DNA of 41,275 bases from a virus. How positions within the stretch are numbered: position 1 is the first letter of the stretch; each line of letters begins with the position of its first letter. The stretch is taken from IMG/VR virus record IMGVR_UViG_3300032163_000039, positions 1-41,275 of that record; one strand, given 5' to 3'. Below, one piece after another: positions 1 to 41,275 of the stretch. The notes below the pieces were generated by a model that searched no databases, was not told where the DNA came from, and saw only the letters and a program-made list of their open reading frames with translations. The position numbers were made by a program, and so were the translations under genes.

Positions 1-27
1 GCAAATCGGGGAATCCATTGATTATAC

Positions 28-72
28 TGGAGCCGCACGGGGATTTGAACCCCGGACCTGCTGATTACGAAT
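28..72 (-). pseudogene. 3' fragment of a tRNA-Thr(CGT)-like gene
   Basis: On the minus strand this reads as the 3' part of a tRNA: anticodon loop TTCGTAA, stem TCAGC, a T arm CGGGG-TTCAAAT-CCCCG and a CCA end. The 5' half is absent: upstream of the anticodon loop the sequence turns AT-rich and cannot form the anticodon stem. The acceptor strand looks one base short. It lies outside the prophage, whose left tip is 28 bp further on. A tRNA 3' remnant ending in the anticodon loop is the usual scar (att core) of a tyrosine-integrase element, so this may be an attachment site older than the Mu-like insertion. The identity as Thr is inferred from the loop. Confidence 0.6.
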
Positions 73-94
73 TAGGATAAAATGAATTTATTTA

Positions 95-99
95 TGAAG
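95..99. repeat. Left target-site duplication TGAAG
   Basis: The five host bases immediately before the prophage tip are identical to the five bases immediately after its right tip, as expected for a Mu-family strand transfer with a 5-bp stagger. Confidence 0.9.
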
Positions 100-149
100 T
101 GTAAGCACGCTCGTAGAATGAGATAAAGATGCACGTAAAATGAGATAAG
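100..149 (-). promoter_or_regulatory. attL: Left prophage end with two transposase-binding-like repeats
   Basis: Two copies of the repeat complementary to TATCTCATTYTAYGTGC lie at 109-125 (GCTCGTAGAATGAGATA) and 131-147 (GCACGTAAAATGAGATA), 22 bp apart. They point inward like the L1 and L2 MuA sites of Mu. A more degenerate third site may lie further in but is not clear. The repeats are inverted relative to those at the right end, as required for pairing of the two ends in a transpososome. Binding by this transposase is inferred from position and symmetry. Confidence 0.85.
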
Positions 150-321
150 AGGATTGGAAAGGCAGGAAAGACATGCTTCTGCGGTGACATGACCCCTTTA
201 TATCGGGTAGCCGCAGCCGAAAAGCCCTTCCTAATGAGTTGTTTCACCACCAAAATAAGACGGCTGTCCCGGTTAGAATCCCTCCATTTGATAGTTCGGA
301 CGGTTCACATCTGGTAGGGGC

Positions 322-368
322 TCCATTCTCAATAAGGCCCCTGATCCTGGGCATCCATTCTCAATAAG
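322..368. repeat. Two 15-bp direct repeats in the left non-coding end
   Basis: TCCATTCTCAATAAG occurs at 322-336 and again at 354-368. The stretch from 150 to 450 between the end sites and the methyltransferase gene holds no convincing gene. Apart from these repeats and the terminator hairpin I see nothing in it. In Mu the packaging start lies near the left end, so this stretch could hold a packaging signal or accessory transposase site, but nothing in the sequence proves it. Confidence 0.5.
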
Positions 369-408
369 ACAGAGAATCCCCCAATCGAGATGACCATAGG
401 CAAATGAA

Positions 409-433
409 GGGGACTGAGGCGTGCTCAGCCCCC
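409..433 (-). terminator. Hairpin terminator of the late operon
   Basis: GGGGACTGAG-GCGTG-CTCAGCCCCC forms a ten-pair stem with one mismatch, about 20 bp after the stop codon of the last late gene. The T-rich tail on the minus strand is weak (TTCATTT), so termination strength is uncertain. Confidence 0.6.
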
Positions 434-450
434 TTCCCCACCCCGTGATC

Positions 451-1260
451 CTACCCCTTAACCGGCTCCTCAGATAAAGAATAATTGCTGATAAGGAGCT
501 CTTTGGCCAACTTGCAGCGCTGGCCGGTCCTCGCGCCGGCGGTATAAGTAGTAGAAACTGCCTGCATTTGATAGCCAGCAAAGAGGTTGCGGATCTCCGG
601 GGTGTCGTTGATGCTCAGTAAGAACTTGCCCTGAATCCCTCCCAGAATCTCTTTAAGGCTGGAGAAGTCTTCAGGGGTGAAAATGCCCGCGCCATAGTCC
701 TTCTCGTGGCCCCAATACGGCGGGTCCAGGTAGAAGAAGGTCTGCGGGGTGTCATAGCGCCTAACACATTCATCATAGGACAGGTGCTCAATTACCGCAC
801 TTTCTAAGCGTTTATGAATATCATCAATTAATGCAATGATGGCAGGGCCCCCTAAGGGTTTGTTTTTGCTAAGTTTTGATACGGTAAAACTGCACCCTCC
901 AGCCGCAGAACCAGGCGGGGTGATGGAGCATCGCAAGAGATAATAATAACGTGCCGCCCGCTGGATATCGGTGAGGTTTTGGGGTTTGCTGTTCTTCAGC
1001 CGGGCGTACTCTTCCCGGCTCCTGAGGTTCCACCGCACCTGTTTGATAAACTCCTCCGGATGCATCTGGATGATCCGGAAGAGGTTGACCAACTCCCCGT
1101 TGATGTCGTTGAGCACCTCGCAAGGACTCGGCGCTTTGGCCAGGAGCACGGTGGCCGAGCCGGCGAACGGCTCACAGTAAACCCGGTGCTCCGGGATCAG
1201 GGAGAGGATGGTTTTGGTGAGCAGCCTTTTGCCGCCCAGGTAAGGCACCAGTTTGGACAT
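451..1260 (-). CDS. dam: DNA N6-adenine methyltransferase, D12 class (Dam-like)
   Basis: Predicted to transfer a methyl group from S-adenosylmethionine to adenine in a short DNA target. The family motifs are visible: PYLGGKR near residues 6-12, EPFAGSA at 30-36 (SAM-binding motif I) and the catalytic DPPY at 179-182. The length of 269 aa is normal for this class. The start has a GGGGGAAG ribosome site. It is the last gene of the leftward late operon, just after a tail gene. Part of the gene (about 770-900) is clearly more AT-rich than the tail genes, which suggests separate acquisition. The likely job is to mark phage DNA against host restriction, a role that Mu gives to the unrelated Mom modification. 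The recognition sequence cannot be read from the protein by eye. Confidence 0.9.
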   Translation of the reverse strand: MSKLVPYLGGKRLLTKTILSLIPEHRVYCEPFAGSATVLLAKAPSPCEVLNDINGELVNLFRIIQMHPEEFIKQVRWNLRSREEYARLKNSKPQNLTDIQRAARYYYLLRCSITPPGSAAGGCSFTVSKLSKNKPLGGPAIIALIDDIHKRLESAVIEHLSYDECVRRYDTPQTFFYLDPPYWGHEKDYGAGIFTPEDFSSLKEILGGIQGKFLLSINDTPEIRNLFAGYQMQAVSTTYTAGARTGQRCKLAKELLISNYSLSEEPVKG

Positions 1261-1345
1261 AACTACTTCCCCCAGCCATAATGATTGCTTCCCAGCCCAC
1301 CCTCCGTGTGGTTCTGCCCTCCTTTCCGTTGGATTAACGGGAGGG

Positions 1346-2401
1346 TCACTCCTCCCAACCTACCGCCCGCACCGTTTGATTGGGGGTGTTTTCATTGTTG
1401 AGATAAATCTTGTTGCCGTCCAGCAGGTGGCACTCGAAGGGCACCGCCCCCCGCAAGCTCTGAAAATCGCTGGCGGGCGGGGCGGCGTGCACCACCAGGG
1501 CGGCATTGACGCCGTCGTAGGAGATTCCCAGCTTGAGGATCGCGCCTGCGGTGGCGGCGGCGTTTCCCAGGAGTCGCCGGGCCGTTGGCGGCACCCTCAG
1601 TCCCAGGTCCGCGGCGGTGTAGCCATTGATGGCCCCGGCCACGATCTCGATAAAGGTGTTCCAGGCGACCTGGTTGCCGGCCTTGGTAAACCGCACGATA
1701 TTGGAGCCGGCGTTGTTGAGGATCATCCCCAGGTAGCGGAAGTTGATATTGGGCAGCACGATGAACCAGTCACCCTGGGTCAGGGTCAGGGCCGCGCCCG
1801 AATAGGTGATGGTGCCGCCGGTGCCGTTGTCGTTGTTGTTGGCGGTGATGGTCCGGATCAGCCCCTTGGAGGCCCCGGAGAGCACCAGCAGCTTGGCGTT
1901 GGCCAGCTCATCGGTGATGAAGCCATAACCGATATCCCCCGTGTTGCCATTATTGCGCAGGGTTATGACCTGGCTCACCTGGCTGGAGAACCGCATCACC
2001 GGCATAGCCTTGAGGCTGAAGGTGGTATCCGGGGCCGCGGCGATGGCATAGACGCAGTACCACTGGCTGGCCTTCTCGCTGCCCCAGAGGTTGCTGGGGG
2101 TGTCGAAATCCATCACCGCGTCGGCGCTCATCTCCCGGTACTTGCTGTCCGCCAGGCCGCCGTCCACGAACAACCCCCGGTGCAGGGGCGAGGGAAAGCC
2201 GCAGAGCATCACCCGGGCTTTGCAATCGGCGGTGGCCGGGATCTTCACCTGGGTGGCGTCCACCCACATCAGGTCGGGGCAATAGGCCAGCTCGGCCAGC
2301 TCCACCACCGCCCCTTCCACTTTCTCAAAATCGCCCTTCAGGATCACCTGGCGGCCGGTGCCGCTGCCCCATTTCGATTGCGGAACGTGAATGAGACCCA
2401 T
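1346..2401 (-). CDS. Predicted distal tail / tail-fibre protein
   Basis: A 351-aa protein of mostly beta-type composition, rich in Gly, Asn and Thr in its middle part (residues about 200-240). No family could be named with confidence. It starts with a very strong AAGGAGG site and lies directly downstream of the giant tail protein and upstream of the methyltransferase, the last virion-type gene of the operon. In siphovirus-like transposable phages this position holds proteins of the tail tip or fibre, and that is the basis of the call. It carries no signal peptide or membrane segment. Alternatives are a fibre-assembly protein or a capsid decoration protein. Confidence 0.55.
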   Translation of the reverse strand: MGLIHVPQSKWGSGTGRQVILKGDFEKVEGAVVELAELAYCPDLMWVDATQVKIPATADCKARVMLCGFPSPLHRGLFVDGGLADSKYREMSADAVMDFDTPSNLWGSEKASQWYCVYAIAAAPDTTFSLKAMPVMRFSSQVSQVITLRNNGNTGDIGYGFITDELANAKLLVLSGASKGLIRTITANNNDNGTGGTITYSGAALTLTQGDWFIVLPNINFRYLGMILNNAGSNIVRFTKAGNQVAWNTFIEIVAGAINGYTAADLGLRVPPTARRLLGNAAATAGAILKLGISYDGVNAALVVHAAPPASDFQSLRGAVPFECHLLDGNKIYLNNENTPNQTVRAVGWEE

Positions 2402-2471
2402 ATCCTACCTCCTTATTTTACCCCTGCCCGGCCCGGAAACGCCCCATCCTGGCCCTCTCAGAGGCTCAGTG

Positions 2472-5400
2472 CTAATAAACGTAAGCCCGGTAGCTCCAGT
2501 TGGGATCGCCGGGACCGGCCTGGTCGATGGCGTAGCAGTCGTAATCCGTCCCTGCGCCATCCACCGTCCAGGCCACCGGATAAGCCACCTGGCGCATCAG
2601 CCGCAGGGCCACCCGGCGCCGATCCAGGCTGACTTGCTTGCCGAAGCACCTGAATTCCGTCTGGTCGAAGCCGTGGAAATCAGAGCTGATGGCCACGTCG
2701 TCGCCCAACTCCAGGCGCACCCCTTCCAACCAGGTCTCCAGTTCGACGTTCTCCTGGGCGGCGCTCAATCGGAACAAGAGCCGCGCGGCCAAAAGGGCCG
2801 CCAGTTGCGGGTCCTCGGTGATCACCGGGCTGCCGTATCTGAGGTCGATATCTGCCGGCAGTTCCCCCAACTCATCTATCAAGGCCTGGTTTTTCTCCTC
2901 GGCGTATTTGCTGTTGTCCCGGTCATAGTCGCCATAGGTCACCCGGACCAGGTTTTTCAGGTCCCGCAGCTCGTATGAAACGCTGAGGCTCCGGATGGCA
3001 GAGGCCTGGAGAATGGCCAGGTTCTCCAGGAGCACGAAGGCCAGCAGCTTGTCGAACCAGGCCCAGGAGCCGCTGCGCTTGGCGTAGTCCAGGGCGCAGC
3101 TCAGCATCAGCACCAGCCCTTCCAAACTGCCCATCTGCCGCAACATCAGGTAGTTGGGCACATACTCCCAGATGTCCGCGTCCTCCACATAGGAGAAGGG
3201 AATGTAGTCGGCATTGAGCATATTGGGCTTTCCATCGCCGGCCAGGGCAAAGAACTGTGCCAGCATGGCGTCGAAGTGGGCGGCGTCCTCCGCCGTGGCC
3301 GGAAAGACCCACACCTGGCCGCTTCGGCCGGCCACTGCCAGCCCGAAAGCCCGGCCCACCAAAGCGTTCATCCAGGCGTAATGATAGTCGCTCTTATAGA
3401 GATAACCCCCGAACTCGCCGCTCTGCCGGTTCAGCCTGAGGTCATCCAGGATGCGCCGAGCCCAGGTCTGGGCCGTGGCGTTGCCGTTGCGCAGGTAGAT
3501 GTAGAGGCAGCCCAGGGCCAGACTTGCTCCCACCCCCGGATCATAATAGCCATAGACAAAACCATAATCCGAAAACCACACCGGGAATTTCCAGCCTGAC
3601 CCGTCCACCGCGCCATAAGCATCGATCCACGTTAGCCAGTTTTCCAGGAGATCCCAGGCAGCCGCGTCGTTGCTGCTGAAAAAATACTCCGCCAGGCGAT
3701 AGAAGGCCCAGTACTGCCCCAGGCCGTGGCCCGCCTCCGGGTAGGAGCTGCCGTTCACGTTCCCCTGGACGATGTCCCAGGCATTTTCATATTCGGCGCC
3801 GGGTAATATCCGGCGTTCGTAGCAAAAGTAGTCCAGATCGAAGTTGACACTGCCCCCGGGACCGATGGTGAGCTGCGTGGTGTTAGTGATTCCGGTGCCG
3901 ATGGTGAAGGCATTGTTGCCCTGATAGGTACCGTCCTTGATCCGGTGGATGAGGGAATTGGCCGGGTCGATGATCCAGGCGATCATGTGCCAGCTGCCAT
4001 CAAGGACACCAGTGATGTCAGAGTAAAAGTCTCCGGCTGAGGTGGTGATCTTGAGCTGCAAGTCCTGGACACCTGCGGTCTTGGTCTGAATCGCCCAGCC
4101 GTTAGCCCCCATTTTGTTCATGAGTTGCACGTAGTCGGCAGTTTGAACAGCTCCTTTGCAAATCAGGATGAGGGTGAAAGGATTGCTGCCAGGAACCAGG
4201 TTAGCGTTGCTGGCTCGGGTCAGGGAATAGGTGTTGTTCAAGCGAACCGCGGTGTTCCCTGGTTGGCAGATTCCGGTTACGTAGGTGGGGGTGCCTGTTA
4301 GGGTGTAACCATTGCCGCTGGAATCGATCAGGGAGTCATTAAATAAGTAACGGACGCTTCGTAATCCGTAGTTACGGTATTTAAGCCACCAGGAGAAGCG
4401 GGTGAAGTCCTCCTCGCCGCACAAGGGGATGGCCTCGATGTCGTTTCTGGTGTGCACCGGCAGGATGGGCCCCTTGATGCCCCCGTAACGGCTGTTGAAG
4501 CCGTCCTGGGCGTCCCGGTGCAGGTACAGATAGTTGGCCGCCAGGTCCAGCCGGTTCATCAGGTACGGGGCCAGGGGGTGGGCGTAGTGCACCAGGGTCG
4601 GGCCCCGCCAGGAATTCTGGCCGTAAGGCTCCAGGGAGATGGCCTGCCGGGGGGCGTAAGGGTAGGCGTCGCCGGCCGTGAGATCGAGGCCCACGTCGTC
4701 CAACCACCAGGCCGGAGGCTGCTCCAGGTCCTGGTTGATCTCCGGATACTTGAACTCCAGCAGCCGCAGCCGCGCCGCCCCGGTGAAGCGCACCGGGTCG
4801 TTGAATTTCACGTCCGTGATATGAAAGGTGGCGTCTGCCGGCGGGGAACTGCCTACGCCGATATCCACCACCTGGAGGGGGTGGGTGATGGGAAAACTGC
4901 CCGATTCCAACAGCATGTCGGCGAAATTCACCGTCACCCGGTTCCACTGCTGCACGTTCACTACGGTGTCCTTATAAAAATAGCTGCCGTTGGCGTCCTT
5001 CACCTTGGTGCGGATGGTGATCGTGCTCACCCCATTGAGGATGGGATAAATCAGGTAATTGACGTTGGTCTTGCCGGTGGAGTTGACCTCCGCGGTATTG
5101 ATCCCGGTCCACACGCCCCAGGCGGTGACACCTGCGGGCGTCTGCGTCTCCACCCTCAACTGGGTGTAGTAGGTATCCCCCTCAACGGTTTCCTCCACCT
5201 CCCGGTCCGTGAAGATTAAGTCAGCCTCGGGTCCAGAAGTTGAGTACCAGGCCCACCACCCCCCCCGCCGCCGGTCCCGGTCGTCCACGATATTGTCGAT
5301 GCGCTTGAACTGGCTGAAATCAATTTCGAACTGGGTGAGGTCGGTGTAGCGGTCAGGGAGGCCGTGCACGTAAGTGTGCGCCGCCCCCCATTCGTCCGCG

Positions 5401-6659
5401 TCCCCCGGCGCCGAGTCGTTCAGGGTCACCAGCAGCCGCCGGGGATGCACTTCGGGGTCGCCCGCCATGAAGGTCCAGTAATCCCCGGCTACGAAGTCGT
5501 TGCCGCTCCCCGCCTCCCAGTAGACCTCCAGGTCATTCCCGAGGGAGGTGGGCTGCTCCCGGCCGCTGGTCTTGCAACCCGTGGTGTGCCAGGTAATCCC
5601 GCCGTCATCGGACCATTTAAAAGTGGCGGTGCCGATCTCCCCGGTGGTCTCAGCCCAGACCACGTAGCGGATGCGGTTGGAGCCGGAGTAGATGCCCTTG
5701 AGGACCATCGTGGCGCTGCCGCCGCTGCTGATCTTGCAGATATTGTGGACCTGGTTGGCGGCGCCCGGGCCCCGGAGCTTGAGGCGCACCTGGCTCATGT
5801 CCGCCAGGGGACTTTGCGCCAGGCTCCAGTTCATGCCGTAGCCCCACCAGGCGGTGAAGCCGGTGGTGCTGTAGTCCTTCAGTAGGACCCGCAGCGCCCG
5901 GGGGCCCTGGGCTGCGGCCTGCATGGTGATCTCGCCCTGGTCGTCGTCTCCGGGGTAGAGCTCGATGGCGAACTTCTCAAAGCCCGCCGCCCCCAGGGTG
6001 GAGTCCCGGTACAGCAGGAAGGAGCCGGCGTTCCACTGGCTGCGCTCGAAGTCGTCCATCACCAGGGGAGAGGTGCGGCTCGCCTCATAAGGATAGAACC
6101 GGTCCCAGAGAAAGGAGACCAGGGCGGCATAGTCCCGTCCCCGCTCCCGCCCGGCGAAATGCAGCGCAGCCATCAGGTCCAGCACCCGGTCCACCGCGAA
6201 ATCATAGGTGTAATCGGCCCGATCCCGCCAGGCGGGCCGGACGCAGGGATAGTTGTTCAGGGCCTGATATTTACTGCCCTGCACCCCGGTATAGTAGAGA
6301 TAATAAAGCTGCACCACGGTGCCCGGCGCCAGGGGCGTCCCCAGGGTGACCGTGGTCCGGGCGCCGCTGTTGGCGAAACTGCCGCCGGTGTAATAATTGG
6401 TGAGGTCGCCGGACTCCGGCTCCGCCCAGAAGCCGTTCCAGGGGAACACCGTGGTGTAGAGCCACACCCCTCGGAGATAGGCCACCTGGCCACCGCCCGG
6501 CAGCGGGGTTTGGATGTAGACCTTACCGTCCGCGGCCACCGCGGTGCTCAGATTCGCGCCGCTCCAGTTCCCGGCCACCAGTTCCATGAGGGCCGCGCCC
6601 CCCTGGTTGTCATGGACCCAGTTGAACTGGCTCCCCTTGGCCCATTGCACGTAAGGCAT
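2472..6659 (-). CDS. Giant tail-tip/hub protein with inserted LamG-like lectin domain
   Basis: At 1395 aa this is the largest gene. It starts at an ATG overlapping the stop of the upstream gene (TGATG). Residues about 330-400 hold a module (GEIGTATFKWSDDGG) also found in the upstream gene. Residues about 760-960 look like a concanavalin A/LamG lectin domain (NDSLIDSSGNGYTLTG start, FDLDYFCYERRI near its end); this part is about 50% GC against about 65% around it. The next 140 residues are rich in Trp and Tyr in helical blocks (YWAFYRLAEYFF) and resemble a six-hairpin glycosidase-like toroid. The last 165 residues (NLVRVTYGDY onward) look like a tail-hub fold. Probable role: tail tip that binds, and perhaps digests, a surface polysaccharide. 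The hub position is supported by context; the enzyme activity is inference. Confidence 0.7.
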   Translation of the reverse strand: MPYVQWAKGSQFNWVHDNQGGAALMELVAGNWSGANLSTAVAADGKVYIQTPLPGGGQVAYLRGVWLYTTVFPWNGFWAEPESGDLTNYYTGGSFANSGARTTVTLGTPLAPGTVVQLYYLYYTGVQGSKYQALNNYPCVRPAWRDRADYTYDFAVDRVLDLMAALHFAGRERGRDYAALVSFLWDRFYPYEASRTSPLVMDDFERSQWNAGSFLLYRDSTLGAAGFEKFAIELYPGDDDQGEITMQAAAQGPRALRVLLKDYSTTGFTAWWGYGMNWSLAQSPLADMSQVRLKLRGPGAANQVHNICKISSGGSATMVLKGIYSGSNRIRYVVWAETTGEIGTATFKWSDDGGITWHTTGCKTSGREQPTSLGNDLEVYWEAGSGNDFVAGDYWTFMAGDPEVHPRRLLVTLNDSAPGDADEWGAAHTYVHGLPDRYTDLTQFEIDFSQFKRIDNIVDDRDRRRGGWWAWYSTSGPEADLIFTDREVEETVEGDTYYTQLRVETQTPAGVTAWGVWTGINTAEVNSTGKTNVNYLIYPILNGVSTITIRTKVKDANGSYFYKDTVVNVQQWNRVTVNFADMLLESGSFPITHPLQVVDIGVGSSPPADATFHITDVKFNDPVRFTGAARLRLLEFKYPEINQDLEQPPAWWLDDVGLDLTAGDAYPYAPRQAISLEPYGQNSWRGPTLVHYAHPLAPYLMNRLDLAANYLYLHRDAQDGFNSRYGGIKGPILPVHTRNDIEAIPLCGEEDFTRFSWWLKYRNYGLRSVRYLFNDSLIDSSGNGYTLTGTPTYVTGICQPGNTAVRLNNTYSLTRASNANLVPGSNPFTLILICKGAVQTADYVQLMNKMGANGWAIQTKTAGVQDLQLKITTSAGDFYSDITGVLDGSWHMIAWIIDPANSLIHRIKDGTYQGNNAFTIGTGITNTTQLTIGPGGSVNFDLDYFCYERRILPGAEYENAWDIVQGNVNGSSYPEAGHGLGQYWAFYRLAEYFFSSNDAAAWDLLENWLTWIDAYGAVDGSGWKFPVWFSDYGFVYGYYDPGVGASLALGCLYIYLRNGNATAQTWARRILDDLRLNRQSGEFGGYLYKSDYHYAWMNALVGRAFGLAVAGRSGQVWVFPATAEDAAHFDAMLAQFFALAGDGKPNMLNADYIPFSYVEDADIWEYVPNYLMLRQMGSLEGLVLMLSCALDYAKRSGSWAWFDKLLAFVLLENLAILQASAIRSLSVSYELRDLKNLVRVTYGDYDRDNSKYAEEKNQALIDELGELPADIDLRYGSPVITEDPQLAALLAARLLFRLSAAQENVELETWLEGVRLELGDDVAISSDFHGFDQTEFRCFGKQVSLDRRRVALRLMRQVAYPVAWTVDGAGTDYDCYAIDQAGPGDPNWSYRAYVY

Positions 6660-8419
6660 CAGGCGTCTTCCCCCATGTAGGCCCTGATCTTGACCTCCCC
6701 GCAATCCACCCAGAAATCATACAGGCATCGGGAGACGATCTCCCGGATGGCCCGGCCCGCCTCCAGGTTCTCGAAACAAATGCCGATGTGGTAGAACAAG
6801 GTGTCGCTGCGGGCCAGGGTGAAGGCGTCCCGGTTGAGGTAGTCCGCCAGGCCCACCTCCGCCAGGATGTCCTCGATGATGTCCACCGGGTGAGTGGTGT
6901 CGTCCTTCACCACCCGGGCCTCCACGTTGCCAGCCCCGCCCTTCACCTGGATCTCGCCGGTCTCGGTGGAATAAACCACCCCCTGGCGGGTGTCGTCGTC
7001 CTGGACCCACACCGAGGTTATGGCCTGGAACGGGGCCCCGGCTATCCGGTAGTGCATCACCTTGGCGGAGGCATAGATGAGCCACTGGTCCCCGGCCACG
7101 ATATCGGTCCCCGGGGCGCTCTCCCAATAAATCTCCAGGCCGTTTTCCAACTGCACCGGGGAGCCTATGCCCACGGTGGTAAGTCCCGTCTTCTCCCAGG
7201 TCTGGCCGCCGTCCTTGGACCACTTGAAGGTGGCCGTGCCGATTTCGCCGGTGGTCTCAGCCTGCACCAGGTAGTCGCGGTCTTCGTTGCCGGAATATTT
7301 CTCTTCATCCACCACGTGCAGGGCGGCTACGCCGCTGCCGGTCTTAGTCACCTCGCAGGCGGCCTCGGTGGTGCCGGTGCTCTCCGCCTTGGCCCGGAAA
7401 TAACCCCGCATGAACGGCTTCTTGGCGCCGTCCGGATCCGGCGCGCCGATCTTGTGCTCCAGCATCTGGCGCACGAAGTCCACGGTCTCCAGGTGGGCCA
7501 GGTGCGCCTCGTCCCAGGCATGGCTCATCTCCGAGATTTTGTCCAGCTGGCCGATGTAGACCAACTGCCATTCCACCGTGCCGTCAGGCAACTCGAAGCC
7601 GTGATAGAGTTTAAGATATTTCTTGTACCAGGGAATGGCCCGGAGATAGAAGTTGCCGCCCCCCGGCACCCACTGGCGGCTGCGGTTGTCCATCACCAGG
7701 CGGTTGCTGCCGGTGCGCAGGTCTCCGAAATCCAGGGCCAGCTCCACATTCAAATCGCCGGGATTGATGATTTCGCTCTCCGGGAGCAGCATCTCGCCGG
7801 TGAGGAGGAGATTTTGCAAGTTCCCCGGAAACTCGCCGTCACTGGCGTAGCTGTCATAACCCGGGTCCGGATAGGCGTCTATGGCATAGGCGGAGTAGGC
7901 GTCGGCGTCGCCGGCGTTGTCCAGGGCCCAGGCCCGGATGGTCTCGTTTAACTCCACCTTGAGTTGGTAATATTTCTCCAGCTCATATTCCCCCCCTGAT
8001 TTCACCTCTACCCAGTCGACCTCCCCACACCCCGCGTAACTCTCCGCGGTGCGCAGGGATACCGTCACCTCCAGATACCCCGCCAGGTCCTCCCAGGTGG
8101 GTGTTACCAGCATCCCCGGTCTGGCCCACAGCCAGCCTTCCTGCCACCAGCCTGATCCTCCGAACCATCCCGCCCCGCTCACCCCCGGGACCCCGGGGAA
8201 TGCCTCCATAATGGGAGACGTCCAGGACCCGGAGGTGAAATAACCCGCTTGCATGGCCAGCTTTCCGGCCTCGCCGCCGTATTCGGTGTTGATGAAACTG
8301 CCGCACCCCTCAGCCAGCCCCAGGTCCAGGTCGAAGGGATAGATCAGGGCCCGCACCCGGGGCTTGGCCCCCCGGAGCAATGCCTCTTCCTGGATATAAT
8401 TGTCGCTGGCCGGTCTCAT
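6659..8419 (-). CDS. Tail hub-type structural protein
   Basis: About 586 aa, between a small tail protein and the giant tail-tip protein, typical for baseplate-hub proteins of B3/D3112-like phages. The C-terminus (AIREIVSRCLYDFWVDCGEV) resembles hub proteins that end in a domain describing a local surface. Residues about 390-450 contain GEIGTATFKWSKDGGQTWEK, a module repeated in the downstream gene. ATG at 8419 is chosen over a TTG two codons earlier; neither has a clear ribosome site. A palindromic repeat sits just upstream. No enzymatic motif was seen. Confidence 0.65.
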   Translation of the reverse strand: MRPASDNYIQEEALLRGAKPRVRALIYPFDLDLGLAEGCGSFINTEYGGEAGKLAMQAGYFTSGSWTSPIMEAFPGVPGVSGAGWFGGSGWWQEGWLWARPGMLVTPTWEDLAGYLEVTVSLRTAESYAGCGEVDWVEVKSGGEYELEKYYQLKVELNETIRAWALDNAGDADAYSAYAIDAYPDPGYDSYASDGEFPGNLQNLLLTGEMLLPESEIINPGDLNVELALDFGDLRTGSNRLVMDNRSRQWVPGGGNFYLRAIPWYKKYLKLYHGFELPDGTVEWQLVYIGQLDKISEMSHAWDEAHLAHLETVDFVRQMLEHKIGAPDPDGAKKPFMRGYFRAKAESTGTTEAACEVTKTGSGVAALHVVDEEKYSGNEDRDYLVQAETTGEIGTATFKWSKDGGQTWEKTGLTTVGIGSPVQLENGLEIYWESAPGTDIVAGDQWLIYASAKVMHYRIAGAPFQAITSVWVQDDDTRQGVVYSTETGEIQVKGGAGNVEARVVKDDTTHPVDIIEDILAEVGLADYLNRDAFTLARSDTLFYHIGICFENLEAGRAIREIVSRCLYDFWVDCGEVKIRAYMGEDA

Positions 8420-8483
8420 AGGCAAATAAGGCGGGTTGACCCCGCCTCTGTTTTATCCCTGGGTGGAACAAGCCGCCCGGTGT

Positions 8484-8503
8484 GGCAGGCGTCCCCGCCT
8501 GCC
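8484..8503. repeat. Dispersed palindrome between tail genes
   Basis: GGCAGGC-GTCCCC-GCCTGCC in the spacer between hub and small tail gene. Confidence 0.85.
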
Positions 8504-8507
8504 GTCC

Positions 8508-8873
8508 TCACACTTCCTCCAGCTCAATCGTCCCCGACCACAACCCCGGGGCCACCAACACAAAATTGAAATCATTGGTCCACAGGGCCGTGCAGGTCTT
8601 GTCGCCGGCCCCGTCCTCATAGAAGTCGATCTCCGCCTGCGCCTGTTTGATGGCCCAGAATTGCTCTTTCTGGGCCGCATAGATGTAATTGAAGGGCAGC
8701 GCCCACCTTTGTTTGAGGTCCCGGCTATAACTCCTGAGCGTCCCGTCGATGGCCCGGCCGATGTCTCCGGCTTCCTGCCGGGGGGCCTCGTAGCCGAAGG
8801 AAAAGTTATCCGGGAAGGTGTAACTCTGCTGGGCGCCGCCCCGGGGGGTCCACACGAACTTGCCGTTAGCCAT
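8508..8873 (-). CDS. Small distal tail protein
   Basis: A 121-aa protein without membrane segments, with an aromatic-rich middle (WALPFNYIYAAQKEQFWAIK). It lies between the tape measure and the hub protein, where long-tailed phages place a small distal-tail protein that attaches hub to tube. That position is the main basis of the call. The start has no strong ribosome site. A palindromic repeat lies on each side of the gene (8888-8909 and 8484-8503). Confidence 0.6.
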   Translation of the reverse strand: MANGKFVWTPRGGAQQSYTFPDNFSFGYEAPRQEAGDIGRAIDGTLRSYSRDLKQRWALPFNYIYAAQKEQFWAIKQAQAEIDFYEDGAGDKTCTALWTNDFNFVLVAPGLWSGTIELEEV

Positions 8874-8887
8874 ATTAAAGCCCGGTG

Positions 8888-8909
8888 GCGCAGGCGTCCC
8901 CGCCTGCGC
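8888..8909. repeat. Dispersed palindrome after the tape-measure gene
   Basis: GCGCAGGCG-TCCC-CGCCTGCGC in the 39-bp spacer; a perfect nine-pair stem. Confidence 0.85.
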
Positions 8910-8912
8910 TCT

Positions 8913-11900
8913 TTAAGAAATCCACTCCCTCTGCACCTTTTTCAAGGCCGGGGCGATCTTGCCCCGCACCAGGCGCTCCCAGTCCAGGGCGCTGACGCTG
9001 CTGCCGTCCAGGGCATTGACATGGACGTGCACGTGCAGCTCCCGGCTTCCCTGCCCCTGGCCGGGCAGCCTCACCTTGCGGTAGTCCCCCCGGTTCAGGG
9101 CCTGAAAATTGGCCTCGCCCATCTCCGCCATCCGGCGCCGTTGCAGGATGCCCTCTCCCACCTGACCCACCACCAGCCGCTCATCCTCCCCCAGGATCAT
9201 GCCGCTGTGAGCCCGCTTGATAACCCCGCCCTGGTGGAACCAACTGCCGAAGTCCAGGACGGTGCCGAGAAAAGAAGACCCGCCCCCGCTGCCGGCACCC
9301 GAGCCCCCGCCACCCTGTATCCAGCCGCCAAACACCGCCCAGATATTATCTCTGAAATTATGGCCAATCTCCTCCAGGGACTGTTTGAATGACATGCCGC
9401 CCTTCTCGATGTTTTCACGGAAGACCGCCGCGGCGTCGCCCAGGATGTCGCCGGCGGTCTCCACCGACCCCTCCCAGCGGCTCCCGGCCTCGTTCACGAA
9501 GTCGGCCAGGTTCTCCAGCCCCTTGATTTCCACCCAGGTCGCGTAGAGATTGTCGGTCAAAATATTGTCCACTTCCTGGGCCTGGCCCACCCCCTTGAAC
9601 AGGGAGGCGTAGCTGCCGAAAGAGGCCTCGGTGCCCACCACCGTCGCGGCCAGTTTCCCCTGCTCTTGCTGGTTCAGGGTCCCGGTCAGCAGTGAGCCGC
9701 CGCCCTGGGAGACGCCCCCCACCACCAGGTTCGCCACCTGCATGGTCTGCACGGACATGGTGGCCAGCTCCCCGCCGACGGAACCCCCGGCCGTGCCGCC
9801 TTCCTTCTCGCCGCCCATCAGGGCCGCCAGGCCGCCGATCCCCAGGATGCCCGCCAGGGCCAGCATGGACCCGCCGCCGAACCCGCCGCCGCCGCCGCCA
9901 AAACCCAGACCGGCCCCGAAGCCCCCGGCTTCCCGGGCCGCCTGCAGGTCGCTCATGTTGCCCAGCATCGCCAACTCCTCAGCCGTGGACCCGCTGAAGC
10001 CGTAGCCATACTCCGGCGCCCCGAAGGAGCCCTTGAACATGTTCCCGAAGAAGCCTCCCATGCCGCCGAAGATGGAGCTGCCGATGCCGCCGAAGATGGA
10101 GCCCAGGCCCCCGGAGATCAGCCCCACCAAAGGCTGGATGATCAGGGATTCCAGGAGAGCATTGGAGAGACGCTTCAGGAAGTTGGTCATCACATCCGTG
10201 AACTTGCCGGTGCGCCAGATGATGATGTCGAAGAAACCCTTCATCAGGTCTTCCGTGGCCCAGGTGAACTCCCCGAAGACCTTGACCCCCTGCTTATAAT
10301 AGTTGGTGGATTCCTCGTAATATTTGAGGGCCGCCTGGCTCATGCCCAGGTAGAAGCCGCCCACCTGTTGCGCCATCGACTGGGCCAAGCCCACCGCGTC
10401 CCTGTAATAATTCCGGTCCAGGCCCTTGCGATAGCCGTCGATCTCGTCGTAGGCCTTCTCATGTTCCCGGACCAGTCCCTTGAGCCCGCCCCGGGGATCG
10501 AAAATCTGCTGCTTGCGGCTCTCCGCCGGCGTCACTCCCCCCCAGAAGCCCCAGCCTTCCGCGGCCGGGCCGTACTCGGCGGGGTGGCCGAAGACCGGGT
10601 AATCCTCCGCCCCAAACCAGCCGCCCCCGGACATCACGCGGAGCTTGGGCGGCGCCGCCCCGGGTTTCTCCTGCTGCTGGCGGTCGAAATCCAGGATATT
10701 CTGCTGCCGCCGCCGGATCTCCTCCAGGGCCTCGATGCCCTTATCCAGCTTCGCCTTGTCGCCGAACAGCAGGTCCCACAGGGAGAGGTTGCCGGAGGCG
10801 TAGGCGGTGAGGGAATCCAGCAGGGTCTTGATGCGGCCCAGCACCCCCAGGACCGCGACCATCGCCGCCGCGCCCTTCGCCCCCACCAGGAAGAAGGCCA
10901 CGATCCCCACTTCCTGGACCGGCTCCGGCAAGGCCCGATAACCTTTCACCGCCTCCCCCAGGAAGGTGAAGATGCTCTCTACGATGGGCTTGATGTCGCT
11001 GAGGGTCTTTTTGGTGATGTCCCAGGCCCCGGCCACCCGCTCCGCCAGCTCCGCCCGGCGTTGCTCCGCCCCTTCCCCGGTCAGGTAGAGCTCGTTGACC
11101 TGCTGCAGGTAGGTGATGATCTCTTTATAAACCTGTTTGAAGCCCGAACGGGCCAGGATATCAAAGGTGGTGCTGATGGTCTCTTTGGTGGACTCCCAGG
11201 TGACTTGAATGTCCTTGCTGGCGATCTTGGCCCCCTGGAACAGGCCCATGACTTTTTCCAGGAAACCGCCGAAGCCCTCCTTTTTCCAATCTTCCAGGAT
11301 GGCCTGGAACTGTTTCTGCACCTGCTTGCCTTCCGTGGCGGAGATCTGGCCCATCATCTTCAGGCGGTCGATCACCAGCTTGGCCAGGGTGTCGCTAATG
11401 CGGGCGTGGCCTTCCCAGAGGGCGTTGAGTTCCTGGAGCACTTGGCCTTCCTGCTTGATCCAGGGCACCAGCTGCTTGATCTTGTCCACCAGGAGGCCGA
11501 TGTTGTCGATTTCCCGCTTGCCGATGTCATGGCCCCGGGCCGTGGCCCACTCCATCACGGTGAGCATCTCCCGGGCGTTGGCGAAGTACTTGGCGGAGGC
11601 GATCATGGCGTATTCCACCAGCTCGCCGTACTTCACCTTCATGCGTTCATAATAAGCCTCCAGCTCCTCCTGGGAAGTCCCGGGCTTGAGGGCGTCGGTG
11701 GCCGCGGCCGACATGCGGATGATGGCCTTTTCGTAGTAATCGACGGAGTCCATCGCCTTTTCAAAAAGACCGTAGGAGCCGCGCACCGCGGCGTAGAGGC
11801 CCAGCATCTTGGCCTGGGCCATCGCCACGGATTGGCCCAGCTTGTCGTAGTTGGCCCCGGCCCGCTCCGCATCCATGCCGGACTGCTGGAGGCCCTTGCC

Positions 11901-12050
11901 GCCCTGGGCCGCGGCCTGGCCGGCTTTGCCCACGGACTGGCCGGTCTGCTCCGCCGCCGCCCCCAGCTGGCGGATCTGGCCGCTCACCGAGCTCAACACC
12001 GCGGTGCCGTCGTCTCTGACCCGTAAGGTGATCAGCAGCTCATTGGCCAT
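8913..12050 (-). CDS. Tail tape-measure protein
   Basis: A 1045-aa protein that would set tail length and be ejected with the DNA. The N-terminal 100 residues are Ala/Gln/Gly-rich helical repeats, typical of tape measures. A hydrophobic stretch at about 383-410 (VGIVAFFLVGAKGAAAMVAV) could cross a membrane. Gly-rich segments lie at about 650-760 (SSIFGGMGGFFG). The C-terminus has the FHQGGVIKRAHSG motif common near the end of such proteins. It follows the tail-assembly chaperone pair, with an 11-bp overlap with the frameshifted extension, the conserved order in long-tailed phages. If tail length scales as in other phages, the tail is longer than 100 nm; that is inference. Confidence 0.9.
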   Translation of the reverse strand: MANELLITLRVRDDGTAVLSSVSGQIRQLGAAAEQTGQSVGKAGQAAAQGGKGLQQSGMDAERAGANYDKLGQSVAMAQAKMLGLYAAVRGSYGLFEKAMDSVDYYEKAIIRMSAAATDALKPGTSQEELEAYYERMKVKYGELVEYAMIASAKYFANAREMLTVMEWATARGHDIGKREIDNIGLLVDKIKQLVPWIKQEGQVLQELNALWEGHARISDTLAKLVIDRLKMMGQISATEGKQVQKQFQAILEDWKKEGFGGFLEKVMGLFQGAKIASKDIQVTWESTKETISTTFDILARSGFKQVYKEIITYLQQVNELYLTGEGAEQRRAELAERVAGAWDITKKTLSDIKPIVESIFTFLGEAVKGYRALPEPVQEVGIVAFFLVGAKGAAAMVAVLGVLGRIKTLLDSLTAYASGNLSLWDLLFGDKAKLDKGIEALEEIRRRQQNILDFDRQQQEKPGAAPPKLRVMSGGGWFGAEDYPVFGHPAEYGPAAEGWGFWGGVTPAESRKQQIFDPRGGLKGLVREHEKAYDEIDGYRKGLDRNYYRDAVGLAQSMAQQVGGFYLGMSQAALKYYEESTNYYKQGVKVFGEFTWATEDLMKGFFDIIIWRTGKFTDVMTNFLKRLSNALLESLIIQPLVGLISGGLGSIFGGIGSSIFGGMGGFFGNMFKGSFGAPEYGYGFSGSTAEELAMLGNMSDLQAAREAGGFGAGLGFGGGGGGFGGGSMLALAGILGIGGLAALMGGEKEGGTAGGSVGGELATMSVQTMQVANLVVGGVSQGGGSLLTGTLNQQEQGKLAATVVGTEASFGSYASLFKGVGQAQEVDNILTDNLYATWVEIKGLENLADFVNEAGSRWEGSVETAGDILGDAAAVFRENIEKGGMSFKQSLEEIGHNFRDNIWAVFGGWIQGGGGSGAGSGGGSSFLGTVLDFGSWFHQGGVIKRAHSGMILGEDERLVVGQVGEGILQRRRMAEMGEANFQALNRGDYRKVRLPGQGQGSRELHVHVHVNALDGSSVSALDWERLVRGKIAPALKKVQREWIS

Positions 12051-12354
12051 CGGCGTCTGTCATCCTCTTGGCGTTTTCCCGGGCGATCTCGTGGATCAGG
12101 TTCAGTTTGTGTAACGTGCGGATCGGATGGTGCACCCCGAAACCGCGCAGCAGTTCCAACATATTCATCCCCAGGTCCCGGCCGAAGGGGGAGGCCAGGA
12201 TCTTGTAGATCTCCCAGGCCTGGTAATTGCCGGGCGCCAGGACCGGGCGGACGCAGCCGGTGCAATCGCAGGGCTTGCCGAATACCATCTCCTCCTGCCG
12301 GCACTGCTCGCAGGTCAGGCTGAAGGGGTCGGTGTAGTATTCGGCGTAGCGGAC
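12040..12354 (-). CDS. Tail-assembly chaperone extension made by -1 frameshift (GT-type)
   Basis: This frame has no convincing start of its own at its beginning; the first ATG is at 12288. It is open from the slippery heptamer onward and encodes about 104 residues (VRYAEYYTDPFSL at the N-terminus) with two Cys clusters (TCEQC and CDCTGC) that could bind zinc. Read through by -1 shifting from the upstream frame, it would give a fusion of about 259 aa, analogous to lambda gpGT, whose T part contacts the tail tube and whose G part coats the tape measure. The alternative is independent initiation at 12288 after GGAGGAG, giving 82 aa. Confidence 0.65.
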   Translation of the reverse strand, partial: VRYAEYYTDPFSLTCEQCRQEEMVFGKPCDCTGCVRPVLAPGNYQAWEIYKILASPFGRDLGMNMLELLRGFGVHHPIRTLHKLNLIHEIARENAKRMTDADGQ

Positions 12355-12818
12355 AAATTTTCTTTGTCTGCTTCCTCCTGCGCCCGTAATTTCTCATCCC
12401 ATTCCCGCACCGCCTGGTGGAGCCAGTTGAAAAATCCCGACGACTGGCTCAGGAGAAAGTCCCGGTTCTCCGCACAGTAGGCAAGCTCGGCTTCACCAAG
12501 TGGCGCAGGCGTCCCCGCCTGCGGGTCTTCGATTATGAGTTTGTGACCGGGAAAGAATACCACCAGGTGTTTCACCTTCAGGCCTTCCCAGTCCACCAGG
12601 GCATAGCGCATCAGCAGGTCGTGAAATTCCACCCAGTCGATGGTGAAACCGCCCTGGCCGTCCGGCTGGGAGGCTTTGGCCACCAGTTTGGTGCTCTCGG
12701 GGATGTCCGGCATCCGCAGCAGCACTTTCACGCCGGGGATGGCCGGGTACTCCACCCACCGGGGGGCGGTGAGGTCCTCCACCAGGTCGCTGATCTTGAG
12801 GATCTTTGACTGTTCCAT
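12315..12818 (-). CDS. Tail-assembly chaperone (gpG-like, zero-frame product)
   Basis: A 167-aa protein between the tail tube and tape-measure genes. The start has an AGGAGCG site. The N-terminal 130 residues look like a compact domain (VLLRMPDIPESTKLVAKAS, then FHDLLMRYALVDWEGL). The last 12 residues after the slippery site are a low-complexity Thr/Pro tail (ATPNTTPTPSA), as in other frameshift chaperones where the zero-frame end is dispensable. Residues PQAGTPAP are encoded by a dispersed palindrome that has entered the gene in frame. Likely role: coating the tape measure during tail assembly; it should be absent from mature virions. Confidence 0.7.
   Translation of the reverse strand: MEQSKILKISDLVEDLTAPRWVEYPAIPGVKVLLRMPDIPESTKLVAKASQPDGQGGFTIDWVEFHDLLMRYALVDWEGLKVKHLVVFFPGHKLIIEDPQAGTPAPLGEAELAYCAENRDFLLSQSSGFFNWLHQAVREWDEKLRAQEEADKENLSATPNTTPTPSA
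12354..12360 (-). promoter_or_regulatory. Slippery heptamer A_AAT_TTG for -1 ribosomal frameshifting
   Basis: On the minus strand AAATTTG lies in the zero frame of the chaperone gene as A AAT TTG, a perfect X_XXY_YYZ pattern. The -1 frame is open from here to 12040, while the zero frame ends 39 bases later. The position just before the tape measure is the classical place for programmed frameshifting in long-tailed phages. Usage is inferred. Confidence 0.7.
12504..12523. repeat. Dispersed palindrome, inside tail chaperone gene
   Basis: CGCAGGC-GTCCCC-GCCTGCG, read through in frame as QAGTPAP. Confidence 0.85.
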
Positions 12819-12825
12819 AACGCTC

Positions 12826-13752
12826 CTATGTGAGCAGAATGCTCCACTCATCATCGCCGGAGGCCATCTTCAGGCCGGCGGTGATATTGAAGGCCCGGAT
12901 GGATTTGCGGTCCGCCAGCTTCAGCTCCTCGATCTGGGCGTTGGGGGCGCTCACCGTGATGATGTTGCCGGCCGCCGAGCCGATGGTGAAACTCATGGCC
13001 GCGCCGGTGGAGAGGCGCCACAGGCCGAAAAAGTCCTTGGCGGCCACGGTCACCGCTTCCGGGTCGAACACCGCCTTGGGGTCGCGGTTGACGATCACGG
13101 CCGATTTGAAGCCGCTGGGAGCGCTGATGTCGTCCCGGAGCTCCACCTGGTTGCCCGACTGGATCTCCAGCTTGCCGATCTGTGCCCCATAGGTGTCATA
13201 GACAAACTGCGCCGCCAGAAAGACCGGCGGTTTCACCGCGCTGTAGTTCACCCCGACCAGCAGGGCCCCGTCCACCACCGAGAAGTCCGCCCCGGTGAAG
13301 GTGAAATTAAGGAGTCCCGGCTTGCCCTTGTCCAGCACCAGGCGCACATCGCCCCGGGCCCCCCAGATCTTCTTGATGATCCCGTCCATGTACAGGGCCA
13401 GGGTCATGGAGGGAATGGCGGCCGAGGCCGGTTGGTACTCCACGCTGGTGGCGGGCACGATGGTCTCGCTAAACCCGCAGGCCTTCATGAGCTTGCCCCA
13501 GGCCGGGGGGGTGCCGGCGGCGCCCGAGCCTGCCAGCTCGCAGGTGTAGGTTAACTTGGCCTGGCGCTCGCCGGGGAGCGATTCCAACGCCCCCATCGAT
13601 TCCCGGGCCGGGTCCCGCTTGTACCGGGCGATGTCCGGGTCCCCCGAGGGATCGAACACCAGGAAGGCGTCCGCTGCCAATAAAGTCTCGGCAGTGCCTT
13701 CCTCCGACTCAATCTTGGCCGCTATCTGGCTTCTGCGTTTGAGAATAGACAT
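12826..13752 (-). CDS. Major tail tube protein
   Basis: A 308-aa protein beginning MSILKRRSQIAAKIESEEGT, the usual opening of siphovirus tail tube proteins that mention early the source/target of the tube monomer. It has a regular beta composition and a central two-domain look (repeat of strand-rich segments LLNFTFTGADFSVVDGALLV). It sits directly before the frameshift chaperone and tape measure, the conserved position. No sheath gene lies beside it, which supports a non-contractile tail. The first ATG at 13752 follows the upstream gene after 4 bp. Confidence 0.75.
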   Translation of the reverse strand: MSILKRRSQIAAKIESEEGTAETLLAADAFLVFDPSGDPDIARYKRDPARESMGALESLPGERQAKLTYTCELAGSGAAGTPPAWGKLMKACGFSETIVPATSVEYQPASAAIPSMTLALYMDGIIKKIWGARGDVRLVLDKGKPGLLNFTFTGADFSVVDGALLVGVNYSAVKPPVFLAAQFVYDTYGAQIGKLEIQSGNQVELRDDISAPSGFKSAVIVNRDPKAVFDPEAVTVAAKDFFGLWRLSTGAAMSFTIGSAAGNIITVSAPNAQIEELKLADRKSIRAFNITAGLKMASGDDEWSILLT

Positions 13753-13756
13753 ATCT

Positions 13757-14077
13757 TTATTCCTCCAGTGGCGCAGGCGTCTGTGGCGCAGGCGTCCCCG
13801 CCTGCGGAACCTGCGGTCCTTTTAAATGAGCCCAATGAGGGGGAGGCAGCACCACGGTGGCGGCTTCCCGCACCAAGAAGGACTGCATGACGTCTTGTGG
13901 CACAGGCGTCTCGCCTGTGGAACTTGCGGTCCTTTTGCCCCGGCGCCGGGGCCCCTCATGCACCGTCCTGGCCTCCCGCACCAGGAAGGACATAACCTCC
14001 GGCCCGCCCCGGTCCACCTCATTCTCCGGGACCACCTGGCCGTTCCGGATGGTCTCTCCGGTTAATAGGGGGCTCAT
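13757..14077 (-). CDS. Small hypothetical protein with internal duplication and three palindromes
   Basis: A 106-aa frame whose start overlaps the upstream stop by ATGA. It contains the segment SFLVREA twice (about residues 30-36 and 66-72), separated by a translated palindrome (STGETPVP). Its tail is made of two further palindromes (QAGTPAPQTPAP). The remaining unique sequence is short. It lies just before the tail tube gene, so it may be a small structural or assembly protein, but the coding region has been heavily remodelled by repeats and may be partly degenerate. No family recognised. Confidence 0.5.
   Translation of the reverse strand: MSPLLTGETIRNGQVVPENEVDRGGPEVMSFLVREARTVHEGPRRRGKRTASSTGETPVPQDVMQSFLVREAATVVLPPPHWAHLKGPQVPQAGTPAPQTPAPLEE
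13770..13807. repeat. Dispersed palindrome, double copy
   Basis: A half unit GGCGCAGGCGTCTGT is followed directly by a full unit GCGCAGGCG-TCCC-CGCCTGCG. It lies in the 3' end of the small gene before the tail tube gene. Confidence 0.8.
13901..13919. repeat. Dispersed palindrome, TCT-loop variant
   Basis: CACAGGCG-TCT-CGCCTGTG, translated in frame as TGETPVP between two copies of the SFLVREA segment. Confidence 0.85.
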
Positions 14078-14574
14078 GCCGAGGTCCCCAAAATCCAGAT
14101 CATGTAATCGCAGGGTTCGCCGGCGTCATTGGCGATCTTTAGTTTGTCCCCGGTGTCCGCGGTCACGGTCCAGCCGGTGACCGGATTGTCCAGGGCCAGC
14201 TTGCCCTTGGGCCTCAGCACCACCGTGTGTGTCCCGGCCCCCAGAAAAACGAAGGGGTTGGCGTCGTTGCCGATGGTCAAAATCTTGGTGGCGCTCAGGT
14301 TCTGGATGACCAGGGCCCGCACCTTGGTGAAAGTGAGGGCGTTGCCGAAGGCGTCCACCAGGCTGCCGCCGGCCAGGTCCAGGCTCTCATTGGCCCCGCC
14401 CGCCAGAGTGCGCCGGTCGGGCCCGAAGACCAGGTCGCCCTGCTCGGACCCCGTCCCGGCGGCGAAATCCTGGCTCAAGGCCAGATTCGCCTCGTCGACA
14501 GGAGTCGTGTAATCCCGGGGTTGGGAATTGGTGTGGCGGATGACGATGCCCATGCGGGCGCTGTTCAATGACAT
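14074..14574 (-). CDS. Predicted virion structural protein
   Basis: A 166-aa protein starting at an ATG with a GGAGG site eight bases upstream. The sequence is beta-rich with a jelly-roll-like feel (ILTIGNDANPFVFLGAGTH) and no membrane segment or signal. Proteins with a segment like DAFGNALTFTKVRALVIQN occur in phage neck or tail regions and often describe a surface of unknown function. It is placed between the tail terminator-like gene and the tail tube. Role unproven; decoration or tail-surface protein are possibilities. Confidence 0.55.
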   Translation of the reverse strand: MSLNSARMGIVIRHTNSQPRDYTTPVDEANLALSQDFAAGTGSEQGDLVFGPDRRTLAGGANESLDLAGGSLVDAFGNALTFTKVRALVIQNLSATKILTIGNDANPFVFLGAGTHTVVLRPKGKLALDNPVTGWTVTADTGDKLKIANDAGEPCDYMIWILGTSA

Positions 14575-14629
14575 GACAAAACCTCCTCGTAGATGTGGTC
14601 CTTGATGTCCCGGGGCCTCTATTCTCTCC

Positions 14630-15076
14630 TCAGTCCTGGATCTCCCGCACCACCACCGACAACTGCAGCACGGCCACGTGGCATAGGATGCTCCCGAACA
14701 TGCGGGCCTCCACCGTCTCCACCTGCAGCGGCTCGGCCACCAGGCAGTTGCCCCCCAGGGTGTGGTCGAAGCGCACCGCCGCGTCGATGGCCTCAATCAG
14801 GTCCTGGAAGGTCTTCTCGCTGGCGTCCGTATCTTTCAGAGAGTAAATGCCGGTAATCTCGAAGGTGTGGGTTCGCTCCACCAGGGGCTCGGCCACCCAC
14901 TCCGCCGCCGTGGACCTGCGGGTGATGGCCCAGCCGTTGAGTTTGCCGTTCTTCTGGTAGTAGCTCAGCAGATCGGTCCAGTTGGCCGCCCAGCGCTCGT
15001 AGTCGTGCACCACGCCTATCCCGGCCACGCCGGAGAGCAGGGTCTTGAGATAGTCCCGGATGGCGTTCAGGCTCAT
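14630..15076 (-). CDS. Tail terminator / neck-type protein
   Basis: A 148-aa protein that begins MSLNAIRDYLKTLLSGVAGI, typical of small tail-completion proteins with an N-terminal helix, followed by strands (THTFEITGIYSLKD). Its start overlaps the stop of the HK97-gp10-like gene by ATGA, suggesting coupled translation in a neck module. In long-tailed phages the gene after gp10-like is usually the tail terminator that caps the tube, and this is the basis of the call. Confidence 0.6.
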   Translation of the reverse strand: MSLNAIRDYLKTLLSGVAGIGVVHDYERWAANWTDLLSYYQKNGKLNGWAITRRSTAAEWVAEPLVERTHTFEITGIYSLKDTDASEKTFQDLIEAIDAAVRFDHTLGGNCLVAEPLQVETVEARMFGSILCHVAVLQLSVVVREIQD

Positions 15077-15567
15077 GACAGGCGCTCCACAATGCGGTTC
15101 ACCACCCGCTCCCAAAGATTATTCCAGGCTCCGAGGCCGGCGAGGCGCTGTGTGGTCTTCTCCACGAATCTCCGCCCCTTGGTGCCCGGATGCTTCACCT
15201 TGCGCACTATCACCGTGCCTTTGCTTCCAAACCGCTCCGCGAAGGTGCCCCCACCGGGCAGGAAGGCCAGGGCCTTCTTGTGCCGGGGGGCGATCACGTG
15301 GGCCCGGCTGCCCTTCTCCACGATCTCCCCGTAGGACAGTGGGTTGGCGATGAGGGAGTGCAGCGCCGCCCCGAAGGGCGCCTTCTTAAACCAGGCCTTC
15401 CACAGGAGGCCGGTTTGGCCCACCGGGGTGGTCGCCACCACCGCGGTGAGGGCCATCTCCGTGGCCTCCACCCCGCCCCGGATCACTTCCTCCTGGTAGA
15501 TCCCCAGGGCCTGCGGGTCGGTGAGCAGCACCCCCCGGGCCGTAATCTCCGCCTTGATGCTGATCAT
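15073..15567 (-). CDS. HK97-gp10-like head-tail joining protein
   Basis: A 164-aa protein with the layout of the gp10 family: an N-terminal helix (EEVIRGGVEATEMALTAVVA), the motif TPVGQTGLLWKAWF, and then SYGEIVEKGSRAHVIAP, which matches the family pattern of a strand followed by the E.G...H.I.P signature. It joins head and tail during assembly. The start overlaps the upstream stop (TAATG) and its stop overlaps the downstream start, so the neck genes are translationally coupled. Confidence 0.75.
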   Translation of the reverse strand: MISIKAEITARGVLLTDPQALGIYQEEVIRGGVEATEMALTAVVATTPVGQTGLLWKAWFKKAPFGAALHSLIANPLSYGEIVEKGSRAHVIAPRHKKALAFLPGGGTFAERFGSKGTVIVRKVKHPGTKGRRFVEKTTQRLAGLGAWNNLWERVVNRIVERLS

Positions 15568-16514
15568 TACCGCAGTCTCCGGGGATGCGTCAGCCGGTCC
15601 GTGCCCCAGCCGGCGTTACTATCCCAATCACCGGAGACCGAGGCCGCGGCGAGCCCGCCGTCCTTGGCCGCCGGGGCGATATGGGCCTTGTACAGCCCCT
15701 CCAGCTCTTTGCCCCGCTTGGCGTACTCCCCGGACTTGGTCCCATAATTTACCGCGTCCGCGGCGATGGTGGGCTCGCTGGTCTGGGCGTATTTCCGGGC
15801 CAGGGCATGGCAGCACAAGGCCCCGGCCAGGTTCACCACCGCGTCCTGGTCCGCCGCCGGAATCGTGCTGGCGCTAGCGGTCACCTCGTGCGGCACGGTG
15901 ATGGTCAGCAGGATGGTCTCCCCCACTGCCGGCGAGCCGGTCAGGAAGCGCAATTTCTGGCCGGCGGCGGCCCGGTAAATCCGCCAATCGTTGTCATCAA
16001 GGATATTGGGCACCTGCTCCCCGGCCGGGTACTCCACCTGTTTGGCCACGGAGAAGCCTTCCACCCAGAGGCAGTTCTTGCCCAGGGCCAGGATTACGCC
16101 CGGGTCGGTGCCCGGATCGTAGGCCAGGGCAAAACCGCTGGTGTCCACCGGGATGGAGAAGGTGTTAGCGTCTATCCGGGTAATGAGGTGTGTCCCATTG
16201 AGGGCGAGCCACTCCGCCTGGGTGATGCCGCTCAATATGACCTGGCCGCCGCTGGATAAGCCGTGGCCGGCCCAGGTGACCACGCAGGCCGCCGCCTTGC
16301 TCAGGCCCTCAATGGCCTCGGCCGCGTATGCCGGCAGCTCGTAGTCGTAGCCGCCGTCGCCGGGGATCTCCGCCGCCACCTCCCGGGGCCGGTCCTGGGA
16401 GTAACGGGCCACCGCCTCCAGGATGAAGGCCTGGCGCTGACTATAGTCCAGGACCTCCACCCCGTCCTGGAGGACGATGACCAGCTTGCTGTCGAAGACG
16501 CTCAGTCCCGGCAT
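15567..16514 (-). CDS. Neck/connector-type protein with an inserted FCCH-like domain
   Basis: A 315-aa protein. The outer parts (residues 1-65 and about 160-315) belong together: the second begins LWVEGFSVAKQVEYPAGE and contains AADQDAVVNLAGALCCHALA, as in phage adaptor proteins. Between them, at about 68-152, is a domain with VTWAGHGLSSGGQVILSGIT and NTFSIPVDTSGF, matching my memory of the E1-FCCH-like domain seen in phage structural proteins. The same domain, nearly identical, ends the upstream gene. Role: probably part of the head-to-tail connector; the inserted domain may be surface exposed. Confidence 0.65.
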   Translation of the reverse strand: MPGLSVFDSKLVIVLQDGVEVLDYSQRQAFILEAVARYSQDRPREVAAEIPGDGGYDYELPAYAAEAIEGLSKAAACVVTWAGHGLSSGGQVILSGITQAEWLALNGTHLITRIDANTFSIPVDTSGFALAYDPGTDPGVILALGKNCLWVEGFSVAKQVEYPAGEQVPNILDDNDWRIYRAAAGQKLRFLTGSPAVGETILLTITVPHEVTASASTIPAADQDAVVNLAGALCCHALARKYAQTSEPTIAADAVNYGTKSGEYAKRGKELEGLYKAHIAPAAKDGGLAAASVSGDWDSNAGWGTDRLTHPRRLR

Positions 16515-16523
16515 GCCCGCCCC

Positions 16524-17081
16524 CTAAAAGAACAACGTGTAACTGATCTTGGCCAGGGCCAGGATTACGCCCGGGTCGGTGGCCGGATCATAGACCAGGG
16601 TGAAGCCGCTGGTGTTCACCGGGATGGAGAAAGTGTTAGCGTTTATCCAGGTGATGATGTGCGTCCCATTGAGGTCGAGCCACTGCGCCTGGGTGATGCC
16701 GCTCAATTTGACCCGGTCGCCGCTGTCCAGGCCGTGGGCGGTCCAGGTGACCACGCAGGCCGCCGCCTTGCTCAGGCCCTCGATGGCCGCCGGCGCGTTC
16801 ACGCAGCAGATGGCCCGAAACTGCCTTAGGCCCTGCTGGCCGCAGACCCAGAACTCGTCCCCATCGGTCCGGGGAACGCCGCTGGCCCCGGTGGGGGCGC
16901 CGCCGTCCTCCCGGTAGCGTATATTCACAACCTCCAGGTTGCACCTCGCCGCCTTGGCGAAGACGCCGTCTTTCAGGAGCTTGGCGCTGTCAAAGCCCAC
17001 GCCGCCCGCGGCGTCGTCCACCGCCAGCTCGCCGAACTCCTGGGGCTCGCAGCCCTGGAGGCTCAGGAAGACATTGCCCAT
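16524..17081 (-). CDS. Structural protein ending in an FCCH-like domain
   Basis: A 185-aa protein with an AAGGAG site before the ATG. The N-terminal 95 residues include a short Cys-containing segment (QFRAICCVNAPAA). Residues about 98-178 are a near copy of the domain inserted in the downstream gene (VTWTAHGLDSGDRVKLSGIT). The two copies are similar in DNA as well as protein, so the duplication or conversion looks recent. Position between capsid genes and connector genes suggests a virion role. No enzymatic motif seen. Confidence 0.6.
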   Translation of the reverse strand: MGNVFLSLQGCEPQEFGELAVDDAAGGVGFDSAKLLKDGVFAKAARCNLEVVNIRYREDGGAPTGASGVPRTDGDEFWVCGQQGLRQFRAICCVNAPAAIEGLSKAAACVVTWTAHGLDSGDRVKLSGITQAQWLDLNGTHIITWINANTFSIPVNTSGFTLVYDPATDPGVILALAKISYTLFF

Positions 17082-17109
17082 AATGGTCTCCTTGTAGCCT
17101 GCGAACCTT

Positions 17110-17538
17110 TTATTGCAGCTGGTACTCCACTTCCAGGTGGCAGGCGGCGATGTTCATGCCGTTGCCCACCTTCACCTCTCGGAAGGTGAGGACGTCGCCC
17201 GCGGCCGCCAGCAACTCCGCCGCGGTGGTGCTTAGGGTCAGGGCGCTGGGGGTGTCGGCCGCCAGGTTAACGCCGGAGGTCAGCGCCTTGGTGGCGATAT
17301 CCGTGGTGCCGGCCCCCGCGGCCCCCAGGTTGCGCAGCGCCAGGGTCACGGAGTTGGTGTCCGCCCCGGTCACCACGGCTTCGGCGATCACCTTGACGCC
17401 CTTGATTTTGATGGCCCGGTGCACATAGGCCCGGTCCACGTTGACGGTGGCCCCCAGGGGGGCGGCGGCCGCCGCCGGCCCCAGGCGCATCACATAGGTC
17501 ATCAGACCCGGAATTTCTCCTGCCAGATCCTTGCTCAT
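17110..17538 (-). CDS. Probable capsid decoration/accessory protein
   Basis: A 142-aa protein just after the major capsid gene, with an AGGAGAAAG site. It is rich in Ala, Thr and Val (TDIATKALTSGVNLAADTP) with beta-type periodicity and no charged helices. Genes at this position commonly encode head decoration or head-stabilising proteins; the call rests on position and composition only. Confidence 0.5.
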   Translation of the reverse strand: MSKDLAGEIPGLMTYVMRLGPAAAAAPLGATVNVDRAYVHRAIKIKGVKVIAEAVVTGADTNSVTLALRNLGAAGAGTTDIATKALTSGVNLAADTPSALTLSTTAAELLAAAGDVLTFREVKVGNGMNIAACHLEVEYQLQ

Positions 17539-17571
17539 GGTCTTTCTCCTGTCGTGTTCATGGCGCCGCGC

Positions 17572-19917
17572 TTAGCCGGCCACCACGTGTTTGTACCAGG
17601 GCCGGTGACCCAGGAACAGGTGCCCGAAGATGAAGCGGATCTTGTAAACGATCTTGTCCGCCGCGAACATGGAGCCCACATTGGGCTGGCCTTCCACGAA
17701 CAGTTCCGGCTCCTCCCGGCCCTGGTAAAAACCCACTTCCAGGGTGGGCAGGCCGGGGCTGTTGTCCAGGGCGAACCAGTCGGTGGCGTCCGCGAAGTAG
17801 TCCACCACCAGATAATCGGTGCCCTCGTGAATATTGACCATGTCCGAGGTCTCGGTGGTGCCCGCGGTTACCAAGGTCCGGGCCCCTTTGCACAGCATGA
17901 AGGCCAGTTCCTCCAGTTCATTGGGCACCAGCAACAGTTTGGGGAGCAAGCCCAGGGCCACGGCGCTGCCGGGTTCCGCCTGGTTGCGCATGGCCACCCG
18001 GGTGGCGGTCAGGGCCGCCCGGGACAGGGCGGTGCTGCCCAGGTTGCCGTGGTCGGCATGGAACAGGGCCTTGTTATCACCCATGACGGCCGTGTTGTTG
18101 ATCAGATTGTTGAAGATGGCCAGGTTCAGGGTCAGGGCCGCGGCCCGGGCCAGTTTGCTGGGGATGCGCCGGATGGCCCCCACATCGTCGTTGGCGATAT
18201 CCTCCAGCGCCAGGGACTCCAACCCGCCTTTTTTGGAGATGGCGAAAGTGCCTTTCTCTTCGGCGGGGGTGGTCAGCTCGTCATAATTCCCCAGCCGCGC
18301 CACCGTAGGCAACTCTCCGTAGCCCCCATAGACCATCCGGGTGTTGGTCTTGAAGTCATTGATGGGGGTGATGTCGCTGGCCAGACGCCGCCAGAGTTGC
18401 AACCCCGGCAGGGCGAAGTCCGCCAGCAGCCGCTTGTTAATAGACTCCCCCAGGATCGTCGCCCAGGCCGTGGGGTCCACCGCCTCCACGAAACGCTTCA
18501 GGTTCACCGCCTCCCGGAATTGCCCGGTGACGTGTTTGTCGCCGGTGATGGTGGCATAGGCCTCCCGGAAACTCTTGAAACGGGGCACCTTCTGATCCTT
18601 GAGCTTCAGGTCTTCATTGGCGAAGAAGCCGTCCAGGGCGCAGAGCACCCGGTCCCGTTCATCGGGTCCCGCCTTCGCCGGCCCCAATCCCGGCAGCCCC
18701 GCGGCCTCATGGAACTTGGCCAGGTATTCCCGCTCGTCGGTGACGGCCTGGTCCAGGTCCGCCTCGATGAAGATCTTCCGGGCGGTGAAATCCTTCTTGA
18801 TTTTCGCCTGGGTGATCTCCGGCAGTTTGGAATCCGCCAGCTTGGTAGCCAGCAGGTTGCGGCACTCCGCCTCCTGGAAGCAGGTCTCGGCCTCCTTCAG
18901 GCGGGTCTCCACCTGCTTCAGCAGGTCATCCTGCTCCTTGGCCTTGTCCGGGTCCTTTTCCGGCGGTTTGGCCTTCATGGCCTCCCGGAAGAGGGTCAGG
19001 ATCTCCTCTTCCTTCAGGTTGTCCTTGTCCTTGCCCTGGAGCAGTTCCGGCCGCTCCGCCTCGATCAACTTGATAAGCATTTCCAGAAATTTCATCTCTG
19101 CCTCTCCTCCCGTCCCGGCGCCGTCCGCCTGGATCATTCTGATGATGTGCCCCCCGGCCGAAGCATTCACAACCGGGTCCACCGCGTCCACCTTGGTGAT
19201 GGCGTCGGCATAGCGCACCATGCGGCCCTGGTGCCGCCGCAGCGTCGCCCGGCCATCCGCCACGATGGAAAAGCCCAACAAGTCGGTTTTGCCCTTCTCC
19301 CAGGCTTGCCGCATCTTGGCGGCCAGCCAGGGGGCGTCTCCGGCCACGTGAAAATGGCTCGTAAGTCTGCCGCCATCAGCCTCCTGGAACTGCACCTGGT
19401 CGTGCCAGCCCACGATATTGCGCACCGAGGCGCCCTTATCCGCCAGGTGGTCGGCGTCGCTGCGGTCAAAAGCCCGGGCCCCCTCGAACCGGGGCGCCGC
19501 CTCCCGCAGCACCTCCGGCGGATAGAAGGTGCCGCTGGTGGCCAGGCCCGCCTTGATCAGGCAGGCCAGCCACTCATACCCCTGGTCATCCACCGCCTCG
19601 ATCAGGCGGCCCGGGGCCAATTCGGGGGAAGCCTCCCGCAGTTGCGCCGGAATCTCCTCCCCCTTTTTCCCCAGCTTGGCGTAGGCCGCCCGCAGTTTCG
19701 CCTTGACCCCGGCCACCGCTTCTGCCGGGAGATCCACCTTTTCACCCCGGAAGCCGCCTGCGGAGAGGGCCGCGGCCGCGCCTGCCAGGTGGGTCTCGTC
19801 CACCGAGCCGTCCGGGTTCAGATAAGGCAACTTCCAGGTGTCGGTGTTTTCCGGGTCGCCCACGTAGGCGAAACAACTGGCCGGCAGGTCCCGGTCGCCC
19901 ACTCTTTTGGTCTTCAT
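17572..19917 (-). CDS. Fused prohead protease, scaffold and major capsid protein (Mu I/Z + T type)
   Basis: A single 781-aa frame. Residues 10-95 are an N-terminal domain (CFAYVGDPENTDTWKLPY) often found ahead of phage proteases. Residues about 100-235 look like the prohead protease, with H157 (SDADH) and S217 (LLGFSIVADG) as tentative catalytic residues. Residues about 275-430 are charged and helical, as in scaffolds. Residues about 430-781 resemble the Mu major head protein gpT (DNKALFHADHGNLGST, then LLLVPNELEELA). An internal ATG at 19095 (residue 275) has a purine-rich GGAGGAGAGG stretch upstream and could start a scaffold-capsid form. In Mu these are separate genes, so the fusion is unusual. 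The protease would cut itself free. Confidence 0.85.
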   Translation of the reverse strand: MKTKRVGDRDLPASCFAYVGDPENTDTWKLPYLNPDGSVDETHLAGAAAALSAGGFRGEKVDLPAEAVAGVKAKLRAAYAKLGKKGEEIPAQLREASPELAPGRLIEAVDDQGYEWLACLIKAGLATSGTFYPPEVLREAAPRFEGARAFDRSDADHLADKGASVRNIVGWHDQVQFQEADGGRLTSHFHVAGDAPWLAAKMRQAWEKGKTDLLGFSIVADGRATLRRHQGRMVRYADAITKVDAVDPVVNASAGGHIIRMIQADGAGTGGEAEMKFLEMLIKLIEAERPELLQGKDKDNLKEEEILTLFREAMKAKPPEKDPDKAKEQDDLLKQVETRLKEAETCFQEAECRNLLATKLADSKLPEITQAKIKKDFTARKIFIEADLDQAVTDEREYLAKFHEAAGLPGLGPAKAGPDERDRVLCALDGFFANEDLKLKDQKVPRFKSFREAYATITGDKHVTGQFREAVNLKRFVEAVDPTAWATILGESINKRLLADFALPGLQLWRRLASDITPINDFKTNTRMVYGGYGELPTVARLGNYDELTTPAEEKGTFAISKKGGLESLALEDIANDDVGAIRRIPSKLARAAALTLNLAIFNNLINNTAVMGDNKALFHADHGNLGSTALSRAALTATRVAMRNQAEPGSAVALGLLPKLLLVPNELEELAFMLCKGARTLVTAGTTETSDMVNIHEGTDYLVVDYFADATDWFALDNSPGLPTLEVGFYQGREEPELFVEGQPNVGSMFAADKIVYKIRFIFGHLFLGHRPWYKHVVAG
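19093..19110 (-). promoter_or_regulatory. Possible internal ribosome site and start in the capsid fusion gene
   Basis: GGAGGAGAGG lies just upstream of an in-frame ATG (encoding MKFLEMLIKL) at the border between protease and scaffold parts. Nested starts at this border are known for protease/scaffold genes of Mu and lambda. Usage here is inferred. Confidence 0.5.
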
Positions 19918-20150
19918 CCTCTCAACCTCTCATCCAGGGGATAATAAAACCCTGGCCATTCTCTGTTTTCCTCGGGAACAGATTCATCCAGGTTTATCGG
20001 TCCCACAAACCATTCAGGGGATTTGCACTCCGCCACCGCCTTTTCTTCGGTGCTAAAAACTCCCTGAATATCCCAGACTACCCGCTCATCGACTCGTTTT
20101 ATCCATTTACCAACAACATAGACTTTCATCGATTTTATCTTGTCCGCCAT
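19914..20150 (-). CDS. Small hypothetical protein
   Basis: A 78-aa soluble protein (VYVVGKWIKRVDERVVWDIQ) that overlaps the start of the capsid fusion by four bases. It sits between the Mu-F-like protein and the protease. Its fold looks like a small alpha/beta domain. No family named; it is probably translated with its neighbours but could be dispensable. Confidence 0.55.
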   Translation of the reverse strand: MADKIKSMKVYVVGKWIKRVDERVVWDIQGVFSTEEKAVAECKSPEWFVGPINLDESVPEENREWPGFYYPLDERLRG

Positions 20151-20153
20151 CTT

Positions 20154-21017
20154 TTACCGCCGCCCTTTTTTAGCTGGCAGGGTCCCCAGGGCCGGGGCCC
20201 AGTCCTCCACCTCGCCCCACCCCTCCCGGTAACTCACTATCCGGCACTTGCAGTGCACGCTCTCCGAGGCCGACCCCAGGGGGTCGTGGGGGAACCTCAA
20301 GGCCCCCCCTGGAAACCAGAAATAGTCGTTCACCGGCGCGGTGTGCCCGTGCATGGCCACGTGCGCCGGGCGGGGATGTTTGGTGCTTCCCAGGGACGCG
20401 TGCAGCCACATCTTCAGCAGGTCCGGCACTTCCTCCGCCGAGTCCTGCATGCTCAGCTGGGTGGCCATGCTGTAATTCCGCCCCACCTCGGTGCGCACGA
20501 TGGCCTGGGCCCGGTTGGCCGCCGCGCGGCCGTCCCCCAGGAGGTCCTTCACGTGCTGCATGGCCTCGGTGGGCGTCTGCAGGCCCGTGGTGGTCAGCAG
20601 CACTTCCCGCCCCAGGGCCTTCCGCACATCGCCGGCCAGGTCGGTGATGAAATGGAGGCCGTTTTCCTTGTAGACCTCGAAACCCTGGCGGTTGATCCCG
20701 GCCCAATTCAGGGACAGGCCCATTTCCTGAAACGGCTTCAGCCCCAGGTCGAAGGCCTGGCGCTGCCAGGTCTGGGTCTCGTCCCAGTAGCGCTCCCGGA
20801 AATCGTCGGTGGCGGACCTGATGGCGTCCAGCAACTGACGGCCCCGGTAGTTTTGCCAATCGCTGCCCCCGAAGGTCCGCTCCACCGACTCCCGCAATTC
20901 CCCCAGGAGCTTCACGGCCTGCTCCGCCCCGGTCCGGTCCAGGTGGTCCACGGCCTCCAGGATCTCCTGGTAACGGAGGCGGGCCTGCCAGCCTTTCATT
21001 TGGGCTGCGAAATCCAA
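20154..21017 (-). CDS. Mu gpF-like minor head protein
   Basis: A 287-aa head morphogenesis protein. The C-terminal half shows the Mu-F family pattern: AQAIVRTEVGRNYSMATQ, then RPAHVAMHGHTAPVNDYF, HDP and a final HCKCRIV. It is believed to be injected or to act with the portal during head assembly. It directly follows the portal gene. TTG at 21017 is taken as start because GGTGA lies just upstream; an ATG seven codons in lacks a site. Confidence 0.8.
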   Translation of the reverse strand: MDFAAQMKGWQARLRYQEILEAVDHLDRTGAEQAVKLLGELRESVERTFGGSDWQNYRGRQLLDAIRSATDDFRERYWDETQTWQRQAFDLGLKPFQEMGLSLNWAGINRQGFEVYKENGLHFITDLAGDVRKALGREVLLTTTGLQTPTEAMQHVKDLLGDGRAAANRAQAIVRTEVGRNYSMATQLSMQDSAEEVPDLLKMWLHASLGSTKHPRPAHVAMHGHTAPVNDYFWFPGGALRFPHDPLGSASESVHCKCRIVSYREGWGEVEDWAPALGTLPAKKGRR

Positions 21018-22394
21018 CTATTTCACCGCCTTCAAGGTCCGGCGCATCTCATTGGTTTCCGGTGGCACAGGTTTTCCAACCTGTGGGTCAACCTCCTCCT
21101 CCGGCTCCAGATTCGGCCCCAGCAGGGAGGCGATCTCGCAGAAGGCCCGGGCCGCGCCTTCCGGTTTCACCCAGCCCTGGGTCTCGGCGATCATCAGGGC
21201 CTGGGCCGCCTGGAGCATCACCGTGCCGATTTTTTGCAAATCTTTGGTGGAGATCTCCGGGAAGAAGAGGTCGTATTCCCGGTTTACTCCCGCCGGCAGC
21301 ACCCGGCGCATCTGGGCCTGGTCGATGACAAACTCAAACTGCGCCGCCAGCATCGCCTTGACCTGGCACTGCCGGGACGTGAGGTGCTTCACCACCGGCT
21401 CGCCCATTTCTGCCGCGGTGGCCCGGGTGGTCTCGCCCCCCTCGGCGAAGAAGTGCTCCGGGAAGCCCGCCCCGCCTAAGATGTAATTCTTGATCATGCG
21501 GGCGTCATAGGTGGCGTCGTGGGCCTTCAGGTCCGGCGCCACGCAGGCCCACTCCACGTTCTCGTTGTGGGCCCGGACGGAGCCGGGCTTGGGCGGCGGG
21601 TTCTTCTGGAGGAACTCCTTGATCTGCCCTTCGTTCATGCCCTTGAGCAGCACGTCCCAGATCCAGGCGTTGCCGAACGCGGCCCGCTCGCCCCGGTTGA
21701 AGAGAAACTGGTTGTAGAGGTCCAGGTAGTCGGCCAGGGCCACCAGGTCGCTCCGGCCCCGGGAGGCCGTGGTGACATTGTTCACCCGGAAATAGTGGGC
21801 GTCGCCGGTGCTGAAGCCGTAGGTCTGACCGTAGGCGTTGAGGTCCGGCGACACCACGGTCAAAGTCTTGCCCGGCCCGGCCCCGGCGCCGTGCAGTTCG
21901 ATGGACCGCACCACCCGGGCGTTGTCCGGGTCCAGGTGTACCGCGGCGATGCGGGCCGGGTCCAGGTAGGCCTTGCGCACGAAGCCGTTCACCGGGTTGA
22001 CGTGCACCGGATAGCACTGCTCCCCCCACAAGCCGACCTCTAAAACCTCTTGGGGGAAGTGCAGCTCGAAGTTGTTCACCGGGTCCTTCCAGAAGCGCTC
22101 CAGGACCTGCTGCACCCGGTCATCCTTGGCCTCGAAGTTCACCCCTTCGGCCACCACGTAATCCCGGCTCATCTGGATGATGCGCCGGGCCAGGGGGTCG
22201 GTCTCGAAGAGGTAATAGACCACCTGGAGGATGCGCTCCTGGGCCAGGGGCGACAGGTCCCGGTCGGCGTTGCCGGTGATCCGGCGCCACTGGTCTTCGT
22301 CGGGGTCGACGCCCCCCATTGCGGTGGGATACCAGGCGGCCTCCCGGAAGGCGGTGACCGCGGCTTTAAATCGTTGCTTTAATTTCAGAGCCAT
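21018..22394 (-). CDS. Phage portal protein
   Basis: A 458-aa portal forming the dodecameric ring through which DNA enters and leaves the head. Typical portal wording is visible: FETDPLARRIIQMSRDYVV near residue 60, EVGLWGEQCYPVHVNP near 120 and FLFNRGERAAFGNAWIWDVL near 230. Position after the large terminase and before gpF is standard. A short palindrome is read in frame near the C-terminus (AGKPVPPE). The start ATG has a poor ribosome site, and a palindrome lies just upstream. Confidence 0.85.
   Translation of the reverse strand: MALKLKQRFKAAVTAFREAAWYPTAMGGVDPDEDQWRRITGNADRDLSPLAQERILQVVYYLFETDPLARRIIQMSRDYVVAEGVNFEAKDDRVQQVLERFWKDPVNNFELHFPQEVLEVGLWGEQCYPVHVNPVNGFVRKAYLDPARIAAVHLDPDNARVVRSIELHGAGAGPGKTLTVVSPDLNAYGQTYGFSTGDAHYFRVNNVTTASRGRSDLVALADYLDLYNQFLFNRGERAAFGNAWIWDVLLKGMNEGQIKEFLQKNPPPKPGSVRAHNENVEWACVAPDLKAHDATYDARMIKNYILGGAGFPEHFFAEGGETTRATAAEMGEPVVKHLTSRQCQVKAMLAAQFEFVIDQAQMRRVLPAGVNREYDLFFPEISTKDLQKIGTVMLQAAQALMIAETQGWVKPEGAARAFCEIASLLGPNLEPEEEVDPQVGKPVPPETNEMRRTLKAVK
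21066..21085. repeat. Dispersed palindrome, AT-richer variant, inside portal gene
   Basis: CACAGGTT-TTCC-AACCTGTG, translated as part of QVGKPVP near the C-terminus of the portal. Confidence 0.8.
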
Positions 22395-22409
22395 ATCAAC
22401 TTTTAGTGG

Positions 22410-22429
22410 CGCAGGCGTCCCCGCCTGCG
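22410..22429. repeat. Dispersed palindrome between portal and PGDYG-like gene
   Basis: CGCAGGCG-TCCC-CGCCTGCG in the 39-bp spacer. Confidence 0.85.
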
Positions 22430-22433
22430 GACC

Positions 22434-22745
22434 TTATGAATTGCTCTCGGCTTCCGGTTCAGCTTCCGCCACCGGCTCATAAGTCATGCGAAAGATTTCA
22501 TCCTGACAGAAATATTTCTCGCCCTTGACGCCAGTTATCAGCCAGTCCCCGATATTGCCCCGCATGGTGCCCTCCAGGGTCTCCAGCGTCAGGGGCACGC
22601 CGATCTGCACCGCCTCCACGACCACCGGCAGTTTGCGGAACTTCCGTCCATTCCAGTCCGCCTTGGGGGCTCTTTCGGGTGGATCAGGCCAGGGCCCCGG
22701 CCTCTCCATTTTGGCGAATATTGTCTCATCCTTCTTCTTGGCCAT
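22434..22745 (-). CDS. PGDYG-like small phage protein
   Basis: A 103-aa protein. FRKLPVVVEAVQIG, a middle TLEGTMRGNIGDWLITGVKG and the end DEIFRMTYEPV match a family of small phage proteins often labelled PGDYG. Its function is unknown. A GAGGG site fits the ATG at 22745. It lies between the large terminase and the portal. The upstream spacer contains a CCCCTGA-type simple repeat. Confidence 0.6.
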   Translation of the reverse strand: MAKKKDETIFAKMERPGPWPDPPERAPKADWNGRKFRKLPVVVEAVQIGVPLTLETLEGTMRGNIGDWLITGVKGEKYFCQDEIFRMTYEPVAEAEPEAESNS

Positions 22746-22795
22746 GATTCCCTCGCTTTTGCCTTTCCCTGATCCCTGACCCCTAACCCCTGCCT

Positions 22796-24190
22796 CTAAT
22801 GCAGCCTCCCCCACATCGCCCGGAAGCCCCCGGCCCTCCCGCTGCGGTAGGTGTCGAAGTCCGGGTCGGCCCCGGCCACCGCCGGCTCAATCAAAGCGTC
22901 GCCCGAAGCATGGACCGCCAGGGCGTGGGCCCAGAACTCGTCGGCGTGGCCCGCCTCCGTGCGCTCGGCGTCGAAGCGGACGTTGCCCGCCACCGTGGTG
23001 GTCTTTTTCACCGCGTGGTGGGCCCGGCGAATCTCCTGATCCACCGGCAGCCGCAACTCCCGGTCCTCAAACTTGCGCTTCATGGCGTAGGCCAGGTCCT
23101 GCTTCACCATTGGGGTGAACAGCAACCCCTCCACCACGTACTCGCCGTAGCGCCGCTTGGCGTCCTCCACCATCTTCTCGCCCATTCCCGTCTGGTCCAT
23201 GCAGAGGCGCCTGGGCCGGTAGTGCTCGAAGATCCGGTGCAACTCTTCATCCTGAGCCGCGAAGGAGGCGCCTTTCATCTTGACCACCTCCCGGGTCCAG
23301 AGGACGTCGCCCACCTCCTCATCCACCCAGATGATGGTCAGATCCCGGCGCCGGCCGATGTCCATGCCCACGTAGAAGGGCCCGCCGCCGGCCAACTCGG
23401 GCTTCCCGGCTTGCGGGTCTTCGCAGGTGTAGATCAGGCTGTAGGCCAGGAAGGCGTCGGCCTCGTCCATCGGGATGCAGCAGTATTCCTGCTGCCAGAT
23501 GTTCTCGTCGAAGCAGCCGGCCCGTTCCTCCTCCAGCCAGGCCTGGCGCTCCGCCGCTGTGGTGGGCCGCCCGAAGATCTTGTCCACCAGGCCCTCGTTC
23601 ACCGCCTGGAAGATGTCGGTGCTGTGCAGGCTGATGGGCGGCGCCTTCCCCTGCTCCAGGGCCTTCCTGGCGTCCCGGATCATCTGGGCGTAAAGCCCGG
23701 TCTTGGATTGGTAGGTGCTCATGAGGCGCAGGTCGAAACCCCAGGTGACACAGGGCTTGGCCGCGGCGAACATGCGCCGCTGGTCCTTGTGCCAGTCGAA
23801 CTCGTCCAGCACCACCTTGCCCCCCTTGGAGCGGAAGGCCTTGGGGTTGCTGGCCAGGCCCATGAGTCGGGAGCCGTTCTTCAGCCGGATCACCAGGGCC
23901 CGGATATCGTTTTTCTCGTCCAGGACCTCCTCGCCGATCTTCAGGATGGCCCCGGCCGTTTTGAAAATCTTGGCCCACTGCTCGCAGTAGAGAATCCACT
24001 CCTTGGCCGCCGACTCGTCTGCCGAGGAAAACCACACCGGCAGACCCGGTTTGGCCACGCAATCCCGCACATCCTCATAGGCCTGGACATAGGTGGCCCC
24101 GATGCGCCTGGATTTCTCCCAGATCTTGCGGCGGCCCTGGTCCTGAAGCCACCGCACCTGGTAGGGCATAAAGTAGTCCCGGACGTCCAT
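22796..24190 (-). CDS. Large terminase subunit (Mu gp28-like)
   Basis: A 464-aa packaging motor with ATPase and nuclease parts. The adenine-binding and Walker A-like region is near residues 22-33 (IWEKSRRIGAT), Walker B is VVLDEFD at 126-132. RNase H-like nuclease acidic residues are D277 (VGMDIGRRRDLT), D332 (CMDQTGMGE) and D417 (HADEFWAHALA). It cuts and fills heads by a headful mode in Mu relatives. The start ATG overlaps the stop of the small-subunit gene (TGATG). Confidence 0.9.
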   Translation of the reverse strand: MDVRDYFMPYQVRWLQDQGRRKIWEKSRRIGATYVQAYEDVRDCVAKPGLPVWFSSADESAAKEWILYCEQWAKIFKTAGAILKIGEEVLDEKNDIRALVIRLKNGSRLMGLASNPKAFRSKGGKVVLDEFDWHKDQRRMFAAAKPCVTWGFDLRLMSTYQSKTGLYAQMIRDARKALEQGKAPPISLHSTDIFQAVNEGLVDKIFGRPTTAAERQAWLEEERAGCFDENIWQQEYCCIPMDEADAFLAYSLIYTCEDPQAGKPELAGGGPFYVGMDIGRRRDLTIIWVDEEVGDVLWTREVVKMKGASFAAQDEELHRIFEHYRPRRLCMDQTGMGEKMVEDAKRRYGEYVVEGLLFTPMVKQDLAYAMKRKFEDRELRLPVDQEIRRAHHAVKKTTTVAGNVRFDAERTEAGHADEFWAHALAVHASGDALIEPAVAGADPDFDTYRSGRAGGFRAMWGRLH

Positions 24191-24792
24191 CAACGGCTGA
24201 CTCCCAACAGCCGGTCCACTTCCGCCACCAGGCGACGGCGATTCTCGTCATCGTCATCCAGGCTCTCTTCGCCCGGGGCCGCACTCCGGTAACGGGTCTT
24301 TAACTCCTCGATGAGCTCCAAGGACTTTTTCAGGTCCTTGATGCCGTTCAGGCTCAGGGTCTCCGGCCGGGAGAGCATGCCGTTCAGTTTCCTCTCCACC
24401 ACCTCTTCCAGGGCCGCCACGGCGTCGGCGGGCGTGCGGATCACCTTGCCCTCTTCACTGCTGACTACTGATTGCTCACTGCTCACTTCTTTACCCCGCC
24501 CCCGGGCGAAAATCGCCTCCATCCGGGCCACGGCGTAAACATCTTGGGGGTCCAGGCTCTGTGCCGCCTTGATGATCAGGTTGCGGCGCAACTCCACGGT
24601 CTTGCGCCGGATCTCCCCCAGGGCCTGGCGATATTCCTGCTTGCGCTCCTGCCAGTGGTCGGCGTCGGACCAGCGCTTCAGCTGGGACCCGGACACGCCC
24701 GTGGCCACGGCCACCTGGTCAAAAGTCAGGCCGTCCACGATGTAGAGATCTTCCGCCCGCTCCCGGACTTCCCAGGGATATTCCTGGCCCAT
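24190..24792 (-). CDS. Small terminase subunit-like DNA-binding protein
   Basis: A 200-aa protein with an N-terminal HTH (LTFDQVAVATGVSGSQLKRW), as found in Mu-like small terminase subunits that recognise the packaging start. It sits directly before the large subunit and shares a TGATG overlap with it. Residues about 99-115 (SSEQSVVSSEEGKV) are encoded by an insertion-like simple repeat (ACTGCTGACTACTGATTGC type) that looks foreign. The C-terminus is acidic and helical. Confidence 0.7.
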   Translation of the reverse strand: MGQEYPWEVRERAEDLYIVDGLTFDQVAVATGVSGSQLKRWSDADHWQERKQEYRQALGEIRRKTVELRRNLIIKAAQSLDPQDVYAVARMEAIFARGRGKEVSSEQSVVSSEEGKVIRTPADAVAALEEVVERKLNGMLSRPETLSLNGIKDLKKSLELIEELKTRYRSAAPGEESLDDDDENRRRLVAEVDRLLGVSR

Positions 24793-24795
24793 GAC

Positions 24796-25041
24796 TTATT
24801 TCCCCAGGATTTCCTTGATCTTGGCTATTTGGGCCAGTTTTTCCACGAGGGTGATGTGGGCCGCGCTGAAATCCACCGCCAGGGAGAGGATGTTTTCCCG
24901 CTTCAGGTCTTCCACCGCCGGGACTGGATCCAGCAGATCCCGCAAGGCGTCCCGGAGCTTCTCCACCCGCAGCCGGTCCCCCACCACCTCGTTTTCCAGC
25001 ACCGTCAGGCGGGTATCGTGCTTGACGCGCTCATAACTCAT
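24796..25041 (-). CDS. Small coiled-coil protein
   Basis: An 81-aa, mostly helical protein (LTVLENEVVGDRLRVEKLRD). Its start overlaps the stop of the upstream membrane protein by ATGA. Mu-like phages carry a comparable small helical gene between lysis and terminase genes. Function unknown. Confidence 0.55.
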   Translation of the reverse strand: MSYERVKHDTRLTVLENEVVGDRLRVEKLRDALRDLLDPVPAVEDLKRENILSLAVDFSAAHITLVEKLAQIAKIKEILGK

Positions 25042-25466
25042 TGCTTTCCCCCCAGTTCCTTGACCCGCGGGCAAAACTGGTTGTCCTCGATGGCTTTGAT
25101 GGCCGTCTGCCAGCATTGCACGTTATTCTGGATTAGCTTCTCCAGGTACTCGGATCGCTCGGCGTAGCGCTGCATGAGAGTCCCGAAGGATTCCACCAGG
25201 CGGGCGTTGTTGTCATACATCTGGCGCATCTCCTTGGCCGCCTGGTTGTGGTCCCTGGCCAGACTGGAGAGATCGCCTTTATACTGCTCCAGGACCTTCT
25301 GGTGCTGCTCGATGGCCGCGCTATAGGCCCTTTCCTGGCTCCCCAAACTCTGGGTGTGGCCCTTGGCCTGGATTCGGATAATGTAATAGAACAACAGGGC
25401 CATGATGCCCGGCACCCCATAGGGCCCAATCTTTTCCAAGGCATTGAGGAAAGCCGCGGGCTCCAT
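25038..25466 (-). CDS. Membrane-anchored coiled-coil protein, lysis region
   Basis: A 142-aa protein with one N-terminal membrane helix (PGIMALLFYYIIRIQ, about residues 18-33) and a long charged helical tail (LSSLARDHNQAAKEMRQMYD). This layout, a membrane anchor plus coiled coil, matches inner-membrane spanins (Rz type), and a lipoprotein gene lies nearby. It overlaps the stop of the holin-like gene. Spanin function is inference; it could also be a structural protein. Confidence 0.55.
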   Translation of the reverse strand: MEPAAFLNALEKIGPYGVPGIMALLFYYIIRIQAKGHTQSLGSQERAYSAAIEQHQKVLEQYKGDLSSLARDHNQAAKEMRQMYDNNARLVESFGTLMQRYAERSEYLEKLIQNNVQCWQTAIKAIEDNQFCPRVKELGGKQ

Positions 25467-25730
25467 TTATTGCCCCTGCACGCCCGGGCCGCCGGCGTCG
25501 ATGCCGGGGAAGGGGCCGGGACCTGTGGGGCGGGCGTCCCCGCCCGCCATCTGATCCTGCAGGCCCACGGCCTCTTTGGTGATTATCCTGAGGATCAGGT
25601 TGGCCAGGGCCAGGAGCCCCGCCTGGGCCTCCGGGTCGAGGACAAAACCCAACTGGCTCTGCACCAGCAAGGCCACGCCCGCAATGACGTTTAGCCACAC
25701 CATCCTGGATCGCCACCAGGCCTTTTTCAT
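25467..25730 (-). CDS. Holin-like small membrane protein
   Basis: An 87-aa protein with a GAGGAGG site and a start overlapping the upstream stop (ATGA). Two hydrophobic segments (MVWLNVIAGVALLV and AGLLALANLILRII) are separated by a short loop, as in many phage holins that form membrane lesions. A dispersed palindrome adds MAGGDARPTGPG near the C-terminus. It sits beside the endolysin region, which supports a role in lysis. Confidence 0.65.
   Translation of the reverse strand: MKKAWWRSRMVWLNVIAGVALLVQSQLGFVLDPEAQAGLLALANLILRIITKEAVGLQDQMAGGDARPTGPGPFPGIDAGGPGVQGQ
25529..25548. repeat. Dispersed palindrome inside holin-like gene
   Basis: GGCGGGCG-TCCC-CGCCCGCC, read as AGGDARPT. Confidence 0.85.
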
Positions 25731-26014
25731 GATTTCCTCCTCAAATCCCAGGTCTCCCCCCGGCCCGGCGGCCGGTAGAGGCCTTGGCTCTCCACGTCGG
25801 CCCGAACGGCCTGCATGCACCTGGTCAGGTAGTAGGCGTCGGCGTCGTTGATCTGCCAGAGCGTGTCCCGGTCGAAACAGAGGTTGTGCGTGTTGAACAG
25901 GTCGTCGTGGGGCGACTTCTCCGGCAGCCGCCCCACGCAGAATTGCTCGTCATAGCTGGTCAGGCAAAGGCAGGTTTCATCCTGGCACCAGGACGGACGG
26001 TCAATTTCGGACAT
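25727..26014 (-). CDS. Cys-rich hypothetical protein in the lysis region
   Basis: A 95-aa protein whose ATG overlaps the endolysin stop (TAATG), preceded by GGGAGT. Several Cys residues (SWCQDETCLCLTS, FCVGR, NLCFD) hint at metal binding or disulfides. A hydrophilic C-terminus ends in Arg and Lys. No signal peptide. Function unknown; its position between endolysin and holin suggests the lysis programme. Confidence 0.55.
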   Translation of the reverse strand: MSEIDRPSWCQDETCLCLTSYDEQFCVGRLPEKSPHDDLFNTHNLCFDRDTLWQINDADAYYLTRCMQAVRADVESQGLYRPPGRGETWDLRRKS

Positions 26015-26529
26015 TACTCCCATCCTTCCTCCCGCCGGCAACGCCACAAGACCGCGGGGTCGCAGGCCGGGTCGGTCATAAACCGGTGGTTGCCGAGGTC
26101 CCGCACCAGCTTGAAATGCTTGGCCCAGGACGGCCTGCAGACGTGGGGGTTGAAATAGTAGGTGGCGTTCTGCACCGGGTTTAACACCGCCTTTTCCACC
26201 ACCCGCCGGGCCACGTCTTTGGCCGCCAGCCAGGATTTATCCCAGGCCCGCTGCGGCTGCCGGGCGAACTTCAGGGCCATCTGATATTGCGGGTCCTTAA
26301 CGGCATCATCCCAGTTGGTCCAGGAAAACTGCCGGTGGGCCGCGATCACCTCTTGCACGGTGGCTGACCAATTCATCGGGTGAGCCGCCCGGTTGAGCGC
26401 CACTGCCATCACCGCGATATAGGCCGCTTCCCCCAGCCGCCGGTATTCCCCCCGCGCCTCGAAATAGCCGTTCAGGGCCAGGGCCGTCTCCGGCGGTAAA
26501 TTCACAATGATTTCCCGTAACTCATTCAT
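26014..26529 (-). CDS. SleB-type cell wall hydrolase (endolysin)
   Basis: A 171-aa protein with the Hydrolase_2 (SleB/CwlJ) pattern: GYFEARGEYRRLGEAAYIAV, with the Glu of ARGE as likely catalytic residue, then LNRAAHPMNWSATVQEVI, RQFSWT, and ATYYFNPHVCRPSWA plus the GNHRFM ending. It would cut peptidoglycan glycan strands at host lysis. It has no signal peptide, so it should need the neighbouring holin-like protein to reach its substrate. Confidence 0.85.
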   Translation of the reverse strand: MNELREIIVNLPPETALALNGYFEARGEYRRLGEAAYIAVMAVALNRAAHPMNWSATVQEVIAAHRQFSWTNWDDAVKDPQYQMALKFARQPQRAWDKSWLAAKDVARRVVEKAVLNPVQNATYYFNPHVCRPSWAKHFKLVRDLGNHRFMTDPACDPAVLWRCRREEGWE

Positions 26530-26638
26530 TGCTCTCAGCCTTCTGGTGCCGGCCCCTCGGGTTCGACGCTCGTGCGCCCCCGCTTCTCCGCCGGCTTACC
26601 CGCCCCCCATGACCCCAGTCGCCCGGTCTATATGGTGT

Positions 26639-26658
26639 CGCAGGCGCCCCCGCCTGCG
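26639..26658. repeat. Dispersed palindrome between endolysin and lipoprotein genes
   Basis: CGCAGGCG-CCCC-CGCCTGCG in an otherwise empty 133-bp spacer. Confidence 0.8.
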
Positions 26659-26662
26659 GGCC

Positions 26663-26989
26663 TTATTTCACCCCCGCCTCAGCCGCCAGTTTCGCGGCGT
26701 TCTGGATCTGGAGTTGCAGCTGCTTGGCCTCGGCCTGCGAGGCACAGTAGCCCTCCTGGATGATCCCGGCCAGCGCCAGAGCGGTATCGGCGCTCACCAG
26801 CGCCAGACCCGCGGTTTCATTGGTCTTATCATCCAGGTACTTGCCCACCAGGGGATCATAAAAGGTCTGCACCGCGATGATGGAACCCTTGGCCACTTTC
26901 AGGGCCGCAGGGTTATCGCAGCACCCCGCCAGGAGCAGCGCCGCCGCCAGCCCCACCGCCCACCCCGCCGTTTTCCCGAACTTGCGCAT
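26663..26989 (-). CDS. Small lipoprotein, lysis region
   Basis: A 108-aa protein with a GGAGG site. A signal sequence (WAVGLAAALLLAGC) ends in an LAGC lipobox, so it should be a membrane-bound lipoprotein. The rest is helical (AEAKQLQLQIQNAAKLAAEA at the end). Next to an endolysin and a holin-like gene it could be the outer-membrane spanin partner, but at this length and with a helical tail that is uncertain; it might also act as an exclusion lipoprotein. Confidence 0.7.
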   Translation of the reverse strand: MRKFGKTAGWAVGLAAALLLAGCCDNPAALKVAKGSIIAVQTFYDPLVGKYLDDKTNETAGLALVSADTALALAGIIQEGYCASQAEAKQLQLQIQNAAKLAAEAGVK

Positions 26990-27030
26990 CTTTGCCTCCG
27001 TTAAATGGTTTGGGGCCCCGCCTGCGGTCC

Positions 27031-27204
27031 TCAATTGGCCTGGGCCATCTTTTCCTCTACCGCTGATTCCAGGATGCGGACGGTGCCCTGGGCCAACCTC
27101 ACTCCCTTGAGCTGGCCTTCCCAGAACCAGCGGTACACCGTGGACCGGGACACCGCCAATCGCGCCGCGGCCTCCCGGGGCCGTAACAACTTCTCCTGGC
27201 TCAT
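27031..27204 (-). CDS. Small excisionase-like HTH protein (HTH_17 type)
   Basis: A 57-aa protein with a GGAGG-rich site (AGGGGAGGGGG). RPREAAARLAVSRSTVYRWF followed by EGQLKGVRLAQGTVRI is the MerR/excisionase-like helix-turn-helix plus wing. It is the first gene of the late operon and close in type to the two HTH proteins at 30.1-30.7 kb. It may regulate late transcription, as no Mor or C homologue was seen, or bind an end site. Role inferred. Confidence 0.75.
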   Translation of the reverse strand: MSQEKLLRPREAAARLAVSRSTVYRWFWEGQLKGVRLAQGTVRILESAVEEKMAQAN

Positions 27205-27300
27205 GAACCCCCTCCCCTTAGGATGTCTCCAACTGATTGATTCTTCCCATACTCATTAGCAATCTATCTAATAAATTTCCCCAGAACGGATGGTGCATCT
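27205..27300 (-). promoter_or_regulatory. Probable late promoter region
   Basis: An AT-rich patch lies between the early terminator and the first late gene. It holds the inverted repeat ATTAG-N8-CTAAT (27255-27272) and TATTAG / TAATGAGTATGG stretches on the minus strand that could serve as -10 elements. No good -35 was found, as expected for an activator-dependent late promoter. The activator is unknown. Confidence 0.45.
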
Positions 27301-27330
27301 GTCTCGGTTTCCGCATCCACCTCGCCCAAA

Positions 27331-27366
27331 AACAAGAAAAAAGCCCGCTCCGATGGCGAACCGGGC
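27331..27366 (-). terminator. Rho-independent terminator of the early/middle operon
   Basis: On the minus strand GCCCG...CGGGC is followed by TTTTTTCTTGTTTTT. It comes right after the zinc-ribbon moron and separates the early/middle leftward genes from the late operon. Confidence 0.8.
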
Positions 27367-27396
27367 CTTTCTAATCATCCAAATCAGAACTGACCA

Positions 27397-27792
27397 TCAT
27401 GCCCGCGCTCCTCCAAATTCCCCCTGGTAATGGCACCGGCCGCAAAATTCTTCACCCCGCTCATTAGCGTGCAGTGGCCCCCCCCGCCAGGGTACAGCGC
27501 CACAACTTTTACAGATATGGGGAGAAATCGTGTCCAGCACGGCACAGATGGATAGGAATTCCACATAGGCATCGTTCTCGTTTAGGAAAAACCTGATGAT
27601 GCCCTTGAGTGGGGTATATAGGCAGTGACTCAAATCATTAATATGTTCCGTGGCCTTGGCCGTGAAGATGTGCTCTGTTGTCATCTGGCCATAGCAAAAG
27701 CAGGAAGCCCCCTTATCAAAGTTCTCCCTGGAGTAGCGACTGAATATTGGCTCACAGTCACCAAAACACCAATGTGGTCTGTTCTTACCCAT
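27397..27792 (-). CDS. Zinc-ribbon hypothetical protein, low-GC moron
   Basis: A 131-aa protein with paired Cys motifs: CFGDC near the N-terminus, SCFCYG, and a C-terminal CKSC...CGRC that should bind zinc. GC is about 45% here against about 65% in the helicase gene it overlaps by 8 bp, so it looks recently acquired. ATG at 27792 is chosen because GGAGGA sits eight bases upstream. The middle part (FLSICAVLDTISPHI) is mixed helical. No known family; possible roles include host takeover or defence evasion, which is speculation. Confidence 0.6.
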   Translation of the reverse strand: MGKNRPHWCFGDCEPIFSRYSRENFDKGASCFCYGQMTTEHIFTAKATEHINDLSHCLYTPLKGIIRFFLNENDAYVEFLSICAVLDTISPHICKSCGAVPWRGGPLHANERGEEFCGRCHYQGEFGGARA

Positions 27793-29131
27793 ACCCACAC
27801 TCCTCCGCCAGGTTATCGAACCGGGTGAACTGCGGCCGGAAGGCCAGCTTCACCTTGCCCACCGGGCCGTTGCGCTGCTTGCCCACGATCACCTCGGCGG
27901 TGCCCTTGTCCGGCGAATCCTCCCGGTAAACCTCGTCCCGGTAGATGAATATGATGACGTCGGCGTCCTGTTCGATGGCCCCACTTTCACGCAAGTCTGC
28001 CAGTTGGGGCCGTTTGTTGGGGCGCTCCTCCACCCGCCGGTTGAGCTGGGATAGGGCCATGACCGGCACGCTCAGTTCCTTTGCCAGGGCCTTCAGGGAA
28101 CGGGAGATCTCCGAGATCTCCTGCTCCCGGTTGTGGGCCCCCCTGCGCCCCTGCATGAGTTGCAGGTAGTCGATCACCATCAGGCCCAGGTTGCCTTCCG
28201 CCTTGAGCCGCCGGGCCTTGGCCCGGATGTTCAGGACCGTGGCCGCCGGGGTGTCGTCAATGAAGATGGGGCAATCCAGCAATTTACCCGCGGCGGCCGA
28301 CAGGTCGGCCCATTCCCGGGAACTCAGAAAAGCCCGGCGCAGGTTCCCGGCGTCCACGCAGCCTTCGCTGCTGAGCAGGCGCCGAACCAGTTGCTCCTTC
28401 GACATCTCCAGGGAGAAGAAGGCCACCGGCACCTGCGCCTGGTGCGCCGCGTGGAAAGCACAATTCAAAGCCAGGGCGGTCTTGCCCATGCTGGGCCGGG
28501 CCGCGATGATCACCAGGTCGCACCTCTGGAACCCCGCGGTCAGGTGGTCCAGGTCCGGGAAACCGGAAGGCACCCCGGTGATCCGCCCCGCCTCCCGGTG
28601 CCAGATGGCTTCCAGGGTGGCCATCTCCCGGGCCGTCAGCTCCCCCACCGGCGCAAAACCCGGCCGCACCTTGCTTTGCGCCACCGCGAAGACCTTCTGC
28701 TCCGCCGCGTCCAGGAACTGGGCCACGTCCTCCACCGGGCCGAGGCAAGCCCCGGCGATCTCCTGGCCGGCGTCCAGCAGGCGCCGCAGCACCGCCTTGT
28801 CGTGGACCAGGTTGGCGTAGTATTCGGCGTTGGTGGCGAACCCCACCTGCTCGCTCAAGGCGGCCAGGAAGACGGGCCCCCCCACCCCTTCCAACTGGCC
28901 CCGCTCCTTGAGGAGGGCGCTCACGGTCACCAGGTCCACCGGCTCCCCCCGGCCGTAGAGGTCCAGCATGCCCCGGAAGATGCGGCTGTGGGCTTGCCGG
29001 TAGAAGTCCTCCGGGGTGAGCAGCTCCGCCACCCGGTCCAGCGCCTCCGGCCGCACCAGGATGGCCCCCAGCACCGACTGCTCCGCCTCCGGGTTGGCCG
29101 GCGGGGTGAAATTGGATGACACTCGAGCCAT
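27785..29131 (-). CDS. dnaB: DnaB-type replicative DNA helicase
   Basis: A 448-aa hexameric 5'-3' helicase. The N-terminal DnaB domain (PPANPEAEQSVLGAIL) is followed by the RecA-like core with Walker A ARPSMGKT at 211-218, EMS near 242, Walker B LMVIDYLQL at 317-325 and the SQLNRRVEERPNKRPQLADL segment with its arginine region. Length and motifs are full, so it appears functional. The ATG at 29131 has an AGGTGA site. Mu relies on host DnaB loaded through PriA, so a private helicase in a transposable phage is unusual. The gene follows an unknown protein that might help loading. Confidence 0.95.
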   Translation of the reverse strand: MARVSSNFTPPANPEAEQSVLGAILVRPEALDRVAELLTPEDFYRQAHSRIFRGMLDLYGRGEPVDLVTVSALLKERGQLEGVGGPVFLAALSEQVGFATNAEYYANLVHDKAVLRRLLDAGQEIAGACLGPVEDVAQFLDAAEQKVFAVAQSKVRPGFAPVGELTAREMATLEAIWHREAGRITGVPSGFPDLDHLTAGFQRCDLVIIAARPSMGKTALALNCAFHAAHQAQVPVAFFSLEMSKEQLVRRLLSSEGCVDAGNLRRAFLSSREWADLSAAAGKLLDCPIFIDDTPAATVLNIRAKARRLKAEGNLGLMVIDYLQLMQGRRGAHNREQEISEISRSLKALAKELSVPVMALSQLNRRVEERPNKRPQLADLRESGAIEQDADVIIFIYRDEVYREDSPDKGTAEVIVGKQRNGPVGKVKLAFRPQFTRFDNLAEECGYG

Positions 29132-29135
29132 CAAG

Positions 29136-30062
29136 TCACCTTTTCAGATATTCCCGGCGCACCGCTGGGGTGGCATTCCGGAGCTCCGGCGGCAGCTCTC
29201 GCCGCGGTTGGCGTTTCGCCCCGGGCGCCGCAGGTTGCTCGGGATTAACCATTGTTCCCTTTCTTGGCGGGTCATCAGCCGCCCCCCCCCCCGCACCTGC
29301 CAGTTCCAGCAGCTTATGAAAGGACTCGAACCATTTGATCTGCACTTCAGGCGACCAGGCCGAATCGAATTCAGGGAGCATCTGGACCAAACCGTCCCGC
29401 CATTCCGACGACTTCATTAGATTGATTTCCCCGGAGGCAAGCAGTCTCGCCCCGGGTATCCTATCCAGAGAACACCGCCCGACTCTCCGCCCTTCCGGCA
29501 GCGCCGATGGCACCACCGCCAGGGCTTCTTTTTTTCGGGGCTGAAGGGGGCGGCGACCCGGCCCTCTGCCTAATCTCGCGGCCTTCATTTTCCGCTCTTC
29601 CAGGCACTTTTTACGGGCCCCCAGGAGCTGGCCTTTCCGGGGGCCCTCCTTCATGATGACAATCTTCCTCTCCTCCGGGTGCTTGGGGCAGAACTCCGAA
29701 GGCGCGGTTATCTCTGCCATTTCCGTCGGTTTCGTCCTGGTCTCCTTTTCTGGCGCGCTTTTCAGGGGCGGCGCCCCACTTCCCCGAGGAATGGAGACCT
29801 CCGGCCGCCGGGGAACTCGAGCAGGTCGCCCCACTTTGCCCTTTTCCGGCCGACAGGGCTCGGCAGGGAGCCGCTTTTTGACCTCCTCCCCTTGGGGGCA
29901 GTCCAGGCAATGATGCAGGTGGCCCAGCCAGGCCCTGGCCTCCTGGAGCTCCCGGGCCCGGGCCTCATTGACCCGGCACTGGCGCTCGCTGATCCCGGCC
30001 TTGAGGCGCTCGCAGAAGAGCCGCCCCGGGCCTGCCAGCACCGTCGCCACCTGGTCGTTCAT
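29136..30062 (-). CDS. Hypothetical Cys-containing protein next to the helicase
   Basis: A 308-aa protein that starts by ATGA overlap with the upstream HTH gene and has a GGAGG site. The N-terminal 60 residues carry Cys at 17, 29, 52 and 55 (CLDCPQGEE), possibly a metal site. The middle is basic and low in complexity (ARLGRGPGRRPLQPRKKEAL). The part at about 215-260 is helical (KSSEWRDGLVQMLPEFDSAW). A role as helicase loader or DNA-binding partner is suggested only by position and charge. Confidence 0.55.
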   Translation of the reverse strand: MNDQVATVLAGPGRLFCERLKAGISERQCRVNEARARELQEARAWLGHLHHCLDCPQGEEVKKRLPAEPCRPEKGKVGRPARVPRRPEVSIPRGSGAPPLKSAPEKETRTKPTEMAEITAPSEFCPKHPEERKIVIMKEGPRKGQLLGARKKCLEERKMKAARLGRGPGRRPLQPRKKEALAVVPSALPEGRRVGRCSLDRIPGARLLASGEINLMKSSEWRDGLVQMLPEFDSAWSPEVQIKWFESFHKLLELAGAGGGAADDPPRKGTMVNPEQPAAPGAKRQPRRELPPELRNATPAVRREYLKR

Positions 30063-30445
30063 GGTCCTCCTCGGCCATCTGACAGTAGGGCCTGCAGAGT
30101 CTCCCTTTTAATCCGCCAGGGGCCCTTCCCCAACCGTACCCCCCCCAACCGGCCATCCCGGAGCATGCGGTATATGGTGCGCCGGCTTAAGGATAGCACC
30201 TCACCTGCCTCCTCTGGGCGGTAGGTCTTCTTGCTCAGTTTGATGGCCCTGGGGCGAGGTGGGGGCTGTTCCTGCCGGTGGGGGCAGTGCAGCAGGCGCA
30301 GGTCCACGCCCTTCTGTAGGGCCCGGTGCAGCCCCCCCAGAATGGGGCGGCACAGAATGAAGCGGGCGCCCAGGAAGTGGCGGCAGCCCTGGCATGGGTC
30401 ACTTTCGCTCAGAGCGATCTTCAAGTTCGCGAAGTCCCAGTGCAT
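30059..30445 (-). CDS. Cys-motif plus excisionase-like HTH regulator
   Basis: A 128-aa protein with two parts. The first has a CQGC pair and further Cys (ILCRP, LLHCPHR) that may bind a metal. The second, residues about 72-123, is a helix-turn-helix of the MerR/excisionase type (LSLSRRTIYRMLRDGRLGGV, then KGPWRIKRETLQALL). It closely resembles the next gene upstream, so the two HTH parts are probably duplicates. The start lacks a good ribosome site. Role unknown: regulation of middle or late genes is likely. Confidence 0.7.
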   Translation of the reverse strand: MHWDFANLKIALSESDPCQGCRHFLGARFILCRPILGGLHRALQKGVDLRLLHCPHRQEQPPPRPRAIKLSKKTYRPEEAGEVLSLSRRTIYRMLRDGRLGGVRLGKGPWRIKRETLQALLSDGRGGP

Positions 30446-30455
30446 GGTCCGGGTC

Positions 30456-30668
30456 TTAAAACCCTTGATGCAACAGGGCCTTGATGGTCTCGGCCTTGAT
30501 ACGCCAGGGGCTGGGGTCGGGGCCCATTTTGACAGCGGCCAGGCGGCCTTCGTGGATCATGCGGTAGATGGTGCGGCGGGAGAGCCGCAGAATCGCCGCC
30601 ACTTCATCGGGGCGCAGCAAGGATTTCCGCTTCAGCAAGCCCAGTCCCGCATCGGCTGTGTCTGCCAT
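30456..30668 (-). CDS. Excisionase-like HTH protein
   Basis: A 70-aa DNA-binding protein with a GGAGGGG site. LRPDEVAAILRLSRRTIYRM, EGRLAAVKMG and SPWRIKAETIKALL give a helix-turn-helix with a wing. It is a near relative of the HTH half of the downstream gene. In the absence of a recognisable Mor or C activator, this pair is the best candidate for switching on later genes, but it could also alter DNA shape at the prophage ends. Confidence 0.75.
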   Translation of the reverse strand: MADTADAGLGLLKRKSLLRPDEVAAILRLSRRTIYRMIHEGRLAAVKMGPDPSPWRIKAETIKALLHQGF

Positions 30669-30690
30669 TTTCCCCTCCTTCAGTCCTTGC

Positions 30691-30879
30691 TTAAAACCTG
30701 CCCGCGGCCAGGACCAACAGCAGCCCCAAAGGGGGTCGGGGCGGCCACCAGAGCCACATGATGATGACCAGCCAAACCAGGACCTCCAGGGCCCAACAGG
30801 TCTCGTCAAAGTACGCTCCTCCCCACCGGCACAGCAGGAGGAAATAGACCAGCACCACCAGGACCAGGAGCAGGATCAT
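30691..30879 (-). CDS. Small two-helix membrane protein
   Basis: A 62-aa, strongly hydrophobic protein (MILLLVLVVLVYFLLLC, then LVWLVIIMWLW) with two likely membrane helices. Its ATG overlaps the stop of the preceding tiny gene. It belongs to a run of three small membrane proteins between the Gam-like gene and the HTH genes. A holin, antiholin or exclusion protein are all possible; no family named. Confidence 0.6.
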   Translation of the reverse strand: MILLLVLVVLVYFLLLCRWGGAYFDETCWALEVLVWLVIIMWLWWPPRPPLGLLLVLAAGRF

Positions 30880-30983
30880 GTCTTACTCTTCCGCGGGCCG
30901 GAGCCGGCCATTATTACCAGACAGCCGATAAAATATCCAACTATGCAGCCCACCCAGAACCCCACCAGGAAATTCCACCACAT
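30876..30983 (-). CDS. Tiny membrane protein (35 aa)
   Basis: Only 35 codons, but with a clear GGAGG site, a start MWWNFLVGFWVGCIVGYFIG, a single membrane helix and a basic tail (GPRKSKT) that would stay inside. Its stop overlaps the next start by ATGA, which argues that it is translated. Function unknown. Confidence 0.6.
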   Translation of the reverse strand: MWWNFLVGFWVGCIVGYFIGCLVIMAGSGPRKSKT

Positions 30984-30994
30984 GGCTTCCTCCC

Positions 30995-31047
30995 GTAGGG
31001 GCGGACCTATGTGTCCGCCCTGGGCGCACACGCAGGTGCGCCCCTAC
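30995..31047. repeat. Imperfect palindromic repeat GTAGGGGCG...CGCCCCTAC
   Basis: Nine-base inverted ends enclose two inner inverted stretches (GGGCGGACA-like and GGGCGCACA). It is a second type of intergenic palindrome, lies between two tiny membrane genes and supplies the stop codon of the upstream one. Confidence 0.7.
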
Positions 31048-31193
31048 AACGCCCACAGCACCGCGGCTGCGGCCACGATGAGCGCCCCGGTGGCCATGAA
31101 ACCCACCAGGGTTTCCCAAACCTGACGCCGGTCTTCCGGGGTGCTCAGGTATTCCTCAACCAGTTTTTTGAGATATAGGCCCGCCTGGTCCAT
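31044..31193 (-). CDS. Tiny membrane protein (49 aa)
   Basis: A 49-aa protein with a GGAGG site six bases before ATG. The N-terminal half is a charged helix (LYLKKLVEEYLSTPEDRRQ), the C-terminal half one membrane helix (VGFMATGALIVAAAAVLWAL). The opposite arrangement of an anchor at the end suggests a tail-anchored protein. It is the first of three small membrane genes in a row. Function unknown. Confidence 0.6.
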   Translation of the reverse strand: MDQAGLYLKKLVEEYLSTPEDRRQVWETLVGFMATGALIVAAAAVLWAL

Positions 31194-31226
31194 CTTCAAC
31201 CTCCATCCGGCGGCCGTTCGTCCGCC

Positions 31227-31262
31227 GGTCCATCGACCGATCCATCGATCGGTCCATCGATT
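31227..31262. repeat. Three tandem 12-bp units
   Basis: GGTCCATCGACC, GATCCATCGATC and GGTCCATCGATT follow each other directly in the spacer between two small genes. Confidence 0.8.
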
Positions 31263-31453
31263 TACTTTTCCCGCAGAGATTTGATGTCCCTCTCCAATAT
31301 CCCCAGGTCTTTCATAAAAACTCTGGCCCGGAGGGCGAGTTCCGCCAGTCCCGCCTGGTCTAAATAATCTGCCATGTTCGTCAGGTGATTGTAGATAGGG
31401 TTAAACCGGGCATACGCGGCTTGTACCGGACGTTTGACCTTGCCCACGCTCAT
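31262..31453 (-). CDS. Small helical hypothetical protein
   Basis: A 63-aa protein predicted to be helical (NHLTNMADYLDQAGLAELAL). Its start overlaps the stop of the Gam-like gene by ATGA and has an AGGAGG site, so it is probably coupled to it. No family recognised. Confidence 0.55.
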   Translation of the reverse strand: MSVGKVKRPVQAAYARFNPIYNHLTNMADYLDQAGLAELALRARVFMKDLGILERDIKSLREK

Positions 31454-31989
31454 GGTTCCTCCTCCTGTTTCACTGACCCCTGGCCCCTGGCCCCTGACCC
31501 CTGCTCTTTCACCTCGTAGCCGAAGGTCTCCTTGACCCGGCGCTCCGTGCCCGCCAAGGCCAACCTTTCATCTGGCCAAGTCGCCAGCACGTCCCAATCG
31601 ACGCTTTCCACCTTCCGGATGCCGCATTGGAGGCCGTAGACCCTGAGGTTGCCCAGGACGTCCACCTTCCGGGGTTTGACCACGTATTCCTCTTTGGCGT
31701 AGAGCAGCGTCCCGTGGGGCAGGTCGAGGGAGCAGGAGCCCAGGCCAGGGAGATCGAAGAAGACCGCCTGGTGCTCCTTCTCCAGGGTTTCGATTTTCTG
31801 TCCCAGGTACGCCAGCCGGTTGCTAATGGCATCCATCTGCCCCTGCCAGCAGCCCCGCACCTTGGTGAACTCCGCCTCCACCAGGGCGTCGATGCGGGCC
31901 TTTTCCGCCTGGGCCTCGGCCACGGCCGCCAACAGCCGGTCCGCCTCGGCGTGCTTCGAGGTAGGGTAATTAATCCGGGTGGCCGTCAT
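31450..31989 (-). CDS. gam: Gam-like host-nuclease inhibitor
   Basis: A 179-aa protein of the Mu Gam type, a Ku-like dimer that holds and protects double-stranded DNA ends from exonucleases. Seen: N-terminal helix rich in Ala/Glu (AVAEAQAEKARIDALVEAEF), then IETLEKEHQAVFFDL, and the strand region HGTLLYAKEEYVVKPRKVDV that matches the family. The extreme C-terminus (GSGARGQGSVKQ) is encoded by a CCCCTGA/CCCCTGG simple repeat and looks like an addition. It overlaps the upstream gene by 20 bp. Confidence 0.8.
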   Translation of the reverse strand: MTATRINYPTSKHAEADRLLAAVAEAQAEKARIDALVEAEFTKVRGCWQGQMDAISNRLAYLGQKIETLEKEHQAVFFDLPGLGSCSLDLPHGTLLYAKEEYVVKPRKVDVLGNLRVYGLQCGIRKVESVDWDVLATWPDERLALAGTERRVKETFGYEVKEQGSGARGQGSVKQEEEP

Positions 31990-32176
31990 CTTCCGTGTCC
32001 TCCCGCCCCAGGGGATTTTCTTGCCAGTCCTGGCAGGTGAAATCCCCGAAGGCCATCATGCCGATACAGTCGCACCAACCCAGATCTGGGATCGGCGGCA
32101 CCAAACCGGGTTCTATCTCCGGCCCCTCCACGGACCACCAGCCGCAGGTGGCGCAGATCTTATTGTCCCGGTCCAT
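31970..32176 (-). CDS. Small Cys-rich protein
   Basis: A 68-aa protein with a GGAGG site. CATCGWW near the start, WCDC in the middle and TCQDW near the end give a CxxC...CxC...C set that should hold one metal ion. An acidic C-terminus follows. Similar small Cys-rich genes recur through this early block. Function unknown. Confidence 0.6.
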   Translation of the reverse strand: MDRDNKICATCGWWSVEGPEIEPGLVPPIPDLGWCDCIGMMAFGDFTCQDWQENPLGREDTEDDGHPD

Positions 32177-32209
32177 GTGTTCAGTCCTCCGCCGCCTGCT
32201 TGCGCATGA

Positions 32210-32632
32210 CTAACCTCCTGGCCCCTGCATCTGCAGCGCCAACTGCCCGATATAGGCGGCTTCGTTCATCCGATTCAGGCGGGCCAGCCGACCGATTTTC
32301 TTTTTCACTTTCTTTTCCTCCCGGGCTACGTATTCCCGGCGCTCGCTGTCAGAGGAGGGGTGATAATAGCCCGGCTTGACGGTGCAGCAGGAATGGGCGA
32401 TGAAAACCGGATTGACCAGGTCGTACTTCACCTCTTCGATAAGTTTGCGCAGCCGGCGGCAGCCGGTCATTTTGTTACCCTCATAGGGCCGCAGGAAGAC
32501 CTTTTCGAACAGCTCTCCCGCCCCAATGGCCCGGGCCTTGCCGATGTGCCGGGTCAACTCGATGAGCAGCCGGCTCTTGGCCTGCTGCCATTCCAGGTCC
32601 CGCTGCAAGTTGGCAACTTTTTTCTCCGTCAT
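32210..32632 (-). CDS. Hypothetical early protein
   Basis: A 140-aa basic protein, helical at both ends (VANLQRDLEWQQAKSRLLIE and VAREEKKVKKKIGRLARLN), with a central HSCCTVKPGYYHP segment that might bind metal. A GGGAAA site precedes the ATG. In Mu-like phages small genes of this block modulate host replication or transcription. No family named. The 89 bp upstream hold nothing recognisable. Confidence 0.55.
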   Translation of the reverse strand: MTEKKVANLQRDLEWQQAKSRLLIELTRHIGKARAIGAGELFEKVFLRPYEGNKMTGCRRLRKLIEEVKYDLVNPVFIAHSCCTVKPGYYHPSSDSERREYVAREEKKVKKKIGRLARLNRMNEAAYIGQLALQMQGPGG

Positions 32633-32721
32633 TTTCCCGTCCTCGCTTGGGTGTGGCCGCCAGCCTCCTTTCCGGCCCCGGCGACCCCCGGGGCCGGTTG
32701 CAGGTTAACGGGTAAGCGAAT

Positions 32722-32925
32722 TTATGGCGCGGCCGCCTGCCGCTCCCGGGCCGCCACCTCCCCAGGGGCCCGGCCCTTTTGCGGACAGCGCCCCAGGCAG
32801 TGGGGGCTTTCCGGATTCCGGCAAATGCCGTCCAGGTCCCCGAAGTATAGGCAATCTCTGGGGGCCAGGTCCGCCTCCTCCCGCCAAGGTCTTCCTGCGC
32901 CCCAGGGATTGTGGTGATCGCACAT
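32722..32925 (-). CDS. Small Cys-rich protein
   Basis: A 67-aa protein with Cys at positions 2, 25, 35, 43 and 47 (DCLYFGDLDGICRN and HCLGRC) and an AGGGGG site. The spacing suggests a compact metal-binding knuckle. Function unknown; one of several Cys-rich genes in this early region. Confidence 0.55.
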   Translation of the reverse strand: MCDHHNPWGAGRPWREEADLAPRDCLYFGDLDGICRNPESPHCLGRCPQKGRAPGEVAARERQAAAP

Positions 32926-32928
32926 GGG

Positions 32929-33108
32929 TCATTCCCCCTTCGGCTGACTGGTGAGGTGCCAGCACCGGCATAAGGAGCATTGGTAGGCCCGTTCCGGCAC
33001 ATAGTCCCGGCGGGAGATGGCCGTGATCCGGGCCACCGCCATCATGGCCCGGCGGTGGCTGCTGTACCCCGTCTTGCCGGTTCTGCATTTACGGTTGTGG
33101 CTCGACAT
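32929..33108 (-). CDS. Small zinc-ribbon-like protein (WHLT motif)
   Basis: A 59-aa basic protein beginning MSSHNRKCRTGKTGYSSHRR and ending in YQCSLCRCWHLTSQ. Small phage and bacterial proteins with a first KC.T pair, a central helix and a final C..C..WHLT share this layout and probably fold as a zinc ribbon. It has a GAGGGG site. It overlaps the GemA-like gene by 20 bp. Role not known. Confidence 0.65.
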   Translation of the reverse strand: MSSHNRKCRTGKTGYSSHRRAMMAVARITAISRRDYVPERAYQCSLCRCWHLTSQPKGE

Positions 33109-33610
33109 TTTCCCCTCTTGCCTGCTGCCGCCGCTTTTCCAGGGTCTCGGGTTTGCGCTCCACCGGTTCCCCGGCCTGTGGTGGGGCAGGCGTCCCCGCC
33201 TGCCGTCTTTCCTCATAAATCAGGGCCACCTGCACCTTGTGGAGCCGTTCAGGCGTCAGCCACTCCAGCTTGCCCACCTTGAACATCTGCCGGGCGATCC
33301 CCTCGGCATAGGCCCAGGGCCGCCCCAGGGCGTTCAGGGCGCACTCGATGGCCGCCAGGTGCACCTGCTTGGCTTTCTGCTGGCCCCGCATCGAGGCGGG
33401 CGGGCGTCCCCGCCCGCCGTCCTTGGGCCGGTAGACGAACCCGCTTGCCTTCAGGTGCTCCATGAGCTCGTCAAACTGGGCATTGGTCAAGTCCTTGGTG
33501 CTCTTCACCCCGAACCGCGCCTTGAGGTCCTCCCGGTCCAGCCCCAACTGCGAGATGGCCACGTTCAGCAAGGCAATCTGCTTCGGCTTGATGGGCCAGT
33601 GGGGTTTCAT
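33089..33610 (-). CDS. GemA-like regulatory protein (Mu gp16, DUF1018 type)
   Basis: A 173-aa protein. The start (KPKQIALLNVAISQLGLDRE) and the following FGVKSTKDLTNAQFDELMEH match the Mu gp16/GemA family, which in Mu alters host DNA supercoiling and gene expression. Two dispersed palindromes have entered the gene in frame: one gives DGGRGRPPASMRG, the other QAGTPAPPQAGEP. It starts by ATGA overlap with the preceding gene. Confidence 0.8.
   Translation of the reverse strand: MKPHWPIKPKQIALLNVAISQLGLDREDLKARFGVKSTKDLTNAQFDELMEHLKASGFVYRPKDGGRGRPPASMRGQQKAKQVHLAAIECALNALGRPWAYAEGIARQMFKVGKLEWLTPERLHKVQVALIYEERRQAGTPAPPQAGEPVERKPETLEKRRQQARGENVEPQP
33185..33204. repeat. Dispersed palindrome in GemA-like gene (3' copy)
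   Basis: GGCAGGCG-TCCC-CGCCTGCC, read as RQAGTPAP. Confidence 0.85.
33401..33420. repeat. Dispersed palindrome in GemA-like gene (5' copy)
   Basis: GGCGGGCG-TCCC-CGCCCGCC, read as GGRGRPP. A degenerate third copy sits just upstream at about 33625-33644. Confidence 0.85.
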
Positions 33611-33861
33611 GGGCTTCTCCGTGGGGCGGCCGTCGCCGCCCGCCGCGCCTTCCGGTGGCGCTTCTGCTCCGCCTTGCTCATTTTCTGGTCCAGGCGCCTG
33701 AACTGGCCGCTCTCCGTCACCAGATACCGGGTGCCGTCGCTGGCCTTGACCGGGCCGGGCGGATAACCGCAGGGGGTGCGGGACAGCTTTTGTTTAGTGG
33801 CCCGGAATACCTTGGGGTCTCCTGCAGGCGGCATGGTTGGGTCGGAATCCTTGACCGGCAT
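33607..33861 (-). CDS. Small basic hypothetical protein
   Basis: An 84-aa protein with an ideal GGAGG site five bases before ATG. Rich in Arg and Lys, especially at the C-terminus (KAEQKRHRKARRAATAAPRR), so nucleic-acid binding is possible. Its last codons lie in a degenerate palindrome. It overlaps the GemA-like start by four bases. No family recognised. Confidence 0.55.
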   Translation of the reverse strand: MPVKDSDPTMPPAGDPKVFRATKQKLSRTPCGYPPGPVKASDGTRYLVTESGQFRRLDQKMSKAEQKRHRKARRAATAAPRRSP

Positions 33862-33872
33862 AAAAACCTCCG

Positions 33873-34136
33873 TCAATTGAGCTGCGCCTCCTCATAGGTC
33901 GGCCGCGGCCCCTGCTTGATCCGCCGTTCCATCTCCTGGCTGGCCTTGGAAAGGTCTCGGTGGATTTTTATGGCCCGCAGATGCCCCAGGCCGACGGTCA
34001 TCAAAATGTTCACGACCTCCCGGTCGGAAGCCGCCCCCGCCGGGTTCCCCAGGGTCTGCAAGATCGCCCTGGCCTCTTTGAGCATCCCGTATCGCCGCCG
34101 GTTTTCCTGGAAATATCTTCTTTGTTTGGCGATCAT
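33873..34136 (-). CDS. Small helical hypothetical protein
   Basis: An 87-aa protein with a GAGG site just before ATG. It starts MIAKQRRYFQENRRRYGMLK and continues with helical segments (DREVVNILMTVGLGHLRAIK). It is translated with its neighbours (6-bp spacing upstream). Function unknown. Confidence 0.55.
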   Translation of the reverse strand: MIAKQRRYFQENRRRYGMLKEARAILQTLGNPAGAASDREVVNILMTVGLGHLRAIKIHRDLSKASQEMERRIKQGPRPTYEEAQLN

Positions 34137-34141
34137 GGTCC

Positions 34142-34372
34142 TCACATCTCCACAGCCGCCAGCTTCTCGGCCTGGTGAATCGGGCAAAGGCGGGTGTGCT
34201 TCACCGTTTCGTCTTCCCGGTCATTTGCCGATTGATAACCTTCATTACCGCTGCAAAAAGGGCAATCCATGCCCTCCGTGTAGTTTTCACCCTCTTTCAA
34301 CAGCCGGAACACCAACAACCGGTATTGGCGGACGAGGCTTTTCAGCCGCCTGACCTCCATTGTCCCTGCCAT
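34142..34372 (-). CDS. Small zinc-finger-like protein
   Basis: A 76-aa protein starting by TAATG overlap after a GGAGGGG site. The N-terminal half is a basic helix (MEVRRLKSLVRQYRLLVFRL); the C-terminal half has CPFC and LCPIH, a CxxC...CxxH set likely to bind zinc. The tail contains EDETVKHTRL. Role unknown, perhaps DNA or host-protein binding. Confidence 0.6.
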   Translation of the reverse strand: MAGTMEVRRLKSLVRQYRLLVFRLLKEGENYTEGMDCPFCSGNEGYQSANDREDETVKHTRLCPIHQAEKLAAVEM

Positions 34373-34917
34373 TACCCCTCCTCCATCTGGCTCACCGCCA
34401 GCCTCGCCTCGGCCACCGCCACAAAGGCCGCATCCAGCTTGGCCAGGGCTTGCTTTTTCTGCTCCCGGCGCCGCCGCAGGTATTCGGCCTTGCTCTCGTT
34501 CCGGGGCGGCTCCGGGCCGGGGTCCTTGACCAGGCGGAAAACATCCCCCTCCCAGCGCCCCACCTTCTGGGAGTCCAGCAGCCGCAGCCACTCCTGGACG
34601 TAGTTGGCCGAGGCCTCCGCCACCTCCTGGAGCTCCTCCGCGGTCACCGCCCGCCGGGCCCGGAGATAGCGCCACATCACCTCCTGCTTGCTGGGCTTGG
34701 CGGCCTGGCCGGTCCAGCGATAGACGCCGTTGCCCTGGGGCGAATTTTTCGTAAGGTCCCCGGACTTGACCAGGGCCCTCACCGCGTCATCCACCCGGCG
34801 CATGTCCTTGCGGGTCTGGATGCCCAGCCGGTCGCCCAGGTCCTGGCGGGTGACCGGCTTCTGGCCGTTGCGGCTCAACACCCGGGCCGCCTGGCGCGCC
34901 TGGTCGGCGAACTTCAT
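34372..34917 (-). CDS. Tandem winged-helix DNA-binding protein
   Basis: A 181-aa protein. Two helix-turn-helix/wing units can be seen: the first near residues 18-65 (PVTRQDLGDRLGIQTRKDMR), the second near 80-125 (VTAEELQEVAEASANYVQEW). The last 45 residues form a basic coiled coil (AEYLRRRREQKKQALAKLD). The start overlaps the upstream stop and has a GAGGAG site. It is probably a phage regulator or DNA-end accessory protein; no family is known to me. Confidence 0.65.
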   Translation of the reverse strand: MKFADQARQAARVLSRNGQKPVTRQDLGDRLGIQTRKDMRRVDDAVRALVKSGDLTKNSPQGNGVYRWTGQAAKPSKQEVMWRYLRARRAVTAEELQEVAEASANYVQEWLRLLDSQKVGRWEGDVFRLVKDPGPEPPRNESKAEYLRRRREQKKQALAKLDAAFVAVAEARLAVSQMEEG

Positions 34918-35096
34918 TTGCCGATCTCCTCGAAGGTCTTTTTCGCCCTGATTTTGGTGGGGTTGCAGGGGCCATCCGGCCGCCTGGAGCATTTGCCGTA
35001 ACCGCCAGGGATCAACTTGCCAGGAATAGAGGAACCCCGCACTTTCCAGAAGGGGCAGTCATTGCAATCACCCGTAGCTTCCGGTCTTTTTTTCAT
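34914..35096 (-). CDS. Small Cys-rich protein
   Basis: A 60-aa protein with Cys at 11, 14, 36 and 44 (DCNDCPFW, KCSRRPDGPC), a spacing that suits a small zinc or iron-sulfur site. The start overlaps the previous gene (ATGA) after a GAGGTG site. Function unknown. Confidence 0.6.
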   Translation of the reverse strand: MKKRPEATGDCNDCPFWKVRGSSIPGKLIPGGYGKCSRRPDGPCNPTKIRAKKTFEEIGK

Positions 35097-35416
35097 CTCT
35101 TCACCTCTTCGCCTTCCCAGTTTTTCACCAGCTTCTTGATACCCACCTCATAGAGCATTTCCTTGGCCACATATTTCCTGGCCATTATGATCCTCGGCAA
35201 AATTATGACTTCTGCGAATGGGTCTCCTGCGGGGACTGTGAGCTTCGCCAGATCCAAAACTATTTTCTGAGCTCCGATTAGGCGACCGACCAGCCTCTCA
35301 AGCATCCTCTCCGTAAGGCTTTCAGGATCAACCACGACCGTTTTCTCCGGGTCCTTAACCCGAATCATGCCGCGTTTTCTGCTGGCCCCTGGCCCCTGGC
35401 CCCTGACCCCTGTCAT
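35093..35416 (-). CDS. Hypothetical protein following MuB
   Basis: A 107-aa protein. Residues 17-107 (MIRVKDPEKTVVVDPESLTE onward) form the conserved-looking part, and the first 16 residues come from a CCCCTGA/CCCCTGG simple repeat. Thus ATG at 35368 may be the ancestral start, while ATG at 35416 overlaps the MuB stop and has a nearby GAGG. The rest is helical and basic at the end. Function unknown. Confidence 0.55.
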   Translation of the reverse strand: MTGVRGQGPGASRKRGMIRVKDPEKTVVVDPESLTERMLERLVGRLIGAQKIVLDLAKLTVPAGDPFAEVIILPRIIMARKYVAKEMLYEVGIKKLVKNWEGEEVKR

Positions 35417-36156
35417 TTCCTCACCCCCCTAAAGCCCATTTTCACGGCCTGGCGCACCATCTCCACCGTCACCTGCCGGGTGCGTTTGGCATTCGCCAGG
35501 CCCACCAGGTCGATCATGCTGCGCTTGATCACCCGCCAGTCGCCGCCTCCCGGCGCCGATTGCAGGGCGACCGCCCCGTCCGGCGACACCTCCAGCCCGG
35601 CCGCCTCCCGGCCGTAGGTGATGATGTCCTTGGCACTCACCGGCGCAAAGCGCATGGTCTGAAAGACCCGGGACCAGACCCGCTTATTCTGGCTTAACAG
35701 CGCCGTCAGTTCCTCTTCGCCGATGAGCACGATGGCGGCGCCGGTGAGCTCCGCCAGGGCCCGGACCAGGTTCAGGTGCCGGGGCGTCATGTCCATCTCG
35801 TCCAGGAAGACCGGGTTGGGCTGCCCCACCAGGCGCTCCAGCGCCTCGGCGAAACAGCCGTTCTTGGTGGCCGGCGGCTGCAGCACCCCTAACTCCCGGC
35901 ACAAGGCCTGCAAAAAGCCCAGCTCACTCGTGGCCCAGATGGGCAGCATCAGGAGATGCACGCTGCCGTTATTGGCCGCCCAGGCCGCCGTGGTGCGAGA
36001 CTTGCCGTAGCCCGCCGGGCTGATGATCGCCCCCAGCCGCCCTTCGCCCGCCCCCAACTCCAGGATCTCCATCATGGCCAGGAAGTTTTCCTGGTTCTGG
36101 CAGGCGACCCGCTTGTGCTCAAACTTCGCCGGGGTCCAGCCGTCTTTTTCAGTCAT
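35413..36156 (-). CDS. Transposition target-selection ATPase (MuB-like)
   Basis: A 247-aa AAA ATPase partner of the transposase, which in Mu binds target DNA, gives target immunity and stimulates strand transfer. Walker A SPAGYGKS at 46-53, Walker B VFLDEMD at 116-122 and a sensor-like IVLIGEEEL at 142-150 are visible. The C-terminal third is basic and helical. ATG at 36156 follows an AAGGAGG site; upstream in-frame codons (HRRDACATN) are only a translated palindrome. It lies directly after the transposase, as in Mu. Confidence 0.9.
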   Translation of the reverse strand: MTEKDGWTPAKFEHKRVACQNQENFLAMMEILELGAGEGRLGAIISPAGYGKSRTTAAWAANNGSVHLLMLPIWATSELGFLQALCRELGVLQPPATKNGCFAEALERLVGQPNPVFLDEMDMTPRHLNLVRALAELTGAAIVLIGEEELTALLSQNKRVWSRVFQTMRFAPVSAKDIITYGREAAGLEVSPDGAVALQSAPGGGDWRVIKRSMIDLVGLANAKRTRQVTVEMVRQAVKMGFRGVRK

Positions 36157-36188
36157 TAAGGTCCTCCTTTGCGCCTTGGCGTTGGTGG

Positions 36189-36207
36189 CGCAGGCGTCTC
36201 GCCTGTG
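36189..36207. repeat. Dispersed palindrome between transposase and MuB genes
   Basis: CGCAGGCG-TCT-CGCCTGTG in the 55-bp spacer. Confidence 0.85.
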
Positions 36208-36211
36208 CACC

Positions 36212-38518
36212 TTAGTTATCCGCCCCCGCCTGGCAGACCATCGCCAGATCCTGCGCCTCGAACCACTCCTTCAGGGCCGCATACTCCTCGCCGTGCCGGA
36301 AGTAGTAGGCGAATTGCCGGTCATCGGGCTCCAACTCCCCGCCCCGGGCCTGGTGCGCCAGCAGCGCCAGGTACCGCCGGCAGTCCGGCCGCGCCTTCAG
36401 CTCCTCCAGGCACTCCTCCTCCACCCTCATCCGCCGGGAGGCGGCCGCGGCGTCGGCTTCGATCTGCCGCTTCTCGGCTTCGGTCAAGGGCAGTGGCACG
36501 GGCTTTCCAGCCTGTGGGGCCGGCTGCCCATCCGCGCTCAACCCCAGCCGGGCGAAGTGCGCCTCCGTCTCCGGCTGCACCAGCGTCTCGCTCAACATCC
36601 GGCAGAAGACCGAGGCCTCCTTCTCCTGGTGCTTTTTCAGTTCGATCTGCGTCTTAAATTCTGCCTGGTGCGCCGCCGTGCCGGTGATCCTGGCGATGGG
36701 ATGCACCTTGGTCATCACCCGGGCCTCACACAGATAAGTCCCGTCCTCCTCAAAGACCTGGATGGCGTCCGGGTCCAGCAGGTCGTAGCGGATCATGACC
36801 GGGTGCCGCCGCCCGTAAAGCTCCGGGGCGTAGTAATCCCGGCCCAGGTGGGTGATGCCCCGGCGGTGGATGGTGCGCACCGTCTGGCTCAGCATCAGGA
36901 AGCGCAAATCCGCCGGCTCGATCCCCGGCCCCCGGCCCGCCATAAACACCTCCAGGGGCGATTTGCCCTTCAGGTGCCCCCGCGGTTGCGGCCGCGGGTT
37001 GTATTTCTCGTCCAGCCAGGCGGCCAGACCCCGGTGCGTCTGGAGCAAGGTGGGCACGGCCCCCCGGGTCAGCCGCTCCCACATGCGCCGGTGCTCCTTC
37101 TCGCCCCGGCTACGGTACGGGGGCTTCTCGTCGATGCCGCCGCCGGTATAGGTGGGGGCGTGCTTCTCGAATTCCTTCAGGGTCAGGTGAAATCGTTCCA
37201 CCGTCTTGCTCTGGCCGTGGTAGGGCCAGGCGAAGATGGTTTCGATCCCCAGCCGCTTGAACAGGCCGCCCAGGCCCGACTGCTCCAGGTTCCCGGTGAA
37301 ATACTTGGCCCCGAAGGCCTTGCCGTTGTCGATATAGATGCACAGCGGCAGTTTCCCCAGGGTGAGAATCGCCCGCCACAGGGCCGCGGCGATGGACCGG
37401 GTATCTTCCGTGGGCATGATCTCCCAGCCCACCGGGAAGTTCGACTTCATGTCCATGAAGGTGATCAGGGTGAGGCGTTTGGGCTTGCCGGTGTAGGGAT
37501 TGACGGACTCGAAATTGATGGTGTGGCCGTCCGCCACCAGGCAGTCGCCCACCTCCAAGAGGTCGTAATCCCGTTCGATGTGGTAGGCGCACTGATCATT
37601 CCAGGCCTGTTTGCCTTTCCGGCTGTAGATCCAGATATGGTTTTTGCGGGCCTCGAAATCATCCAGGAAGCGCTTGTAGGTGGCGTCCGACTCGTCGTCC
37701 GGCAGGCCGCGCAACCGCATGGCGTCACGGGCATTGCTGATGACCTGCGCCTTGTTGTAGCAGTTGGGAGAGAGGGCCCAGGCCAGCAGGATCTTCCCCT
37801 GGGGCATGCGCATCAGGTCCTCTAACTTCCCTTCCCGCCCCCCGATGCGGCGCCGGCCCCGCAGATGGTCGCCGTGTTTCGGGGCCAGGGCCTTCAGTAG
37901 GTCCGTGGCGCCGGCGTTGGTGGGGCGGGCGTCCCCGCCCGCCCTCCTTGCCCGCACCGCCCAGCGCTCCGCGGTCTTGTAGGTCACCGGCCCCAGGACG
38001 TCGTAGAGCCTATGATAGGGGCCGTTGGCCCCGGAATTGTAAGCCTCAATGAAGGCCAGTTTGGCGGGCAGGACCGCCCCCCAGCCCTTGGCCCGCCCCG
38101 CCTGGTCCAGGTAAAGCCTGAGCAGGTCCGCCCGGGCCAGGGCCAGGCGCTCCTGCCAGGGCGGCAAGGTCTTCGGGGTGGAGGCGTCCAGTGGCACAGG
38201 CGTCTCGCCTGTGGACCTTATCATCCCTCTCCCCTCGCGGGAGAGGGCTGGGGTGAGGGGGGTTTCTCTGACCCCTGACCCCTGACCCCTGGCCACTGCC
38301 CTCCCATCCTCCAGCAGCCGCCCCAGCTCCCAGGCCTCCGCTTTGCCCCGCACCTCCTTGGGCAGCCCGGCCCCCAGGTATTCCTTTTTTATTCCCCCGC
38401 CCCTGCCGTTGGGCCGTTCCCGGCAGGGCCACTGCTCCTTGTCCGCCCGTCTGCGTGCGGATCTTTCAGTAATCCCCAGGGCCTCCGCTAATTCTTTGGC
38501 CAACCATACCTCTGTCAT
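36212..38518 (-). CDS. DDE transposase (MuA-like)
   Basis: A 768-aa transposase that would bind the end sites, nick the tips and join them to target DNA. The N-terminal Mu DNA-binding unit (VWLAKELAEALGITERSARR) covers about 1-55. The integrase-type core has DDE residues D330 (CLVADGHT), D397 (YIDNGKAFG) and E441 (SKTVERFH), followed by a MuA-type C-terminal region (HLKGKSPLEVF). Residues about 75-118 and other spots are encoded by repeats: TGETPVPL, AGGDARPT and QAGKPVP come from three palindromes, and TPLTPALSREGRG from another hairpin. All catalytic residues remain, so the enzyme is probably active. ATG at 38518 overlaps the upstream stop (ATGA). Confidence 0.95.
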   Translation of the reverse strand: MTEVWLAKELAEALGITERSARRRADKEQWPCRERPNGRGGGIKKEYLGAGLPKEVRGKAEAWELGRLLEDGRAVARGQGSGVRETPLTPALSREGRGMIRSTGETPVPLDASTPKTLPPWQERLALARADLLRLYLDQAGRAKGWGAVLPAKLAFIEAYNSGANGPYHRLYDVLGPVTYKTAERWAVRARRAGGDARPTNAGATDLLKALAPKHGDHLRGRRRIGGREGKLEDLMRMPQGKILLAWALSPNCYNKAQVISNARDAMRLRGLPDDESDATYKRFLDDFEARKNHIWIYSRKGKQAWNDQCAYHIERDYDLLEVGDCLVADGHTINFESVNPYTGKPKRLTLITFMDMKSNFPVGWEIMPTEDTRSIAAALWRAILTLGKLPLCIYIDNGKAFGAKYFTGNLEQSGLGGLFKRLGIETIFAWPYHGQSKTVERFHLTLKEFEKHAPTYTGGGIDEKPPYRSRGEKEHRRMWERLTRGAVPTLLQTHRGLAAWLDEKYNPRPQPRGHLKGKSPLEVFMAGRGPGIEPADLRFLMLSQTVRTIHRRGITHLGRDYYAPELYGRRHPVMIRYDLLDPDAIQVFEEDGTYLCEARVMTKVHPIARITGTAAHQAEFKTQIELKKHQEKEASVFCRMLSETLVQPETEAHFARLGLSADGQPAPQAGKPVPLPLTEAEKRQIEADAAAASRRMRVEEECLEELKARPDCRRYLALLAHQARGGELEPDDRQFAYYFRHGEEYAALKEWFEAQDLAMVCQAGADN
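36497..36516. repeat. Dispersed palindrome in transposase gene (C-terminal copy)
   Basis: CACGGGCT-TTCC-AGCCTGTG, read as QAGKPVP. Confidence 0.8.
37924..37943. repeat. Dispersed palindrome in transposase gene (middle copy)
   Basis: GGCGGGCG-TCCC-CGCCCGCC, read as AGGDARPT. Confidence 0.85.
38195..38298. repeat. Cluster of three repeat types in the transposase linker
   Basis: A palindrome CACAGGCG-TCT-CGCCTGTG (38195-38213), a hairpin CCCTCTCCC-CTCGC-GGGAGAGGG (38225-38247) and a run of CTGACCC-type units (about 38267-38298) follow each other and are all translated. Confidence 0.8.
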
Positions 38519-38982
38519 TTTTCCAAGTTCCATAATTCCAGCAGTTGCTGCCGTTTTCTGATCTCCCGGTTAAGCTGGCGGGCCTCCTCTTGTAACCGGT
38601 GAATCTCGCTCCGCAGCGCCTCCGGCTCCTGAAAGGCGTGCAGCCGCCGCTTGCGGTTCAGCACCAGCAGGGGGCCATCGTCCCCCGCAGCATCACAGAA
38701 GGCCGGCAGGTATTCCGCCGGAACATGCCGGTCGGCCTTCGACTCCGCCGTCCAGGAATCAATCATCTCTTTGGTGATTTGGGTGTTGAGCAGGTGGGAC
38801 ATCTGCCCCGCCACCTGGTGGCGGGAAAGTGGGCAGCGCTTCAAGGCCTGGTTCATGGCTGTCTTCAAATCATCCAGGCAATGCATGGAACCGGGGCGGT
38901 CCTTTTCTTCCTCCCGGCCCCGGGTCATGGCCTCGAAGATGTTTGGTTGCCGGGCGTCTATTCTTTTTTTAAGATTAGACAT
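38515..38982 (-). CDS. Possible early regulatory protein
   Basis: A 155-aa protein between the Ner-like gene and the transposase. ATG at 38982 has AGGTG upstream and is preferred to GTG at 38988. The middle (CPLSRHQVAGQMSHLLNTQI, then KADRHVPAEYLPAFCDAAG) looks like a helical DNA-binding domain of the phage CII/CP76 style. The end is a coiled coil (EIHRLQEEARQLNREIRKRQ). In this position it could modulate early transcription or transposase action. Family assignment is weak. Confidence 0.5.
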   Translation of the reverse strand: MSNLKKRIDARQPNIFEAMTRGREEEKDRPGSMHCLDDLKTAMNQALKRCPLSRHQVAGQMSHLLNTQITKEMIDSWTAESKADRHVPAEYLPAFCDAAGDDGPLLVLNRKRRLHAFQEPEALRSEIHRLQEEARQLNREIRKRQQLLELWNLEK

Positions 38983-39004
38983 TGACACCTGTGCCCTTGT
39001 GGTC

Positions 39005-39241
39005 TTAAGATGCTGTGCAGGATTTGGGGCGGCCCCGGCCCCGGTTGCCTTGCAATTCCGGGAACACCGTCAGCGCGTCCAGGTCCAGGATCTCGGCAAT
39101 GGCCTCCATGATCCGGCGGCTCACCAGTTGGTGCTTCACCACCAGGGACACGGCGTTGACCGTCACCTCCATATCCCGGGCGATGGCCCGCATGGACCGG
39201 CCCTTGCGCAGTAGTTCGACCTTGATGTCGATGGTTTTCAT
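39005..39241 (-). CDS. Ner-like small HTH repressor
   Basis: A 78-aa protein, first gene of the leftward operon. RKGRSMRAIARDMEVTVNAV and the following ISLVVKHQ-like helix give a helix-turn-helix as in Mu Ner and other Cro-like regulators, which damp early and repressor promoters after induction. The basic tail ends RGRPKSC. CGGAG precedes the ATG. Two AACC-N4-GGTT inverted repeats over its own promoter are likely operators. Confidence 0.75.
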   Translation of the reverse strand: MKTIDIKVELLRKGRSMRAIARDMEVTVNAVSLVVKHQLVSRRIMEAIAEILDLDALTVFPELQGNRGRGRPKSCTAS

Positions 39242-39274
39242 CGTTTGAAACTCCGATTGGTTAATTACGAACCC

Positions 39275-39304
39275 ATATTAAAACCGCATGGTTTGATATG
39301 TCAA
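39275..39304 (-). promoter_or_regulatory. Leftward early promoter
   Basis: Minus strand TTGACA, 18-base spacer, TAATAT, about 34 bases before the Ner-like start. The spacer contains an AAACC-N4-GGTTT inverted repeat, so the promoter can be shut by a bound repressor. Confidence 0.8.
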
Positions 39305-39326
39305 GAGAAAAATTAACCTAATGGTT
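39281..39326. promoter_or_regulatory. Pair of AACC-N4-GGTT operators
   Basis: AAACC-GCAT-GGTTT at 39281-39294 and AACC-TAAT-GGTT at 39315-39326, centres 33 bp apart (about three helical turns). One lies in the early-promoter spacer, the other just upstream of its -35. Likely sites for the Ner-like protein or another dimer. Confidence 0.65.
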
Positions 39327-39335
39327 ATTTTTTTG

Positions 39336-39467
39336 TGTCCGGGCAGCTTTTTTGACCCTTTTTTGAGCATCACTTATTTTCTTAATTATATTTAATGCTT
39401 ACCTATGTCCGGGCAGCCATTGACATGTGCGCGCAAATGTCCGGGCAGGTCTGGTCCTGCTCGGACA
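39336..39467. promoter_or_regulatory. Four TGTCCGGGCAG operators
   Basis: Three direct copies at 39336-39346, 39406-39416 and 39438-39448, plus one inverted copy with a single change at 39457-39467 (CTGCTCGGACA). They flank and follow the rightward promoter, upstream of the repressor start, and fit autoregulation by the XRE repressor. Confidence 0.75.
39352..39380 (+). promoter_or_regulatory. Rightward repressor promoter
   Basis: TTGACC, 17-base spacer, TATTTT. One operator lies just upstream and three lie between it and the preferred repressor start. Confidence 0.6.
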
Positions 39468-39493
39468 TGGCTCTGGCCCAAAAATCTCATTCT

Positions 39494-39922
39494 ATGAGCA
39501 AATTTCAGGACCGCTTGCGCCAGGTTCGGGGCAAATTAACCCAGGAGGAGATATCCAACCAATTGGATATCCATTCTATTACTTATGGGAGGTATGAACG
39601 CGGGGAAAGGTCGCCTGGTGTTGAATTTGTCGAGAAGGTCTGCCGGGCCTTTAACATCAGCCCCACTTGGCTGATCCTGGGCGAAGGCCCCATGCGCCTG
39701 GACGAGGCCGCCGTTCCCGCCCCCGCCCCGGCCGCGCCCTTGAACCAGGAACTCCTGCGCCAGGTCCTGGCCGGGGTCAAGAAGGGCCTTGCCTTAAAGC
39801 GCCTGGTCCTGTCTCCCGATAAGGAAGCTGAACTGGTGGCCCTGCTTTATGATCACTACGCCAAGACCGGGGAATCTCCGGCAGAGCAAACCGTGGAGAG
39901 ATATCTTAGATTAGTCGCTTAG
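39494..39922 (+). CDS. XRE-family prophage repressor
   Basis: A 142-aa regulator whose HTH covers about residues 5-60 (KLTQEEISNQLDIHSITYGR, then FVEKVCRAFNISPTWLI). The C-terminal third is helical, without an S24 peptidase, so induction by RecA-driven self-cleavage is not expected. It probably keeps the leftward operon silent. The ATG at 39494 puts the HTH right at the N-terminus; ATG codons at 39467 and 39395 are also in frame but would place operators inside the gene. None has a good ribosome site. A transposase-site-like sequence overlaps the start. Confidence 0.85.
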   Translation: MSKFQDRLRQVRGKLTQEEISNQLDIHSITYGRYERGERSPGVEFVEKVCRAFNISPTWLILGEGPMRLDEAAVPAPAPAAPLNQELLRQVLAGVKKGLALKRLVLSPDKEAELVALLYDHYAKTGESPAEQTVERYLRLVA

Positions 39923-39930
39923 GAGGGAAT

Positions 39931-40179
39931 ATGTCCAAGCATGCCGATTTGCAAGAGGAAGTGGCCAAAATTGTCGCCTTCGCCCGGTCTTGTGACCCGG
40001 CCCCCGATAAACCCATGACCATTAATGGCAACCACAACATCCAGGTGGCGGGCGGCGGGGAGCGGCCCATGACTATCACCGGTCACCGCAACCTGCAAAT
40101 CAACGGCCCGGCCTCCATCCTGCGCCGTTTTTTCAAAATATTTCGCCCCCCAAGGGAGAATCATCATGAGCCTAAGTGA
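39931..40179 (+). CDS. Small protein with two INGNxNIQVAG-type motifs
   Basis: An 82-aa protein directly after the repressor, with an AGGAGGGAAT site. A helical N-terminus (MSKHADLQEEVAKIVAFARS) is followed by two copies of a strand motif, TINGNHNIQVAGGG and TITGHRNLQINGPA, and a basic tail (RRFFKIFRPPREN). A third version of this motif is found in the last gene of the cluster. Such repeated G/N-rich strands may form a small beta-helix or oligomerisation unit. The function is unknown; expression with the repressor in lysogens is likely. Confidence 0.65.
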   Translation: MSKHADLQEEVAKIVAFARSCDPAPDKPMTINGNHNIQVAGGGERPMTITGHRNLQINGPASILRRFFKIFRPPRENHHEPK

Positions 40180-40678
40180 CCGCCGCCTGGGTTACGCGGT
40201 TTTGGCCGCATCCTTCCTGGTCTTGTTGTTCCTTGGTTTGGTGGGCTCGCTTTTCTGGGAAGGCCAAAAGAGCCAGCAGATTGCCCCTCCATCGCCGTCT
40301 GCCTCACCGACCAAAGAGACGCCTTCGGCCCCCAAAACCATCCCTCCCCCTTTGGCCGCCTTTCTTAAACAACACCCTGATGAGCTGCAAGCCGCTGCTC
40401 GCGCCGTCGAGAAATGGCAAAAAGCCGGCCTGGTCGATTACTGGATCAGCCCCGATGGTATGTCCGCCCTTGTCCATGTGGAGCCCAAGTGCTGGTACCC
40501 CCTGCTCCATAAAGACAAAGAGACCTTCGTTCAGATTTTTCTTGTCTTTTTCCTTGGCTATAACCTTGACCATCCCGGACCCGGCGAAGTTCCGTTCTTC
40601 TCTGTTTTGAATATGTCCACCCGGGAACGCCTTGCCCGCGCCTATCTGAATTCCGGCGAGATTGAGATCTTTAAGTGA
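40166..40678 (+). CDS. Membrane-anchored lysogeny-cluster protein
   Basis: A 170-aa protein overlapping the previous gene by 14 bp, with a GGGAG site. One N-terminal membrane helix (YAVLAASFLVLLFLGLVGSL) is followed by a Pro/Ser-rich linker and a folded part of about 100 residues (HPDELQAAARAVEKWQKAGL, then VHVEPKCWYPLLHKDKETF). It is probably made in the lysogen and faces the periplasm or cytoplasm from the inner membrane. Superinfection exclusion or host modification are possible roles. Family not recognised. Confidence 0.65.
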   Translation: MSLSDRRLGYAVLAASFLVLLFLGLVGSLFWEGQKSQQIAPPSPSASPTKETPSAPKTIPPPLAAFLKQHPDELQAAARAVEKWQKAGLVDYWISPDGMSALVHVEPKCWYPLLHKDKETFVQIFLVFFLGYNLDHPGPGEVPFFSVLNMSTRERLARAYLNSGEIEIFK

Positions 40679-40710
40679 ATTCTGATCTTGGGGGCCTTAA
40701 GGAAAAACGA

Positions 40711-40735
40711 GGGTGAAAATTAGGATTTTCCCAAT
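40711..40735 (+). terminator. Possible terminator after the repressor operon
   Basis: GAAAAT-TAGG-ATTTTC hairpin, followed by CCCAATTTACATTTTATT. The stem is AT-rich and weak. Confidence 0.35.
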
Positions 40736-40761
40736 TTACATTTTATTGCACCGCTTATACG

Positions 40762-41175
40762 GTGGCAGTAACAAGCACAAAAAGGGGACAAGGGGTGCAG
40801 ACCATCAATGGGGACCAGAATATCCAGGTGGCCGGTGACCTGATTGTTGTTCAGTCGTCTCCGAAGCTTTCCAAATCTCTTATTTTCGGCATGTTCTTAC
40901 CTCCCCTGAACAGCATTGCCATCCTTCTGTTAATCACTTTTGAAAGCTTCTCGCCAGGGGATTTTCCAACCCTATCCTCGTCTCATCGCCCCGAACTTTA
41001 TCTCATTCTATGTGCATCTTTCAGCCAGTTCCTGTCGATTTATCTCATTTTACGCCTCATGCCCTTTTCCCCTTGTGTACCTCGTCAAGACCTTGAAAAT
41101 GCCGCAAAAGTTCCCCTTTCGTCTCTACGCATCCCCATGAACTCTATATCTCATTCTATGTGCCCCCCCACATGA
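40762..41175 (+). CDS. Possible membrane protein running into the right prophage end
   Basis: A 137-aa frame with GTG start. It begins with the third INGDQNIQVAGD motif and has hydrophobic segments (FLPPLNSIAILLLITF and YLILCASFSQFLSIYLILRL). The frame passes through all three right-end transposase sites, and its stop codon TGA is the first three bases of the target duplication, outside the element. The N-terminal 60 residues look real; the remainder may be translated non-coding end DNA or a gene that uses the end as code. No good ribosome site. Confidence 0.4.
   Translation: MAVTSTKRGQGVQTINGDQNIQVAGDLIVVQSSPKLSKSLIFGMFLPPLNSIAILLLITFESFSPGDFPTLSSSHRPELYLILCASFSQFLSIYLILRLMPFSPCVPRQDLENAAKVPLSSLRIPMNSISHSMCPPT
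40999..41172 (+). promoter_or_regulatory. attR: Right prophage end with three transposase-binding-like repeats
   Basis: TATCTCATTCTATGTGC at 40999-41015, TATCTCATTTTACGCCT at 41041-41057 and TATCTCATTCTATGTGC at 41147-41163. They are inverted relative to the left-end copies. Three right sites against two clear left ones, with unequal spacing, resembles Mu, where end asymmetry helps the transposase order its subunits. Confidence 0.85.
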
Positions 41176-41177
41176 AG
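41173..41177. repeat. Right target-site duplication TGAAG
   Basis: Identical to the five bases before the left tip; begins directly after the terminal ACA. Confidence 0.9.
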
Positions 41178-41227
41178 GGGGCATCTTCCTTGAAATGTTA
41201 CCCTATATGTTACCCCGAAACAAAAAT

Positions 41228-41252
41228 GGGGTCAGCCGCTTTAGCTAACCCC
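41228..41252. terminator. Hairpin in the right host flank
   Basis: GGGGTCAGC-CGCTTTA-GCTAACCCC with one wobble pair, followed by TTGATTTTTC. It lies in host DNA, near a short TGGTAGGCCGTCG that could be the 3' end of a minus-strand tRNA cut by the window edge. Confidence 0.5.
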
Positions 41253-41275
41253 TTGATTTTTCTGGTAGGCCGTCG

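What the first reader, a model, noticed from the sequence alone, without database searches (positions are those of the whole stretch)
95..41177. Base-exact prophage ends, target duplication and transposase-site arrays
TGAAG flanks TGT...ACA, and the repeat core TAGAATGAGATA begins exactly 14 bases inside each tip. Two clear left and three right copies of a 17-bp repeat are inverted to each other. The repeat (TATCTCATTYTAYGTGC) differs from the Mu consensus as I know it, so this transposase probably has its own end-binding specificity.
Basis: partly seen in the sequence, partly recalled or inferred. Interest (0 to 1): 0.8.

Follow-up and report, generated by a model that had tools for sequence, protein, structure and literature searches.

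The report
Mu-like prophage beside a tRNA gene
The sequence carries the exact ends of a Mu-type jumping bacterial virus with a recognisable version of Mu's own end sites, and this virus and several of its relatives sit just downstream of tRNA genes, which is unexpected for a virus type thought to insert almost at random.

Summary
TGAAG flanks TGT...ACA and five 17-bp sites form an inverted 2+3 array. Relatives fix the tips independently: terminal site at base 10, R1/R2 about 22 bp apart, L2 near +107, L3 in roughly 11-bp steps. Five of 10 two-ended phages, the window included, show matching 5-bp flanks. The window's right end is the phage left end.

The inference that the sites are unlike Mu's is not supported: the five Mu A boxes lie in the same register, and window R2 matches Mu R1 at 13 of 17 bases. 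The protein has a MuA/TnsB fold.

The unexpected result is the target. The window's phage left tip lies 90 bp from a tRNA-Lys 3' end. Thirteen of 36 left ends (7 of 15 in genome contigs) have a tRNA 3' end facing the left tip at 78-132 bp, against about 0.1% expected; with program-set tips and tRNAs only, 6 of 36 and 4 of 15. TniQ/TnsD models hit 0 of 9 records. Likeliest reading: a Mu-type phage with tRNA-anchored target choice; selector unknown; survivorship is the main rival.

The parts
95..99 (.). 5-bp target duplication TGAAG, copy at the phage right end
41173..41177 (.). 5-bp target duplication TGAAG, copy at the phage left end
100..41172 (-). whole prophage, 41,073 bp; phage left end at 41172, right end at 100
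   Evidence: tips fixed by site register in relatives and gene order
109..125 (+). R1 site (bases 10-26 from the right tip)
131..147 (+). R2 site, 22 bp from R1
   Evidence: same spacing in Mu and relatives
41147..41163 (-). L1 site (bases 10-26 from the left tip), preceded by a G tract in the tip
41041..41057 (-). L2 site, +106 from L1, inner half only
40999..41015 (-). L3 site, +148 from L1
39483..39499 (-). extra end-like site at the start of the repressor HTH region; role unknown, no counterpart noticed in relatives
   Evidence: fifth best matrix score in the window
39336..39448 (.). three copies of TGTCCGGGCAG (39336, 39406, 39438) between the Ner-like gene and the repressor; candidate operator/enhancer (inferred)
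36212..38533 (-). MuA-type transposase, 773 aa
   Evidence: phrog_310 E 7e-93, Mu-transpos_C, fold 4fcy/TnsB
35413..36210 (-). MuB-type ATPase
   Evidence: AAA_22, phrog_296 E 1.5e-32
39005..39241 (-). Ner-like regulator
   Evidence: HTH_35, phrog_769
39395..39922 (+). repressor (HTH_3); true start probably at 39467 or 39494
31450..31989 (-). Mu Gam-like end protection protein
   Evidence: phrog_491 E 3e-14
41263..41275 (-). 3' end of a tRNA-Lys(CTT) gene, cut by the end of the record; 90 bp from the phage left tip
   Evidence: alignment to tRNA-Lys regions of three genomes at 80-86%; distance; not called by Rfam
28..70 (-). 3' half of a second tRNA, anticodon side towards the phage right tip (read by eye)
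   Evidence: Rfam shows no tRNA match, only weak tRNA-like hits

Best explanation
Bases 100-41172 are an integrated Mu-type transposable phage, probably of a Thermodesulfobacteriota (Desulfobacterota) host. Its MuA binds five diverged Mu A boxes (L1-L3 at the window's right, R1-R2 at its left), pairs the ends and joins them to target DNA with a 5-bp stagger, leaving TGAAG on both sides. Shown from sequence: site register and array, matching 5-bp flanks, transposase family, gene order. Inferred: binding, replicative transposition, target choice through the MuB-type ATPase. The target seems not to have been random: the left tip lies 90 bp beyond the 3' end of a tRNA-Lys gene, as in several relatives (78-132 bp, same orientation). 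I infer that MuB or a partner recognises something in the tRNA 3' half or just beyond it; that last step I hold at about 0.55. The confidence given is for the end assignment.
For: Sites 6 against 0.06 expected. In 17 right ends R1 starts at base 10 and R2 follows by 22 bp (21 in L031 and L146). Left ends share L1 at base 10; L2 core at +106 to +109 in 17 of 38 rows; L3 at +136 to +207 in 30 rows. Contigs L015, L022 and L171 start exactly at the tip. Matching 5-mers in 5 of 10 pairs, about 0.01 expected. Mu's boxes in register. MuA fold and DDE-family match. tRNA: 13 of 36 left ends, 7 of 15 in genome contigs; chance 2e-30 and 6e-18 at 0.1%.
Against: Five of 10 pairs have no matching 5-mers. 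Left tips vary and are often TAT, not TGT. Mu L2 scores poorly. For the target: 23 of 36 left ends lack the tRNA layout; three have a tRNA 5' side near (L059 87 bp, L099 202, L106 409) and L024 a tRNA at 387 bp; several tips or tRNAs were set by eye (L011, L052, L180 tips; L025 tRNA half), and Rfam scores of the partial tRNAs in L011, L018 and L020 are below its cut-off. Only 6 of 36 and 4 of 15 remain if tips and tRNAs are taken from programs alone.
Confidence: 0.93

Rival explanations
1. Insertion is random, and the tRNA association is survivorship: DNA beyond tRNA terminators is permissive, so lysogens there persist.
For: Most left ends (23 of 36) lack the layout. tRNA flanks often carry islands, and remnants of tRNA halves in L020 and L025 point to earlier integration there. 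Prophages of many kinds lie at tRNAs in D. piger (PMC12724379).
Against: Even if 1% of permissive DNA were such flanks, 7 of 15 has p 6e-11 (4 of 15 by programs alone 1e-5). The distance is narrow (median 95, SD 18) and the left end faces the tRNA in 13 left ends against 1 of 12 right flanks.
Confidence: 0.35
2. The cue is the terminator hairpin, not the tRNA: the phage inserts beyond intrinsic terminators, of which tRNA terminators are one sort.
For: A terminator-like hairpin lies in the outer 150 bp in 10 of 13 tRNA cases; L064 and L056 have one without a tRNA, and L063 one by eye. Hairpin-like repeats lie near hotspots of phage Ab30 (PMC5977238, passages).
Against: Only 2 of 23 other left ends have one (control 30 of 1,320); a looser earlier rule gave some more, with a control of 72 of 880.
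Confidence: 0.2
3. The end sites are a new specificity unrelated to Mu's.
For: Each window site differs from the best Mu site at 4 or more of 17 positions; RcapMu and D3112-type ends do not score with the family matrix.
Against: Mu's boxes are in register and far above shifted positions; 13 of 17 identities between window R2 and Mu R1.
Confidence: 0.07
4. The repeats belong to another element (IS21- or Tn7-like) next to a phage.
For: TnsB and IstA share the fold of the transposase.
Against: The sites bound a contiguous phage genome with Mu-type early genes, Gam, terminase, portal and capsid genes; no TniQ/TnsD match.
Confidence: 0.02

Closest known systems
Escherichia phage Mu (NC_000929)
   Same: MuA/MuB pair, divergent repressor and Ner, Gam, 5-bp duplication (Mu's recalled), A boxes in the same register: 10 and 32 (right), 10, 115, 155 (left) against 10, 32, 10, 116, 158 here (Mu box coordinates recalled, then scored)
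   Different: Site sequence diverged; left tip has a G tract; no third right site found; left end faces a tRNA 3' end; carries a DnaB-type helicase. Mu targets are known as nearly random (recalled).
RcapMu and D3112-type phages
   Same: Left tips also rich in G (TGTAGGGGGGG; TGTGGGGAGG) and right tips TGTAG; RcapMu R1/R2 annotated side by side
   Different: Their ends do not score with this family's matrix; D3112-group sites are at 10/93/124 and 4/46/93 (PMC4378225, passages)
Tn7-like transposons and CAST I-D homing to tRNA (PMC10293859, passages)
   Same: Related transposase fold; insertion at a set distance beyond a tRNA (30-33 nt there)
   Different: No TniQ or TnsD match in 9 records; a phage; distance here 78-132 bp and many tRNA types
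Mu-like prophages of Desulfovibrio piger (PMC12724379, passages and Table 2)
   Same: 13 of 18 prophages in or next to tRNAs, Mu-like groups among them
   Different: The passages seen give no base-exact ends, duplication, distance or orientation, and treat it as ordinary tRNA integration

Membership tests
Mu-type transposable phages | MuA-type DDE transposase | tested here: met
   phrog_310 E 7e-93, Mu-transpos_C; 4fcy first by Foldseek E 4.6e-17; D335/D402/E446 invariant in A1 and A2
Mu-type transposable phages | MuB-type ATPase next to MuA | tested here: met
   AAA_22, phrog_296
Mu-type transposable phages | Inverted arrays of transposase sites, R1/R2 22 bp apart, homologous to Mu A boxes | tested here: met
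Mu-type transposable phages | 5-bp target duplication | tested here: met
   window TGAAG; 5 of 10 pairs
Mu-type transposable phages | Divergent repressor, Ner-A-B early order, Gam, head genes | tested here: met
Mu-type transposable phages | Enhancer-binding N-terminal domain and internal enhancer | tested here: inconclusive
   1tns match E 0.056, probability 1.00; three TGTCCGGGCAG copies as candidate
Mu-type transposable phages | Replicative transposition and headful packaging with host DNA | not testable with these tools
   needs virion DNA or junction reads
Mu-type transposable phages | Nearly random target choice | tested here: not met
   13 of 36 left ends 78-132 bp beyond a tRNA 3' end. 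A property of Mu, recalled, that I do not count as defining; survivorship is not excluded
D3112-type phages | Sites at 10/93/124 (left) and 4/46/93 (right) | tested here: not met
   window 10/116/158 and 10/32; D3112-group values from PMC4378225
Tn7-like elements with TniQ/TnsD homing | TniQ or TnsD target selector | tested here: not met
   PF06527 and PF15978: 0 of 9 records each, window included; some records are fragments

The most novel reading that the evidence does not exclude
A branch or several branches of Mu-type phages, this one included, do not insert at random: they home to DNA 78-132 bp beyond tRNA 3' ends, left end facing the tRNA, by a target selector that is neither TniQ nor TnsD. 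The cue lies in the tRNA 3' half or its downstream flank, since L020 and L025 sit at the same distance from tRNA remnants that keep that half. When the site is taken, a newcomer can land in the resident's left end at about the same distance (L047, L051).
Probability: 0.45. Interest if true: 0.8.

Novelty: new variant of a known kind. Interest (0 to 1): 0.6.

Why it matters
Mu is the textbook near-random transposable phage and Tn7 the textbook targeted transposon, built from a related transposase and ATPase. A Mu-type phage that finds tRNA flanks without TniQ/TnsD would show that targeting also arose on the Mu branch and would point to an unknown selector near MuB. Apart from that, the end alignment gives base-exact boundaries for many uncultured phages and a ready set of diverged MuA/site pairs for binding tests.

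Tried and rejected
Joined-flank 20-mer in viral contigs: 0. Right flank in 297 genomes of the phylum of Desulfofustis: 55 with short hits, the best at 80-86% near tRNA-Lys, no empty site seen. An exact R1-R2 pattern in viral contigs: 0. A left-tip pattern found 5 stretches. Tip patterns failed in the D. widdelii copies; a spacing search then gave three pairs; the right end of copy L028 was not found. Rfam calls no tRNA in either window flank, in the whole window (one chance hit) or in L025; it scores L011 and L020 as tRNA below cut-off and L018 likewise. DnaB as a family trait: 1 of 36 relatives. Third right-end site: not seen.

Limits of the counts. One search lists 38 left-end rows; two (Dw_L029, Dw_L028) were set in the wrong register there, and Dw_L029 is the same end as L062. 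One search uses 35: Dw_L028 reset, Dw_L029, L108 and L050 dropped. Rows were picked from matrix hits partly by the look of the tip, so the G-tract count (28 of 35) may be high. L3 offsets use 30 rows; the rhythm test (R 0.79 at 11.15 bp, p 0.0002 on 17 distinct values against uniform spacing) does not correct fully for kinship. Right ends were seen in 14 of 42 stretches (13 phages); most of the rest probably do not reach the end. The 36 left ends have at least 100 bp of flank; L079 is dropped as the same phage as L174; some of the 23 negatives have flanks of 119-141 bp, too short to show a whole tRNA (L085, L102, L070). The genome-contig subset of 15 leaves out genome loci with no left end found or no flank (L021-L023, L170, L171, L177-L179, L181-L183). 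Tips of L011, L052, L059 and L180 were set by eye, near a tRNA already known, which favours my reading (implied L1-L3 offsets 156, 135 and 148 for L011, L052 and L180). Partial tRNAs were sought by eye in left flanks more than in right flanks. tRNA counts are lower bounds for two genomes. IMG/VR records may be cropped with tRNAs in mind, hence the separate genome figure. A further matching duplication (L046/L120, ACCGG) was seen by eye and not counted. The tree spreads tRNA cases over several branches, with few strong inner forks around the window; it was labelled before L025 was added.
Full report
WHAT WAS CLAIMED AND CHECKED. The coordinates in the finding are right. The 17-mer occurs six times with up to three mismatches against 0.06 expected in shuffles. 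The window is an entire IMG/VR record of 41,275 bases, so the host is seen only through 99 and 103 flanking bases, duplication copies included.

POLARITY AND GENES. The window's right end is the phage left end. From there inward come the repressor (39395-39922, plus strand), then on the minus strand a Ner-like protein, a CII-like regulator, MuA, MuB, Gam-like, DnaB-type helicase, terminase, portal, gpF-like and capsid genes. MuA matches phrog_310 over nearly its whole length (E 7e-93). Its AlphaFold model (21 sequences, mean pLDDT 74.6, pTM 0.46) finds the Mu transpososome 4fcy first by Foldseek, then TnsB, the MuA core and, at rank 37, the Mu enhancer-binding domain 1tns (E 0.056, probability 1.00). 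VIA-align ranks TnsB 8aa5 first (Z 22.7, rmsd 7.8, 391 aligned), with 4fcy (Z 19.1, rmsd 22.0, 409 aligned) and 1bco (Z 19.0, rmsd 4.5, 253 aligned) below.

ENDS IN RELATIVES. Relatives from viral contigs and genomes share roughly 35-46% MuA identity with the window. A matrix made from their sites served to list 38 left-end rows, two of them out of register, and showed right ends in 14 of 42 stretches, 13 phages; with three D. widdelii ends and the window there are 17 right ends. The terminal site starts at base 10 and R2 follows R1 by 22 bp (21 in L031 and L146). The core of L2 lies at +106 to +109 in 17 of 38 rows. L3 offsets in 30 rows fall at 136-137, 148-152, 158-160, 170-172, 182 and 203-207, a rhythm of about 11 bp, so L1 and L3 seem to stay on one face of the helix. 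Contigs L015 and L022 and L171 begin exactly at the tip.

TARGET DUPLICATION. Of 10 phages for which I paired both ends, 5 have identical 5-mers outside the tips: the window, Desulfofustis glycolicus (GCACC), SKS1.bin83 (CCTAT), L079 (TTCAT) and a Desulfosarcina widdelii copy (CTGAT). Chance would give about 0.01. The other five are two D. widdelii copies, one of which abuts another prophage, and three metagenome contigs.

RELATION TO MU. In the ends of phage Mu the A boxes, whose coordinates I recalled, lie at 10 and 32 from the right tip and 10, 115 and 155 from the left, against 10 and 32, and 10, 116 and 158 here. With the family matrix they sum to 13.8 against a mean of -117 and SD 22 for shifted positions; none of 24,870 reach it. 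R2 and R1 rank first and second of 284 in the Mu right end; L1 and L3 rank second and third and L2 fifteenth in the left. Window R2 agrees with Mu R1 at 13 of 17 bases. The sites are diverged Mu boxes. The left-tip G tract (28 of 35 left ends, 3 of 17 right ends) also occurs in RcapMu and D3112-type left tips, so it is wider than this branch. Its role is unknown.

TARGET CHOICE. The window's right flank matches DNA on the 3' side of tRNA-Lys(CTT) in three genomes, and the phage left tip lies 90 bp from that tRNA's CCA end. The same layout, tRNA 3' end towards the left tip, is seen in L052 (78), L020 (80), L011 (81), L180 (86), L029/L062 (90), L025 (95), L018 (98), L047 (112), L174/L079 (112), L026 (114), L027 (129) and L051 (132). 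With the window that is 13 of 36 distinct left ends with at least 100 bp of flank, median 95, SD 18. In genome contigs, which no virus-calling program cropped, it is 7 of 15; the eight without are L024, L028, L172, L173, L175, L176a, L176b and L184. The five genomes counted have at least 23-43 tRNAs each, so 80 bp per tRNA is 0.04-0.13% of a genome; at 0.1% the probability of 7 of 15 is 6e-18, at 1% 6e-11. Several of these rest on tips or tRNA remnants read by eye (listed under Tried and rejected). Counting only matrix-set tips with ARAGORN tRNAs leaves L026, L027, L029 and L174 in genomes (4 of 15, p 1e-9 at 0.1%) and 6 of 36 overall (p 2e-12). Against the pattern: a tRNA 5' side near the left tip in L059 (87), L099 (202) and L106 (409), and a tRNA at 387 bp in L024. 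Among 12 right flanks of at least 100 bp one (L139) has a tRNA 3' end at 106 bp; the window's own right flank has a tRNA half on the other side, about 29 bp from the tip.

WHAT THE CUE MAY BE. L020 and L025 keep little more than a tRNA 3' half, so an intact gene seems not to be needed. Terminator-like hairpins lie in 10 of 13 tRNA cases but 2 of 23 others (control 30 of 1,320), so hairpins alone do not explain it. TniQ and TnsD models hit 0 of 9 records. Ends of one phage are also found inside or against ends of another in 6 of 28 left ends with at least 50 bp of flank: L009, L047, L051, L056, L026 and D. widdelii L028, which abuts L024. In L047 and L051 the newcomer's distance from the tRNA (112, 132) stays within the range; the others are unexplained.

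LITERATURE. PMC12724379 (passages and Table 2): 13 of 18 D. piger prophages in or next to tRNAs, Mu-like groups included. PMC10293859 (passages): TnsD homing of CAST I-D 30-33 nt downstream of a tRNA. PMC5977238 (passages and section 15): 0.4% of Ab30 events lie inside resident copies, the two end domains being the smallest; hotspots near repeats. PMC4378225, PMC2628397 and PMC3362531 were seen as passages. The listings of my nine searches showed no title or abstract on distance-set insertion of a Mu-type phage beyond tRNAs; most subscription papers are not in that library.

VERDICT. The finding itself is sound and of a known kind. The end sites are Mu-type. What is new is the tRNA-anchored target, a strong statistical pattern, partly hinted at in print, without a proven mechanism.

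Noticed in passing
L009, L047, L051, L056, L026; D. widdelii L028 against L024; right end of L029: Ends of family members lie inside or against ends of others (28, 37 and 96 bp of a left end repeated in L047, L051, L056; 5 bp between L024 right and L028 left ends), contrary to the target immunity known for Mu.
   Followed up: partly
27785-29134: A DnaB-type replicative helicase in the early region of a Mu-type phage; 1 of 36 relatives (G017) has one too. Mu uses the host's (recalled).
   Followed up: partly
38193, 36187, 13899 and other places: Short dispersed repeats (reading as TGETPVP, HRRDACAT, PLTPALSREGRG) occur in the phage, one in frame in the MuA linker between N-terminal and end-binding domains, a part with pLDDT under 50.
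   Followed up: partly
317-336 and 349-368: A 20-bp direct repeat (90% identical, 32 bp apart) containing TCCATTCTCAATAAG inside the phage right end, beyond R2.
   Followed up: no
L115 and L119 left flanks: Two related phages sit on the two sides of the same 26-bp host sequence in opposite orientation.
   Followed up: no
451-1260: A D12-class adenine methyltransferase is the last gene before the phage right end, the place of mom in Mu.
   Followed up: no

Follow-up and report, generated by a model that had tools for sequence, protein, structure and literature searches.

A short G/N-rich motif shared by neighboring proteins of phage repressor operons as a candidate docking tag

Short G/N/Q/V/I-rich motifs occur in the products of neighboring genes in bacterial amyloid signaling (BASS) systems, in the fungal HET-s/sigma/PP systems, and in animal RHIM, where the motif lies at opposite termini of two proteins and is subtype-matched within a locus. 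In BASS, the two proteins are an NLR receptor and a Bell effector. Phage lambda encodes a soluble and a membrane protein, RexA and RexB, after its repressor, and the Gregale-type repressor of Casadabanvirus (phrog_17822) has an HTH fused to an ORF6C domain, a domain otherwise typical of anti-repressors. A motif resembling the one reported here is also present in T4 gp5-like baseplate spikes (Pfam Gp5_C), whose beta-helices are long repeats with IKGDWNIQVGG-like rungs. We describe a phage locus in which a motif of this type, GNxNIQVxG, is carried by two small proteins encoded after the repressor, and we compare it with repressor operons of phages from several bacterial phyla in which neighboring genes share such a motif.

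The window, that is, the whole stretch of DNA analyzed, is a viral record of 41,275 bases with the gene content of a Mu-like phage. The features that frame the locus are the following.

35413-36210: MuB-type ATPase
36212-38533: transposase (MuA; phrog_310, 7e-93)
39005..39241, minus strand: Ner-like HTH regulator (Pfam HTH_35, 4e-6; phrog_769 repressor), divergent from the repressor gene
39336..39449, no strand assigned: three TGTCCGGGCAG repeats (repeat search, family D5)
39494..39922, plus strand: CI-type HTH repressor, 142 aa (Pfam HTH_3, 1.3e-11)
41000..41163, plus strand: two ATCTCATTCTATGTGC repeats (at 41000 and 41148), with further copies at 39484 (plus strand) and at 109 and 131 (minus strand)

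We set the repressor start at 39494, which is probably correct because the repressor of a related phage, L043, aligns from there (75% identity over 72 aa, common start). The repressor tail (..YLRLVA) lacks the motif. The TGTCCGGGCAG repeats, located in the gap between the two divergent regulator genes, are possible operators. Sites of the ATCTCATTCTATGWGC type (109-146, 39484-39499, 41000-41015, and 41148-41163) are inverted between the record ends; five matches were found against 0.82 expected, a number reached in 0/100 shuffles, and the one internal copy, at 39484, sits at the repressor start. These repeats are probably transposase end-binding sites, so the record would be close to a whole phage genome, and since ORF3 (below) overlaps repeats with inverted copies at the opposite record end, this gene would lie at the left end of the phage. 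The cluster fills the slot between the repressor and that end. Relatives found through their transposase (L003-L005) have different genes after the repressor, all without the motif, so this slot is variable.

The genes and motif copies of the cluster are as follows.

39931..40179, plus strand: ORF1, 82 aa, with a predicted helix at the N terminus followed by two motif copies and a short basic tail
40018..40053, plus strand: motif copy 1, TINGNHNIQVAG, in ORF1 (29.9 bits)
40072..40107, plus strand: motif copy 2, TITGHRNLQING, in ORF1 (weak, 12.9 bits)
40166..40678, plus strand: ORF2, 170 aa, with one TM helix (40199-40255; hydropathy 2.57), a Pro-rich linker, and a C-terminal domain
40795..41175, plus strand: ORF3, 126 aa, with an N-terminal motif and two predicted TM segments (40879-40935 and 40996-41052)
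40801..40836, plus strand: motif copy 3, TINGDQNIQVAG, in ORF3 (31.6 bits)

The initial annotation had described three co-directional genes after the repressor (39931-41175), a motif present twice in the first and once in the last, and a membrane-anchored middle product. All of this was confirmed, but the membrane prediction for ORF3 had been overlooked. A motif profile derived from other phages, with no copy taken from the window, set ORF3 and ORF1 apart among the 312 window ORFs (31.6 and 29.9 bits; next best, 11.1 bits), and the second copy in ORF1 is convincing only since the first precedes it. A strict DNA pattern for the motif matched the window exactly twice, with 0.00 matches expected from shuffles. 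The two strong copies use different codons at 5/10 conserved residues, indicating that conservation acts on the protein sequence. Plain gapped local alignment of ORF1 with ORF3 gave a score of 51, barely above the scores of up to 49 obtained with unrelated ORFs, so the case within the window rests on the motif profile and not on overall similarity. The two tagged genes are not adjacent, as ORF2 lies between them.

The ATG of ORF2 overlaps the 3′ end of ORF1, and its C-terminal domain is related to a Zn-ribbon TM protein of L085 (E 2e-7). Zinc-ribbon TM proteins are encoded at 1468-2211 in L085 and at 326-874 in L005, in the latter after the repressor. ORF3 probably starts at the GTG at 40795, not at 40762; an AGGGG sequence (40783-40787) precedes this GTG, and with this start the protein begins MQTINGDQNIQVAGDL, which puts the motif at its very N terminus. 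The second TM segment of ORF3 is encoded over the end repeat (41000 and 41148) and may be a by-product of it. A single-sequence model of ORF1 placed a helix at residues 4-20 and strands at 29-41 and 44-57; its confidence was too low, and it was dropped as fold evidence. Expression of the cluster in the lysogen is suggested by gene position and by RNA-seq of the B3-like phage Fc02, in which lysogens transcribe the gene that follows repc (PMC9936078).

No family in PADLOC, NCBIfam, Pfam, or PHROG was found for ORF1, ORF2, or ORF3, nor were direct homologues in scans of viral, phage, and plasmid collections, the sole tblastn match (L002) being spurious. Counterparts were seen instead in L043, a kin phage from the Deltaproteobacteria, whose MuA is 63% identical to that of the window phage over 767 aa. 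In L043, the repressor is followed by a gene (1245-1523) for what we read from its sequence as a BamE-like exported protein, then by genes for a 211-aa protein with the motif QTAIGNGNIQVGGD and an ORF6C-like domain and for a 103-aa protein (254-565) with QTAIGNQNIQVGRD and one TM segment. We interpret the 211-aa and 103-aa proteins as the counterparts of ORF1 and ORF3, respectively. A helix-plus-motif profile drawn from five motif-ORF6C proteins found ORF1 alone among the 312 window ORFs (E 3.3e-5), which identifies ORF1 as a motif-ORF6C protein reduced to its N-terminal half; the ORF6C domain was absent from both ORF1 and ORF3 in Pfam and PHROG searches. A motif-pattern search of 395 genomes from the phylum of L043 gave six matches, of which two form the adjacent pair in L043 and four were discarded as chance hits.

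Searches with the motif profile, which the initial annotation had suggested as a way to other carriers, located them in several bacterial phyla, and the motif-bearing genes proved to be conserved beyond this prophage, as pairs in L043 and in at least 10 other phage types in which the repressor tail and the N terminus of the next gene product share the motif. A strict motif scan of viral contigs gave no match, and a looser scan of IMG/VR contigs returned mostly baseplate spike proteins, which were put aside as another context. In two IMG/VR contigs (L010 and L020), the C terminus of an HTH repressor carries the motif and the next gene starts with the same motif; L030 is arranged similarly, and a genome scan added L038 (Riemerella) and L041 (Bacteroidales) as well as L043. 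The phage types include Pseudomonas B3, Burkholderia KS10, and a group of E. coli P2-like prophages; in these cultured phages and prophages, and likewise in L064, the two-gene arrangement comes with other spellings of the motif. In B3, the repressor contains ..SVTGDGNRTAGRDFHE.. and ORF20 has IEVTGSNNIVAGRDFIE and two TM segments. In the E. coli P2-like prophage, whose repressor is present in 510/5426 complete E. coli genomes, the repressor carries LNISGGNNRIAGRDYNE, and the next gene encodes VNSNGSNNRVAGRDFHE followed by an ORF6C/Flk-like domain and a tail anchor. KS5, Carl1, and AP3 spell the motif FxGxxxGQxVTGDV and FxGxxGQVAGGDV. Most partners contain an ORF6C-like domain, are anchored in the membrane, or combine the two features, with TM helices predicted in B3, Ps59, KS5, Carl1, AP3, and the E. 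coli prophage. Motif-ORF6C proteins were rare in genome searches (1/247, 5/299, 3/350, and 2/245 genomes).

Some further features of these loci were recorded. In the partner protein of the E. coli prophage (L077 3421-4071), the ORF6C-like domain is a relative of Flk, a flagellar regulator of the host (NCBIfam PRK10715; E 8e-16 to the Flk model). Flk is tail-anchored, and its kinship with phage regulators is possible. In the deposited genome of E. coli phage 520873 (L071 2927-3539), a frameshift breaks the partner gene, which is intact in E. coli strain 10671 and others. A small gene for an exported protein or lipoprotein recurs near the repressor-partner pair, in families that differ (DUF4468, DUF2511, and BamE-like); it was seen as a third gene in L010, KS10, B3, Ps59, the E. 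coli prophage, and L043, with the following positions.

L010 384-872, L047 4015-4623, L067 3580-3966, and L077 4101-4448: exported/lipoprotein gene
L043 1245-1523, L068 3521-4021, and L069 2818-3315: exported/lipoprotein gene

We then compared tails and partners across phages. When the repressor tail of each of ten phage types was aligned with its own next gene, the local scores added up to 509, compared with an average of 338 in permutations (P 2e-5). By our own arithmetic, ten pairs would sort by chance into subtypes of 5, 2, 1, 1, and 1 with a probability of 7e-5, which places the matching signal at the subtype level; within the NIQVGG subtype, own pairs did not score consistently above foreign pairs. 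Among all ORFs, the best partner of the repressor tail was the next gene in 12/12 loci. Within the B3-like phages, the tail motif and the motif gene are both present in B3 and Ps59 and both missing from JBD25 and Ps60, and ORF20-type genes are confined to B3 and Ps59. The paired motifs use different codons at 32/73 conserved residues, so a DNA-level repeat or operator was rejected as the cause of their similarity; such codon turnover suggests that both copies are under constraint and does not speak for contact. There are two exceptions, L048, with a motif gene and a repressor tail without the motif, and Komp_PAO1_1, with a motif-like stretch in the tail and a neighbor without it. Subtype matching could partly stem from an old duplication whose two genes were then inherited together as a cassette.

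The partner domain was identified as ORF6C from weak Pfam matches, PHROG matches, and one fold match. Among the Pfam matches, one exceeded the curated cut-off (Gregale, 25.9 bits versus 22). In PHROG, the domain matched phrog_17822 and anti-repressor families (6e-35 for L043), and a BFVD fold search with the L043 protein gave an ORF6C protein as top match (E 1e-5, probability 1.0); a PDB fold search with the motif-ORF6C model gave nothing significant. Two proteins, the "CI-like repressor" of phage Gregale and one of L082, combine an HTH and an ORF6C-like domain in a single chain. The motif in their linkers is degenerate, as would be expected of a tag that takes the place of a covalent link. 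Since ORF6C is typical of anti-repressors, these matches point to repressor control at least as much as to an anti-phage role.

Taken as a whole, the comparisons lead us to propose, at a probability of roughly 55%, that a homotypic beta-strand docking tag joins the proteins of phage lysogeny operons and, in the window, ORF1 to ORF3. The GNxNIQVxG element would be a short beta-strand tag that pairs with a same-subtype copy on the protein encoded next door. In most phages, the tag would be borne by the C-terminal tail of the repressor and by the N terminus of the next product, an ORF6C and/or membrane-anchored protein. In the window, where the repressor is untagged, it would link a partner stripped of the ORF6C domain (ORF1) to a membrane hairpin protein (ORF3), and such pairing would put ORF1 at the membrane. 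The assemblies would serve mainly in controlling or exploiting the state of the repressor, for example, by membrane tethering or sensing. The suggestion in the initial annotation that the shared motif reflects assembly of the proteins thus gains support from pairing, subtype matching, and best-partner ranking; from these we infer that the proteins would touch through the tag in a cross-beta structure, assemble at the membrane, and act on the repressor.

Other readings were weighed against this one. The initial annotation had suggested an anti-phage system. This is not supported, as ORF1-3 have no PADLOC, NCBIfam, Pfam, or PHROG family, but such activity of the cluster is possible. Its most concrete form would be Rex-like superinfection exclusion or abortive infection, in which a tagged soluble sensor triggers a tagged membrane protein with an exported accessory. 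The position downstream of the repressor, the membrane proteins, and the recurrent third exported/lipoprotein gene fit this scheme, as do the filing of phrog_6521 as a moron membrane protein and the exclusion genes that B3-like phages carry around their repressor (PMC9936078). With 0/5027 PADLOC models matching and the ORF6C domain indicating repressor control, however, we consider it rather unlikely. A stronger form of the docking-tag proposal is amyloid signaling proper, with a prion-like cross-beta tag templating a switch in the membrane partner, as in HET-s or BASS. Adjacent genes sharing a short G/N/Q/V/I motif follow the same logic (compare PMC8086366), and the low-confidence prediction of strand-turn-strand in ORF1 agrees with it, but an NLR or Bell partner is lacking, and this form appears unlikely. 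Similarly unlikely is the further reading that temperate phages of several bacterial phyla connect their repressor with a membrane partner through subtype-matched, prion-like cross-beta tags, as an amyloid-signaling-type circuit in the lysis-lysogeny switch.

Related sequences in predicted beta-helical baseplate spikes, and a weak Pfam Gp5_C match of L030 (E 0.012), would suit a tag that is a homo-oligomerization element only, a short beta-helix or hairpin through which each protein multimerizes with itself and no hetero-assembly occurs. Subtype matching between neighbors is not expected in that case, nor is one subtype common to 2/3 window proteins, and we think it quite unlikely. Finally, ORF3 might not be a real gene and its motif copy a remnant, given its overlap with the phage-end repeats and a 3′ half in which coding bias is weak (G+C at third positions, 0.44). 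Retention of the motif despite codon changes, a plausible ribosome site, and a motif-TM gene in the equivalent position of L043 make this very unlikely.

If the docking-tag proposal is correct, phage repressors would be parts of tagged assemblies reaching the membrane instead of lone DNA-binding proteins, temperate phages would have a means of detecting membrane events or another phage, and a function could be assigned to many of the "hypothetical" genes next to repressors. Our searches, which covered part of the literature, found no description of a paired tag on phage repressors and their neighbors, and such assembly of lysogeny proteins, often at the cell membrane, would be common but apparently undescribed. 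The presence of the pairing in Pseudomonas B3 and in the E. coli P2-like prophage makes the proposal testable at once in laboratory strains.

Among the known systems, gp5-like spikes resemble the tag in their rungs and differ in architecture, since the tag occurs in one or two copies in small regulators with no virion gene context. The locus resembles lambda rexAB in its operon position after the repressor, its membrane component, and expected expression in the lysogen; no sequence relation to the window proteins was found, and ORF1-3 gave no significant Pfam, PHROG, or PADLOC match to RexA/RexB or other catalogued defense proteins. RexA and RexB are not known to have a motif in common. The domain of the Gregale-type repressor is common to the partners in L043, L048, L041, L038, and L030, whereas ORF1 has the N-terminal helix and G/N motif of these motif-ORF6C partners and no ORF6C domain. 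The locus also resembles BASS, in that the same motif occurs in two adjacent gene products (the L043 pair and the repressor and next gene in 10 phage types). Searches of Pfam, NCBIfam, and PADLOC detected no NLR-type NTPase in ORF1-3 or the partners, and the phage pairs consist of a repressor and an ORF6C or membrane protein in place of receptor and effector; judged from their sequences, they are BASS-like in logic (PMC8086366, PMC12261475) and are not classed as BASS because of this composition. If the proposal holds, they would add a phage-regulation branch to paired-motif signaling, which the papers we found describe for immune receptors and their effectors.
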